64,000 bases of DNA. It comes from Crossaster papposus (lineage: Eukaryota; Echinodermata; Asteroidea; Velatida; Solasteridae). The stretch lies in the NCBI GenBank assembly GCA_037893245.1, contig JBAIAA010000510.1, positions 62,001 to 126,000 of the forward strand, read 5' to 3'. The first letter of the stretch is position 1; every line of letters starts with the position of its first letter. Made by a program: the position numbers and the translations under genes. The notes below the pieces were generated by a model that did no database searches, was not told the origin of the DNA, and saw nothing but the letters and a program-made list of their open reading frames with translations. This document shows, piece by piece, positions 1 through 64,000 of the stretch.

Positions 1-124
1 ACAAGTCAGTGGTTCGAGTGGTCTTTCATTGGGGAAGTCACAATAAAATATTTGTCAAGGCACTTATCTATCTAACCCGGTTTTTCCTTTAGCTCTCTGG
101 TTAAGATATTCCGCAAGAAAATTG

Positions 125-225
125 GCGAAAAAAACAAACGTTAACAACAGCCGGATCTGAACCACAGACATTTCGAACCATAGCCTATATCTCTACCAAC
201 TAGGCTATTGGCGAGTCAGTTAAGG
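125..225 (-). repeat. Degraded tRNA-derived SINE remnant
   Basis: The minus strand carries a box-A-like 'tagcctagttggtagagat' and a decayed box B. The better-preserved counterpart in D2 (30085-30155) reads 'ggttcgaatcc' at box B. This is a pol III-derived SINE head and not a functional tRNA. Confidence 0.5.
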
Positions 226-243
226 ACAGGGGTTCATTAGATA

Positions 244-408
244 GGTAATAACAGTGCGAGAACCCGGTTGTTACTGCGTGGTAATGACCGGGTTGGGGGA
301 TGACCGCTGGTAATGGATCGAGCCGAAGGCGAGGTCCATTACCAGCGGTCATCCCCCAACCCGGTCATTACCACGCAGTAATAACCGGGTTCTCGCACTG
401 TTATTACC
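244..408. repeat. Near-perfect foldback palindrome
   Basis: Left arm 244-317 and right arm 335-408 are reverse complements over 74 bases with one mismatch, around a 17-base spacer. The segment, with the sequence to about 785, is absent from the matching place in D2 near 30175, so it is an insertion that postdates the duplication or was lost from D2. It is probably a foldback MITE. No coding content is seen. Confidence 0.8.
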
Positions 409-980
409 TTTAATAAATGCCTTTTTAACGAGAAAAATGGTGAAAATACTCCGAATTTCGTCGTACAGTATGTATTTTCAAATAAAGAAGAGCATAAATA
501 TCGAAACAAAAACTGTAGTTTCTCCATCACTCAAGGTAAACTACTAAATCTATTTCGTTTAAATTTCGAGGATTAGACTTGCCGAAAACAGCCTGAATAT
601 TTTTTGCGATCCGGAACTATAGGAAAACGTCTGTAATGTGGCCAGAGTGCAGCCCAAAGCCGGGGTTTAGAAAACGGCCCTTGGAAAACCCATGATGTTA
701 CTACATATAATGACCGGCACGTGATCGAGTCTCGGCCAATCAGAAGCCTTCAACTCTCCTAGGTATTTATTAAAGTTTGTTAATAATAAATCAGTTGTCA
801 TTGTTCTTTTCATGAATATACGTTTACGCATTACCCAGCTGCCGAAGAAAAAAATTGCGAACCGCTACACGTAGGCCTACACGTGGTCTAAGTTCCTTTA
901 TTGCCTTTTCGCCATGCAAACCTTCGAATCTCATCTGTCTTCCTTTGATTGGTCAGTTGTGAGTGTCAATCACAAAGCAC
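409..980. other. Non-coding flank, partly D1-specific
   Basis: The stretch 409-785 is absent from D2. It begins 'tttaataaatgcct' and ends with the roughly inverted 'aggtatttatta', which hints at a small insertion beside the foldback. From 786 the sequence matches D2 again. No gene is seen. Confidence 0.4.
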
Positions 981-1285
981 GCGTTTGAACGTGTCATCGA
1001 CGTCTATAAAACGTCCACCAATAAGATGTGTTCATTTCACAGTGTCGGTGACTGCAATACATTAACACATAACTCCCGCCATGAATATTAAACGAGTCAG
1101 TGGTGCGTGATTGTCAGCGCACTGGGGGCCACCCGTTTGAACGTGTCATCGACGTTTATAAAATGTCCACTAATAAGATGTGTTCATTTCACAGTGTCGG
1201 TGACTGCAACTACATTAACATAACTCCCGTTCATGAGTATCAAACGAGTCAGTGGTGTGTAATTGACAGCGCACTAGGGGCCAAT
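981..1285 (+). promoter_or_regulatory. Two tandem promoter-like repeats upstream of C1q-like gene 1
   Basis: Units start at 981 and about 1132, a period near 151 bases. Each carries TATAAAA (1005-1011 and 1157-1163) inside a gacgt-TATA-acgtc-like context, a 'caataagatgtgttcatttcac' type segment, and 'gagtcagtggtg'. CCAAT-type motifs occur at the 3' edge ('gccaatcag'). D2 has three copies at the same place. Promoter function is inferred from TATA content and position just before the first exon. Confidence 0.5.
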
Positions 1286-1339
1286 CAGAAACCGGGCAAC
1301 GTTCCTCAGTCACTGCTTAGGAAATCACTGGCAAGTTTT

Positions 1340-1442
1340 AAGGCAGGAGCGCGCGCTTCATTCCTCACAACGACCGCAACTTATCTTCGCCTTCGACAGG
1401 ACAGCCAGAGAGAAACCTGAACGCAAGAACGAGATTTACAAA
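1340..1442 (+). other. Putative 5' UTR exon 1 of C1q-like gene 1
   Basis: A GC-richer stretch conserved in D2 ends at a consensus donor (exon ...TTTACAAA, intron GTAAGG at 1443). The start is approximate and follows a weak TATA-like 'ttttaagg' near 1336. No coding potential is needed, because the coding ATG lies in the third exon. RNA reads would define the start. Confidence 0.45.
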
Positions 1443-2043
1443 GTAAGGTTCTATGACAGATGGCTTTTCAAGTCTTGAGGTGAAATTAATGTTTGTATTC
1501 CTTCTTGATTAGTGGTTCTTACAAAAGTATGTTTTAAACAAAACTCGTGAATAGAGTAGGTTGTGTCAGAGTATATTAAACTCTCTGCTCCGCTGTCCAC
1601 GTAAATGGTTGTAAAAGGCTGTTCACGTACTTAGGGTCCCATATACATGTATACCCTTGGTACTGTGCTTGATGTTCAAGCAGTTCCACCATCCTTCTGA
1701 TATGCTTCAATAAGTACACACAGCCTACCCCAGCATCATACCAAGCATCTTTTAGCATCCTGTCAGAATCTGCGGCGTATCCTAATCCAGAATCACATAC
1801 CTCAATGGTCCACTGAACTCAGCACCATCCACAACCCATATGGTGTTACCGCAAACCTCCCATCCTATTGATTTCTCCACCATGCAAACTCTTAAGTCTT
1901 ATTTCAAACGGTAGGGGCCAAAAGTCAAAAGTACTGTATTCCTTCTTTGCATCCACGGACTCGTCTTGTTTCCCCCATTTTTGTCAACAAATGACTTAAA
2001 GTGTTGTGATCAAAGATATTTGTTTTCTTTGTATTATTTTTAG
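1443..2043 (+). other. Putative intron 1 of C1q-like gene 1
   Basis: The segment runs from donor GTAAGG to a pyrimidine-rich acceptor 'ttatttttag' ending at 2043. It is collinear with D2 except that D2 carries a 2245-bp insertion at the position matching about 1930. No gene is seen inside. Confidence 0.4.
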
Positions 2044-2111
2044 GTGACATTTAACTTCAGTCACTAAGATTTCTACTTCGGCTGAGCTCCGACTAAGAAC
2101 ACTACTTCAAG
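2044..2111 (+). other. Putative 5' UTR exon 2 of C1q-like gene 1
   Basis: These 68 bases lie between acceptor 'tttttag' and donor CAAG/GTAGGC. The acceptor is preserved in D2 (33870), but a deletion there removes the donor, so the two paralogues should differ in 5' UTR splicing. The exon call rests on splice signals and D1/D2 conservation only. Confidence 0.4.
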
Positions 2112-3023
2112 GTAGGCCTTACTGTATTAAAAACAAAAAACAAATACATGTAACGTTATATTTGTGAACATCGCCACAAAACCATTGACGTTAAGCTATA
2201 GCTGAACAATCAGGAAGACAAATTCTGAAATATTACCGTATTTACATAGTTTTTCATTCAGGATATTATATCTTCCCCAGTTATTTTAACACTTGCCTTA
2301 CACATTCTTATAACGACACTTTACTTTTGGTCCCCGAACATCGCCTAGCTCATATCTCAATTTAAAACAATTGTTAGCAATGAATTCTATTTGAGATCAA
2401 GTATTATTGCAATTTGTATACCGTTCTGATTCCTCCTAAAATCGTAAAATTCGTTTCACGGGGCGTTCGAAATTGAATTTAAAAAAAACAAATTTGAGTG
2501 TTTTTTGTTTTAACACTCTTGGTTATTTAAATGAAACAATTAACCATAACGTTTGATATTAAACAGAATAAAATGCAATGACAACAGCGTCTAAATCTAT
2601 TAAAATAAAAAAATAAAAAAATACCCAAACCACACATTAATTTATGACGAATCGCAATGCTCTAATTAAAATTATACTGCAACTTTAATAAAAATCCATT
2701 TGTAATTTTTGAAATTGACAATCAAGAATTGAGCTCGACGATGTTTGCGGACGAAATTAAAGCGCAGTTACAATTAATTTCTGGAAAAAATAAGAGGTGG
2801 GGTTCGCCCTACTTTATAGCTTGATTCAAAACCCGTACGAAACTCTCCCTCAAAAAAGTTGTTCTGTCAAATTCTGTCAAATTTTGCCGCTTAAAAAAAA
2901 ACACGACCAAAACGAACCCAAGAACCTTTCAATTCATTATTTATGTTTTTTGCTTCTTTTTTTCGTTGAATAAAATTAGTCCCTTTTGTGATTTATATTG
3001 TCTACTTTTGGTATTTTATACAG
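2112..3023 (+). other. Putative intron 2 of C1q-like gene 1
   Basis: AT-rich non-coding sequence ending in 'tattttatacag' directly before the coding exon. It shares most of its length with D2 (33920-34753). No other gene is seen. Confidence 0.35.
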
Positions 3024-3024
3024 A

Positions 3025-3855
3025 ATGAAGATCTTGGTGACAACCGTTCTTTCAATCGCCCTCCTTCTGGGTAACTCTGTCAAGCTCCGAGCTTCTGTCA
3101 CTGGGCCGGTTGCCTCGGACAGTGATGTTCCAGCGTCTCGGGCGTGTCCGATGTGCTGCCAGGGACCTTCTGCCACAAATGGTATACCAGGTTTACCTGG
3201 TCAGGTCGGACCCTACGGCCAGCCGGGGTCAAAGGGCGACGCAGGTCAGCCGGGTCAGAATGGCGATATCGGGCCGATCGGTCCAATGGGTGAGCGGGGA
3301 GCACTTGGGAACGCTGGGCCTAAAGGTGACGATGGGATAGGCCAGCCAGGCAAGATAGGTCCGAAAGGTCTGCAGGGTGTAGTCGGAAGTCCTGGTCAGA
3401 CTGGTGTCAAAGGTCAGAAGGGTGAGCCAGGGGAGACACCAGACGACTCCAACCAGCGGGTAGCATTCACCGCGGTGAGGACGAGCTCCTCTGATACCTC
3501 TACGAGTCACGACACCCGTTTGCCTTTCCAGCAGACCGAGACGCTTCTGCCGGGTACCAGCTTTGATCTCGGGACCGGCACGTTCACGTGTACTGTGCCG
3601 GGCACCTACGTGTTTACATTTTCTGTGAACAAATATCCTCGCAGCAGCCAACTGGGCGTTCATCTCCGGAAGAACGACGACTATGTTGTCACTGGCTTTA
3701 GCACTGATGCAAGTCACTATGAGCAGGTGTCTGGGAGCGCGGTGCTGGTTCTGCAGCGAGGAGACACGGTGGGGCTTACCATGTACGGTAGGGTGCATAG
3801 TGATTCCAACTATAACTACACCTCATTCAGTGGCTTCCTCCTTTACCCCGAATAA
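3025..3855 (+). CDS. Secreted collagen-like C1q-domain protein, copy 1
   Basis: A 276-residue protein, intact in a single coding exon. I start at 3025, because the residues from there (MKILVTTVLSIALLLG) form a classic signal peptide, cleaved near 22-23. An upstream in-frame ATG at 2998 would bury it. A CPMCC cluster (Cys41, 44, 45) probably makes interchain disulfides. Residues 53-138 are Gly-X-Y repeats with one two-residue interruption near 104. Residues about 143-276 are a C1q/TNF-like jelly roll ending FSGFLLYPE. Proteins of this design form trimers and act as soluble pattern-recognition or complement-like lectins; that role is inferred from the family. An acceptor 'tatacag' lies just before the ATG, consistent with upstream 5' UTR exons. 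AATAAA sits at the stop codon and again at 3898. A paralogue lies at 34755. Confidence 0.92.
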   Translation: MKILVTTVLSIALLLGNSVKLRASVTGPVASDSDVPASRACPMCCQGPSATNGIPGLPGQVGPYGQPGSKGDAGQPGQNGDIGPIGPMGERGALGNAGPKGDDGIGQPGKIGPKGLQGVVGSPGQTGVKGQKGEPGETPDDSNQRVAFTAVRTSSSDTSTSHDTRLPFQQTETLLPGTSFDLGTGTFTCTVPGTYVFTFSVNKYPRSSQLGVHLRKNDDYVVTGFSTDASHYEQVSGSAVLVLQRGDTVGLTMYGRVHSDSNYNYTSFSGFLLYPE

Positions 3856-4179
3856 ATAATGAATAATTGCTGAAACAGTAGTCGTATAAAAAGGGATAAT
3901 AAAATGTCATAATAATTAATATTTGTTTAGCGTCTTACAATTGGGTTTTTAAAACACATTACAAACAGACATAAAAACTACATGAAAAACAATTAATCAA
4001 AAGTAATATTTTTATAGAACTTGTTTTAAGTTGCGTGTTTTTTTTTATTCCACACTCGATTTTTGTCGCAATAACTGAAGTACATTTGGTGTTTAATTCT
4101 AGACTGTTTCAATACGATTTAATGCAGTTAATTAGTTGTACAATGTACTATCGATGTACTAATAAATATCTTACTTATT
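3856..4179 (+). other. 3' flank of C1q-like gene 1
   Basis: AT-rich sequence with an AATAAA signal at 3898-3903, probably the 3' UTR and polyadenylation region. It matches D2 35586-35930, where that second AATAAA is altered. No further gene is seen. Confidence 0.4.
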
Positions 4180-4478
4180 TGAAAGAAAATAATGATTCTA
4201 GGCATCCAGAAAAATAATTACGGTAGATATCGTGTAATTGTTTGCGAAAAAATTTAATTTGTACAAACAAATTCACAATCGCCCGCTGGCGAATGCGAAA
4301 AAAAAACTAAGAATAACTGCCCGACATCGGTTGAAAAAGAATGCAGTTTTTCTTGCTTTTCTCGGCATCCAATCCATGATTGTAAAACTTCGAACAGGTC
4401 AGTTAAACGATATTTACTATAAAATACAACCCCTCCAAATCCACCCATTCATGATAATTTAAGCAATGCATCCTACCT
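4180..4478 (-). mobile_element. Truncated TTAA-type MITE, minus orientation
   Basis: It ends 'gcatcctacct' followed by ttaa (4479-4482), matching the terminal repeat of the full MITE at 7530-7872. The internal sequence, read on the minus strand, follows the same family. The opposite terminus is not recognisable. Copies in D2 lie near 35930-36216 and 38730-39018, so it was in place before the duplication. Confidence 0.6.
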
Positions 4479-4830
4479 TTAAATGTCCGCTGTACTACTA
4501 CTGGCATTTAAACATATCGTTACTGAATAAACATATTTACCCATTTTATGTTGTTTCAAACGTATTTTATACTCGTTTCAATATTCATTTTTAATAAAAT
4601 GTTTATATACTTTAAAGCTCAGTGTGGCTTAACTCGAGGTCCAAGGTTCAAACCCAGCTAGAGTCGATGAATAAATACAAAATTGAATTTTGTGCTTCAA
4701 TTGCTAATTTTTAAGCATTTAATAGCATCTGTATGAATAACAAATTAAGGTAGAATATTAGCATTTGCTCCATTTGGTATGAATTAAAAGAAGTAAATGC
4801 TTCAGATTTGCAGTGCTTACTCCATTTTTT
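4479..4830. other. Non-coding sequence downstream of the oxidoreductase pseudogene
   Basis: AT-rich sequence shared with D2 (36217-36597 and its tandem copy). It has 'aggtccaaggttcaaaccc' near 4640, a weak box-B-like word on the minus strand. No gene is seen. Confidence 0.4.
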
Positions 4831-5129
4831 TTAAGATTGGGTCGGGGCTAACATAATAGACTCTATTGTTATAAACCATTCGGCTGTGCAATTAACTGCA
4901 AGTATAAAGCACTTCACTCTAAACGTCTCTCTCGGCATGTCATAGTCCCACTTTCCCTTCAGTATCATGTTAGCTGCTATGTGGCCGATCTCATCTGAGG
5001 ACTTGGCCCCGACCCCGTTACCGCCAACGAGCACGCCGAGCCCAGGGTCGACCATGTCGCAGTAGAGTAGCCGCGTAGGTGTGGTGGTAGTCACGCAAGT
5101 ATTGGTGTGAATGGAAAGTGGCTTCAGAT
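4831..5129 (-). pseudogene. Oxidoreductase terminal exon, D1
   Basis: The acceptor 'ttaccgttgcag' ends at 5130. The exon encodes DLKPLSIHTDTCVTTTTPTR and the C-terminal FAD-binding GGNGVGAKSSDEIGHIAA. In both D2 copies the protein ends KRKPKTERV. Here a deletion of roughly 80 bases replaces that tail with an unrelated run of about 27 residues to the stop at 4831. Confidence 0.75.
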
Positions 5130-5483
5130 CTGCAACGGTAATAACAAGTGTTGCATCTTTTTTAATTTAATATTCAGAGGCAATCACGGCAACTTGATGA
5201 AAGGGCGACAAAAACATAGGACGAACATTTTTGAATGGATGCTTCGTTCCATTTCAATAGTCTGCCACTTCACTGGATATACTTGTACTAATTTGTGATT
5301 GACTTTTGTTTTATCTCACCGTTATATACAATATATACAGTTGTGTGCTATAAATTACACCTATGACACGTCAATGTGTTTTGTAAAAACTTGCAGGACG
5401 TGTCGCAGCTGCGAAGCATCGTAGGGATACGACGCGCAATGCATCATAAAATTAATTGCTGGTCACATCTAGATTTCCTAAAT

Positions 5484-5820
5484 GGGGTGCTATGGCCTCG
5501 TGGTCTGGAGCATTGAATTTGTGGTCTGCGGGTAAATCTGCAGGTTGTGGGTTCGAGTCCAGCCTGGGGTTGTTGTCACTCATTGCTTCTCTCCACCCTG
5601 GAGTAAAATGGGTACCTGTGATGGCAGAGATGGTTTCTGGGATTGATTTATTGCTGCCTTGCGGCGAAATGGCTGCATCGAGCTGTATACTGACCAGGGA
5701 GCCGAGTTGGTATTTGAAATGTTTCGTGGGCCCAATGAGCAGGGGTAATAATATTAATAGTGACACAAGCGGCAGTATTGTTGGATACGAGCGCTTTATA
5801 AATATTATTATTGTTATCTA
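5484..5820 (+). mobile_element. tRNA-derived SINE, D1 intron copy
   Basis: The head reads 'gtgctatggcctcgtggtc' (box A region) and 'gggttcgagtcc' (box B), followed by a tRNA-unrelated body and an AT-rich 'tataaatattattattg' tail. It sits in the intron before the terminal oxidoreductase exon. Five orthologous or tandem copies are in D2. Small open frames across it are incidental. Confidence 0.8.
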
Positions 5821-5873
5821 TACTGTAGTTTTTACACAGTAATAAGATCGATGGAGTCCAACGGATCACCTAC

Positions 5874-6017
5874 CAGGAATTATGCCTTGTAGGCACTGCA
5901 GGGGTCTATCTGACGTTGGTTGATCACCATGACCAAAGTACCAGGCCTTCATTTGCTTCTTAGTTGTCAAATCTTTCTCACCCACTTTATCGTGACCTAT
6001 TTTCAGGTACCACTTAC
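5874..6017 (-). pseudogene. Oxidoreductase penultimate exon, D1
   Basis: A 144-base exon with acceptor 'ttttgtag' and donor CCTG/GTAGGT. It encodes KWYLKIGHDKVGEKD through CLQGIIP, the KIG.H region of DAO enzymes. Five near-identical copies exist in D2. The reading frame here is open. Confidence 0.75.
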
Positions 6018-6289
6018 CTACAAAACATATGGGGAAAGAAACAAAATTTAGCTACATGTCTTCAATAGGAATAGTATGGCGTTTTCATTGGGACTAACAA
6101 ATGTTCATCTGACTCCAAGCACAAGTTCTCCTCTTGCTCGGTTGCAGCAAGTGAGTTAGGGGAGACTTGGGTTTGAGTCACCAAACATTGAGTCTAAGTC
6201 AGAATTAGAGTCCCAGTCACCACTGTCGAGTCTTGAGAGAGAGTCCTGAATTAAACAGGTAGAGTCCAAGTCGTAAGTCAAATGGTCTG

Positions 6290-6505
6290 GGCAGTGTACA
6301 GCTCGATGCTGCCATTTCGGCGCAAAGCAGCTAAATCAATCACAATGACCATCTCTGCCCTCACAGGTACCCATTTACGCCTGGGTGGGGAGAAGCAATG
6401 AGGCACACGCACAACCCCAGATTGGACTTGAACCCACAACCTGCAGAATTACCAGCAGACCACGAATTCAATGCTCCTGGCCACGAGGCCACTCCACAGC
6501 CCTAA
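6290..6505 (-). mobile_element. SINE of the same family, reversed
   Basis: The reverse complement reads 'gtggcctcgtggccagg', 'gggttcaagtcc' and the same body as the copy at 5484. Its tail is missing at the 6290 side, where the deletion that removed the middle oxidoreductase exon also ends. The D2 counterpart is at 47015-47237. Confidence 0.75.
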
Positions 6506-6972
6506 ATAAGTGGTCTTCTACAATTGAAAACTCTGATATGATTTTTCAGATGACCAACATTTTTGAGAAAAATTGACGACAAAAACAACACAGTCCTACC
6601 TATTCCTCTGTATTTGTGTAGTAGGGAAAATGTCGAAATACTCACTTTTCTCAATTCCAAAAACTTTGTTTAAACTCAAATTTTGATTCTGGGCTTCTCA
6701 AGAGTTCCTCTTCATTTAAAAAAAGATAATTCTAACTCCATTTTTCCTTATCCCTAACTCCCTAGGGTGTGTGCAAAATCATATTGATTTTGGAGGATTT
6801 GGGAGGGTTAGGACTAAAGATCTTGCAAAAATGGCAAAACGGACTTTGGGCGTGCGCAAGTCTACAATCCATAACCTCTTCCCGCATCCCGTAGACGTCA
6901 ATGGTTCACAGGTTCACAGTACGCGTGAAATATCCGCACATGCATTCACACGTGCGTGCATTTCTCTCTTAC
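6506..6972. other. Oxidoreductase intron sequence, D1
   Basis: Shared with D2 (47238-47608). No gene or extra exon was recognised; intervening exons expected for the enzyme are not seen. Confidence 0.4.
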
Positions 6973-7108
6973 CTGTCATTCGTTTGATATCACTGAACCT
7001 TTGAGCTGCTCGTCTGCCAAGTTCTCCCGATTCAAAACTTCTGCTGATTCCACTAAATACTCGTCCCTCATCATAATGGGCACCGAATACAGACCGGCTT
7101 TCATAATT
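6973..7108 (-). pseudogene. Oxidoreductase exon 2, D1
   Basis: The acceptor 'ttttttaag' ends at 7109 and the donor CAG/GTAAGAG begins at 6972 (minus strand). The exon encodes YESRSVFGAHYDEGR then a segment ending RFSDIKRMTG. This is the conserved region after the Rossmann motif in sarcosine-oxidase-like proteins. One base seems to be missing at its start relative to exon 1 phase. In D2 only about 45 bases of its 5' edge survive near 47610-47648. Confidence 0.7.
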
Positions 7109-7529
7109 CTTAAAAAAACAGAAAATATAATTGAAATTATTCTTCCAGTGTTCCAGTGTTGTAATACTAGCACTCGCACCAAATTATGTAAACATAATAA
7201 TGACCCGATAAACTCCCTGTGAAATTATTTCTCTGGCATGCTGTCATTTTGAAGAATTTTGAAGTAGTCTAAAGATGTGTCCCAGAGATGCATTTTTTGA
7301 AATTTCCATCAAGCAGTTGGTTCCATATCAAAATCTAAGAATATTATTTTATTGGAATAAATATCATTCACAGAACTAAACCTTCGTCAGGTTAGTTGTC
7401 AAACACTTTTCTTTAGATTTTTGAGAACTTTTGCTGCTTTCAAACAATACAAATGTACAACTGACAATAAGTAAAACATTTTGGATGTCTTAGATATATT
7501 TGAACAATGTGCCCTTCAAAAGATTTTAA

Positions 7530-7872
7530 AGGTAGGATACACCATCAGTAATTGCTGGAATTATCAAGAATGGGTAAATTTTGGAGGGTTGTATTTTATG
7601 GTAAACATTGTTCAACTGACTTGTCCGGAGTTTTACAATCGTGGATGCTGAGAAAAGCAAGAAAAACAATACTCGTTTTCAACCGGCGTCAGGCAGTAGT
7701 TCTTATATTGTTCCTGTGTTTATATAATTCAATTTTTCAGAACAATTAAAGAATATCTAGCACAATCTATTTGCTGGATGCCTACAATCATTATTTACCT
7801 ACAAATAAGTGGGATATTTCCTAATAATTCGGTAGTAAAATGTTGCGATATCGCAAATGGTGTATCCTACCT
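7530..7872. mobile_element. Complete MITE with TTAA target duplication
   Basis: A 343-bp element with perfect 16-bp terminal inverted repeats AGGTAGGATACACCAT, flanked by TTAA at 7526-7529 and 7873-7876. TTAA duplication with these ends suggests a Kolobok- or piggyBac-type non-autonomous element. It lies in the oxidoreductase intron, 31 bases from the exon 1 donor. Relatives are at 4180, 35930, 38730 and inside the foldback at 57622. Confidence 0.8.
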
Positions 7873-7903
7873 TTAAATCCCGAGTGGGAAACAAAAATCA
7901 TAC

Positions 7904-8035
7904 CTCTTCGTGACTGGTTTGCTGGGTCCGATAAGGCAAACCAAGATACCAGGCCACTCAGCAATATTTGGCGGCTGCACTGCCCCACAAACCTGCCCCG
8001 ACGACACAAACGTCAAATACCTCGGTTGCAGACAT
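7904..8035 (-). pseudogene. Oxidoreductase exon 1 (FAD-binding N terminus), D1
   Basis: The start codon is at 8035 (minus) and the donor at 7904 (AAGAG/GTATGA). Residues MSATEVFDVCVVGAGLWGSA give beta-alpha-beta with GxGxxG. An extra T after the AAATAT codon pair shifts the frame. Downstream in the shifted frame the sequence again reads family-like, WPGILVCLIGPSKPVTKR. D2 has no counterpart of this exon. Confidence 0.75.
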
Positions 8036-8728
8036 GACTGACAAACGATGGGATTATCACGTACAGCTAGTAGTATGACACTAAATTACATGAATAGAAA
8101 ACACAAACAGAAAAGGTCAGGTAAATACAAAATGTATACGGAAAATTCGTAGGTCGTCCTGATAAGGAAAGTATTCAGTTGATACGTACAGGGTGTTCTG
8201 TACATAGGGTAATTTTCGACAATTTTTCTTGTTCCTTTGACAATTTTTCTTGTTTCTGTGTACAATTTATTATTTTAACCATCATATATTTTTTTGATTG
8301 CATAAAAATGCATGAGTATACCCAAAGAATCAGTGTCTTGATTGACCGAGAGCTAGTCACATGGTATTTTCTATTTTTACTATCTTTCTGTGCACGACCA
8401 AAAGTACTATATCCGTAGCAACCAGGGTGCTATACCATTAGCAACCAAAGTAGTACCCATGGCGCTGTATTTGTGTGTAAATGTATGCTGATGTGCGCAA
8501 TGAGCGTAGCGCACTGATCGTAGCGGGTATTGTTTCAAAGAGCCAGCGCTACGGAGCTGGATTGAAATAAAAGTTCATTTTAACTGTACATGTATTTAGA
8601 TTATAATTCATTTAAACTGTATTTAGATTATAATTTTAAAGTATCCAAACCAAGCCGAATCTTTGGGTGAGGCATGAAGGTAGGAAACCTCCATGGCATG
8701 GGTGAGGTGTTATAAACTTATATATTGT
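8036..8728. other. Upstream flank of the D1 oxidoreductase
   Basis: No gene is recognised. From about 8470 the sequence ('aatgtatgctgatg', 'agagccagcgctac') matches D2 at 47896 onward. Any oxidoreductase promoter would lie just above 8035, but I see no clear motif. Confidence 0.35.
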
Positions 8729-9100
8729 AACGGGCGTGAAAATACTGGTACGAGTACTAAATTACTAAAGAGACTGGAGAGATCGTGCTGTGGCTTCAAA
8801 GAATAATAACAGTTTTATTATCTGTTCGATGCTTCCAATACTACAAGCACACACTATGCCTAATGTGCATAAACCGAATGTCTATGTGTGTAACAATGAG
8901 ACGGAGCGTCAATGTGTATTGCAATCGAACGTCGAGTAAGACGCGCTCCGTGGACTAGGTCTACCGGGCCAGAACCAGTCACGACCTGAACATCGATCTG
9001 AATCTCTGAACCCCGAGCACTGATTTGGCTCGTCTTTTATAGCGGTTTGGGCGCGTACATTACGCGTGAAGCTAGCGCCTCATAACAAAATGTCCTTTGC
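8729..9100 (-). mobile_element. Possible solo LTR remnant, D1
   Basis: Read on the minus strand it has a TATAAAAG box (near 9039), an AATAAAAC poly(A)-type signal (near 8812) and ends CGCCCGTTACA, the layout of an LTR. The other boundary is uncertain. D2 carries the matching piece at 48106-48412, so it predates the duplication. No internal coding region is next to it. The family is not determined. Confidence 0.4.
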
Positions 9101-9975
9101 AATACCCTGATTGGTCATAAACCACTCCTCCATGTATTATTCCAAATCACAATAATAGTCCAAGGAAAATAAGTTTTGACCTCACACAAATTGCAATAGA
9201 ATATTTTTCACCACAGTGCACTTCTATAAGGTCCCTAGAATGACATACTAAAAATCTCAAAAAATCCAAGTGGTGGAAATTGGATAATTTGCATAAATCG
9301 TTAATCCCTGCCACGTAATATATTTATTTCTAAGTTTGGGTATAATTATTATTATTATTTTTTGGAAAAGTTTATTTTGGTGATTCTACTTACATATTCT
9401 TACTTCAGTATCAACTATAGTGGTACGGTCGGCATGCACTATTTTTCAAGAACAAAGTGTCTGTTGCAGCTTGCGGAATTAACCTTGAAATTTCACTTTT
9501 CATCAGAATCGTAAGTAAACCTTAGTACCACAATCTTATTCGTCGATGTGTACTTGCATCTCAGATGGCTAATCGAGTACTTTTGTGGCCGTTTTGAGGG
9601 TGAAATTGGATGTTGCTTTGGGCAAACATTAGTCCGAGTAACTTGGACCCTAAAATCACCTTTTTCAACATGTGGATATGTCGGGTGATATAGGGTCCAA
9701 GCAAGAGTCCTTTGGATCGCTGTACAAAATGTGTGCACATCGATCCCGGCATGACCTACCACACTTATCCCCCAAAATGTCACGGAAAACGGCCACTTAC
9801 AAAAATGCTGCTTGTCCCCAGTAGGCACTAACACAGTATTAGTGTATTCTTACCTCAGTTAAAAAAAGTGAGAAAATCAGGCCTCAAAATGTGGAGCAAT
9901 GTTCGCCGATTCAAATGCACGTAGTCATTGTTGAGCAAAGTCAACAGCTGTTACCTGTTTCATGCACTGTGCTGT
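9101..9975. other. Non-coding end of block D1
   Basis: Contains minus-strand open frames (113 and 63 residues around 9493-9834) that are only partly conserved in D2 (48633-48926), with indels out of phase. I regard these as chance. No gene is seen. Confidence 0.4.
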
Positions 9976-12626
9976 AGTGGATTATACTCACAGACATATA
10001 AACACATAGACCGCCAGGTCCTATTTAAAACTACAGGGAGATTTCGTGATTTCGCGGCGCCTGACTAAAATACTAACTATGGGCAAATTTAGCCCTCGGT
10101 ACTATAGCATGTACTAGGGAATTTGGGAATTCGTACACACCCGAACTGTTCCAGTCAAATAATTATATGAAAGCATTTATCGATTTTAAAGAAAATGTCA
10201 TAGGTTATACCATATAGATTAAGCATATCCAGTGCCAATCTTGATACCAGTGCCATATCTTGATACCAGTGCCATATCTTGTCGCCAGGCCGGCTCAGTA
10301 TGCTGCTCAACTCTGTGATGAAAACTTGATAAGTCTCTCTAAACAATACGACGATACTAGTATTTTTAGCCCTTTTGTTGCAAGCAATTGTCGTTGAAAA
10401 TAAAATAAAAAATAAAAAAATAAAAAAAAAAAACAAAAAAAACATCCGGATTGAAATTGAATGTCAGCATGTCAGCATGTCTTCACTGGCCATAAGTGCC
10501 TCCTTCGACGGTGGCAGATCCGTTTCAATCATAAATGTAAAATTTAACCCGTGTGTACAATATGTTTGTATATAATTAATGCGATGCAACCCTTTTCAAA
10601 TGTGTGGGAGGAAGCCAATTTAAGCGCTATTTAAGCAGAAACTTATTCAAGCCTTGCTTATAGGGGTTTAACCTGGGAGAAACAACCAAGGGGCATGTTC
10701 GTTTCAGGTCATTCCGCACAATATCACGGTGACCTAAGATGCGGAATAGTCGGCATGCGTAATCGCCATGGTCCGTCCCAGGAAAGTGCCAAGATCCCGT
10801 ATTTTGCATAGTAAAAGCGATCAGGCCCGCTCTGGGCAAACCTTATACGTTATAATTACAAGGTAGTTCTCCATTTAGGTCAAGTGCATGTATACGGAAT
10901 CCGCAAAAATTGTACAATTTAAAAGGGTTCTTGATCATCTCGGGGTACCCGGATCAGTATATGATATGTGCCGTGTGGCTTGTGAGCAGCCTATAGCAAT
11001 ATTCGTCTTAGTATCGGATTTGTTAGCCTTATTATGGATCTTCGATAAAAGATAACAATTATTGTGGGCAATTAACTTCTTTGAGGACCAGGGCTGATTT
11101 GTTTATTTGATCGATTGAGAGTTTGGCCGCTGCTGTTTGGTCACCGCTGTTATATATCATACAACCCCGATAAGTTATGGCTGTCATTGCCTTGCTTTTC
11201 ATTTACAATCTCGTTTCGGTCGGAGATGAAATACTGCTATCTCACTATACGAGAGTGGTTTTCAATTTCTACTTCTGAGGTCGAAGGCAAGTTTAAATTG
11301 TAACAATGTTCTTATTTGGGTTTTATCACAGTCACCTGACTAATACTGTATAGTGACAAAGACGGTTATGAAAGGAATACCAGGAAAAAATAAAGAAAAC
11401 AAAAGACAAAGTTGAAGACGGAGGGGCAATCTTAGTTCACAAAATGGCATGGTATTACAACAGACGGCTCGGGCTATAGCGAGTTGAACATTTAGTGAAT
11501 AGGCTTTTCTTCCGCTGTGGTTCTGAATAACAAATAATGGGAGTTTGCATGTAAGGATGGTTTTAATAGTTCCAAGCACGGTTTTTCTGACTTAATTATT
11601 GAAAAGCGATTCAGGTGCGGGTAAGCGCTCCATATTTCCGGTCAGGCCTCCGGTTTCCAAGCAAATAGTCTGAGTATGTAGGCCATGGGCCGTGGCTCTG
11701 AAATCCTTCCAGAAAATGATTCTTGTTACGTCCGGAGTGGTATTACATGAAATATAGTCTAAGTTGTAGATAATGTGTGCTTAATAAAGAATCAAATTGT
11801 TCTTTTGCTCACAAGTGGCACATTAATGTGTAATTCACGGATAAAATGTCACATTTTCCAACATAAAGAAAAACATAAGAAAAACAGCGCCCTCACTTGA
11901 CCAAAAATAATTAGGCTGTCTCCAGATAGAAACAGTTTACCTCCCAAAAATTCACATTTTGATGTGGAAACCTTTACAATTGTAAAGAATATGTATGCCA
12001 CAACATTTCTAAAAGTTTGTATAGGTATATGGCTATTTAAATAATATTTTTCAACTGTACTTGGTGTTTATTTGTGGTGTTTAATTACACATCTAACAGT
12101 CACGATTTTTGAGTTTTCATTATAAAAATGCTAGATTTTGAAATATTACTCCAATGTCCAATTGATGTTTGATGTGTTTGCTGTAAAATGTGTACCCAAT
12201 TTGAATCGAAAAAAATGAGACCTGAAATTCAACATCAAATTTCACTAGCCTTATACATGTAGATTCAAACATTTCTACTAATACTCAAATGTCCAACTCT
12301 TTCGTAGTTCCACATATAAATGTAAGTTCCAGTGCATAAACCATTTAAAGTGTATGTTTTGTGCACATAATATCACTAGGCAAAACTGATAATTCCCTTG
12401 TCTTACTCTTGTTTGGGTAGAAGAATGAACAAAATTCACAGAATTACAAATCACATCTCAGATTAATAAGTACGTATGGATGCGGGAATGTACTTGGTTT
12501 TATCCAAGCATGTGCATTTTGTGATCTTCATATTATACCAAGTGACTGAATACATACATGTACGCAGTGATGTGGCTTTAAATTCCACCTGGGATAGCAT
12601 ACAAAATTAAAGTTATGTTTTAATAT
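9976..12626. other. Unique AT-rich intergenic region
   Basis: No gene, RNA or clear repeat is recognised. There is an A-rich run at 10397-10443 and a threefold 'gataccagtgccatatctt' type repeat near 10225-10280. Open frames are short and unlike any family I know. Confidence 0.5.
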
Positions 12627-12826
12627 AACTTGAGTTGTGTAGTAACAAAGCAATGGCAAAAGTAAATCTCACTACCCACAACAAATTTGGACTGTTTCTT
12701 TTCATTTTGGTTCTGGTGAACAGGAATTTGACTGTGTTATATTTTGCACCATTGCATGGTGCGGTGGTGAGTCATACATCGCACTCACTTGATCAAAAAG
12801 TTATCTTGTACATATATTTTGTTTTC

Positions 12827-14976
12827 TCATCCTTCATCTTCATCTTCGTCATCCTCGTTGTTTTCATCATCTTCATTTACATGCTTTTCATTGTGACAAT
12901 CTATGCACTTGCAAAGTTCAGAGCAAGGCAATTTGTTCTTTAGACAGGAACATGCTGATGTCTCACATTTAGACTTTCTACAGCTGCAATGTGTCAGCTC
13001 AAGGACTTCATCTGGTGCTGGGGAAAGATCCATCCAGTCAATAATGAGATGATCACCATCCATTTGCCATCCATGGCCGACTGGGGAGGGTGTGTCTGGA
13101 TTAGAAATCAAACTCCTCTTCCAAACTGCCGCCTGATAGTTTGATCTCAACATGTGTTTCTTTAAAGAGTCTTGGTTTGGTGGCATTGCTGACTCTGACT
13201 TGTTCTCATGCATTTTAAAATGTCTGTACCGGGCCTCATTTACGGATGATGAGCCCTTCTGGTTGTACACTGAACATGTAAACTTCTCAAGAGATTCAGC
13301 TACAGCTGGTGACAGAGTGAATGATTCTCCTAAGTCTGCAAATGAACTGTATGCTGACTGTTCCTCCATTTTCTTCCATATGTTTACCTGTCCCTTGCCG
13401 TGCAAGGAACTGACACTGTCACATCCCGTGAATACATGTAAACCTATAAGTGCGCTTGTTTTCTCAGTTCCAAGTGATTCACGAATAGCTGTCAAGTTGA
13501 CTATCCTCTTTACCTTCTGGCCAGTATGGAATAACACATTTCCATCTGATGTTATTTCCTTGCATAGTGTCACACCAATGACGAAAACGTCAGTGTCGGG
13601 GCTCTATTGTCTCGCAACGAGTCAGGGGCTCTCTTCGTCTCTTACAGGTCACTTTGTCCCTTATCCAGTGATCAGCTTGACAAATGATGCACGACACTGG
13701 AAGTATGTGTGGTCTGCCTGAAGAAGATGGTCCAATTACGTTTGATCTTAGTGTTCGCTTCTTACAGACAGGTTCAACATCGTCGTTGTCATCATCAGTG
13801 GAATCATCTGTAACAGTCAAACAAGAGAAAGATACAAACTAAATACAACAAAAAAAGGTTAAACAAGTTTGCTCTGAATTCATTAACCTACACCGTTTTA
13901 CAACTTGAATTGACAAACCTAGCCCGGTTTATCTAAACTTGTTATAATTTTTTTTTTTTTACAAATGAAAAATTGGGCGTGGGTTTAGAGCCCTCGTCTT
14001 ATTTTATCAAATCATTGAGCGATAATGAAATATCGACCTCCACCCTTTAAAAAAAATCAACTAAGTACTTGTACAAATGAAAAATTGGGCGTGGGTTTGC
14101 GGCCCTCGTCTTATTTTATAAAATCACGGAGCAATAATGAAATATCGACCTCCAGTCCACCCATATACAAAAAGTACGACTAAGTATTTGTACAAATGGA
14201 AAATTGAGCGTGGGTTTGGGGCCCTCGTCTCATTTTATAAAATCATAGAGCAACTACTGAAAAAGTCTGAAAGTAAAATATCAACCCCCCCCCCCCCATA
14301 TGACTAGTACTACTATTTGTACACATGCACAATTTATGACTTACAAATATTTTAAACTTAACACACACTAAATAGAGATTTTGATTGTAAATTTATCCCT
14401 GTTGTTTGTACATGTATGTACCCAAATAAATTCACGATTACATCTGGTTGATGTATTTTGCACAACAAACTGACAGTAGGACGAGGCTATACAAATTAAC
14501 AAACCGTCAAGAACGAATGTAAAAACTTAGATAAAAGCACAACCACATTCCACAAAATGTCAGATTAACATTTCTAATTTCAGTTGGAAATTGGGTTCAT
14601 ACTCATAATATTATTTCAATGTCTGCTTACCATCTTTGGGAGGATTTTTAGCAAGTCTTTCTTCAGTCTTGTTGAGTTTATTCACATCTGTGAATCTCTG
14701 GTAGCACTCACGATGATAGCCAATGCACGACTTACCATGCTCAAGATCTTGGAAATCAGCTAAAGATTTTGAGCTCTCTATACAGTATTTTGAAGTGACA
14801 TCTCTAGCTATTGCACCATAGATACCTGGTAAAACACTCCACCTTAAAACACAATCCTTGAATTTGGCAAAAGAGCTGTCAGAAAAGAATGAAATATTCG
14901 TGGTTGTCCGTGCACACACATGCATACAGCATGTGAGTGTGAGAGCAGCCATGTTTGTGCAGTGTGTGTAAACCAC
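12827..14976 (-). pseudogene. Deleted XPG-like nuclease/CXC-domain transposon-type gene (Academ-like?)
   Basis: Three minus-strand pieces fit one multi-copy invertebrate family. The first exon (14976-14632) has a YHRECYQRFTDVNKL zinc-ribbon-like motif and ends at donor GATG/GTAAGC. The second piece starts after acceptor 'ctgttacag' at 13811, with acidic residues and CIICQADHW. It then joins abruptly, near 13605 and in another frame, to DTDVFVIGVTLCKE, then ALIGLHVFTGCDSVSSLHGK, recalling the FEN/XPG helix-turn-helix. The 3' part ends in a tesmin-type CXC stretch CSCRKSKCETSACSC and an acidic tail. Full members should have several hundred residues between the second and third pieces, so this copy has a large internal deletion. 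Assignment to Academ is from memory of such domain pairing and is tentative. Confidence 0.6.
13962..14330. repeat. Three-copy tandem repeat, about 115 bp unit
   Basis: Units begin 'acaaatgaaaaattgggcg' at 13962, about 14073 and 14192, each followed by 'tgggttt..gccctcgtc'. The third copy ends in a poly-C run and decays. It lies in the intron between the first two pieces of the XPG/CXC gene remnant. Confidence 0.75.
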
Positions 14977-16228
14977 GGTGTAACCAGACCACAGATCAGC
15001 AGCTGTGATTGGTCAATTAAGGTTTGACCTGGAAATACGGACCAATTAGATAAGCTCTTTTAGTAAGAGCAGTGGGTAATTTATTTTTTTAGTTTTTCTT
15101 AAATTCTGACAGTTTGTGCCAGTAGAACCAAAAAGAACAAGTCAATCTTGATTCAGTACATAGTTATACTAACTATTTATGAGAAATTAACTTTCACCAC
15201 TGACCCTGTGAACAAGAATGCATCTAAATCGGCCATGGCCCATGGCCTAATGTCCACAAGTCCAACATTACCCTCACCAGCACAGGTTTAAACAACTGTA
15301 ATTATTTTGCACCCTTAAGATCCTTCCCCAGGAAAAGGTTTTTAACCTCGCAATATGTTAAGCGCGGAGGGTTTTGTTCTGTACCGTCTGAAATTCTCAT
15401 TTTCGGTTTGGGGGATGTAGTGAGTTACGGCTCGTAGATGTTTGTAGCGTTATTGGTTTTCAAAATAACAGTTGGTCGATCGCGCCATATTAGCTCGCGG
15501 CGTATCAGATTTAATCATGATTGTCCATAGTGAAGAGCTATAATGCATTATTGTTGGAAGCATTCGTGTTTTAGGATGGGCCTAAACAAAAGGGGGCCCT
15601 GACATTCAAACAAAACGAGGAGGGGACCCTCAAATGACTCGTAGCGCCTTGAGCGGCGTGTGTACTTAGGCGGATGGCAGCCTCGCGGCACGTTTCTTAG
15701 TGCTGGCTGGCTTATGAGTGCAGTCTTTTGAACGCATTTACGCGTGGGAATGACGCGCGTTGTTGTTTAGCATCAGGTTTATCAGTCGCTGACCCTTTTT
15801 GGTGGCGCGTATAATGCAAGAAGGTGTGACCGACTTCTGTCTGTCCACGTGTACTAAAAATGCTAACTAAAATGCACAATGTTACGCTAGACTAGCATGG
15901 GTACTTCTACATCTACGTCGATAATTGACAGTGCGTCCAACTTGATATCTCGTCAATTTGCTTGTCGTGCATGGTGTGGACCAGTGTAGATAATACTCAT
16001 TTACATAGTGTGGGTGTGGATGCATATATTTACAGTGAAATCTGGACTTTGTTTAGAAAGCCACATTGAGCAATCCAGTCCTGAATGCATCAAAACTGGG
16101 TGATGCATGTACTGTGACTGGGATGGAATTGTGGAATTGTGCTGGGCATTAATGAATACCTGAATGCATCTATCCGGGTTTGATAGGGTAAGCAACTGTA
16201 TGCTGAGGATCTTCTAGAAGTTGTGTGG
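14977..16228. other. Intergenic, no gene seen
   Basis: Upstream flank of the XPG/CXC remnant. Moderately GC-rich around 15600-15860 ('gcgcgtataatgc'), but no exon or repeat family is recognised. Confidence 0.4.
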
Positions 16229-16460
16229 CTAGGGATTGGAAAATGTGTATGTAGAACTATTATCAGACTGTGCACTGCAGTATGCCAGACGGGGTCGAAC
16301 TAGTGACTGATGGGCAGTGGTCTTTACTGACTGTGGTGTGTACTGCAGATTGCGACGCAGAAGACCTAGTATTATGTTGGCTTTGGATGTTATGATGTCG
16401 ATGTGTTGATTCAATTTCATATTTTTGGTCTTTGTTACCCCGAGATAAGGTGTTGACTCG
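16229..16460 (-). mobile_element. LINE reverse-transcriptase C-terminal fragment
   Basis: The minus strand encodes YLGV, then NQHIDIITSKANIILGLLRR and QSLVRPRLAYCS. This is the conserved thumb region after the catalytic core in jockey/CR1-like non-LTR elements ('HI..I..KA...LG.L.RN', 'LVRP.LEY'). The rest of the element is absent and the frame is lost past YCS, so it is a 5'- and 3'-truncated dead copy. Confidence 0.75.
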
Positions 16461-16462
16461 GT

Positions 16463-17185
16463 CTGGTTAAGATCAGAGGGCGGGCCTGTGCCTAAGAAAG
16501 AACAGTGGATGGGTCCTGTGTGTTCTATTGTAATCTGACATGGTTAAGATAGTGGGGTGCCGTGGCCTAGTTGATAAGAACAACAAACCCAAGCTCTGGT
16601 GTTTCTGTTCAGCAGAGTGTGGGTTCGAGTCTCGGTCGTGACACTTGTGTCCCATGAGCAGGACAAATGGCCCAGTGACCAGGGGTAATAATGTTGGACG
16701 CGCTTTGAGTTGCCCTTCGGGTGTGAAAAGCGTTATATAAATCCAAGATATTATTATTATTATAATAAGTTTTGCAGCGGACGGGCCCTGCGTTTTGGAT
16801 TTGTATCATGTGTAGTTAAGATCAGAGGATGATACAGTTATAAGTTACACAGCAGACGCGCCTTGTGTGTTTAATTTAAATCTAACATTGTTAAGATCAG
16901 ACGATAAGAGAGAATATAAGTTAGGCAGTGGACAGGCGCTGTGTGTTGAACTCAAATCTAACAATGTTAAGATAATAGGATAAGAGAGAATATAAATTCC
17001 GCAGTGGACAGGCCTTGTGTGTTGAATTTGGATTGTTAAGATCATAAACATTGTTAAGATCAAAGGATAGGGGAGAATATAAGTTACGCAGTGCATGGGC
17101 CCCGTGTGTTAAATTTAATCTAGCAATGATAAGATCAAAGGATACGAAAGAATATAAGTTACGCACCGGATGGGCTTTATCCTTG
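16463..17185. repeat. Minisatellite of about 75-80 bp units, split by a SINE
   Basis: Units share 'gttaagatcagaggat', 'gagaatataagttacgcag' and 'gggcc.tgtgtgtt'. About six units are seen. The first is separated from the rest by a SINE at 16553-16766. The frames read on the minus strand (repeating 'NLYSLLS') are by-products of the repeat. Confidence 0.75.
16553..16766 (+). mobile_element. tRNA-derived SINE inside the minisatellite
   Basis: Head 'gtgccgtggcctagttgat' (box A) and 'gggttcgagtct' (box B), then 'gtaataatgttggacgcgc' and a poly(ATT) tail. It is related in its 3' part to the SINE at 5484 but has a different middle. Confidence 0.7.
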
Positions 17186-19303
17186 ACAGTCTCATTTTTT
17201 TTCTAGAATTAAGTAATTTGAAAGGTTAAACAAAAAATTGCTGGTAAAATTGCATTTTAGAGCAATGTTCACATGTGGCGTCAGTGATGACTGCAAAAGT
17301 AATTTGAAATGTTTCCTAAGATGTACAAATAAAGTCTAGCCTGAAGTCTGGTGTCGAGACAACAGTGGGTAATACCGACTGCACTCTCCTGACACAGGCT
17401 ACTTCAGATTGAACATCTGCAAACAAAGAATTTTACACAATTTATTATTCACCTTTTTGTAAATTTGAATGCTTCAGATTTAACCGATGCCTCTTCTTTT
17501 TTCGTATGGTGAGCAGCTAAACGTGTTACTGCATACATCGGCTGTTACCACAAAAAAACGCTCCTTCAATTTTTTTGTTACCCAGTTTCCCATTATTCTT
17601 CAAAAGCAATACAAACATATCAACATGAATGTTCACAATGATACAATAAAAAACAATTAATGACATTGTTAGTTAAATTGTATGTTAATAAAAGGTATTT
17701 AATACTGTGACAAATCTACTGATAGATAGATGCGAGGGTGCATATCGATAGTCATGATGTTATGATCAATCATGACAACATCATGATAACCAATTCCCTG
17801 CAGAAGTATCTACCCCACCCTCACCCCCAGTCCATAGCAGCTGGGATGCCATTATACCACACATTTGTCATGGGCTCGTTAGTGATAGGTTCGGGCAAAA
17901 TGAGACAGAACTGGGCAGAGGTTGAAGTGAGGGTTTTGGGTTTCCAGAAAAGAGAATAAAATTATCCTTACATTACTGTATGTTGTGCTTCAATCGGACA
18001 TTCCGTGAACAAGTTATGGATGTTTAAAGTTCACATTTATCAATAGGCCTATGTCGCAAAAGTAAAATGTTGAGAAAAAGGACTTTGAATTTTGCGTTTT
18101 GTACATGATATATGGGAAAATGTCAATTGTTTTCCCTATAAAAACACTTTCATTCCACTATTTCTATACTATTTCGTAATCAAATATAGTTATTAGGCAT
18201 ATCAAAGATTACAAATGTCAATAAGTCTGAAAACAATTAATCACCCATTATTTATTATTTTGCAGTTTTCTCCACTATGCCCTTTGCCCAGTTCCGCCTC
18301 GCACCTTAAAGCACATTGAGTTGCAAGTTTGGTTGTTTTTGTTTCCCTTAGGGGGAACAAAAAAATCCTCCAAACCACAAATTAATACAAGAAAAAGTTT
18401 ACAATGACTTAACCAGTTCGCGCCGGGATTATTGTAACATTCACCGAGCCGAGGCGCGGGGTTATTTTTAATAACGAAACTCGATCCGACGCAGGTTCAG
18501 GCCGAATGTATCGGGAAGCACACCCATGACATTTTCGCCTATGCTCGCTGCTGACAGACATTTCCGGCCTAGCTCGAGGCGTGCTTATGCGTCATCTGTT
18601 TTGAATCTCGGAAAAAAACTGTGCGTGTATATACGTTCTCTGGTGAGAACTGGTTAAAAAAATTAAAAATAAGGAAATATTTGTTGTTAACAAAAACAAA
18701 TAAAAATCCCAAACTACTTTGTAATCAACTCCCTGGACGTAAAACTCTCCAAAATTAGCCCTATTATTAGATCGCCAAGGCGCTAAACGAAATTGGGGGA
18801 TGATCAATTCTCATTGGCAATGGTAGAAAAGAGAATTATTATCTCATCAGAAGTGTGAGATCGCACGGTTATTGGAAATGGTGTTTGTCTTATGCAAATC
18901 CGGAATTAGTGTGCAGTGGCACACGAAGTGTGCTGAGGAATGTGTTTTAAGGTGCGTGTTTCAAGGTGTGCTAGTCATTCACGGTCACCACGCTACACAG
19001 TTCATTTATTTGTGTTTGTTTTTCGGAATGGGTTTTTGGATAAACATTCTCCGTTCATTGTACCCCATTTTAATGTTTTCCATGTAAATTATATTTAAAT
19101 ACTAAGCATTGGACGTACTCAGTTTGGATCATTTATAATTTGCTCTTGGAGCTTGTTCGCTTTTTCAAGCGCTCGATCGCCTTCTGGGTTCAGACAGAAA
19201 TTTCTAGAGCATCTTTTTCCTTAACCCAAATCAATCCCAGGTTTTGATCTCTGTTTTTCGCCTGTCTCAAGGTCGGTAAAATAAAAATGCTTTCATACAT
19301 GAT
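17186..19303. other. Intergenic, no gene seen
   Basis: AT-rich sequence. There is a short repetitive 'gttatgatcaatcatgacaa' type stretch near 17755. Small open frames show no family resemblance. The last five bases, ATGAT (19299-19303), are the target duplication of the BEL element. Confidence 0.45.
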
Positions 19304-20135
19304 TGTTGTGAATCGCCAGCGACAGAGGGCGCCACCGCGCGTTCGCGTTGCTATGCCAGCGGCTGCAGCACGTCTGTTCGCATTGCTAAGGGCGCGGCCA
19401 TCACAGTAAACATGGAGCCAAAAGGATGGGCCTGGTTACGGACGGTAGGCAACGCTTTTACCACTTTGCCCTGTGTATTTTGATCAAAGCCTTTAACCTT
19501 CTTATTCAAGTAATGATTTGGGTGTTTGTTATCCATGTTAATGTTATTAAATGGTTATCTTTTAATGTTCTCGTATTTCCAGAACGATCCATATGCGGAT
19601 CCATAAGACAAGTGGATTCATATGCAGATCCATAAAGTGGATAATATGCAGATACATCGATCCGTGTCGTCCGCCAGATGTATTCATTAGGGACTTTTCG
19701 ATTTGCACGTTTACTAGTAGACTGCGACGTATGCGGTCATTTGTGAAGCAGTGCGCATGCGCATCGACGAACTCGTCGTTCGTAGCAGAATTCTCGAACG
19801 CGTTCAACCTTGTTTTGCCGTCGTTGGAAAACTGTGACGACGTATACATAGCGCGCGCCAAACATAAGGCATGACGTCACTGAGTGAGCGTAGTCGTAGT
19901 CGTAGAAATCGAAAAGGTAAGGTACAACATTTAGCGTGCCGCATACGTCGCAGTCTACTTGTGACCGCATACGTCGCAGTCTACTAGTAAACGTGCAAAT
20001 CGAAAAGTCCCTATTCTCTGTGTTTGTAACTTATGGGTTGGAATAAACAGCAAAGACAGTGCTCTCACACTGCACGTAAACAACAGACCGTGTATGATTG
20101 GTCCAGTCTCTGAGTCTGGTTCCCTTCTCACAACA
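19304..20135 (+). repeat. 5' LTR of the BEL/Pao element (with MITE)
   Basis: Identical in layout to the 505-bp 3' LTR once the 324-bp MITE and its ATT duplication are set aside. It begins TGTTGTGAATCGCC and ends TTCTCACAACA. Confidence 0.93.
19689..20012. mobile_element. MITE inserted in the 5' LTR
   Basis: A 324-bp element with long terminal inverted repeats beginning AGGGACTTTTCGATTTGCAC and flanked by ATT on both sides (19686-19688, 20013-20015). The right end has a local duplication of 'ccgcatacgtcgcagtctac'. It is missing from the 3' LTR, so it landed after the retroelement. The superfamily is uncertain; 3-bp duplication fits PIF/Harbinger-like or Zator-like elements. Confidence 0.85.
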
Positions 20136-20138
20136 TTT

Positions 20139-22558
20139 TGGTGACCCCTGGTGACCACTGGCCTTTGCAGCAACTTCTGTAGTATAGGCAGCTGCTCCCC
20201 TTTGCCGGCGATCCCTGTTGGTTGAGTGGGTTTCTGTCTTTAAACTCTCACTGAGCTGCACTTTCTTCCTGGCTATAGCTGCTGTCTCTTGCAACCACCC
20301 GTTGATATCGATCAAGGAGAAGTTGTTGACATTCTTGGCCTTCATAGCCCTCAGAAAGGCTGTCTGATGCGGATGGGACAATCGACCGTACAGGACGCAT
20401 GCAGTGGAGTTCGCCTTCAGTTCTGCCTGCCCTTCCGACGAGTTCAGGAGTTGAGTCATGGTAACACGGATGGGGTCGCCTCCTCCAAAGGTAGGGATTT
20501 CCATGTTTATTCCCCCTGCTGATGCAGCCAACATCGAGCTCAGCATCATCTCGTTTGAGGTCGCTGGAGATACCAAGGGTCGACCAGTGAGGTCTCCCAA
20601 TGCTGCAGGTTCGCACGGCGAGGGAGAGGTCGAAGGCATCTGTGGAACAGACCTGTTACCTGAGGGACTGGAAAGTAAAGGTGGAGGGAAGTTTAAAGCG
20701 GAAGTGGGGTTTAGGTTCAACCCAGACACAAAGGATGAAGAATGGTCCCAAGGGTTGGGATTGCCATCCTGAGAAAGAGCAAAACTTGGCTGGGAAGCCA
20801 TTCTGCCTAAAGGAGTGTTGCCCGGAATAGTGGGCACAGACCACGCAGATGGTGCGTGGGTAAAAACAGGTTGCGCGTGGATTGCGCCGGATGAGGCAAT
20901 GCTCGCGACGGCGTGCGCGGGCATCGCGGAGTGCGAGGAACTCGCGTGGGTTGGCGCGTGGATCGCGCCGGATAAGGCAAAGCTCGCGAAGGCGTGCGCG
21001 GGCATCGCGGAGTGCGAGGAACTCGCGTAGGTTGGCGCGTGGATCGCGCCGGATGAGGCAATGCTTGCGACGGCGTGCGCGGGCATCGCGGAGTGCGAGG
21101 AACTCGCGTAGGTTGGCGCGTGGATCGCGCCGGATGAGGCAATGCTTGCGACGGCGTGCGCGGGCATCGCGGAGTGCGAGGAACTCGCGTAGGTTGGCGC
21201 GTGGATCGCGCCGGATGAGGCAATCCTCGCACTCCGCGATGCCCACGCACGCCGTCGCGAGCATTGCCTCATCCGGCGCGATCCACGCGCCAACCTACGC
21301 GAGTTCCTCGCACTCCGCGATGCCCGCGCACGCCGTCGCAAGCATTGCCTCATCCGGCGCGATCCACGCGCCAACCTACGCGAGTTCCTCGCACTCCGCG
21401 ATGCCCGCGCACGCCTTCGCGAGCTTTGCCTTATCCGGCGCGATCCACGCGCCAACCCACGCGAGTTCCTCGCACTCCGCGATGCCCGCGCACGCCGTCG
21501 CGAGCATTGCCTCATCCGGCGCAATCCACGCGCAACCTGTTTTTACCCACGCACCATCTGCGTGGTCTGTGCCCACTATTCCGGGCAACACTCCTTTAGG
21601 CAGAATGGCTTCCCAGCCAAGTTTTGCTCTTTCTCAGGATGGCAATCCCAACCCTTGGGACCATTCTTCATCCTTTGTGTCTGGGTTGAACCTAAACCCC
21701 ACTTCCGCTTTAAACTTCCCTCCACCTTTACTTTCCAGTCCCTCAGGTAACAGGTCTGTTCCACAGATGCCTTCGACCTCTCCCTCGCCGTGCGAACCTG
21801 CAGCATTGGGAGACCTCACTGGTCGACCCTTGGTATCTCCAGCGACCTCAAACGAGATGATGCTGAGCTCGATGTTGGCTGCATCAGCAGGGGGAATAAA
21901 CATGGAAATCCCTACCTTTGGAGGAGGCGACCCATCCGAGTTCCGCTGCTTTGAAGCGATGGTAGACGGTTGCATCAAGCCCCTGATCCACCTAAGTGAG
22001 GTGCAGAAGTATTTTGTGGTCAGATCGAAGCTTAGTGGTCAACCTAAGAAAGACATACTTGGACTCGAGCATGATGCTAGTCCCTTCACCAAGGCCATGT
22101 CTACTCTCAGTGAGTTGTATGGCGATGTTGGCGTTTTGATACGTTCCAAGATTGAGCAGATCACCTCGTGGCCGAGAATGACGGCCAGTGACTCTAAGGG
22201 ACTGGTTGAGTTTGCAGCTGCAGTGTCAGCCCTAGTGACTCAACTCCTGAACTCGTCGGAAGGGCAGGCAGAACTGAAGGCGAACTCCACTGCATGCGTC
22301 CTGTACGGTCGATTGTCCCATCCGCATCAGACAGCCTTTCTGAGGGCTATGAAGGCCAAGAATGTCAACAACTTCTCCTTGATCGATATCAACGGGTGGT
22401 TGCAAGAGACAGCAGCTATAGCCAGGAAGAAAGTGCAGCTCAGTGAGAGTTTAAAGACAGAAACCCACTCAACCAACAGGGATCGCCGGCAAAGGGGAGC
22501 AGCTGCCTATACTACAGAAGTTGCTGCAAAGGCCAGTGGTCACCAGAAGGGGTCACCA
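20139..22558. repeat. Giant inverted duplication of the gag region
   Basis: Left arm 20139-21224 is the reverse complement of right arm 21265-22558, around a centre of about 40 bases. The arms match closely from 'tggtgacccc' outward to the centre. They differ by one internal segment of about 290 bases present only on the right and by one extra 81-bp repeat unit on the left. Long frames on the minus strand of the left arm are therefore mirror images of gag and not separate genes. Confidence 0.9.
20870..21540. repeat. 81-bp tandem repeats in mirror orientation
   Basis: GC-rich units ('ttggcgcgtggatcgcgcc') recur at 20951, 21032, 21113 and 21194. Reversed units follow from 21225 to about 21540. 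In gag frame each unit is 27 residues of Ala/Ser/His-rich sequence (HSAMPAHAVASIASSGAIHA). Confidence 0.85.
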
Positions 22559-22684
22559 GCCCCTTGGGTTGTGCGCAAAGATAAGAAGATTTTCAAGAAG
22601 AGTTGCCCCCACTGCCGGGGGGAACACTGGCTCTCTCAGTGTGAGAAGTTCCGCGACCTGACGACGGGACAGCAGATGAGCTAG
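21265..22684 (+). CDS. Gag region of the BEL/Pao element (part of fossil)
   Basis: Ala/Ser/Pro-rich repeats lead into a conserved gag block (SEFRCFEAMVDGCI...) and end with a zinc-knuckle-like CPHCRGEHWLSQCEKF. Gag coats the RNA and forms the particle. Its true N terminus is not present, because the inverted duplication takes its place. Confidence 0.75.
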
Positions 22685-22777
22685 ATTAAGGTAGAGAAAA
22701 GATGCTGGCAGTGTGCGCGCCTCCACAAGGATGGGAAGGGATGCGACCTGCGCAAACCGTGTCGCCGTTGCGACAAG

Positions 22778-25700
22778 TTGCACCTGACTGTTCTCCATGG
22801 CCTTGTTGAGCAGCCAGGATATGGGGTGTACTACTCATCCTTTGACCCAAACCTGTCTGTCTTTTATGGGAATGGAAACCCGTGGCTCCCCAATGATGTC
22901 AGCATGAAGATCGTTCCAGTAATACTTTATGGCAACGGTAACCGGCTAGAGACGTATTGCTTGTTGGATGATGCAGCCAACTTTTCCATGATGCTTAGCG
23001 AAGCCACGGAGGCCCTGGGCCTCGGGGGAAAAAGCATCCAGATGCCGATTGCGACAGCCAGAGAGGAATGTGCTCCATGTAATGGTGTAATTGTCTCGGT
23101 TGACCTCGCGCCAGCACATGATCCAGTTTCATGCGTCACAATTTCCAATGTGTTCTCGTCTTCCATGCTGAGGCTGTCTGAGCACTCCGTTCCAGCCAAG
23201 GACCTACAAAGGAGATGGCCACATTTGCGAGATATCCCGTTACCAGATTTCAAGAGGGTACGCCCGCTATTGTTGATAGGCAGTGATCGTCCTGATCTGA
23301 TTGTACCCATCGAGAGTCACTTTGGCCCCGAAGGAGCACCAGTTGCTGTACGCACCAAGCTTGGGTGGGCAGTTCAGGGCCCCATTCTGAAGTCCAGGTG
23401 TCGTGGTGAGGTAAACTACCTGTCCGTCCTATCCAGTGGTGAGACTGACCGAGTGCTACACGAAAATGTATGTAAGCTGTGGCAAAATGACGCTCAAATG
23501 TATGCAGAGCGGAAACAGGTCATCCGATCCAAGCAGGATCAGCGAGCAGTCGATCTACTTGAGGCAAAATCCGCCTATGTAAAAGTGGATGGCATTGAAC
23601 GAGTTGCAACCCCACTCCTGTGGAGACGTGACAACGGGATACTTACCTGTCCAGCCAGCGCAGTGATGGGCCCTCTAAAACGAAATGAGCAACGTGTCCA
23701 AAAAGACCCAACGCTTGCCGCAGAACACTGCAAGAAGATCAGGGACCTAAAGGATGCTGGGCTTGTTCGTGTGCTCACGGCGGAAGATAACGCGGCGGAC
23801 TCCGGGCGCCACTGGTACATACCCCATCATGTAGTTCGGAGCAGTGAAAAATACAGATTGGTGTTCAACTGTGCATTTCAGTACCGCGGAGAGTCTCTCA
23901 ACAACCACCTACTACCGGGGCCCAACCTAGGCTCATCGTTGGTCGGAGTACTACTGAGGTTCCGGAAACATCAAGTTGCCATCTCTGGTGACATCAAGGC
24001 GATGTTTCACTGTGTGCGCACTTTGGAGTGTGACCGTTGTATGCTCAGGTTTTTATGGAAAGAGATGGGCCCCGATTCCCAGTTGGAGGAACTGGAGTGG
24101 AATGTACTTCCCTTCGGCACCACCTGCAGCCCCTGCTGCGCCACCTTCGCCCTGCAGAAGTATGTGAAAGACAGTTTTCCAAATTCAGACCTGGTCAGAA
24201 GTGTAACAGAGGCGTTTTATGTTGATAACTGCTTGGATGGCAAGTCGACAGTCTCAGAAGCTAGAGAGCTGGTCCAGAAGCTCCGTCAGGCATTAGACGC
24301 CGGTGGATTTCCCATTGTAAAGTGGGCCAGCAACTTCCCAGAAGTGGTGACTGACCTGCCCCAAGAAGCTCGTTCCTGCAGCACCGAGAGGTGGCTCACT
24401 TCCAGCTGTGATTCCCCGGAGGAGGCTGCTTTAGGGCCCCACTGGAATTTCCAACGTGATACGCTCAGCTATAAGCTTCAACTTCGTGAGTGGCCAGTAC
24501 TCACTCGGAGAGCTGTCCTAAGTGATGTTATGCGGTGCGCGGGAAAGGACCCCCTCGGATACCTCATGCCATACATGGTGAGAGGGAAGATGCTCGTACA
24601 AGAACTTTGGAAGCGACCCTGGGGCTGGGATGAGGAGATACCAGATGAGGGCGAGGGTAGTTTATGTACCCAACACAGGAAGTGGCGTGAAGAGATCCAC
24701 GATATCTCCCTTGTGCACCTACCTCGGTGCTACCTTCCACCGTACCTTGAACCGGAAAAGGTGGCCTATCAGCTGCATGTATTCACAGATGCCTCCGAGA
24801 AGGCCTATGGGGCTGTGGCCTACCTCCGAACCATTGCTCAGTCAAAAGAAGTTTGCATCAGGTTTGTGATGGCACGTTCCAGATTAGCCCCGAAACGCGT
24901 GCAGACCATTCCTCGATTGGAACTCCAGGCGGCCGTTTGTGGCGCTGAACTAGCCGAACTTCTTGAAGATGAGATGAGAATGAAGTTTTCTATCACCTGC
25001 TGGAGTGACAGCACTACCGTTCTAAGCTGGATTACTTCAGAGTCCTGCCGCTACAACCGTTTCATTGGTGCTCGAATTGCTGAGATTCAGAGGCTAACAG
25101 ACCACACTATCTGGCGGTATGTGGATACGGCCCAAAACCCGGCTGATGACCTGACGCGTGGATTACTGCTGAAGGAGCTGACTGCAGAGAGTCGGTGGTA
25201 CGCTCCACCATTCCTCTTTGGTCCTGAAAAGGATTGGCCCAAGTTCCCATCGCACATGCAGCAGGATAGGAATGAAGTTGAGTTGAAAGCCAGTTGTTTC
25301 ACTGCCTTTACTATTAATCGTCCAGAAGATGTTCCAGAGATTGATGTGACAAAATACGACTACTGGGATGCCCTGGTAGAGGCGTATGGGCGCACTATCT
25401 GCGAATCAAAAGATGAACCCAAGCCGGAGTTTCTCAGTGCCAACCAACGGATGGAGGCTGAACAGGCCCTTTGCAGAAAAGTTCAGGTCGACAGCTTCCC
25501 AGAAGATCTCGCAGCTCTAACAGCTGGCAATCCTGTTTCACAAAATAGCCGTCTGGCCAAGCTGGCTCCAGAGCTGGATGCTGATACCCAATTGATCCGA
25601 GTTGGAGGGAGACTCAGACAAGCGGAGTTGGATATGAATGTGAAACACCCCGTTGTTCTTGACTCCAAACACCAGATAGTCCAGCTGCTGATCAAAGATG

Positions 25701-26839
25701 TGGATGAACGTCTTGGACACCCTGGGACTGGTACGGTATTTGCCGATATGCGACGACGCTTTTGGTTGTTGCGAGGACGCCAGTCCATCCGAAGTCTCCA
25801 GAGCAGGTGCACAGGCTGCCTAAGACAGCGTGGGCAACCTTCAGTGCCCAGAATGGCAGATCTACCTCCTGCCCGACTGCGAATTGGTCGGCCACCCTTC
25901 TATTCCACTGGGGTAGACTGTTTTGGCCCCTACACAGTTACCATTGGACGGCGGAATGAGCAGAGGTGGGGGATCATATGGAAGTGCATGACGACTCGGG
26001 CCGTCTACCTCGACTTGCTTGAGTCTCTTGATGCCGATGCCTTCCTCCTGGCTTTTAGTCGCTTCCGCTCCCGGCGTGGCACACCTCATGAAGTATTGTG
26101 CGACAATGGGACCAACTTCAAGGGAGGTCTTACTGAATTGACAAAGGCATTCAAGGAGATGGAACCTAACCTTCAGGAGAAGCTTGCCAAACACAAAGTT
26201 CATTTCAGGTTCAACCCTCCCGCTGCACCGCACTTTGGCGGGACGTGGGAGAGGGAGATTCGGTCGGTAAAGACTGCATTGTATGCTATTCTTGGTAACC
26301 GATCAGTAGCTTCGCCAGTCCTCTATACTTGTCTAGTGGAGGTAGAAGCCTTGCTGAATTCCAAACCATTGTCTTATGTGTCCTCAGACATTGCTGATCC
26401 AGACCCCATCACGCCCTTCATGTTACTCATGGGGCGGCCGGACCACTCTCCACCACAGGTTGTCTACCCGGATCGCGATGTGCTTAGCCGCCGTCGCTGG
26501 CGCCAGTGCCAAGCCCTTATGCAAAGATTCTGGAAGGAGTTTGTTCAGTCGTATCTGTCAGCAATGCAGGCTCGCCAGAAGTGGTGCAGCGAGACCAGCA
26601 ACCTACGTGTCGGCGATGTAGTTCTGATGGTGGACCCACGACAACGACGTGCATCCTGGCCTCTGGCGAAGGTCACTGAGGTTCTTCCTGGTGCGGATCA
26701 GCGGGTTCGCGCGGTGAAGGTGCAGGTCGGAGATCGCACCTACACTCGACCAGTGGCACGCCTAATTCGACTGCCTTCTGAAAGCGCCATTGCAGGCAAT
26801 CCTGAAGCTGCCACTCTGCCTGAGTCCGACCCCACTTAG
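22778..26839 (+). CDS. Pol region of the BEL/Pao element (part of fossil)
   Basis: A frame of about 1350 residues. Near residues 50-90 is the BEL-type aspartic protease (LLDDAANFSMM). The reverse transcriptase lies around residues 300-560 with the palm motif FYVDNCLDG. The Pao-type peptidase-like linker and RNase H-like region (HVFTDASEKAYGAVAY) follow. The integrase begins near 900 with the zinc-binding part, then CDNGTNFKGG in the catalytic core, and the DUF5641-like tail ends RPVARLIRLP. Together these copy the RNA into DNA and insert it. Confidence 0.88.
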   Translation: MHLTVLHGLVEQPGYGVYYSSFDPNLSVFYGNGNPWLPNDVSMKIVPVILYGNGNRLETYCLLDDAANFSMMLSEATEALGLGGKSIQMPIATAREECAPCNGVIVSVDLAPAHDPVSCVTISNVFSSSMLRLSEHSVPAKDLQRRWPHLRDIPLPDFKRVRPLLLIGSDRPDLIVPIESHFGPEGAPVAVRTKLGWAVQGPILKSRCRGEVNYLSVLSSGETDRVLHENVCKLWQNDAQMYAERKQVIRSKQDQRAVDLLEAKSAYVKVDGIERVATPLLWRRDNGILTCPASAVMGPLKRNEQRVQKDPTLAAEHCKKIRDLKDAGLVRVLTAEDNAADSGRHWYIPHHVVRSSEKYRLVFNCAFQYRGESLNNHLLPGPNLGSSLVGVLLRFRKHQVAISGDIKAMFHCVRTLECDRCMLRFLWKEMGPDSQLEELEWNVLPFGTTCSPCCATFALQKYVKDSFPNSDLVRSVTEAFYVDNCLDGKSTVSEARELVQKLRQALDAGGFPIVKWASNFPEVVTDLPQEARSCSTERWLTSSCDSPEEAALGPHWNFQRDTLSYKLQLREWPVLTRRAVLSDVMRCAGKDPLGYLMPYMVRGKMLVQELWKRPWGWDEEIPDEGEGSLCTQHRKWREEIHDISLVHLPRCYLPPYLEPEKVAYQLHVFTDASEKAYGAVAYLRTIAQSKEVCIRFVMARSRLAPKRVQTIPRLELQAAVCGAELAELLEDEMRMKFSITCWSDSTTVLSWITSESCRYNRFIGARIAEIQRLTDHTIWRYVDTAQNPADDLTRGLLLKELTAESRWYAPPFLFGPEKDWPKFPSHMQQDRNEVELKASCFTAFTINRPEDVPEIDVTKYDYWDALVEAYGRTICESKDEPKPEFLSANQRMEAEQALCRKVQVDSFPEDLAALTAGNPVSQNSRLAKLAPELDADTQLIRVGGRLRQAELDMNVKHPVVLDSKHQIVQLLIKDVDERLGHPGTGTVFADMRRRFWLLRGRQSIRSLQSRCTGCLRQRGQPSVPRMADLPPARLRIGRPPFYSTGVDCFGPYTVTIGRRNEQRWGIIWKCMTTRAVYLDLLESLDADAFLLAFSRFRSRRGTPHEVLCDNGTNFKGGLTELTKAFKEMEPNLQEKLAKHKVHFRFNPPAAPHFGGTWEREIRSVKTALYAILGNRSVASPVLYTCLVEVEALLNSKPLSYVSSDIADPDPITPFMLLMGRPDHSPPQVVYPDRDVLSRRRWRQCQALMQRFWKEFVQSYLSAMQARQKWCSETSNLRVGDVVLMVDPRQRRASWPLAKVTEVLPGADQRVRAVKVQVGDRTYTRPVARLIRLPSESAIAGNPEAATLPESDPT

Positions 26840-27040
26840 ACATCTTGTCTTGTTACCACCAGCCGCACCCCATGGTTCTACATGGGGCGGCCGTATACTG
26901 TTAAACTTGTTGTTTCAAGTACCTTAAACTGTTAGTGTTCTTTTGTGTTCAACCTATTGTTGTTGCTCTTTGCGGCCTGTGGCCATCCCTATGCCAATTC
27001 ATGTTAATGTAAACTATTCTGCACAGTTTAGGGGCGGCTA

Positions 27041-27545
27041 TGTTGTGAATCGCCAGCGACAGAGGGCGCCACCGCGCGTTCGCGTTGCTATGCCAGCGGC
27101 TGCAGCACGTCTGTTCGCATTGCTAAGGGCGCGGCCATCACAGTAAACATGGAGCCAAAAGGATGGGCCTGGTTACGGACGGTAGGCAACGCTTTTACCA
27201 CTTTGCCCTGTGTATTTTGATCAAAGCCTTTAACCTTCTTATTCAAGTAATGATTTGGGTGTTTGTTATCCATGTTAATGTTATTAAATGGTTATCTTTT
27301 AATGTTCTCGTATTTCCAGAACGATCCATATGCGGATCCATAAGACAAGTGGAAACATATGCAGATCCATAAAGTGGATAATATGCAGATACATCGATCC
27401 GTGTCGTCCGCCAGATGTATTCATTCTCTGTGTTTGTAACTTATGGGTTGGAATAAACAGCAAAGACAGTGCTCTCACACTGCACGTAAACAACAGACCG
27501 TGTATGATTGGTCCAGTCTCTGAGTCTGGTTCCCTTCTCACAACA
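27041..27545 (+). repeat. 3' LTR of the BEL/Pao element
   Basis: A 505-bp repeat matching 19304-20135 without the MITE. It is followed directly by the ATGAT target duplication. Confidence 0.93.
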
Positions 27546-27734
27546 ATGATCGTTAAATTCCGTTTTCAAATTCCAAGGCGATTGAAATTAATCATTGACA
27601 ATAATTAAATATTGATCAATCCCAAATTGTTTCCAATCATGCAAAATGTTCATAAAATTTATTTAGGGATAGCAGCAAACGCTGTAAAAAGTAAAGATAT
27701 TTGTTGGGATGATTGCCAATACCGCATCGGTTAA

Positions 27735-28490
27735 CCCTTTGCACGCTACCGGCGGCGACTCTAGTCGCCCAGCGCATTTCTTCCCACACTGCTATCGGCG
27801 ACCACAGTCGCCCGCGAAAACGTTCTATTATTTTATAAATGAATGAATATATTATGACAAACCATTGACCCCTGACCCTCACCCGGGTACCATTGGATAG
27901 ATGATTACGAGGCTATAACGTTGTACAACCATAAATTCACACTCGTTTCTTACAAAATTCTCTGCTATTTTCGATTAAAAATCTGTCCGTTCCGCTGTTG
28001 GAGTGTTCAATGGACGCCGGAGCTGCATTTCAGGAAATTTTCGGGGACTCAGACTCCGGAGATTCGGACATTGAAGGCCTTTTTCAGGACGATTATGTCA
28101 ACGATAGTGTCGACAACGAGTATGCCAGTGTGTACGAGAACGTGTTGAAGGTTCCATTGATGACGATAGTAGTGATGGGGCACAACGCGACGATGGCCCC
28201 GGTGAAGTTCGCCAGCAAGCGGGAGGTGATGCGGCTCCTAACGCGGCTTGGATCGCAGCTCGTAATGATGCATTTCGGAGGGCTTACCACCACGACTGGC
28301 TGATCAATTTTAGCCATCCTCACGGCCATCAATGAATAGGAAATTTCATACTGAACAAATAGTTTATGTTGCATTTTCCTGTAAAACACATCCATCATAG
28401 AGTAAAAAGCTTCGGAACATATTAGTGTGCATTACTTTATAGTGACTTGCACAGGAAATCCAGCGCCATGGGAATACGTGTGTCTAAGGG
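27735..28490 (+). mobile_element. Internally deleted piggyBac-like transposon
   Basis: TTAA on both sides (27731-27734, 28491-28494) and ends CCCTTTGCACGC / reverse CCCTTAGACACACG are piggyBac hallmarks. Inside, a plus-strand frame from about 28010 begins MDAGAAFQEIFGDSDSGDSD, the acidic N terminus typical of piggyBac transposases. It then runs out of frame, and the DDD catalytic core is absent. This is a 756-bp non-autonomous derivative. Confidence 0.8.
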
Positions 28491-29087
28491 TTAACGATTC
28501 GAAGTGTTCATCGTAAAGACGGTCAATAGGGCTTACCCGTGTATATGTTAAATGTCATGGTTTAGGAGTTAAAGAAGGAATTTTCCAGTTCTTTTTACAG
28601 TTTATTTTCACAGTGATAGAGAAAAAATGCTCACTAACAAAATTAAGTTTATATTATCTTATTATGATGGTTTGTGGTGAATACGCTTCCAATCAAATTG
28701 GAAGTAAAAGTTTAAATACTGTACATCAAGTGTACATCACCATGTTATGAACATTAATAACTATATCGTTGCTACTCAAATAAATTATTTAAGTTTGTAA
28801 GGCGAATTGAGTTGAATCAAAATATCAAAACATATGATAATATTCAAACATTGTGTAGGTCATAAATATATAGACAAGCTAAAAGTTAAGAATTGTATTG
28901 TATATAGCTATTTTTCAAGCGGTGAATACGGGCGTGTGTGACCGTAAACCAGCAAGAATAAAACATGTAAAAATGTAATATGTAAAAATATTTTGGTTGT
29001 TGCAAGTCTGTTGCAAATACATGTATATGTATGGTTGGTTATCGTAGCTGAGATGAGATTGGTCAATACGTATAGGCTGGGTTTAGG

Positions 29088-29222
29088 CGGTCTGTTCTTG
29101 ACTCGCGAAACTCGATTGTGCAAAACCCCGAATAATAGGTGGTGTGTGATCCTGTTCCGAGTGCAAGATTCTTGGGTCGCGTTTGAGCGCGAGAACCGAG
29201 TTTCGCGTGTCAAGAACAGACC
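29088..29222. repeat. Short MITE-like inverted repeat
   Basis: Ends 'ggtctgttcttgactcgcga' and the inverted 'tcgcgtgtcaagaacagacc' match over about 27 bases with one or two differences, enclosing about 80 bases. No clear target duplication is seen. Confidence 0.6.
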
Positions 29223-29570
29223 ACGCGACGAACCAGTCAGAGTCACTATTAGAGTGACCCGGATGTGCAGGAGCCGCATGTGCAGAGTTCACCAAGTTCA
29301 TGTTGTTTTGTCAGGTACGTGACTTCATTTCCGGTCTGTATTTCCTCCAAAGCTCTAGGGGCCAATTTCATTGAGCTGCTAAGCACAATAAATTGGCTTA
29401 GCACAAAAATGCCTTGCTCAGTTAAAAAAGGTTACAGTTTGGACTCCATGTGTTTGTTTTTTTCTGAGCGCCTCCCAAATAAACCAGTTAAACATTCTAC
29501 CTGAGGCTAAACCATTTATAATTGTATGCATGTCTTATGCTAAATAATAATGTTAATAATAATGAAGACC

Positions 29571-29592
29571 ACCCCCCCCCCCCCCCCTCCCC

Positions 29593-29624
<32 letters not shown>
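29571..29624. repeat. Poly-C tract
   Basis: More than 50 bases almost entirely C, broken by two T positions. Its length is likely unstable and error-prone in assembly. Confidence 0.9.
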
Positions 29625-29625
<1 letters not shown>

Positions 29626-30084
29626 CTTAAACAAATTAAAATCAGTAGAAACACATTATGATAACTTTAGTGTTTAAGAGGCTTTGGCATTAAACCCCAG
29701 AAATGCGTTACAATCAAAATAAATTTTAAAACATCAGAATAGTATTTTTAAAACTTGATGTGGAACTCGAAAATTTGTTTTCAAAATGTTTTGGTATATA
29801 AATAGGTTCCCTTTAATAATATCGTGGCTATAGTGTTTGTTTCATAATTGGGGCTCTACATACAACACAAACTGAACACTGAACAAATCACGACCGGTGT
29901 ACGTCATGTTTCTATCCACCAATCATAGTTAGTCACTCAACAAGTCAGTGGTTCGAGTGGTCTTTCATTGGGGAAGTCACAATAAAATAGTTGTCAAGGC
30001 ACTTATCTATCTAACCCGGTTTTTAATTTAGCCTTGCTCTCTGTTTAAGATATTTCACAAGAAAATTGGTAAACGTTAACAACA

Positions 30085-30155
30085 GCTGGATTCGAACCAG
30101 AGACCTTTCGATCCATAGCCCATCTCTCTACCAACTAGGCTATCAGCGAGTTAGT
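30085..30155 (-). repeat. tRNA-derived SINE head, D2
   Basis: The minus strand shows 'tagcctagttggtagagag' (box A) and 'ggttcgaatcc' (box B), with 'gggctatggatcgaaaggtc' between. It resembles a tRNA but lacks a matching acceptor stem, so I call it a SINE remnant and not a gene. Confidence 0.6.
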
Positions 30156-30380
30156 TAAGGACAGGGTTTCTTTAGAGTTTTTTTTAAATAATAGATGATC
30201 AGTTGCCATTGTTCTTTTCATAATTATACGTTTACGCACCCAGCTGCCGAAGAAAAAAATGCGAACCGCTACACGTTTACACGTGGTCTAAGTTCAATTA
30301 TTGCCTTTTCGCCATGCAAACCTTTGAATCTCATCTGTCTTCCTTTCATTGGTCAGTTGTGAGTGTCAATCACGAAGCAC

Positions 30381-30845
30381 GCGTTTGAACGTGTCATCGA
30401 CGTCTATAAAACGTCAACTAATAAGATGTGTTCATTTCACACAGTGTCGGTGACTGAAAGTCACATAAACATAACTCCCGTTTCATGAATATTAAACGAG
30501 TCAGTGGTGCGTGATTGACAGCGTACTATATAAGGGCCACGCTTTTGAACGTGTCACCGACATCTATAATACGTGCACCAATAAGATGTGTTCATTTCAC
30601 AATGTCGGTGACTAAAAGTTGCATTTACATAACTCCCGTTCATAAATTTTAAACGAGTCAGTGGTGCGTGATTGACAGCGCACTAGGGGACACGCGTTTG
30701 AACATGTCATCGACGTCTATAAAATGTCCACTAATAAGATGTGTTCATTTCACAGTGTCGGTGACTGCAACTACATTAACATAACTCCCGTTCATGAATA
30801 TTAAACGAGTCAGTGGTGTGTAATTGACAGCGCACTAGGGGCCAA
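30381..30845 (+). promoter_or_regulatory. Three tandem promoter-like repeats upstream of C1q-like gene 2
   Basis: Units start at 30381, 30541 and 30693, one more than in D1. TATAAAA is kept in the first and third (30405-30411 and 30718-30724), while the middle has 'tataata'. All keep 'aataagatgtgttcatttcac' and 'gagtcagtggtg'. The function is inferred. Confidence 0.5.
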
Positions 30846-30904
30846 TCAGAAACCGGGCAACGTTCCTCAGTCACTGCTTAGGAAATCATTGGCAAGTTTT
30901 TAAG

Positions 30905-31004
30905 GCAGGAGCGCGCGCTTCATTCCTCACAACGACCGCAACTTATCTTCGCCTTCGACAGGACAGCCAGAGAGAGACCTGAACGCAAGAACGAGATTTA
31001 CAAG
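30905..31004 (+). other. Putative 5' UTR exon 1 of C1q-like gene 2
   Basis: Matches D1 1340-1442 and ends at an optimal donor, CAAG/GTAAGG (intron from 31005). The start is approximate. Confidence 0.45.
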
Positions 31005-31497
31005 GTAAGGTTCTATGACAGATGGCTTTTCAAGTCTTGAGGTGTAATGTTTGTATTCCTTCTTGATTAGTGGTTCTTACAAAAGTATGTTTTAAACAAA
31101 ACTCGTGAATAGAGTAGGTTGTGTCAGAGTATATTAAACTCTCTGCTCCGCTGTCCACGTAAATGGTTGTTAAAGGCTGTTCACGTACTTAGGGTCCCAT
31201 ATACATGTATACCCTTGGTACTGTGCTTAATGTTCAAGCTGTTCCACCATTCTTCTGACATGCTTTAATGAGCACAAACAGCCTACCCCAGCATCCTACC
31301 AAGCATCTGTTACTGTTAGCATCCTGTCAAAATCTGCCGCGTATCCTATTCCAGAATGGCATACCTCAATGGTCCACTGAACTCAGCACCATCCACAACC
31401 CATATGGTGTTACCGCAAACCTCCCATCCTATTGATTTTTCCACCATGCAAACTCTTAAGTCTTATTTAAAACGGTAGGGGCAAAAGTCGAACGTAC

Positions 31498-33742
31498 CAG
31501 TCAGTCCGCAGCGCACTGAAAAGCCGTTCCTTTTATGTGCGATTTATGCATGGCACTTTGTGCGTGACCTCGTTTTTGAATACCTAATGAGCTGGCGACA
31601 ACGCCTGAAAATTGGTCCGAAACATCCGTTTTATTTACCGACTGTCAATATTATGTATATTTTCTTTTGGATAAGGAAACATTTTGTTATATTATCAAAT
31701 CAGATTGGAAATTATATGACATTTAGAGGGTGAAATTTATAACGTAAAAAAAAGCTCCCGAACCAACAAATTGACCTTTAAAAAAAGACGAATTTTGTCC
31801 ATCTTCTGGCAGCGGCCACAACCCAATTTCACACTGATGTTAAAGATAATTTCATATTCTATCACAAAACTGTAGATTTGGGGTTGATTTTAACTTAGTC
31901 CAGTCAGGGCGCAGACAATTATAACGTTCTCAATAAATTAACAAATTAGGGTTGGTAATGAGATAATAAATGTTTAGCAATTAAGCAAAACATTAACAAA
32001 AATATGGCCAACATTAAAATTAAAATAATGACAACATAGTGAAGATGATAATTACCATCATCTTTGGCATAATGTTCAATGTGCAAACCATTGAGATTTA
32101 TTATAAAAGTAAATAAAGTTTGTTTTATCTTTGCTTGATGTTTTTGTCATAGTTTCTTTGGCATTTAATTTTTGTAAATATTAACTTACAATGTATACCC
32201 GCTTCTAACATTGCAAAAACAAATGATTTTAAATAAGACATAAATTTAGTAATATAGATGTTAATGCACATAAATTATATCACTAAATAGAAATAATACA
32301 TTCTGCATTCATAAAGTAATATGCTGTTTGTGTCAAATTTACATTGTAGCTCAAAACTTTGTTGGCATAGTTTTTGGCATTAAGTCCTAGATGATTTTAC
32401 AAACTGACCCGACTCGACCAGACTCGGTTTCGATCTCAGTGTTTCAGTTGCACTGTGTTTGCACAACACTGACACAAAGTCATGTATATTATTTAAAACA
32501 CTAAAATACCAAAACATTTAAATCTACATGTACAAAGCACGTGCTGCATATATCCACCAGTACATTTAAATCTTCAACTATTTTCAACACTTCTTTGGAA
32601 ACCCAACTCTAGATCATTTGTCCCAACATGAATCATTACAAATACAATATGTCAGGCACAGTTGTGAGGTTGATGTCATGCTGATGAAGCAGACACTTTC
32701 TAAGGCCAGAAATTGTAGTACCGCGACCTGCAAATCAACCAATTTTAGTAGTGATGTTCTCTTTGAGATACTTTGTGAGAGAATATCCAAGGACAAGAGC
32801 TTTGCCTTTGGCCTTCTGTAGAGGTTCCCGACATGCTGACCGTGGCTGCGATGGCTGCGGTGGGCATGGCGGTGGGCATGGCGATGGGCATGGCCATGGT
32901 GGTAGACGGCATGACTACTACCTAGTATAAGAAACATATTGGAAGACAGAAATATGAACTATGAAGTTTAGCACAATAATAGCAGTAACTATTATTATTA
33001 AACAATTTGTGAATTTTGAACAAAAACATAGGCCTAAGTCGTTTTTATACATGAAAGAAAAATCTATTTTCTATCAATGCATGACATAAAGGCAGAAACC
33101 TAACTTGATCATATAAATAAGCCACACAAAACAAAACAATTAATTATGTTTCTGTTGGCTACTGTACAAAACTACAATCACCATCTAGTGCCTATCCAGC
33201 ACATCATGTACACATGCTTGCTTGTGTGCATAATGAAACACACGCTCTGCGCGCGTATGTACAAGCCGAAAGACAAAACATGGACGAAAAAGTTGAAATC
33301 GCGCGCACGAAAATCGTCGCAAAATACATGAAAAAAATGTCGCCACAGGCTAAATTGTATATCAAACGAAAGATCATTGCTTCCTTTATTGATGTGTAGA
33401 GATCATTGTTGGCAATATTTGTTAGTCCAGTCAGGGCGCAGAAACTAAACACACGACAAAAAATTTCCTTAAAATCATACCCTAACTTCGAGTGAACAAA
33501 ATTCTGCCAAAAACGTACTGAATCGTCATATTTTATATCATTCGATTCAGAAAATCGTTCGCTTTCCACTTACCCCGCCATCTTGGAGAATCACTGCTTC
33601 GTTTGCAACGTGTAGCTCGTGAAAACAAAGCGGTCGAACTCTCGCAATTACTCGCGTAAATCTCGTGGCCGATTTGCGACGCCGGCCCTGCAAATAAAGT
33701 TCGGGATATGACCTCATTAACGCGTGCGCTGCGGACTGACTG
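31498..33742. mobile_element. 2.2-kb TIR transposon in C1q intron 1 (D2 only)
   Basis: Perfect 19-bp terminal inverted repeats CAGTCAGTCCGCAGCGCAC, with TAC on both sides (31495-31497, 33743-33745) and a clean empty site in D1 near 1930. The minus strand near 32610-32840 retains a decayed SGNH-hydrolase-like stretch (SLTKYLKE, GRGTTISGL, HVGTNDLELG). A plus frame at 33214-33399 ends KYMKKMSPQAKLYIKRKI, like a BESS-type tail. No transposase is visible. The 3-bp duplication and the BESS-like tail hint at PIF/Harbinger, without proof. Confidence 0.75.
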
Positions 33743-33869
33743 TACTATATTCCTTCTTTGCATCCACGGACTCGTCTTGTTTCCCCCCATTTTGTCACCA
33801 TCTTTGTTACAACAAATGACTTAAAGTGTTGTGATCAAAGATCACTTGTTTTTTTTGTATTATTTTTAG

Positions 33870-33930
33870 GTGACATTCAACATCAGTCAGTAAGATTTCT
33901 ACTTCGGCTGAGCTCTGACTAAGAACACTA
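33870..33930 (+). other. Putative 5' UTR exon 2 of C1q-like gene 2, donor lost
   Basis: The acceptor 'tatttttag' and about 60 exon bases match D1 2044-2104. A deletion of roughly 130 bases then removes the donor (CAAG/GTAGGC in D1). The exon may be skipped, extended to a cryptic donor, or retained. Confidence 0.4.
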
Positions 33931-34754
33931 CTAAATATTACCGTATTTACATAGTTTTTCATTCAGTATATTATATCTTCCCCAGTTATTTTAACACTTG
34001 CCTTACACATTCTTATAACGACACTTTACTTTCGGTCTCCTAACATCGCTTAGCTCATTTCTCAATAAAAAAAAATAGTTAGCAATGAATTCTATTCGAG
34101 ATCAAGTATTATTGCAATTTGTATACCGTTATGATTCCTCCTAAAATCGTAAAATTCGTTTTACGGGGCGTTCGAAATTGAATAAAAAACAAACAAATTT
34201 GGGTGTTTTTTGTTGTTTGTTTTAACACTCTTGGTTATTTAAATAAAACAATTAACCATAATGTTTGATAGTAAACAGAATAAAATGCAATGACAACAGC
34301 GTATATATCTATTAAAATAAAACAAATTAAAAATACCCAAAACCACACATTAATTTATGACGAATCGCAATGCTCTAATTAAAATTATACTGCAACTTTA
34401 ATACAAATCCCTTTGCAATTTTTGAAATTGAGAATCAAGAATTGAGCTCGACGATGTTTGCGGACGAAATTAAAGCGCAGTTACAATTAATTTCTGGAGA
34501 AAATAAGGTGGGGTTCGCCCTACTTTATAGCTTGATTCAAAACCCGTACGAAACTCTCCCTCAAAAAAGTTGTTCTGTCAAATTTTGTTTTGCCGCTTCA
34601 AAAAAAAAAACGACCAAAACGAACATCTCAAGTTATTTTGTATGCGCTCTACCCAAGAACCTTTCAATTAATTATTTATGTTTTTTGCTTCTTTTTTTCG
34701 TTTAATAAAATTAGTCCCTTTTGTGATTTATATTGTCTACTTTGGGTATTTAGA

Positions 34755-35585
34755 ATGAAGATCTTGGTGACAACCGTTCTTTCAATCGCCCTCCTTCTGG
34801 GTAACTCTGTCAAGCTCCGAGCTTTCGTCACTGGGCCGGTTGCCTCGGACGGTGATGTTCCAGCGTCTCAGGCGTGTCCGATGTGCTGCCAGGGACCTGC
34901 TGCCACACATGGTATACCAGGTTTACCTGGTCAGGTCGGACCCTACGGCCAGCCGGGGTCAAAGGGCGACGCAGGTCAGCCGGGTCAGAATGGCGATATC
35001 GGGCCCATCGGTCCAATGGGTGAGCGGGGAGCACTTGGGAACGCTGGGCCTAAAGGTGACAGTGGGATAGGCCAGCCCGGCAAGATAGGTCCGAAAGGTC
35101 TGCAGGGTGTAGTCGGAAGTCCTGGTCAGACTGGTGTCAAAGGTCAGAAGGGTGAGCCAGGGGAGACACCAGACGACTCCAACCAGCGGGTAGCATTCAC
35201 CGCGGTGAGGACGAGCCCCTCTGATACCTCTACGAGTCAAGACACCCGTTTGCCCTTCCAGCAGACCGAGACGCTTCTGCCGGGTACCAGCTTTGATCTC
35301 GGGACCGGCACGTTCACGTGTACTGTGCCGGGCACCTACGTGTTTACGTTTTCTGTGAACAAATATCCTCGCAGCAGCTACCTGTACGTTCATCTCCGGA
35401 AGAACGACGACTATGTTGTCTCTGGCTATAGCACTGATTCAAGTCACCGTGAGCAGGTGTCTGGGAGCGCGGTGCTGGTTCTGCAGCGAGGAGACACGGT
35501 GGGGCTTACCATGTACGGTAGGGTGTTTAGTGAATCCACCGCTCACTACACCTCATTCAGTGGCTTCCTCCTTTACTCCGAATAA
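34755..35585 (+). CDS. Secreted collagen-like C1q-domain protein, copy 2
   Basis: A 276-residue protein, the same length as copy 1 and with the same signal peptide. It keeps the CPMCC cluster, Gly-X-Y stretch (residues 53-138) and C1q head to FSGFLLYSE. I start at 34755 rather than at the upstream in-frame ATG at 34590, which would add 55 unrelated residues before the signal peptide. The acceptor-like 'gggtatttag' directly precedes the coding exon. Relative to copy 1, the collagen part changes little. The head changes at residues 209, 211, 223, 225, 229 and 232, and at 258, 260 and 262-264. The role is inferred as soluble recognition, with ligand preference possibly different from copy 1. AATAAA overlaps the stop region. 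Confidence 0.92.
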   Translation: MKILVTTVLSIALLLGNSVKLRAFVTGPVASDGDVPASQACPMCCQGPAATHGIPGLPGQVGPYGQPGSKGDAGQPGQNGDIGPIGPMGERGALGNAGPKGDSGIGQPGKIGPKGLQGVVGSPGQTGVKGQKGEPGETPDDSNQRVAFTAVRTSPSDTSTSQDTRLPFQQTETLLPGTSFDLGTGTFTCTVPGTYVFTFSVNKYPRSSYLYVHLRKNDDYVVSGYSTDSSHREQVSGSAVLVLQRGDTVGLTMYGRVFSESTAHYTSFSGFLLYSE

Positions 35586-35740
35586 ATAATAAATAATTGC
35601 TGAAACAGTAGTCGTATTAAAAAGGGATAATATTCAATGTCATAATTAATATTTGTTTAGCGTCTTACATTAGGGTTTCAAAACACATTACAAACAGACA
35701 TAAAATCTACATGAAAAACAATTAATCAAAGGTAATATTT
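35586..35740 (+). other. 3' flank of C1q-like gene 2
   Basis: Matches D1 3856-4010. The second AATAAA of copy 1 is replaced by 'aatattcaatg', leaving the signal at the stop codon. Confidence 0.4.
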
Positions 35741-38542
35741 TTATAGAACTTGTTTTAGGTTGCGTGTGTTTTTTATTTCACACTCGATATTTGTCGCAAT
35801 AGCTGAAGTACATTTGGTGTTTAATTCTAGACTGTTTTAATACAATTTAATGCAGTTAATTAGTTGTACAATGTACTATCGATGTACTAATAAATATCTT
35901 ACTTACTTGAAAGAAAATAATGATTCTAGGCATCCAGCATGTGGCAGATTATGGTAGATATCGTGTAATTGTTGAAAACAAATAAACAATTGTACAAACA
36001 AATTCACAATCGTCCGCTGGCGAATGCGAAAAAACCCTAGAACAACATAAGAATAACTGCCCGACGTCGGTTAAAAAAAGAATGCATTTTTTCTTGCTTT
36101 TCTCGGCATCCAATCCATGATTGTAAAACTTCGAACAGGTCAGTTAAACGATATTTACTATAAAATACAACCCCTCCAAATTCACCCATTCATGATAATT
36201 TAAGCAATGTATCCTACCTTTAAATGTTCATACATGTCCGCCATACTACTACTGGCATTTAAACATATCGTTACTGAATAAACATATTTACCCATTTTAT
36301 GTTGTTTCAAACGTATTTTATACTCTTTTCAATATTCATTTTTAATAAAATGTTCATATACTTTAAAGCTCAGTGCAGCTTAACTCGAGGTCCAAGGTTC
36401 AAACCCAGCTGGAGTCAATGAATCAATACAAAATTGAATTTTGTGCTTCAATTGCCAATTTTTAAGCATTTAATAGCATCTGTATGAATAAAAAATTAAG
36501 GTAGAATATTAGCATTTGCTCCATTTGGTATAAATTCAAAGAAGTAAATGCTTCAGATTTGCAGTGCTTACTCAATTTTTTTAAGGTTGGGTCGGGCTAC
36601 CTTGAAAAAAGCGAAGCAAATACTAGTATGCAAACTACAAGTTTTGTATGTGTGGTTAAGCAGAAAAAAGTATGAACATAGAAGATGGAGTGTCTAGGAT
36701 CAGAATACAAGCAGGTGTACCGCGTTTGGGAAAAGAAATGAGACATAGATGGCCGGTAATTTCTTGCAACATTCTAGGGATGAAAAGGGGCTTCACTGAC
36801 TGTGAAGCAGCAACTTGAGGTTCTGATTTCATTCAAACACCTCTGTTTGCATACGAGCACGTTCGCTGTGTGTGGCTATACATGTACGTGCACATGATAG
36901 ACTATATTGTTATAAATCATTCGGCTGTGCAATTAACTGCAAGGATAAAGCATTTGATACTTTGTCAGAATTCTAGGATTTCTAGGATTTTAAGTATGAG
37001 CATCATACCCTCTCAGTTTTCGGTTTCCTCTTCACTCTAAACTTCTCTCTCGGCATGTCATAGTCCCACTCTCCCTTCAGTATCATGTTAGCTGCTATGT
37101 GGCCGATCTCATCCGAGGACTTGGCCCCGACCCTGTTACCGCCAACGAGCACGCCAAGCCCAGGGCCGACCATGTCGTAGTAGAGTAGCCGCGTAGGTGT
37201 GGTGGTAGTCACGCAAGTATCGGTGTGAATGGAAAGTGGCTTCAGATCTGCAACGGTAATAACAAGTGTTGCATCTTTTCCGGTTTAATATCCAGAGGCA
37301 ATCACGACAACTTGATGAAAGGGCGACAACAAAATAAGACGAACATTTTTGAATGGATGCTTCGTTCCATTTGAATAGGCTGCCACTTCACTGGATATAC
37401 TTGTAACAAATTTGTGATTGACTTTTGTTTTATCCCACTGTTTTATAAAAACTTCCAATAGTGATTATCGACTAGTTTTGTGAAGACGGCGCACTACGAT
37501 TCCTCGCATTCAATATATACAGTTTTATTCTATAAATTACACCTACGACGCTTCAATGTGTTTTGTGAAAAAAACTCACACGACGTGTCGCAGCTGCGAC
37601 ACATCATAGGGATACGACGCGCAATGCATCATAAAATCGATTGCTAGTCACATCTAGATTTCCTAAATTGGGTGCTGTGGCCTCGTGGTCTGGAGCATTG
37701 AATTTGTGGTCTGCGGGTAAATCTGCAGGTTGTGGGTTCGAGTTCAGCCTGGGGTTGTTGTCACTCATTGCTTCTCTCCACCCTGGAGTAAAATGAGTAC
37801 CTGTGATGGCAGAGATGGTTTCTGGGATTGATTTATTGCTGCCTTGCGGCGAAATGGCTGCATCGAGCTGTATACTCCCCAGGAAGCCCAGATGGTATTT
37901 GGAATGTTTCGTGGGCCCAATGAGCAGGGGTAATAATATTAATAGTGACACAAGCGGCAGTATTGTTAGATACGTGCGCTTTATAAATATTATTATTGTT
38001 ATCTATACTGTAGTTTTTACACAGTAATAAGAATGATGGAGTTCAACGGATCACCTACCAGGAATTATGCCTTGTAGGCACTGCAGGAGTCTATCTGACA
38101 TTGGTTGATCACCATGACCAAAGGACCAGGCCTTCATTTGCTTCTTAGTTGTCAAATCTTTCTCACCCACTTTATCGTGACCTATTTTCAGGTACCACTT
38201 ACCTACAAAACATATGGGGAAAGAAACAAAATTTAGCTACATGTCTTCAATAGGAATAGTATGGCGTTTTCATTGGGACTAACAAATGTTCATCTGACTC
38301 CAAGCACAAGTTCTCCTCTTGCTCGGTTGCAGCAAGTGAGTTAGGGGAGACTTGGGTTTGAGTCACCAAACATTGAGTCTGAGTCAGAATTAGAGTCCCA
38401 GTCACCACTGTCGAGTCTTGAGAGAGAGTCCTGAATTAAACAGGTAGAGTCCAAGTCGTAAGTCAAATGGTCGAGTCTGAGCAATATTTATTGGTATTTG
38501 CCAGAGAATCAGTAACAATTCAGAATCCAAATTCAGTAATTT
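35741..38542. repeat. Tandem unit A1 (2.8 kb)
   Basis: The first of two near-identical direct copies. It holds a truncated TTAA MITE (35930-36216), the terminal oxidoreductase exon (37003-37247), a SINE (37670-38005) and the penultimate exon (38059-38202), all in D1 order. The stretch 36598-36900 is absent from D1. Confidence 0.9.
37670..38005 (+). mobile_element. SINE copy in unit A1
   Basis: Same tRNA-derived family as 5484, orthologous by position, so inserted before the D1/D2 duplication and multiplied passively by the tandem events (further copies at 40473, 42050, 43656, 45231). Confidence 0.8.
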
Positions 38543-41340
38543 TTATAGAACTTGTTTTAGGTTGCGTGTGTTTTTTATTTCACACTCGATATTTGTCGCA
38601 ATAGCTGAAGTACATTTGGTGTTTAATTCTAGACTGTTTTAATACAATTTAATGCAGTTAATTAGTTGTACAATGTACTATCGATGTACTAATAAATATC
38701 TTACTTACTTGAAAGAAAATAATGATTCTAGGCATCCAGCATGTGGCAGATTATGGTAGATATCGTGTAATTGTTGAAAACAAATAAACAATTGTACAAA
38801 CAAATTCACAATCGTCCGCTGGCGAATGCGAAAAAACCCTAGAACAACATAAGAATAACTGCCCGACGTCGGTTAAAAAAAGAATGCATTTTTTCTTGCT
38901 TTTCTCGGCATCCAATCCATGATTGTAAAACTTCGAACAGGTCAGTTAAACGATATTTACTATAAAATACAACCCCTCCAAATTCACCCATTCATGATAA
39001 TTTAAGCAATGTATCCTACCTTTAAATGTTCATACATGTCCGCCATACTACTACTGGCATTTAAACATATCGTTACTGAATAAACATATTTACCCATTTT
39101 ATGTTGTTTCAAACGTATTTTATACTCTTTTCAATATTCATTTTTAATAAAATGTTCATATACTTTAAAGCTCAGTGCAGCTTAACTCGAGGTCCAAGGT
39201 TCAAACCCAGCTAGAGTCAATGAATCAATACAAAATTGAATTTTGTGCTTCAATTGCCAATTTTTAAGCATTTAATAGCATCTGTATGAATAAAAAATTA
39301 AGGTAGAATATTAGCATTTGCTCCATTTGGTATAAATTCAAAGAAGTAAATGCTTCAGATTTGCAGTGCTTACTCAATTTTTTTAAGGTTGGGTCGGGGC
39401 TACCTTGAAAAAAGCGAAGCAAATACTAGTATGCAAACTACAAGTTTTTTATGTGTGGTTAAGCAGAAAAAAGTATGAACATAGAAGATGGAGTGTCTAG
39501 GATCAGAATACAAGCAGGTGTACCGCGTTTGGGAAAAGAAATGAGACATAGATGGCCGGTAATTTCTTGCAACATTCTAGGGATGAAAAGGGGCTTCACT
39601 GACTGTGAAGCAGCAACTTGAGGTTCTGATTTCATTCAAACACCTCTGTTTGCATACGAGCACGTTCGCTGTGTGTGGCTATACATGTACGTGCACATGA
39701 TAGACTATATTGTTATAAATCATTCGGCTGTGCAATTAACTGCAAGGATAAAGCATTTGATACTTTGTCAGAATTCAAGGATTTCTAGGATTTTAAGTAT
39801 GAGCATCATACCCTCTCAGTTTTCGGTTTCCTCTTCACTCTAAACTTCTCTCTCGGCATGTCATAGTCCCACTCTCCCTTCAGTATCATGTTAGCTGCTA
39901 TGTGGCCGATCTCATCCGAGGACTTGGCCCCGACCCTGTTACCGCCAACGAGCACGCCAAGCCCAGGGCCGACCATGTCGTAGTAGAGTAGCCGCGTAGG
40001 TGTGGTGGTAGTCACGCAAGTATCGGTGTGAATGGAAAGTGGCTTCAGATCTGCAACGGTAATAACAAGTGTTGCATCTTTTCCGGTTTAATATCCAGAG
40101 GCAATCACGACAACTTGATGAAAGGGCGACAACAAAATAAGACGAACATTTTTGAATGGATGCTTCGTTCCATTTGAATAGGCTGCCACTTCACTGGATA
40201 TACTTGTAACAAATTTGTGATTGACTTTTGTTTTATCCCACTGTTTTATAAAAACTTCCAATAGTGATTATCGACTAGTTTTGTGAAGACGGCGCACTAC
40301 GATTCCTCGCATTCAATATATACAGTTTTATTCTATAAATTACACCTACGACGCTTCAATGTGTTTTGTGAAAAAAACTCACACGACGTGTCGCAGCTGC
40401 GACACATCATAGGGATACGACGCGCAATGCATCATAAAATCGATTGCTAGTCACATCTAGATTTCCTAAATTGGGTGCTGTGGCCTCGTGGTCTGGAGCA
40501 TTGAATTTGTGGTCTGCGGGTAAATCTGCAGGTTGTGGGTTCGAGTTCAGCCTGGGGTTGTTGTCACTCATTGCTTCTCTCCACCCTGGAGTAAAATGAG
40601 TACCTGTGATGGCAGAGATGGTTTCTGGGATTGATTTATTGCTGCTTTGCGGTGAAATGGCTGCATCGAGCTGTATACTCCCCAGGAAGCCCAGATGGTA
40701 TTTGGAATGTTTCGTGGGCCCAATGAGCAGGGGTAATAATATTAATAGTGACACAAGCGGCAGTATTGTTAGATACGTGCGCTTTATAAATATTATTATT
40801 GTTATCTATACTGTAGTTTTTACACAGTAATAAGAATGATGGAGTTCAACGGATCACCTACCAGGAATTATGCCTTGTAGGCACTGCAGGAGTCTATCTG
40901 ACATTGGTTGATCACCATGACCAAAGGACCAGGCCTTCATTTGCTTCTTAGTTGTCAAATCTTTCTCACCCACTTTATCGTGACCTATTTTCAGGTACCA
41001 CTTACCTACAAAACATATGGGGAAAGAAACAAAATTTAGCTACATGTCTTCAATAGGAATAGTATGGCGTTTTCATTGGGACTAACAAATGTTCATCTGA
41101 CTCCAAGCACAAGTTCTCCTCTTGCTCGGTTGCAGCAAGTGAGTTAGGGGAGACTTGGGTTTGAGTCACCAAACATTGAGTCTGAGTCAGAATTAGAGTC
41201 CCAGTCACCACTGTCGAGTCTTGAGAGAGAGTCCTGAATTAAACAGGTAGAGTCCAAGTCGTAAGTCAAATGGTCGAGTCTGAGCAATATTTATTGGTAT
41301 TTGCCAGAGAATCAGTAACAATTCAGAATCCAAATTCAGT
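38543..41340. repeat. Tandem unit A2 (2.8 kb)
   Basis: Offset about 2803 from A1, with very few differences (for example C/T in the SINE and one G indel near 39396). It holds the terminal exon at 39806-40050, the SINE at 40473-40808 and the penultimate exon at 40862-41005. Confidence 0.9.
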
Positions 41341-42935
41341 AAGAATCGAAGCTCATTATTACTAAAATTGCACATTCATAGCTCCATGCCTATTTCCATT
41401 TTGCAATCTATAGGTTGGTTGCGCACAAACATTACCGTTGTGATTTTGAATATACGAGGCAGGATTCAGACCTATACACGTCATGCATATCATTTGCATA
41501 TCTCAGGAGGGATGTCCCCTGAGGTACGCAAGATTCGCTGCGTGTTACTGGACACCATTATGAAGTCTAGGAACCAGACCAGGCTAGACATGGAAGGAGT
41601 GCATGTGTTTACTCATAAAGATGTGTCAAAATACAGCTAGATTATCTAATGGCCTGTTTTCTTAATGATTACATTCATTAGTCGCATATACATGGCAATA
41701 TTTACTGTTTGGGTACTGAATCGGTGGCAAAATGTAGCAGTCTTGTCCTAAGTCCGTTTCTCCCTCATAGACGTGTAAGGAAGGCATGCCACGGAGCCTG
41801 TCCCTGTCATCTTCTGTCAACAAGAAGCACTTCGCCGTTACATCAAGTTGCACCTCAGCGGGTAGTAGGTCTCCCACAGCAGTTGAGGCCCCAGTGCAGA
41901 GCAATACTTTCTTAGCATTGATGATCCTGCCGGCTTTAGTGGCGAGTGTAAATACTCACAGGACGTGTCGCAGTTGCAACGCATCCTAGGGATACGACGC
42001 GCGATGCATCATTAAATCGAGTGCTGGTCACATCTAGATTTCCTAAATGCGGTGCTATGGCCTCGTGGTCTGGAGCATTGAATTTGTGATCTGCGGGTAA
42101 ATCTGCAGGTTGTGGGTTCAAGTCCAGCCTGGGGTTGTTGTCACTCATTGCTTCTCTCCACCCTGGAGTAAAATGGGTACCTGTGATGGCAGAGATGGTT
42201 TCTGGGATTGATTTATTGCTGCCTTGCGGCGAAATGGCTGCATCGAGCTGTATACTCCCCAGGAAGCCCAGATGGTATTTGGAATGTTTCGTGGGCCCAA
42301 TGAGCAGGGGTAATAATATTAATAGTGACACAAGCGGCAGTATTGTTAGATACGTGCGCTTTATAAATATTATTATTGTTATCTATACTGTAGTTTTTAC
42401 ACAGTAATAAGAATGATGGAGTTCAACGGATCACCTACCAGGAATTATGCCTTGTAGGCACTGCAGGAGTCTATCTGACATTGGTTGATCACCATGACCA
42501 AAGGACCAGGCCTTCATTTGCTTCTTAGTTGTCAAATCTTTCTCACCCACTTTATCGTGACCTATTTTCAGGTACCACTTACCTACAAAACATATGGGGA
42601 AAGAAACAAAATTTAGCTACATGTCTTCAATAGGAATAGTATGGCGTTTTCATTGGGACTAACAAATGTTCATCTGACTCCAAGCACAAGTTCTCCTCTT
42701 GCTCGGTTGCAGCAAGTGAGTTAGGGGAGACTTGGGTTTGAGTCACCAAACATTGAGTCTGAGTCAGAATTAGAGTCCCAGTCACCACTGTTGAGTCTTG
42801 AGTGCGAGTCCTGAATCAAACAGGTAGAGTCCGAGTCTGAGTCGTAAGTCAAATGGTCGAGTCTGAGCAATATTTATTGGTATTTGCCAGAGATTTAGTA
42901 AGAATTCAGTAAGAATTGAGAATCCAAATTCAGTA
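41341..42935. repeat. Tandem unit B1 (1.59 kb)
   Basis: In minus-strand order it holds the penultimate exon (42439-42582), the SINE (42050-42385), then a 5'-truncated middle exon (41706-41940) and intron. Variants 'gttgcaacgcatcctagg' and 'tgagtgcgagtcc' are shared with B3 and not with B2. Confidence 0.88.
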
Positions 42936-44525
42936 AGAATCAAAGCTCATTATTACTAAAATTGCACATTTATAGCTCCATGCCTATTTCCATTTTGCAA
43001 TCTATAGGTTGGTTGCGCACAAACATTACCGTTGTGATTTTGAATATACGAGGCAGGATTCAGACCTATACACGTCATGCATATCATTTGCATATCTCAG
43101 GAGGGATGTCCCCTGAGGTACGCAAGATTCGCTGCGTGTTACTGGACACCATTATGAAGTCTAGGAACCAGACTAGGCTGGACATGGGAGGAGTGCATGT
43201 GTTTACTCATAAAGATGTGTCAAAATACAGCTAGATTATCTAATGACCTGTTCTCTTAATGATTATATTCATTAGTCACATATACACGGCAATATTTACC
43301 GTTTGGGTACTGAATCGGTGGAAAAATGTAGCAGTCTTGTCCCAAGTCCGTTTCTCCCTCATAGACGTGTAAGGAAGGCATGCCACGGAGCCTGTCCCTG
43401 TCATCTTCTGTCAACAAGAAGCACCACGACTTGAGACTTTGCCGTTACATCAAGTTGCACCTCAGCGGGTAGTAGGTCTCCCACAGCAGTTGAGGCCCCA
43501 GTGCAGAGCAAGACTTTCTTAGCATTGATGATCCTGCCGGCTTTGGTGGCGAGTGTAAATACTCACAGGAATGTCGCAGCTGCAACGCATCGTAGGGATA
43601 CGACGCGCGATGCATCAAAAAAATTGATTGTTGGTCACATCTAGATTTCCTAAATGGGGTGCTATGGCCTCGTGGTCTGGAGCATTGAATTTGTGGTCTG
43701 CGGGTAAATCTGCAGGTTGTGGGTTCGAGTCCAGCCTGGGGTTGTTGTCACTCATTGCTTCTCTCCACCCTGGAGTAAAATGGGTACCTGTGATGGCAGA
43801 GATGGTTTCTGGGATTGATTTATTGCTGCTTTGCGGTGAAATGGCTGCATCGAGCTGTATACTCCCCAGGAAGCCCAGATGGTATTTGGAATGTTTCGTG
43901 GGCCCAATGAGCAGGGGTAATAATATTAATAGTGACACAAGCGGCAGTATTGTTAGATACGTGCGCTTTATAAATATTATTATTGTTATCTATACTGTAG
44001 TTTTTACACAGTAATAAGAATGATGGAGTTCAACGGATCACCTACCAGGAATTATGCCTTGTAGGCACTGCAGGAGTCTATCTGACATTGGTTGATCACC
44101 ATGACCAAAGGACCAGGCCTTCATTTGCTTCTTAGTTGTCAAATCTTTCTCACCCACTTTATCGTGACCTATTTTCAGGTACCACTTACCTACAAAACAT
44201 ATGGGGAAAGAAACAAAATTTAGCTACATGTCTTCAATAGGAATAGTATGGCGTTTTCATTGGGACTAACAAATGTTCATCTGACTCCAAGCACAAGTTC
44301 TCCTCTTGCTCGGTTGCAGCAAGTGAGTTAGGGGAGACTTGGGTTTGAGTCACCAAACATTGAGTCTGAGTCAGAATTAGAGTCCCAGTCACCACTGTCG
44401 AGTCTTGAGAGAGAGTCCTGAATTAAACAGGTATAGTCCAAGTCGTAAGTCAAATGGTCGAGTCTGAGCAATATTTATTGGTATTTGCCAGAGAATCAGT
44501 AACAATTCAGAATCCAAATTCAGTA
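42936..44525. repeat. Tandem unit B2 (1.59 kb)
   Basis: Penultimate exon 44046-44189, SINE 43656-43991, truncated middle exon 43300-43550. The middle exon keeps 13 bases that B1 and B3 lack, and its donor is the canonical ACG/GTAAAT. Confidence 0.88.
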
Positions 44526-46130
44526 AGAATCGAAGCTCATTATTACTAAAATTGCACATTCATAGCTCCATGCCTATTTCCATTTTGCAATCTATAGGTT
44601 GGTTGCGCACAAACATTACCGTTGTGATTTTGAATATACGAGGCAGGATTCAGACCTATACACGTCATGCATATCATTTGCATATCTCAGGAGGGATGTC
44701 CCCTGAGGTACGCAAGATTCGCTGCGTGTTACTGGACACCATTATGAAGTCTAGGAACCAGACTAGGCTGGACATGGGAGGAGTGCATGTGTTTACTCAT
44801 AAAGATGTGTCAAAATCCAGCTAGATTATCTAATGACCTGTTCTCTTCATGATTATATTCATTAGTCACATATACATGGCAATATTTACTGTTTGGGTAC
44901 TGAATCGGTGGCAAAATGTAGCAGTCTTGTCCTAAGTCCGTTTCTCCCTCATAGACGTGTAAGGAAGGCATGCCACGGAGCCTGTCCCTGTCATCTTCTG
45001 TCAACAAGAAGCACTTCGCCGTTACATCAAGTTGCACCTCAGCGGGTAGTAGGTCTCCCACAGCAGTTGAGGCCCCAGTGCAGAGCAATACTTTCTTAGC
45101 ATTGATGATCCTGCCGGCTTTAGTGGCGAGTGTAAATACTCACAGGACGTGTCGCAGTTGCAACGCATCCTAGGGATACGACGCGCGATGCATCATTAAA
45201 TCGAGTGCTGGTCACATCTAGATTTCCTAAATGCGGTGCTATGGCCTCGTGGTCTGGAGCATTGAATTTGTGATCTGCGGGTAAATCTGCGGGTAAATCT
45301 GCAGGTTGTGGGTTCAAGTCCAGCCTGGGGTTGTTGTCACTCATTGCTTCTCTCCACCCTGGAGTAAAATGGGTACCTGTGATGGCAGAGATGGTTTTTG
45401 GGATTGATTTATTGCTGCCTTGCGGCGAAATGGCTGCATCGAGCTGTATACTCCCCAGGAAGCCCAGATGGTATTTGGAATGTTTCGTGGGCCCAATGAG
45501 CAGGGGTAATAATATTAATAGTGACACAAGCGGCAGTATTGTTAGATACGTGCGCTTTATAAATATTATTATTGTTATCTATACTGTAGTTTTTACACAG
45601 TAATAAGAATGATGGAGTTCAACGGATCACCTACCAGGAATTATGCCTTGTAGGCACTGCAGGAGTCTATCTGACATTGGTTGATCACCATGACCAAAGG
45701 ACCAGGCCTTCATTTGCTTCTTAGTTGTCAAATCTTTCTCACCCACTTTATCGTGACCTATTTTCAGGTACCACTTACCTACAAAACATATGGGGAAAGA
45801 AACAAAATTTAGCTACATGTCTTCAATAGGAATAGTATGGCGTTTTCATTGGGACTAACAAATGTTCATCTGACTCCAAGCACAAGTTCTCCTCTTGCTC
45901 GGTTGCAGCAAGTGAGTTAGGGGAGACTTGGGTTTGAGTCACCAAACATTGAGTCTGAGTCAGAATTAGAGTCCCAGTCACCACTGTTGAGTCTTGAGTG
46001 CGAGTCCTGAATCAAACAGGTAGAGTCCGAGTCTGAGTCGTAAGTCAAATGGTCGAGTCTGAGCAATATTTATTGGTATTTGCCAGAGATTTAGTAAGAA
46101 TTCAGTAAGAATTGAGAATCCAAATTCAGT
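44526..46130. repeat. Tandem unit B3 (1.6 kb)
   Basis: Penultimate exon 45635-45778, SINE 45231-45578 (with a small extra 'gcgggtaaatct' duplication), truncated middle exon 44890-45128. It shares diagnostic variants with B1 at an offset of about 3184. Confidence 0.88.
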
Positions 46131-46396
46131 AAGAATCAAAGCTCATTATTACTAAAATTGCACATTCATAGCTCCATGCCTATTTCCATTTTGCAATCTA
46201 TAGGTTGGTTGCGCACAAACATTACTGTTGTGATTTTGAATTTACGAGGTGTAATTTAGACCTATACACGTCATGCATATCATTTGCATATTTTAGGAGA
46301 AATATCTCCTGAGGTACGCAAGATTCGATGCTCGTTACTGGACACCATTTTTAATGATTATATTCATTAGTCAAATATACATGGAATAATATTTAC
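46131..46396. repeat. Partial, more diverged B-type unit
   Basis: Begins like the other units ('aagaatcaaagctcattatt') but is shortened and more diverged ('aggagaaatatctcctgagg'). It leads into the longest middle exon, so it is probably the ancestral, unduplicated intron segment. Confidence 0.75.
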
Positions 46397-46861
46397 CGTT
46401 TGGTTACTGAATCGATGGCAAAATGTAGCAGTCTTTTCCCAAGTCCGTTTCTCCCTCATAGAAGTGTAAGGAAGGCATGCCACGGAGCCTGTCCCTGTCA
46501 TCTTCTATCAACTACAGAAGCACCACGACTTGAGACTTCGCCGTTACATCAAGTTGCAACCCAGCGGGTAGTAGATCTCCCACGGCAGTTGAGGCCCCAT
46601 TGCAGAGCAAGACTTTCTTAGCATTGATGGTCCTGTCGGCTTCGGTCCTGCCAGTCTCTTGGAAGATGCCCAAAGTGCCCGTGTCCGTTGCTTGGGTCAT
46701 TTTTTCAACGGACAGAAAGTTAAACCATACCAGCAGTTTCGTTTGATCGAGGACTTTGACACTGATCCCTGTCTGGTTGGCACCATCGAGTAGCTTACGG
46801 CTGAGGGAACCGTCGTGTGAAGTCAGCCACAACACTCCAACGTCCCTGTAACAATGTACCC
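46397..46861 (-). pseudogene. Oxidoreductase middle exon, longest copy
   Basis: The acceptor 'ttctctgtag' ends at 46862. It encodes GVLWLTSHDGSLSRKLLDGA, then MTQATDTGTLGIFQETG, then NAKKVLLCNGASTAVGDLLP. The family usually has a longer stretch between the second and third pieces, so an intron or deletion near 46640 is likely. The 3' part is shifted after TAKSQVV and has a changed codon before the donor ACG/GTAAAT at 46397. It is the only copy with the 5' half of this exon. Confidence 0.65.
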
Positions 46862-47014
46862 CTACAGAGAAAAATGACAGGTAACCAACTATTTAAGGCG
46901 TCATGCAATGTCAATGGCTGTTGACTGGTTCCCAGCCATTTATTACTCTAATAGCATATTTTCCATAATAATAGCAGGTACTTGAATAGTGAAACATTCT
47001 AAATATCATTTCAG

Positions 47015-47237
47015 CTCCCTGAGGAGTGTACAGTTCGATGCTGCCATTTCGGCGCAGAGCAGCTAAATTAATCACAATGACCATCTCTGCCCTCACAGGT
47101 ACCCATTTACTCCTGGGTGGGGAGAAGCAATGAGGCACACGCACAACCCCAGGTTGGACTCGAACCTACAACCTGCAGAATTACCAGCAGACCACGAATT
47201 CAATGCTCCTGGCCACGAGGCCACGACACAGCCCTAA
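47015..47237 (-). mobile_element. Reversed SINE, D2
   Basis: Counterpart of 6290-6505. Box B on the minus strand reads 'ggttcgagtcc'. It lies upstream of the longest middle oxidoreductase exon. Confidence 0.75.
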
Positions 47238-48105
47238 ATAAGTGGTCTTCTACAATTGAAAACTCTGATATGAGATAGTTGTTTTCCAATGAAAAAGAAC
47301 ACAGTCCTACCTATTCCTTTGTACTTGTGTAGTTGGGAAAATGTCCAAATACTCACTTTTCTTACTTCCAGAAACTTGTTTTAACCTCAAATTTTGATTC
47401 TGGGCTTTTCAAGAGTTCCTCTTTATTTAAAAATGTGTCCTCTAAAGCTCTTACAGAAAGGGCAAAACGGACTTTGGGCGTGCGCAAGTCTACAATCCGT
47501 AACCTCTTCCCGCATCCTGTGGACGTCAATGGTTCACAGGTTCACAGTACGCGTGAAATATCTGCACATAATAAGTATGCATTCACACGTGCGTGCATTT
47601 CTCTCTTAATAATGGGCACCGAATACAGACCGGCTTTCATAATTCTATTTAAAAAAAACAGGTTTAGCGTCACCGCCCGTTTCCTTTTTGGGGCCGCCTC
47701 CTATTTTATTTATTTATTTTTTTGTTTAAATGTTAAATTTTATCATAAAAAAAATAAAATAAATAAATTTAAAAGATAATACAATTTTAAGATCGTATTT
47801 TAGACTAGCATCACTGTGTACATGCTGTGGAAATGTATTTGTTCTAATAGGAAGGATAGGGTGTGACGTGTGCGTTGCATACATGATCGACCCACATAAA
47901 TGTATGCTGATGTACGCGTTGAGTGTAGCGCGTATTGTTCCAAAGAGCCAGCGCTACAGAGCTGAATTGAAATAAAAGTTCATAATTTAACTGTATTTAG
48001 ATTATAATTATATAACATTAAAACCAAGCCGAATTTTTGGGTGAGGCATGAAGGTAGGAAACCTCCATGGCATGGGTGAGGTGTTATAAACTTATATATA
48101 TTGTA
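47238..48105. other. Decayed 5' region of the D2 oxidoreductase
   Basis: Matches D1 intron sequence, then a short exon 2 relic (47610-47648, 'aatgggcaccgaatacagac'), then an AT-rich run. From about 47870 it continues as D1 8450 onward. The region that should hold exon 1 is missing. Confidence 0.55.
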
Positions 48106-48412
48106 ACGAGCGTGAAAATACTGGTACAATTACTAAATGACAAAAGAGACTGAAGAGATCGTGCTGTGGCTTCAAATAATAATAACAGTTTTATTATCTG
48201 TTTGATGCTTCCAATACTACAAGCACACACTATGCCTAATGTGCATAAACCGAATGCCTATGTGTGTAACAATGAGACGGAGCGTCAATGTGTATTGCAA
48301 TCCAACGTCGAGTAAGACGCGCTCCGTGTACTAGGTCTACCGGGCCAGAACCAGTCACGACCTGAACATTGATCTGAATCTCTGAACCCCGAGCACTGAT
48401 TTGGCTCGTTAC
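48106..48412 (-). mobile_element. Truncated LTR remnant, D2
   Basis: Matches D1 8729-9030 from TGTAACG to 'gatttggctcgt', then diverges before the TATA box. It is a fossil older than the block duplication. Confidence 0.4.
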
Positions 48413-51400
48413 GAAATGTAACTTGATACCTATTTCTTATCTTCCGTAAGGCAATCACATTTGGTAGAACGATTTTGTAAAATGACCTGTGACATCGCAG
48501 AGCACCCCCGCTTATAGTGGTACGGTCGCCATACACTTTTTTTCAAGATCAAAGTGTCTGATGCAGCTTGCGGAATTAACCTTGAAATTTCACTTTTCAT
48601 CCAAATCGTATGTAAACATTAGTACCACAATCTTATTCGTCGATGTGTACTTGCATCTCACTCAGATGGCTTATCAAGTACTTTTGTGGCCGTTTTGAGG
48701 GTGAAATCGGATGTTTTGGGCAAACATTAGTCCGAGCAACTTGGACCCAAAAATCACCTTTTCTAACATCTTTTCCGACATTTCGGGTGATATCCAAGCA
48801 AGAGCCCTTTGGATCGGTGTACGAAATGTCTGCACATCGATCCCCCATGACCTCCCACAAACTTATCCCCCAAAATGTCATGGAGAACGGCCACTTACAA
48901 AAATGCTGCTTGTCCCCAATAGGCACTAATCAAGGAAGACACTAACAGTATCAGTGTGTTCTTACCTTACAAAAAAGTGAGAAAATCAGGCCACAAAATG
49001 TGGAGCAATGTTCGCCGATTAAAATGCAAGTAGCCATTGTTGAGCAAAGTCAACGGCCATTACCTGTTTCGTGCACTGTGCTGTCACACAACACCCCGTC
49101 AAAAACATGTTTCTTTGACCTATACTAGCCTACATACATCAAAGATACACGTCGTTTATAAAAACGAACTTTCTCCATACTGAACAGGCACCTTTTTACC
49201 TTTGACGTTGCCTTTTTAACTCCAAATAAAATAGTGAAAGAAAAAGTTCCTTACCGCAGTTTCATAATCATAGGCTAGGCCAAGGGCGCCGCCATTACTA
49301 AAACTATTCGCACCTCGACTTTTGAGGGCGCTACACATTATTTTTGTCAAAACATTCGCTTCAGACGCATCGCGTCCAAAAGCGACAAATCTATTATTAT
49401 CATTGTTTTTTCTATTTTGTTTTTCAAGACCCATTTTTACTGTGTTTGTTTTTGTACCTACTTGTATCTCACCGAAATTTCGCGACGATTTTCTCTCCAC
49501 TGATGTACACTCCGAACCTGGTGCGCTGGATAGCCGGGCTCAATAGCCCTTTCGCTGGACTCTGTTGTTCTCTAACACAATGACTGCTAGATGGACCTTG
49601 CTGTAGGCCCAACTCGGGTTCGCAGTTTGCTTACTATTGACGAATATTACGACGATGTTTCATTCAGCAGGTAGACCCAGCCTTGTACTTTACACCCCAA
49701 GCGACGAGGTAAATGGTGGTCGACTTCAGATTACTCTTTAGTCGATGGGACTCTTCCACATAAATTGAAAGGGCCCGGTGATGCAGGTACACCCCCCTGC
49801 TACACCTGGCTGGGGTAGTAGAGGGAGCTTAACCCATCACTGGGTTAACAAAGGTCATACAGGGGTCAAAATTCAAATATATTCCAATCGTGTCGATATG
49901 CATATCAAATTACTCGTCTAGTCATGAGGATTCTAAAAATGTATAGTTTGGAGGGTATTTATGGGAGTTGTCACAAGTCAGTTCTAGCCACATTATCTCT
50001 GCTAGACGACAGTCAGTGGTTGGAGTCCGTGGACGTAGACCGTGGGATGATCATCTAAAAGGGCTCTAGTTTTTGAGTTTTGTAGTCTACCCTCTGCAAC
50101 TACCTGATTCCCCCCCCCCCCCCCCCCCCAGATTTACTTCAGATAGTCCTGAATGACATGTAAAATTCGTCAAGGGCAAAACCTGCACACTAATGAATTA
50201 TCCCAATTAGAAAATAATTATAGGAAAATAGCGCCCTCTGCTGCTCAAAACTAGAGAACTGTGCACAAACTCAATTGGGAAATCACGTGTGTACCAACGA
50301 ATAGGGAAATTACCCTGACTATTTTATCTTGCTTTTCCTTTACAGGTTTTTGAATACTTTTTGCCCAGATCTCATGTAATTAATGCTATTTAACACGGAA
50401 TACATTAAAATGTTTATTATTTTGCAAGTCAATAATTTCCCCCATGATTTTATTTAATAAATACTGCAATGGTTTCAATTTACTGTCACCGACAAACGTT
50501 TTGGACCTCATTGTGTTCATTTGCCAAGTCAATAGAACTTAAACAGACCTTAATTAAATTAAAATAAAATAAAATAAATAATTTGATACAGACTAATATT
50601 GCTGACACGTGATAAACATTTTACTGATCTCATGGATTTTTTGTATTCCTTAATTTCAGATGTCACACTTATATATTTAAAATAAACATTGTTTGTTTAC
50701 AAACATTTGTTGATTTTTACAAAACTTTATTTGCATTGCAAGTGTCATTCAATTTTCTTTGTTACTTTTAATATTGAACATTTATTGTTACCCTCATTCT
50801 CATTATGAATTTAATTGGTGACCTTTCACTGGTTAACTCATTGTTTGTCATGTTGTTGTTCCCCCAGCTTTTTCTACAAGTCATCATTGGTTTGGAGCAC
50901 AAAAAGCAAACCCAGAACCTCTTGCCTATTCTACCTTCTTTGTATGCATATGTGCACACGACAAGTTACACACGATTTATAAATTGATGATCATGTATCT
51001 AGTGTTACAAAATACACACAGATTGTTTTAATTTAACAATTTCAAAGAATTAAAGTTATTACCAATTTAAATGAAAATTATAAAAGTCTATTTTCCAAAC
51101 TGCCTTGTTTTTAAGCACAATATCACAGTGCCTGATGATCAGTCAATTCAATTCCCAAATAAATTGTTGCCCATTTATTTAAGGTGTACATTTTGGATAG
51201 CCAAAAGCTTAGTTACACATTGTACTCATGCAAAATCCTCTTCTCAATTTCTCCTCTGCCCGCTGTATTGTCGTTGTATTGCAGAAGTGCCGATAACACT
51301 GAATGTGGTACCCAGGGCGTCCAAGTCTAATTTTAAAAAAAAGTGAAATAAATTAGGACCTAATTACTAATTTAATAAAATTAGGCTTAATCCTTAAATA

Positions 51401-51642
51401 GCGAACGTCTAAAAAAAAATGTTTATCTTTGCTTATAGAATGTGAAAATAATAAAGATGGTGAAGTTAAGGTTATTCTTTCATGATTATTACTCCATCCG
51501 TAAGTGTAGGGTGCTTAGGGGTACATTCACAAAAGGGTAGGTGCCTAGGTGGTCTTGCTCCTTCCAGTGTTTTGATGGGCCAGTCAAATCTTCATGAATC
51601 GTTTATGTGCAATGCTTATTAAGTTTTGGATGTGTATAAAAT
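48413..51642. other. End of D2 and unique AT-rich intergenic region
   Basis: D2 homology ends near 49085. Beyond it I see no gene or RNA. Notable only are a poly-C run (50109-50129) and AT-rich sequence from 50400 to 51480. Confidence 0.45.
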
Positions 51643-51805
51643 AACTTGCCCGCTAACCAACTCGCCCCTTACCTACTCGCCCCTTACCTACTCGCCCCTT
51701 ACCTACTCGCCCCTTACCAACTCGCCCCCTAACCGAGTCGCCACCTGGCCTACTCGCCCCCTCCGACCGACTCGCCCACTGGCCGACTCGCCCCAGTAGG
51801 CAGTT
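51643..51805. repeat. Tandem 15-16 bp repeat
   Basis: About ten units of 'actcgccccttacct' with drift to 'actcgccccctaaccg' in the right half. Confidence 0.85.
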
Positions 51806-52231
51806 TGAACCATGGACATTGTATCCCTAACCATAAAATGGTACATTTTGAGGAATACAAACACTCTCAACCTAGACATTTTGTTAAAGGAAACATGTAA
51901 TAAGGTTTTTTTTTGCTTAAATCAATAAAGTATCATATTGACAACAACATTATGTGTGAGGTTGTGTTTATTTTCTGTGATAAATGGGAGAAAATAATTT
52001 TTGAAAATGTTTAGTCATACCACTCCGCCCCTCAAAGGGAAGCCTCATTAACATAAAACTTCGCGTGGGGTATGACAAAAATCGAGGCAGAGAATTGCCT
52101 CGCTGCGGGGGTGCGAGTACCCGGGCCTGGCTTGCATTATGCGCGCATTGCATGCAACAAGTCTTTGTCTACGAGTTTACCATGCCGGTTTTTTATTCTA
52201 AATCAGGGTAAAAATACAACTGTTTTCAGTC

Positions 52232-52765
52232 ATGCCGACTAGATGTGTAGCTGCTGGGTGTAGCAAAACTACCAAGGATAGAGTAAGCCTTCATTTGTTT
52301 CCGGCTGATCCTAAATATCGGAGGATTCGGACAGCCAAAGTAAAGCTTACCGGAGCGAAATGGTCCCGTTGGGCCTAGTGATTTTTCGGCCCGATCTGCA
52401 GCGACCATTTTGAGCGGTCGTGCTTCGACACTGGTCTGTACAGCAATGTTGGCATTCCCTTAAAAAACATGCTTAAGTCAGATGCTGTCCCAACGATATT
52501 CCAATCAGACGAATCTGTACTGTTTTCGTCAGATTCACTAAAAACCGACGAAGAACTTTCACGATCGTCCATGTTTAGTCCGCGCCGATTACTGTACATG
52601 TACATGTACTTTGTACGGTATCCTTTGCTTTTGACAGCGTGCGTGTGGGTGATCGCGTTTACATGTACATGTACGTACGTGTGCACAAGGCGTACGGGAT
52701 TCGTACACTCTTGTACTCACAACAATGTGTGCGTACGTGGCCACGCGAACCCGTCTCGTACCTAG
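52232..52765 (+). pseudogene. THAP zinc-finger domain fragment
   Basis: The start at 52232 (MPTRCVAAGC, then SLHLFP) gives the first half of the C2CH THAP finger (Cys5, Cys10). The second half, ICSDHFERSCF and AVPTIF at 52394-52501, lies in the same frame. Between them are two adjacent stops (52376-52381). Read one frame over, this gap gives GPVGPSDFS, the expected KW.PSDFS region, so a pair of compensating frameshifts is likely. THAP domains bind DNA in host regulators and in P-element transposases. A serine-rich acidic tail follows, then low-complexity 'tacatgtaca'. No transposase is attached. Confidence 0.65.
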
Positions 52766-53234
52766 ACGTCGCGTACCGACTATCGATAATTTGTCCGGGT
52801 TCTGACTCGATTTACGTCACTCATTTTGAGTGGCCGCGAAATTTAAAAAGGGGGGGTCAATTTCTGGACGGCAAATTACCACACTAAACGTACACTAGAA
52901 CCAGTTTTGCTTTTTATTCACATTTGATACACATAAATCTATTGATTTAAAACAAAAAATGCGTAATGAAGAAGTTAGACTACATGTTTCCTTTAAAGAG
53001 AGATTCACGTATACACACAATCAATCGTATTTAATTACCAAATTCAAAAAATGTTAGTAAAAATAGGCCTATACTTTTTAAAAACCTATAGCTGTTTTGA
53101 ATCAGATTTTATCGCTTATAACAAAAAGCTATGATTTTGTTTACATCGTACAATGTCAATGATTCAAACAAGTGGACTGCCTATTGAGGGGGCAAGTCGG
53201 CCAGGGGGCGCACCAGTCGGTCAGGGGGCAAGTT

Positions 53235-53600
53235 GACATGACACTATAAAAAAATCCCCAATAACTACTAATAATAATATTATAAGAGTAATAATACAAT
53301 TGTTTTTCCACAATCTTTACCTTATTTTGCCTATAAACCGTCTTTATCATGAACCATGGGAATTTGTATCCTGAAATAGCCCCCCCCCTCTTCCTAAACA
53401 TTGTATAATATTGTTTGAGCCTGAGGCAATGTTTATGTTTACAAAAAAAACAATTGATAAAATATATATTTTTTTTAAAGCTGGGCCAAAATTAATCAAT
53501 GAAATTTTGCCTAAATACCTTTGACTTCCACTAGTACTGGGCCTCAGCAACTGGGGCTGTGCTTTTTGATAAGCTTGGAAGGTCTTTGTCATGTTTGTCC
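53235..53600. other. Spacer with downstream part of gag-like fossil
   Basis: AT-rich sequence. On the minus strand near 53500-53595 the reading resembles the far end of the gag-like fossil beyond the inserted element. No host gene is seen. Confidence 0.35.
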
Positions 53601-54002
53601 GGGCTGCGAATTTTTTTTTCCCAAACAGGTTTGCAAAATTTCATGAATTATTCAGTAGTTTGGATGAGAAGTTATGTTTATTCATCGGAATAAAACATGA
53701 CGTCACAGCATTGTTGTTATTAGTTACCTATTTACAATAAATCACTTTAAAGAACAGCTGTTGTCGAGCTGCTATACGTAGTGTAGTGGATAGTGGGATT
53801 GGCTATGGATCAAAGATCCCGGGTTCGAATCCTGGTGTAGTAGGTCACCTCGTTTTTCCTAGTCAAATTGATATCTTTAGAGTATTTTTAATTTAAGGGG
53901 AAAAGGAGACCTAGAACCTAAGTGTTGTACAGCGATCAACGCAACTACTGAATAATTCATGAAATTGTGCAAACCTGTTTGGGAAAAAAAAATTCGCGGC
54001 CC
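53601..54002. mobile_element. Inverted-repeat element with a nested tRNA-like SINE
   Basis: A 402-bp element whose ends are inverted repeats of about 58 bases, starting 'gggctgcgaattttttttt' and mirrored at 53945-54002. Its centre (53779-53840) has 'tagtgtagtggatagtggg' and 'gggttcgaatcctgg', box A- and box B-like. It is inserted in the gag-like fossil. No clear target duplication is seen. Confidence 0.7.
53779..53850 (+). repeat. tRNA-like SINE head
   Basis: Box A-like 'tagtggatagtggga' and a perfect box B 'gggttcgaatcc' at normal spacing. The flanks do not form an acceptor stem, so it is a SINE and not a tRNA gene. Confidence 0.6.
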
Positions 54003-56560
54003 GGTGGCCATCTTGTGTGTGGTGTGGAACTCTGTTCGGCTTGGTAGATAGTTGTTCAACCTTCTGGGTCAGCTGTCGTACGGTGAAAACAAGATCTTGT
54101 AGAACGTCGTGGTCGGACATCTGCGGTTGATTCTTGTTAGCTTGCTGGTTAGTGGTGTTGGGGGTAGGGTTACTCATGTGGTGTGTACTTGGTCGTTCAG
54201 CAGGTGGGACTTGAGAGGACCTTTGGGATTGTGGTTTGGCATTGGTCTTGGTGGTCGCGTTAAGTCTAGTTTCCCTTTCTAGTTGTCTGACTTCTATCTG
54301 CAACTGCCTAAATGTCATCTCTCGTGGCCGCATTGGTGCTATTCTCTGATTAACTCTTTCATCATGGACACCACGCATGAACTGCTGAGTAAGCATATGG
54401 TTTCTGTTTGGGAAAGGCTTTCCTTTGCTCATTCGTTCTTCTACTGTGCGGAGTGTGGCCTCTAGTTCTACGGCATAGATGCTAGGTGTTTCGTTGGGGT
54501 TCCTCATTCGTTCATAGAAGTTGGCCAGTGGGTCACCAGTCATCGCGGTTTCACTGAACTGTGATACAAGTTCGGCGAATGCGTGGCTGGCCGTGTGCTG
54601 TTCTGGTGGTAAGTTGAGAACAAGTTTTCGTGCTGCACCTCCCAGATAACGTACAATGGTTGAGAATTGCATCTCTGCCGGCATCGATGTACTGTCGAGA
54701 AGATATTTAGTGTCTCTCACCCAGTCGTCGATGGAAACGTTTGAGCCTTCTCGACCAGAGAAGACCGGGACACTCTTCAGCTGATGGGAGGGCAAAAGTT
54801 GTATTTTAGGTGAAGGAGAACTTCGTGTCTGTAGGTGATGCAGGTCATTGGGTGAATAACGTGGATATATCGGAGACGCGGTGCTTAGTGATGCTCCAAC
54901 AGGGGCAGCGGGAGTAGACAGAGGCTGTTGAAGTTGAGGCGATGGTTGGCGAGGAAAGCTTCGGTGGTGAGTCGAGGCTGGGGAATGATGGTGGGGAAAG
55001 CTTTGGTTAACTCGTTGCTCGAGTTCATTCAACTCAGCGAGGAACTGGTTTGCCAATGGCTGTGCACTGGGAAGCTCTGTTTCTGGAGAGGTTCGTCGTG
55101 GTAGGTATTGTTGATCTTCCCTACGGTGAGGACTAAGTACCGGAGGGTGGCGATGTGTTTGATGAGAAGTGGGTTGACCTTGAATTGTGGTTGGCGTTGG
55201 AAAGAGTTCTTCCTTTGACGCAAATCTCCTGGAAGCAGCCATATTGCTGGGCGAGATGGAATATGAAAATGACGAGATGCAAAGCGGTGATGGAGACGGG
55301 AGAAATGGGCTACTAATAGATATGGGTAGGAAATGGCAGGTTTGTCTAAACCAACAAATTGCCCCAACAAAGTAAAAAATCAGGAAGAACATTGGAATAA
55401 ACAGCAACTTGAAGGTAGCACAATAAATAGAGGGAATTAATATGATGCAATAGCATACGTAAATCAACAAGGATATAAATCAGGTATTATCAGCAATCAC
55501 ATAAACAGGTGCTAATAATCTCAAATGTATGCAACCAAATGACCAATCCGGATCGATAATTTCAATCAAGAAAACAAACGAAATTATCATGAATTCAATA
55601 ATGTGAACGGGGTAGGAGGGAGGGTATAAAACAAAAATATAAATCACAATGATCAAAATAAATAAAATGTCTAAACTGGTCGACGTCTTTGCACACACAG
55701 GTAAGTGAATAAGGGTACTTGGGCGCTCAAATAATCTAAGCTGTAATAAGCAGTATTTGCTGCCCAAGCTATGACTGATATCGAATGCAACAATTAACAG
55801 TACACTGTTGAAAGTCTACTAGAGGAATTGCGAACTGGTGTACAACATTATATAACCTTTGTAAGCCCGGAATTTACAATACAATTATACTATTGACAAT
55901 CAGGGGTAACATACAATTGGAAACAGCAGTGCTTGTTACTATGGACTTACTGCATCTTGACAGCCGCGTCACAGAGTATCTTGATCGCTGGTTGATTGGT
56001 CTTGTGAACAACAAGAACTGTTATCCCAGGCGTTCCGAACAGCAGTTCAGTTCCGAGTCTGTTTCAGGATAAGAATGACGACAAAGGCCGGGTGATCGAA
56101 GAAACAGACTTTATAATGTTCGTCGATTCGAAGATCAGTGTTGTCCTGTATACGCCATCAATTGGGTCACTTGTGGACACTGTAGACACAGGTACGTGAT
56201 CACCGGTGCTTGATCGTGATGCTCGTCCCGGCTGGTCACGGCTTGTCTCGCGTCCGGCTCGCCACGCTCGTCCGGCTCGTTGTCTGCGTTCGACCAGGAA
56301 GGTACCCACGAACTCGGTCACAAAACCCAGCTGGATTGGCTACACCCGGCTCCGGAAGAAAGTATACGTCTAGTATAGGCGATAGATCTGCGGTAGCCGA
56401 GGACTGGCAACCCGGCTGGACTTCTAAAAATGCGAATCAGGTCGGTTTGGCCAGTGGGGGATGGCTGCGTCGGGAGAAACTCAGATTGGATTCAGCTCAT
56501 CAGATACTATTCAGATGCTTGTAGATTTTCCCCGTACCCGGATCTTCCACCATTTGTGAC
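54003..56560 (-). mobile_element. Ty3-like gag fossil
   Basis: The minus strand from about 55.24 kb to 54.0 kb encodes a retrotransposon gag: a Ser/Pro/Gln-rich N-terminal part, then a capsid-like block (VPVFSGREGSNVSIDDWVRD, LGGAARKLVLNLPPEQ, FYERMRNP) and a coiled C-terminal part. A primer-binding-site-like TGGTGGAAGATCCGGGT lies at about 56537-56553 on the same strand, suggesting a leader of about 1.3 kb and an LTR beginning near 56555. Pol is not seen next to it. It is broken: interrupted by the element at 53601 and lacking most of its length. Age cannot be judged without the second LTR. Confidence 0.65.
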
Positions 56561-57287
56561 CCGTGCTATACATTTAGGCCACGATTAATGGGTCGGGGAA
56601 ACTTCTTCTTATGTTTTGCTGGTTTATTTCGGAATCTGTAAATTGGAGAAGAGACAAAAATACGGTTTGAGTGGTCTTCATCCAAGAACAGAATGATTAT
56701 AAAATACTAATAGAAACAAGTAGCACGTAATTAACACATGCACAATTAGTTAAGTCAGAATTAACTTCGTGGTTCTCTCTAAATCCTATAACATTATAAA
56801 TCTTGAAAATGCAAGTCAAAAATACAAGATACATAATAAATGATGTAACTAAGTTATATCATTATCAAATACGATTACAAGTAAACTGTTAAAGGAGAAA
56901 ACAAAATAAATTGGTCATACCTGTAAATTGGAGAAGAGACGAAAATACGGTTTGAGTGGTCTTCATCCAAGAACAGAATGACGGTTAAAGCGCGCGAAAT
57001 TCAAAATGAAAAATCTAGAGGGCGCTTTGTCAAATTTAAATAACAAAAGAAGTAAACCTAGTTCGATGATCTACGTAAATGAAGTAAATACATATGCAAA
57101 CATGGGTTCAACCAACAATTAAAGGGGAGTCAGAAATAGCGCTTACGTTTTAAAGCAACTGTGACATTTAATACACATTTTTTCTAGCATCGATTGTACT
57201 TACAATGTTCATAGAAATGTATGGCACATCGTTGATGAATCTAGAACTTCTAGAAATCATTTAGTTATCTGACAATGGTGACTAACT
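56561..57287. other. Possible LTR and flank of the gag fossil
   Basis: A 62-base direct repeat ('ctgtaaattggagaagagac...') occurs at 56635-56696 and 56921-56982. The outer LTR edge is not recognised. No gene is seen. Confidence 0.35.
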
Positions 57288-58487
57288 TATGGTGGCCCTG
57301 AAGGGACTACGCAAATCGTGAATATTGACGTCAATATTGACGTCAATATTCACGACTCTCCCCAAAAGTCGCAAATATTGACGTCAAATTTGACGTCAAA
57401 TTTCACGACCAGACATAAATTTTGACGCGATTTTTGTTCTAGCAAGCTAGGTTGTCTTCTTATTCATCCATGGTTTTGGCTAGTCTTGCTCCAAGACTGA
57501 TTTGTTTTATTTGTTCCGGGGAGCGCCGTCCGTCTATGCAGTTTATCAATCATCAATACTCCGAAAACGGGCTTATTGAGGGCGCCCTCGATTGTCACTA
57601 GAGATCAGTGGATTTGTTTTAAAGGTATAGGTAGGATACGGTAGGATACACCATTGGTAATTGCTTGAATTATCATGAATGGGTGGATTTTGGAGGGTTG
57701 TATTTTATAGTAAATCTCGTTTAACTGACCTTTACAATAATTTATTGATGGCGAAAAATTCACGAAAAACTGCGTTTGTTTTCAACCGCCGTCGGGCAGA
57801 TGAATATTCTTGTTATTACATGTATTCGGTTTTTTTGCGATCGCCGTCCGGTGATCGCGAATCTAGTTTTATAAAGAAAAAAATTCGGAATAATTACAGG
57901 ATATCTTGCGCGATCATTTTGCTGGATGCCTAAAATCATAATTTAGATATTTCTTAATAATTCGGTAGTCAACAAATCCACTTGATCTCTCGTGACAATC
58001 GAGGGCGCCCTTAATAAGTCGGTTTTCGGAGTATGGAGGATTAATGAACTGCATAGACAGACGGACGCCCCGGGCAAATGAACAACTCAGTCTTGGAGCA
58101 AGACTAGCCAAAACCTAGCTTGCTGGGAAAAAATTCGCGTCAAAATATTCGCGACTTTGGGACAAGTCGCGAAATTTGACGTCAAATTTGACGTCAATAT
58201 TCGCGACTTTGGAAAAAGTCGCGAATATTGACGTCAATATTGACGTCAATATTCACGACTTTGAGGAAAGTCGTGAATTTTGTCGCGAATATTGACGGGA
58301 AAGTCGTGAAATTTGACGCGAATATCGACGTCAAATTTGACGTCAATATTCGCGACTTTTGGGGAAAGTCGTGAATATTGACGTCAATATTGACGTCAAT
58401 ATTAGCGACTTTGAGGAAAGTCGTGAAATTTGTCGTGATATTGACGTCAATATTCACGATCTGCGTAGTCCCTTCAGGGCCACCATA
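57288..58487. mobile_element. Large foldback element rich in TGACGTCA palindromes
   Basis: Ends TGGTGGCCCTGAAGGGACT and its reverse complement bound arms of about 330 (left) and 520 (right) bases. The arms contain 'aatattgacgtcaatatt' repeats, with TGACGTCA about a dozen times, and an inner inverted pair ('ctagcaagctagg', 'gagggcgccctcgattgtca'). The centre (57622-57960) is a relative of the TTAA MITE at 7530. No transposase is present. Confidence 0.75.
57622..57960. mobile_element. TTAA-type MITE nested at the foldback centre
   Basis: Begins 'ttttaaaggtataggtagga' with a duplicated terminal word, and follows the 7530 family ('gggtggattttggagggtt', 'ttttcaaccgccgtcgggc'). It ends 'ataattcggtagt', lacking the right terminus. 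Confidence 0.65.
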
Positions 58488-58654
58488 TTTAGGAGCTGAC
58501 CTAGTACGCCGATTAGGGGCATGAAGAGTACATGGGTTGACATCTGTTAGAATGAAGTGATTGTGAATAATACAGGAATAAGCAGTCGTTAACGGTCGTC
58601 CTATAGTGAAGTGTGGGCAAGTTGAAAAGTTCACAGAGCTGAATGTAAGTAGCA

Positions 58655-58900
58655 TTATATCAGGATATTGTACAAGTTGACGATTATTACGAAGGGAACA
58701 TGAAAAACATGATAACGCCCTTGGACTCTCTCCAGTCTGTCCGATTGTGTTTCAGAAAGGGAGTTAAAAACAATAGTACAGTATTCCAAGTTAGGTCTAA
58801 TTAATGTACAATAAATAGTCCGAAAAACCTGTTCATTTGTACACAGACGAAAGTTGCGCCATACCAAGCCAGCCATACGATTACTTTTCTTAACAATTAT
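58655..58900 (-). mobile_element. LINE reverse-transcriptase C-terminal fragment
   Basis: The minus strand reads IIVKKSNRMAGLVWRNF, then TLIRPNLEYCTIVFNSLSE and RLERVQ. This is the region following the reverse transcriptase palm in jockey/RTE-like LINEs. Both ends are truncated. It is a different lineage from the 16229 fragment. Confidence 0.75.
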
Positions 58901-59640
58901 ATTAAAAACATTAATAAATATCCTTTATTTTTGCAGTATTGGGCGTTCCCCAGTTTGCCGACTCGTGGTTGGCCAAACATACCAACCATATAGTATGGTT
59001 TCCAGACCTAAACTTCTGATTATTTCTGATGAATTAAATTATATTAGGTTCAGTCATTGATCTTCATTAAAACTGAAGGAATAGCATTTTTTTTCTTTTC
59101 CAAAATTGGTGTTTGAACAGCCATGTTAATCGCTCTATAACTATGGTGGAAATAATATTGCGATTTGCTTCAAGTTTGTTAAACAAGTTCTCTGAATTAG
59201 AGATATTGTCGTTATAGGGTCATTTGCTTAGGGTCAATTATTGCCGCCCGTGAAGGCCTGTTATTTTATCGTCCCCTTATTATACCTAAAAATTAGCAAA
59301 ATCAATATTGATGTCAAATCATAATATTTAATACACAAATTAAATTAAAAACTAATCAGTGTAATTGTTAACATTGTTCAGGCAACTTGGGTCTGCAAGG
59401 TTCAATTGGTTTTTTTCACAGAAATGGTTGTAAGTTGTACCCCCGTTAAATCGTTATGTAAAACAAACTTTTCCAGATATTATTTATTATTTACAAAATT
59501 AAATCTCGAAAAATACATTAGTTTAACAAGAAGAAGAATACACTAGTAATACAATAAGGCCTTGTAAACTAACATATAAGTACTTGGTACTCGCAATGAC
59601 CATTTTGAACATCAAGACAGTATTAAGCCTCTTATTATGG
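58901..59640. other. AT-rich intergenic
   Basis: No gene is recognised. The sequence lies between the LINE scrap and the DIRS-like element. Confidence 0.4.
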
Positions 59641-62600
59641 TATTCTACCTCACCATTATGACGTCACTCCAGAGACCACGTGAGATAGCGCTTACCAGCC
59701 AGCTACAATCATTGTGCGATCTAGCCAGCCGATGAACGGACGCACCTACTCCGTTCTCTCCAACACAGTGTTATGTGCATAGGCCAGTGCTTATGTATCA
59801 TACTGAAGCACGCGATATTGTTTTTAGCCTTTACATGATAGGCCTATAGTCTTTAGTTATAACAAACCAAGCTATGTATAGTGTTTTGGACATCGGGGAT
59901 TTCTCAGATTTATCTCCGCAAACGACACCTCTAAGACGGGGTTCTGGTTTACCGGTGGAAGATGGCTCAATAGCCAATCTTTCTGAATTTTCCGAAACGG
60001 AAGTTAAACAGAGAACTTTGAAGTGTAAAGGTAAGGCAAAATTGTCAAAAACTCTACATATTATCCCGAATACAGTAAGTACACCATTCCAGGGCGTTGC
60101 CACCACGTCCACGCCCAATGAACCGTGGCAAGGGTTAAACAACACCTTAATGCAAGCAATGAAAGAGGGCTTTGCCCAATTCACAAGTGAATTAATTGAG
60201 GCGACTAATAACAAAGGAAATGAATGCAAGCGTAGCTCCTCGAGCACCAATGTGCCTTGGCAGAAAGCCAAACGGCTGAAATCAGTCGTGGTTGTTCCAA
60301 ACCAAGCAGATTCTGATGACACAGAAGCTGAACTAAGACGCCTGTTCTCCGAGGATGAACAAAATGGCTCGTCAAGTGACGATCTTTTGGACGATGTCCA
60401 ACAGAGTATGAAGCAGATGATAAGATTGGACCCAAAATTAAAGACAAACTTGCTACCCTGACTGGCAAAATCCTCAAGACAAAGTTGTCTGATGATAAAC
60501 TGTCTGAAAAGCAAAAAGCTTACAGCAGACCCCAAAATTGTACCAATCTAATAAAAACGAAAGTGAACCCAGAAATATTGGCGCTACTCAAGCCTAGTAC
60601 TCGGACCCGGGACTTAAAGTTCTTGAGAGTTCAATAATTGCTTGTTTCAGCATTTGTTCATCTACTGCAACTAACAGAGAAGTTGCTAGCAAAGCAAGGT
60701 GTAAAAGAAGAGGTAAAACTAGCTACGGACACTATAACGTTAATGGCCAATGCCAACATTGAGCTAAACTTGAGACGAAGGGAACTAATGCGTCCCGATC
60801 TCAATACACAGTACCAGCGCCTCTGCGCTCCTTCGGTCCCAATTACCAAACTTCTTTTTGGGGACGACTTGACCAAAGCAGTTCACGATATAAAAACAAC
60901 CAACAAAGTTGGAAATAAACTTGGTCACCAGGCTGATGGACGTAATAAAACAGGCCGTTCAATGTCGGCAAAAAGGCAACCAATCATACTCCCATCCCTA
61001 CCAAGGGAATCGACCGGCAAAAAGCAGCCACGGTCGGGACGAGGTTCTTCCAGCATAGCACAGGTTAGCACATTTATTGCTGAAATCAGTGAAGCTAAAG
61101 CAAGCTCATTTATTGCAGGAAGAATACACAATCATTTTTCATTATGGAGTAATATTCCTTCAGACCAATCTGTTTTGAGCATAGTAAAAGGACTCAAAAT
61201 TGAGTTCGAATCCACACCGAGACAAATGTTCACAACAAAGCAATATGCCTTGAATGACTTTGAACAACAAATTGTTTACAAGGAAGTTGATAAGCTCCTT
61301 GCAAAAGGAGTTATTGTGAAAACTTCACATGAACCAAAAGAATTCTTTTCAAATATATTTTTGCGGCCGAAAAAAGACGGTACAACGATATTGAATTTAA
61401 AGTCGTTAAATAAAAATGTGAAATATCATCATTTGAAGATGGAGACTTTACAGTCTGCAACACATTTAATGACAAAAGGTTGTTTCGTGTCATCTATTGA
61501 CCTAAGAGACGCCTATTATTCAGTACCGATTGCAACTAAACATAGGAAATATTTGAAATTCCAGTTTGGTGATACCCTTTATCAGTACACCTGCCTCCCA
61601 AATGGGCTTGCTTCCGCTCCACGTTTATTCACAAAATTAATGAAACCTATATACTCGGTTCTCAGAAGCCAAGGGTTTCAATCAGTTGCATACATTGATG
61701 ATTCCTTATTGTTTGGAAAAACTTACGAGGAATGTTACAATAATACGGTGGCGACAAAACAACTTATGGCCCAAGCAGGCTTCATAATTCACGACACAAG
61801 GTCGGTTTCTATTCCAGTACAGGAAATAACTTTCATTGGTCTTGTGTTTAACTCGAATGATATGTTAATTTCCCCCACATTACAGAAAGCTGAAAAGCTA
61901 AAAGAAAAATGTCCAAACATGTTCATAAAAGAATCTGTGCTAATACGAGAAGTGGCTCAGGTTATTGGCCTACTGGTGTCAAATTTTCCAGGCGTAATGT
62001 TTGGCCAACTGCTTTACCGACAAGTCGAAAGAGACAAAATAAGAGCACTGCAACAAAATGACACAGACTTTGATTCTCAAATGAATTTGTCAGAAGAGGC
62101 GTTAAATGACCGATCAATTGGTGGATTAAAAATATTAAATCCACTGAAGCCACAAGACATTTAAGTATAATACACTCAAAGCCAAGTGTTATTATTACTT
62201 CAGATGCACCCCTTACAGGATGGGGTGCTGTTTGTAATGACAACCGCACAGTCATTGGACACATCAAGAAGCACATGCTCACATAAATATTCTTGAAATT
62301 CTTGCCTCTTTCTTTGCATTGAAGTCCTTTTCGAAGGAATGCATGAACTCACATGTGCGATTGTATATTGATAATACAACAGCGATTGCATACATCAATA
62401 ACATGGGCGGAATACAATCGATAGTGTGTGACAGAGTCATACGCCATGTGTGGCAATGGGCTAAAGCCAACAATATTTGGCTTAGTGCAGCTCACATTCC
62501 AGGCAAACAAAACGTAGTGGCAGACATTGAATCAAGAAGAAAGAATGTCGATGGGGAATGGATGCTTAAGCCACACATTTTTGGCCAAATAAGTGCTAGG

Positions 62601-63540
62601 TTTGTAGAACCGAATATTGATCTATTTGCTTCTAGATCAAGGTCAAACCGTATGTGTCGTGGAAACATGACCCAGAGGCTATTGAGATAGATGCATTCAC
62701 GTTGTCTTGGAACAATAGTTTGTATGCTTTCCCACCTTTTAGCCTTATCAGCAGAGTTCTTCAAAAGATACACAACGACAAGGCAGAGGGACTTCTGGTT
62801 GTTCCAAACTGTCCAACCCAGTTCTGGTATCCGAAATTGATACATATGCTGAAAGCAGAGCCAATACTCATCTCGGCATCTCTGCACCCATTACAGCTAC
62901 CGCAGAATATATCAGCGGTGCACCCACTTCAATCGAAGCTGTCACTACTGGCATGCCATGTATCCGGGAGCGACTTGCAAGAACAGGTATCTCAGTTCGG
63001 ACAACTGAAATAATTGTGGCTTCGTGGAGAAACTCCACACAAAAACAGTATGCTTCGTATATCAGAAGATGGCAATCGTTTTGCTGCAGACACAACACAA
63101 ACCCTATCAAGCCAAATATAGGCATTGCGTTACAACTTTTAACAGAATTATTTAACGAAGGACTCAGTTATAGTTCCATTAACTGTGCCAGGTCGGCAAT
63201 TTTGTCAATTACTTTGCCCATGGATGGTGTTACTTTTGGTAGTCATGTCCTAACCACACAATTTATGAAAGGAGTGTTTAATTCTAGACCATCGTTCCCA
63301 AGATATTATAAAACTATATGGGATGTTGGTATTTTGTTTAATTTCCTGAAGTCGTTAGGTAATACAAATGAACTTTCTTTAAAGGTGCCCAGTAAGAAAG
63401 TAGTTACGTTGTTGGCTCTAGTTACAGCCCAACGAACCCAAACACTGCACCTCATATGCATTGATGAAATATCAATATCTGACACAGAGTGTCGTATTAC
63501 AGCGAGAAATTTATTAAAACAAAGTAGACCACACTGTTAA
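59641..63540 (+). mobile_element. DIRS-like tyrosine-recombinase retrotransposon, broken
   Basis: Parts in order on the plus strand: a gag-like region (about 59.9-60.5 kb), reverse transcriptase (about 61.2-62.0 kb, with IFLRPKKDGT, SIDLRDAYYSVPI and VAYIDDSLL), RNase H (about 62.2-62.6 kb, LYIDNTTAIAYINNMGG and AAHIPGKQN) and a tyrosine recombinase (about 63.0-63.5 kb, NSTQKQYASYIRRW). This order and the lack of a DDE integrase identify DIRS. It has about four breaks and lacks its 3' terminal repeat and the end of the recombinase. The left boundary is uncertain. The amount of decay suggests an old copy. Confidence 0.85.
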
Positions 63541-64000
63541 AAAAAATATCTGTTAATTAACAGTACATTCTATTGTCAATTGGCATTACAGAAGTTACTG
63601 TTTTTTATCAGTACATTCTACTGTTGTTTTATCTCTGTTTATTAACAGAGATTATACTGCATTGGGTACTGTACACCTACAGGTATTCCCCTGTTTTGCA
63701 ACAGTGATTAACCCGTTGTTGTTTTGTTAGTATTATAACAGCAAGTTTTGTCCAAAAACAAACGATCCGGTTGAAGTACAGTTTTCTGTTATGCATATAA
63801 TTGCGGCAATTTACATTGATGAATGAAGTGTAATGGGAACCAGACTTAGTAGGCCTATAGAAGTAACTGGTTATTACACATTACACAATACTATTACCGC
63901 ACGTATACAGATAGATAGTACAAATGCTATACGATAACCTACTAAACACCGTAACCATTGTCGTGAGTTACTTTTATATTCAGCTTTTCCCGCCACGATG
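63541..64000. other. AT-rich sequence at the right edge
   Basis: Begins near 'cactgttaaaaaaaatatct' and holds repeated 'cagtacattct.ctgt' words and 'ctgttaattaacag', suggesting a small inverted-repeat element that cuts into the DIRS copy. No gene is seen. Confidence 0.35.

Follow-up and report, generated by a model that had tools for sequence, protein, structure and literature searches.

The window, a stretch of 64,000 nucleotides from the sea star Crossaster papposus (contig JBAIAA010000510.1), holds two intact genes for collagen-stalked C1q proteins, here called A and B. The initial annotation pointed out that two patches of the C1q head differ between them only through amino acid replacements, and proposed that a ligand-facing surface is under diversifying selection or has received sequence from another paralogue by conversion. 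Do the patches reflect selection, copying between genes, or both?

Genes A and B and the differences between them

The features of the locus are listed below, with positions in the window.

2228..4846, + strand: duplicated segment that contains gene A; it shares 92.5% identity with 33933-36596 and belongs to a repeat unit of ~30 kb
3025..3855, + strand: gene A, collagen-C1q protein of 276 aa in a single ORF with Pfam profile matches; the untranslated part may contain an intron
3025..3093, + strand: gene A, putative signal peptide, residues 1-23 (hydrophobic N-terminus, judged by eye)
3145..3159, + strand: gene A, cysteines 41, 44 and 45, N-terminal to the rod
3181..3432, + strand: gene A, collagen rod, residues 53-136
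3439..3852, + strand: gene A, C1q head, residues 139-276
3487..3510, + strand: gene A, AA' loop stretch running from residue 155 to residue 162, both hypervariable; not part of the patches first noted
3628..3648, + strand: gene A, variable CD loop, residues 202-208
3649..3720, + strand: gene A, patch 1, residues 209-232 (start of strand D, strand E, EF loop)
3784..3819, + strand: gene A, residues 254-265 (GH loop and the end of strand G, both variable), including patch 2
3796..3816, + strand: gene A, patch 2, residues 258-264
33933..36596, + strand: matching duplicated segment around gene B
34755..35585, + strand: gene B, paralogue of A, 276 aa, protein 92.8% identical to A
34911..35162, + strand: gene B, collagen rod, residues 53-136
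35169..35582, + strand: gene B, C1q head
35379..35450, + strand: gene B, patch 1, residues 209-232
35526..35546, + strand: gene B, patch 2, residues 258-264

The two ORFs are of equal length and each is uninterrupted. Gene A matched the C1q (E=1.8e-22) and Collagen (E=1.3e-13) profiles. The C1q domains of A and B scored 80.4 and 84.2 bits against a Pfam cut-off of 23.7, and the collagen region preceding the head (PF01391) scored 50.9 bits in each (cut-off 27.2). The rod of gene B has 18 unbroken Gly-X-Y triplets counted from residue 53, then an interruption, then more triplets. The N-terminal cysteines 41, 44 and 45, which presumably form inter-chain links, are conserved in 92/94, 93/94 and 94/94 copies, respectively, of the family described below.

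A and B differ at 24 codons and 31 bases (20 replacement and 4 silent codons). A recount agreed with the initial annotation that residues 209-232 and 258-264 differ at 11 codons through 16 bases, none silent (Q209Y, G211Y, T223S, F225Y, A229S, Y232R, H258F, D260E, N262T, Y263A and N264H), that the silent changes all lie outside the patches (codons 84 and 108 in the rod, 167 and 198) and that the rod is nearly unchanged, residues 53-136 carrying one replacement (103) and two silent changes. Further replacements, beyond those it described, are found at residues 24, 33, 39, 49, 52, 155, 162 and 275. The base differences are clustered, with 16/31 in 93/831 bases (p=3e-8), in windows that were picked from this same pair. 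The silent deficit in the pair alone is weak (11 replacement and 0 silent codons, compared to 9 and 4 elsewhere; Fisher p=0.098), and A and B by themselves cannot prove selection.

Variation and selection across the family

Two conserved 33-mers, one from the rod and one from the head, were found at 507 and 521 genomic sites, respectively (3 mismatches or fewer; counts that take in broken and haplotig copies), while reversed controls gave 0. Full-length, stop-free matches at 91% identity or higher numbered at least 140. The sample comprised 109 copies, numbered L010-L118 (gene A itself being L009): 69 were chosen for their similarity to A, and the remaining 40 because they match the rod 33-mer exactly. 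Intact genes made up 95/109, that is 69/69 of the similarity-picked and 26/40 of the pattern-sampled copies. The other 14/40 were not intact within the fetched stretch, suggesting that a sizeable share of the family may be broken. In two of those counted as non-intact, L089 and L115, the reading frame runs open off the end of the fetched sequence, and the start codon may lie beyond it. Three intact copies were left out: L086, whose head is interrupted without a stop, and two haplotig copies, L040 and L066, which are nearly identical to L039 and L065, respectively. The other 92 plus A and B made a final set of 94, in which 69 are A, B or copies chosen by their likeness to A. All 94 heads are distinct.

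The 92 other copies played no part in picking the patch windows. Among them pN/pS was 5.45 in patch 1 (bootstrap 3.99-8.75) and 3.20 in patch 2 (2.10-5.70), compared to 0.39 in the rod. Replacement and silent steps numbered 130:17 in the patches; the remainder of the head had 159:75 (p=4e-6 against the patches) and the rod 69:49 (p=3e-8). The proposal of diversifying selection is thus supported by a codon-level comparison across paralogues of the kind that the initial annotation had suggested, both lower bounds lying well above 1. These estimates come from counting methods rather than codon likelihood models on a tree, because recombination makes a single tree unsafe. Outside the patches the head also gave a pN/pS above 1 (1.23, 1.04-1.44, 92 copies) because more variable positions are located there. 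When the 94 copies were divided by variability, the 15 most variable codons gave 5.90 and the head framework 0.38, the classes being picked from the same data. At 13 positions heterozygosity exceeded 0.5 in each of two subsets, the 25 pattern-sampled copies and the remaining 69.

The rod and the head framework are nearly constant across copies. What varies, almost regardless of how alike two copies are overall, is a set of some 15 to 23 residues of the head that lie within or next to the AA', CD, EF and GH loops. Copies with just 1-3 silent framework differences differ on average at 12 to 13 of 27 variable codons (96 copies, with L086 left out; 4560 pairs). The variable positions occupy these four loops and the adjoining ends of strands C, D, E and G; none was found in strands A, F or H among the 94 copies. 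Homology and fold topology suggest that the loops are exposed at the apex of the trimer. A single-chain model of the head was of low confidence, with a mean pLDDT of 55.8 and no strand H; the best 50 matches listed in a fold search with it were all C1q-family heads (TM ~0.5). Nothing usable on C1q loop contacts was found among the literature matches listed. The 15 variable sites are rich in Tyr (21.5%) and His (14.9%) and have 0.0% Lys, compared to 1.9%, 0.9% and 1.0%, respectively, in the framework.

Two other accounts of this diversity were considered and rejected. Silent diversity at the 15 variable codons (pS 0.069) is about twice that of the head framework (0.033; 94 copies), and minor C/T third bases make up 21/1215 (1.7%) at 14 variable codons, 57/6078 (0.9%) in the head framework and 36/3729 (1.0%) in the rod. 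Such a doubling is far too little to account for a first-two-base diversity of 0.4-0.5, which argues against generic hypermutation. Old balanced alleles should carry linked silent diversity, but framework-codon pS is not raised within 209-265 (0.023, compared to 0.043 elsewhere, a difference that is not itself significant, p=0.062).

Exchange between copies and competing explanations

Distances between copies in the upstream and downstream flanks are nearly uncorrelated (rho 0.067, 2334/2346 pairs), and the PHI test detected recombination overall (p=0.0005) and at non-patch sites (0.001), although not with window 12 (p=0.08). On contig C130 (26 copies, 325 pairs), nearness in the array hardly predicts sequence distance: rho was 0.10 for flanks, -0.01 for the framework and 0.11 for variable sites (p=0.05). 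Conversion, or exchange of another kind, does occur among the copies, but blocks taken from a donor do not account for the pattern. If pre-formed blocks had been copied among paralogues and selection were unimportant, paralogues should show the patch sequences as blocks. This outcome, which the initial annotation had named as a sign of conversion, is seen in part, and for patch 2 alone: residues 254-265 have 81 haplotypes in 94 copies, nine of them common to 2-4 copies each that differ in 206-232, and residues 262-264 are strongly associated (z 19.8). It is not so for patch 1, with 93 haplotypes of 206-232 in 94 copies. Association is also lower between variable sites separated by 3-12 or 12-30 bases (0.14 and 0.07) than between framework sites at equal spacing (0.37 and 0.33, from only 14 and 24 pairs, many of them in codons 49-59); at a separation of 1-2 bases the two classes are alike (0.30 compared to 0.31). 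Copied blocks should moreover carry silent changes, yet pS in patch 1 is 0.026 (92 copies), and no excess of head-only donors was found among the 33-mer sites, heads not being in surplus over rods (521 compared to 507). Despite the reticulate flanks, we regard conversion alone as quite unlikely. Relaxed constraint is extremely unlikely. Loops vary in many beta proteins, and the 14/40 non-intact copies suggest that many members of the family may be broken, but loops simply tolerant of change should give a pN/pS near 1, not 5.45 and 3.20 with lower bounds of 3.99 and 2.10, and the residue sets at the variable sites are restricted.

Diversity-generating retroelements of prokaryotes mutate particular codons at the first and second base and spare the third, and some features of the family resemble the products of such a programmed process. 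Codon 211 occurs as twelve different codons, every one ending in C; the third base is a pyrimidine in 1215/1296 cases at 14 variable codons, with the minor pyrimidine in just 21/1215; and the first and second bases are weakly associated (0.14-0.36) at codons 155, 209, 211, 225, 232, 258 and 260, whereas at some other codons, 162 for example, the association is stronger (0.71). The base sets are however site-specific, as selection predicts: 155 lacks G and 209 lacks C at the second base, and the first base of 223 is nearly always A or T. Two allele-like pairs showed no variable-codon differences, a comparison of little power with pairs ~0.1% apart. Programmed mutation seems very unlikely to us, and we give hardly more credence to a broader version in which an active process would change the first two bases of selected codons in an antibody-like germline repertoire of ~500 copies faster than selection on ordinary mutation could, exchange holding the scaffold constant. 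A variable head serving gamete or self recognition, or another role outside defence, is also quite unlikely. Positive selection has been reported on the sea star sperm-egg locus bindin (PMC3605852), and some invertebrate C1q proteins are described as working in shell, byssus or attraction (PMC10672478). Several hundred differing copies in a single genome would nevertheless be expected of a repertoire rather than of a mating type, and the bivalve C1q proteins covered in PMC6835236 are described there as lectin-like and microbe-recognising.

Probably, to judge from the sequences, A and B are members of a germline C1q repertoire in which selection creates diversity and exchange between copies shuffles it. 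That recurrent diversifying selection drives replacement at the variable positions, favouring new binding specificities, is well supported, and the data also support a part for exchange, which appears to reassort the variants and may help to keep the framework alike across copies. The sea star genome carries ~500 copies of this C1q-like protein, which has a collagen stalk and is probably secreted. The chains are expected to trimerise via head and rod, and the trimers may join into larger bouquets through the N-terminal cysteines. The variable apical surface is predicted to bind differing microbial or other foreign surfaces, the proteins acting as opsonins or lectins.

Comparison with known recognition systems

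Invertebrates lack antibodies, and the extent of their germline recognition diversity is a standing question. With ~500 copies, a near-fixed scaffold and discrete hypervariable loop positions, this family is a ready-made natural binding library, from which several heads could be produced in parallel and the ligands of each related to the residues by which they differ. It also offers a clean setting in which to study how selection maintains diversity at single codons while exchange acts on the remaining parts of a multigene family. Lamprey VLRs and antibodies likewise combine a constant framework with a variable binding surface and tyrosine-rich variable sites; unlike theirs, the variation here lies between germline copies and is seen in one assembled genome. 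In sea urchin SpTransformer (Sp185/333), variation takes the form of mosaics of elements, whereas here point replacements fall at fixed framework positions of a C1q fold. SpTransformer resembles the sea star family as a highly variable echinoderm multigene family linked to the immune response (PMC11089230).

Collagen-bearing C1q has been reported before in Echinodermata (PMC11312191), and the Gly-X-Y rod followed by a C1q head is shared with those proteins and with human C1q, but a hypervariable repertoire is not described in the parts of that report available to us. Among the papers listed in a literature search that covered few subscription papers and no bioRxiv preprints, none describes this family in its title or the start of its abstract. 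A close parallel is with bivalve C1qDC proteins, which in Crassostrea virginica also form large, tandemly duplicated families with site-wise positive selection on the heads: each cluster has 4-11 positively selected head sites, more often C-terminal, and most other head sites are under negative selection (PMC6835236). The six oyster clusters tested contain 15-26 genes, and that oyster yielded no collagen-bearing C1q, whereas the sea star has ~500 copies of one collagen-bearing type, each a single ORF with a near-constant framework and ~15-23 varying positions. Selection on oyster C1q heads is known; what is new here is the scale, the collagenous type and the tight confinement of the variation.

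Genes A and B and their surroundings

The only family copies within the 64-kb window are genes A and B, and in both the C1q head and the collagen rod score above the Pfam cut-offs.

3025-3855, + strand: gene A, 276 residues
19304-27425: LTR retroelement between genes A and B, with 385-base ends 99.5% identical
20473-21933: perfect inverted repeat inside the retroelement, arms of 710 bases with 41 bases between
34755-35585, + strand: gene B, 276 residues

Because the flanks were duplicated along with the genes (2228-4846 around A matches 33933-36596 around B at 92.5%), A and B look like segmental duplicates, not retrocopies. The retroelement, which from its long frame we take to be BEL/Pao-like, was probably inserted recently, given the near identity of its ends; the inverted repeat inside it may be either real or an assembly fault. 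Downstream of gene B, 35737-41342 and 41950-46349 hold a 2.8-kb tandem duplication (99.8%) and 1.6-kb repeats. Frames resembling reverse transcriptase and recombinase were seen by eye at 60638-63540, perhaps a DIRS-like element.

Codon comparison of A and B gave 24 differing codons, 20 replacing and 4 silent, and the differences are strongly clustered (p=3e-8, pair alone). The initial annotation had claimed that residues 209-232 (patch 1) and 258-264 (patch 2) of the head differ at 11 codons through 16 base changes, none of them silent, and this comparison proved exact. The absence of silent changes in the pair is not significant (Fisher's test, p=0.098), so the pair cannot by itself decide the question of selection.

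Family size and variable head positions

The genome (1.02 Gb, 1841 contigs) contains many more copies. A search with protein A returned at least 140 full-length matches without stops at 91% identity or more, and a Pfam C1q profile search gave 584 candidates, with the cut-off passed by all 150 that were scored, other C1q subfamilies included. Conserved family 33-mers, allowing three mismatches, occurred at 507 (rod) and 521 (head) sites, counts that take in broken copies and some haplotig copies, and the reversed 33-mers had no site in the genome. Many copies run the same way along contigs as long as 6 Mb. A cluster of three head 33-mer sites inside 2.2 kb (contig C114, 94373-96543) possibly represents head-only copies next to a full gene. 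Contigs C28, C830, C474 and C278 (L002, L003, L004, L006 and L007) carry a second set of collagen-C1q genes that resemble the family but differ from it in the head, perhaps another expanded subfamily. Of 109 additional copies retrieved, the 69 chosen for similarity all had an intact frame within the fetched stretch, as did 26 of the 40 chosen for an exact rod 33-mer.

Two other contigs in the assembly were noted. Mitochondrial contig C1841 scored 924.6 bits for COX1 with the echinoderm code versus 889.8 with the invertebrate code. By eye, COX1 and COX2 have an ND4L frame between them, and a reversed ND1 frame is upstream; ahead of COX1 come the Leu(taa), Tyr and Leu(tag) tRNAs in reverse and a forward Gln tRNA, an order we take to be the inverted block of sea star mitochondria. 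Contig C8 (L119; over 5 Mb), whose COX1-like frames have no stops under the standard code, possibly comes from an associated bacterium.

Fifteen head positions (155, 162, 206, 209, 211, 223, 225, 227, 232, 254, 257, 258, 260, 264 and 265) had amino-acid heterozygosity above 0.5 among 94 copies, comprising A, B and 92 others. Mean nucleotide diversity at codon positions 1, 2 and 3 was 0.48, 0.42 and 0.12 there, compared to the head framework's 0.015, 0.012 and 0.026; the corresponding pN/pS values were 5.90 and 0.38, the classes being defined on the same 94 copies. When the sample was split, 18 positions exceeded this level in the 25 pattern-sampled copies and 15 in the remaining 69; 13 positions did so in both sets. 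Variable sites are often Tyr (21.5%) or His (14.9%), and neither Lys nor Met occurs there. In 16 of 94 copies (L029, L039, L044 and others) a cysteine replaces Asn202, where the CD loop begins, possibly giving an extra disulphide.

A non-circular test applied the two patches, chosen from A and B, to the 92 other copies. By counting, pN/pS was 5.45 (3.99-8.75) in patch 1 and 3.20 (2.10-5.70) in patch 2, which supports the diversifying selection proposed for them; it was 1.23 (1.04-1.44) in the rest of the head, 0.98 (0.77-1.26) in the N-terminal part and 0.39 (0.33-0.45) in the rod. Further variable positions lie outside the patches at 155, 162, 202-206, 254, 257 and 265.

Variable positions (heterozygosity above 0.25) by element of the C1q fold
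AA' loop: 155, 162
CD loop: 202, 205, 206
Strand D: 209, 211
Strand E: 220, 223, 225
EF loop: 227, 229, 231, 232
Strand G: 254, 257
GH loop: 258, 260-265

At this threshold no position fell in strands A, F or H, residues 165-190, or the BC, DE or FG turns. Element limits combine model strands with homology and lie a residue or two off the model, in which residue 202 ends strand C and strand H, placed by homology only, is unformed. The single-chain model is weak (mean pLDDT 55.8); the best 50 matches listed in a fold search with it were C1q-family heads. Both chain ends of a C1q head exit on the stalk side; the AA', CD, EF and GH loops are thus expected at the far end, and the variable surface would probably point away from the stalk.

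Exchange and probable recurrent replacement

All 94 heads are distinct, two near-identical haplotig copies having been dropped beforehand. The stretch 206-232 forms 93 haplotypes and 254-265 forms 81, nine of which are common to two to four copies with differing 206-232. Exchange among copies occurs: the PHI test was significant with a window of 3 or 6 (p=0.0005) but not of 12 (p=0.08), and gave p=0.001 on non-patch sites. Distances in the upstream flank are almost uncorrelated with those in the downstream flank (rho 0.067, 2334/2346 pairs) and correlate with coding distances at rho 0.27. On average, copies are 6.5% apart in the upstream flank, 8.8% in the downstream flank and 4.0% in coding sequence.

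Conversion alone, which such exchange would favor, is a less likely explanation of the pattern. Association between sites 1-2 bases apart was alike for variable and framework sites, but at 3-12 bases it was 0.14 versus 0.37 and at 12-30 bases 0.07 versus 0.33, the framework values resting on 14 and 24 pairs and partly on one subfamily marker near codons 49-59. Across 1 to 15 silent framework differences, copies differed on average at 12.2 to 14.5 of 27 variable codons, rising slightly with the silent differences (rho 0.12, 4560 pairs); the eight pairs with no silent framework difference had clearly fewer (7.1 of 27). These data suggest recurrent independent replacement beyond shuffling.

Minor C/T third bases made up 1.7% at 14 variable codons, nearly twice the 0.9-1.0% at framework and rod codons, yet the first two bases change far more. 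Since third-base change is only about doubled, generic hypermutation of these codons is unlikely. An active process that alters them while sparing third positions keeps a small probability but is not needed. Two allele-like pairs on contigs C992 and C1407 (99.86% and 99.93% identical) showed no difference at variable codons, which speaks weakly against rapid ongoing change there. Relaxed constraint is less likely, as is a reproductive role of the variable heads. Taken together, the copies are best read as a germline-encoded repertoire of collagenous C1q proteins that serve in recognition, with diversifying selection at putatively ligand-facing loops and exchange among copies.

Comparison with known C1q families

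Diversifying selection has been shown for C1q genes of an oyster, where each cluster holds 15-26 genes and has 4-11 selected sites in the head, and the same species is described as having no collagen-bearing members (PMC6835236). Collagen-bearing C1q has already been reported from echinoderms (PMC11312191). Among titles and abstract openings we found no family like this repertoire; as far as that search went, the sea star collagen-C1q family is therefore a new and extreme form of a kind of C1q diversification that is already known.
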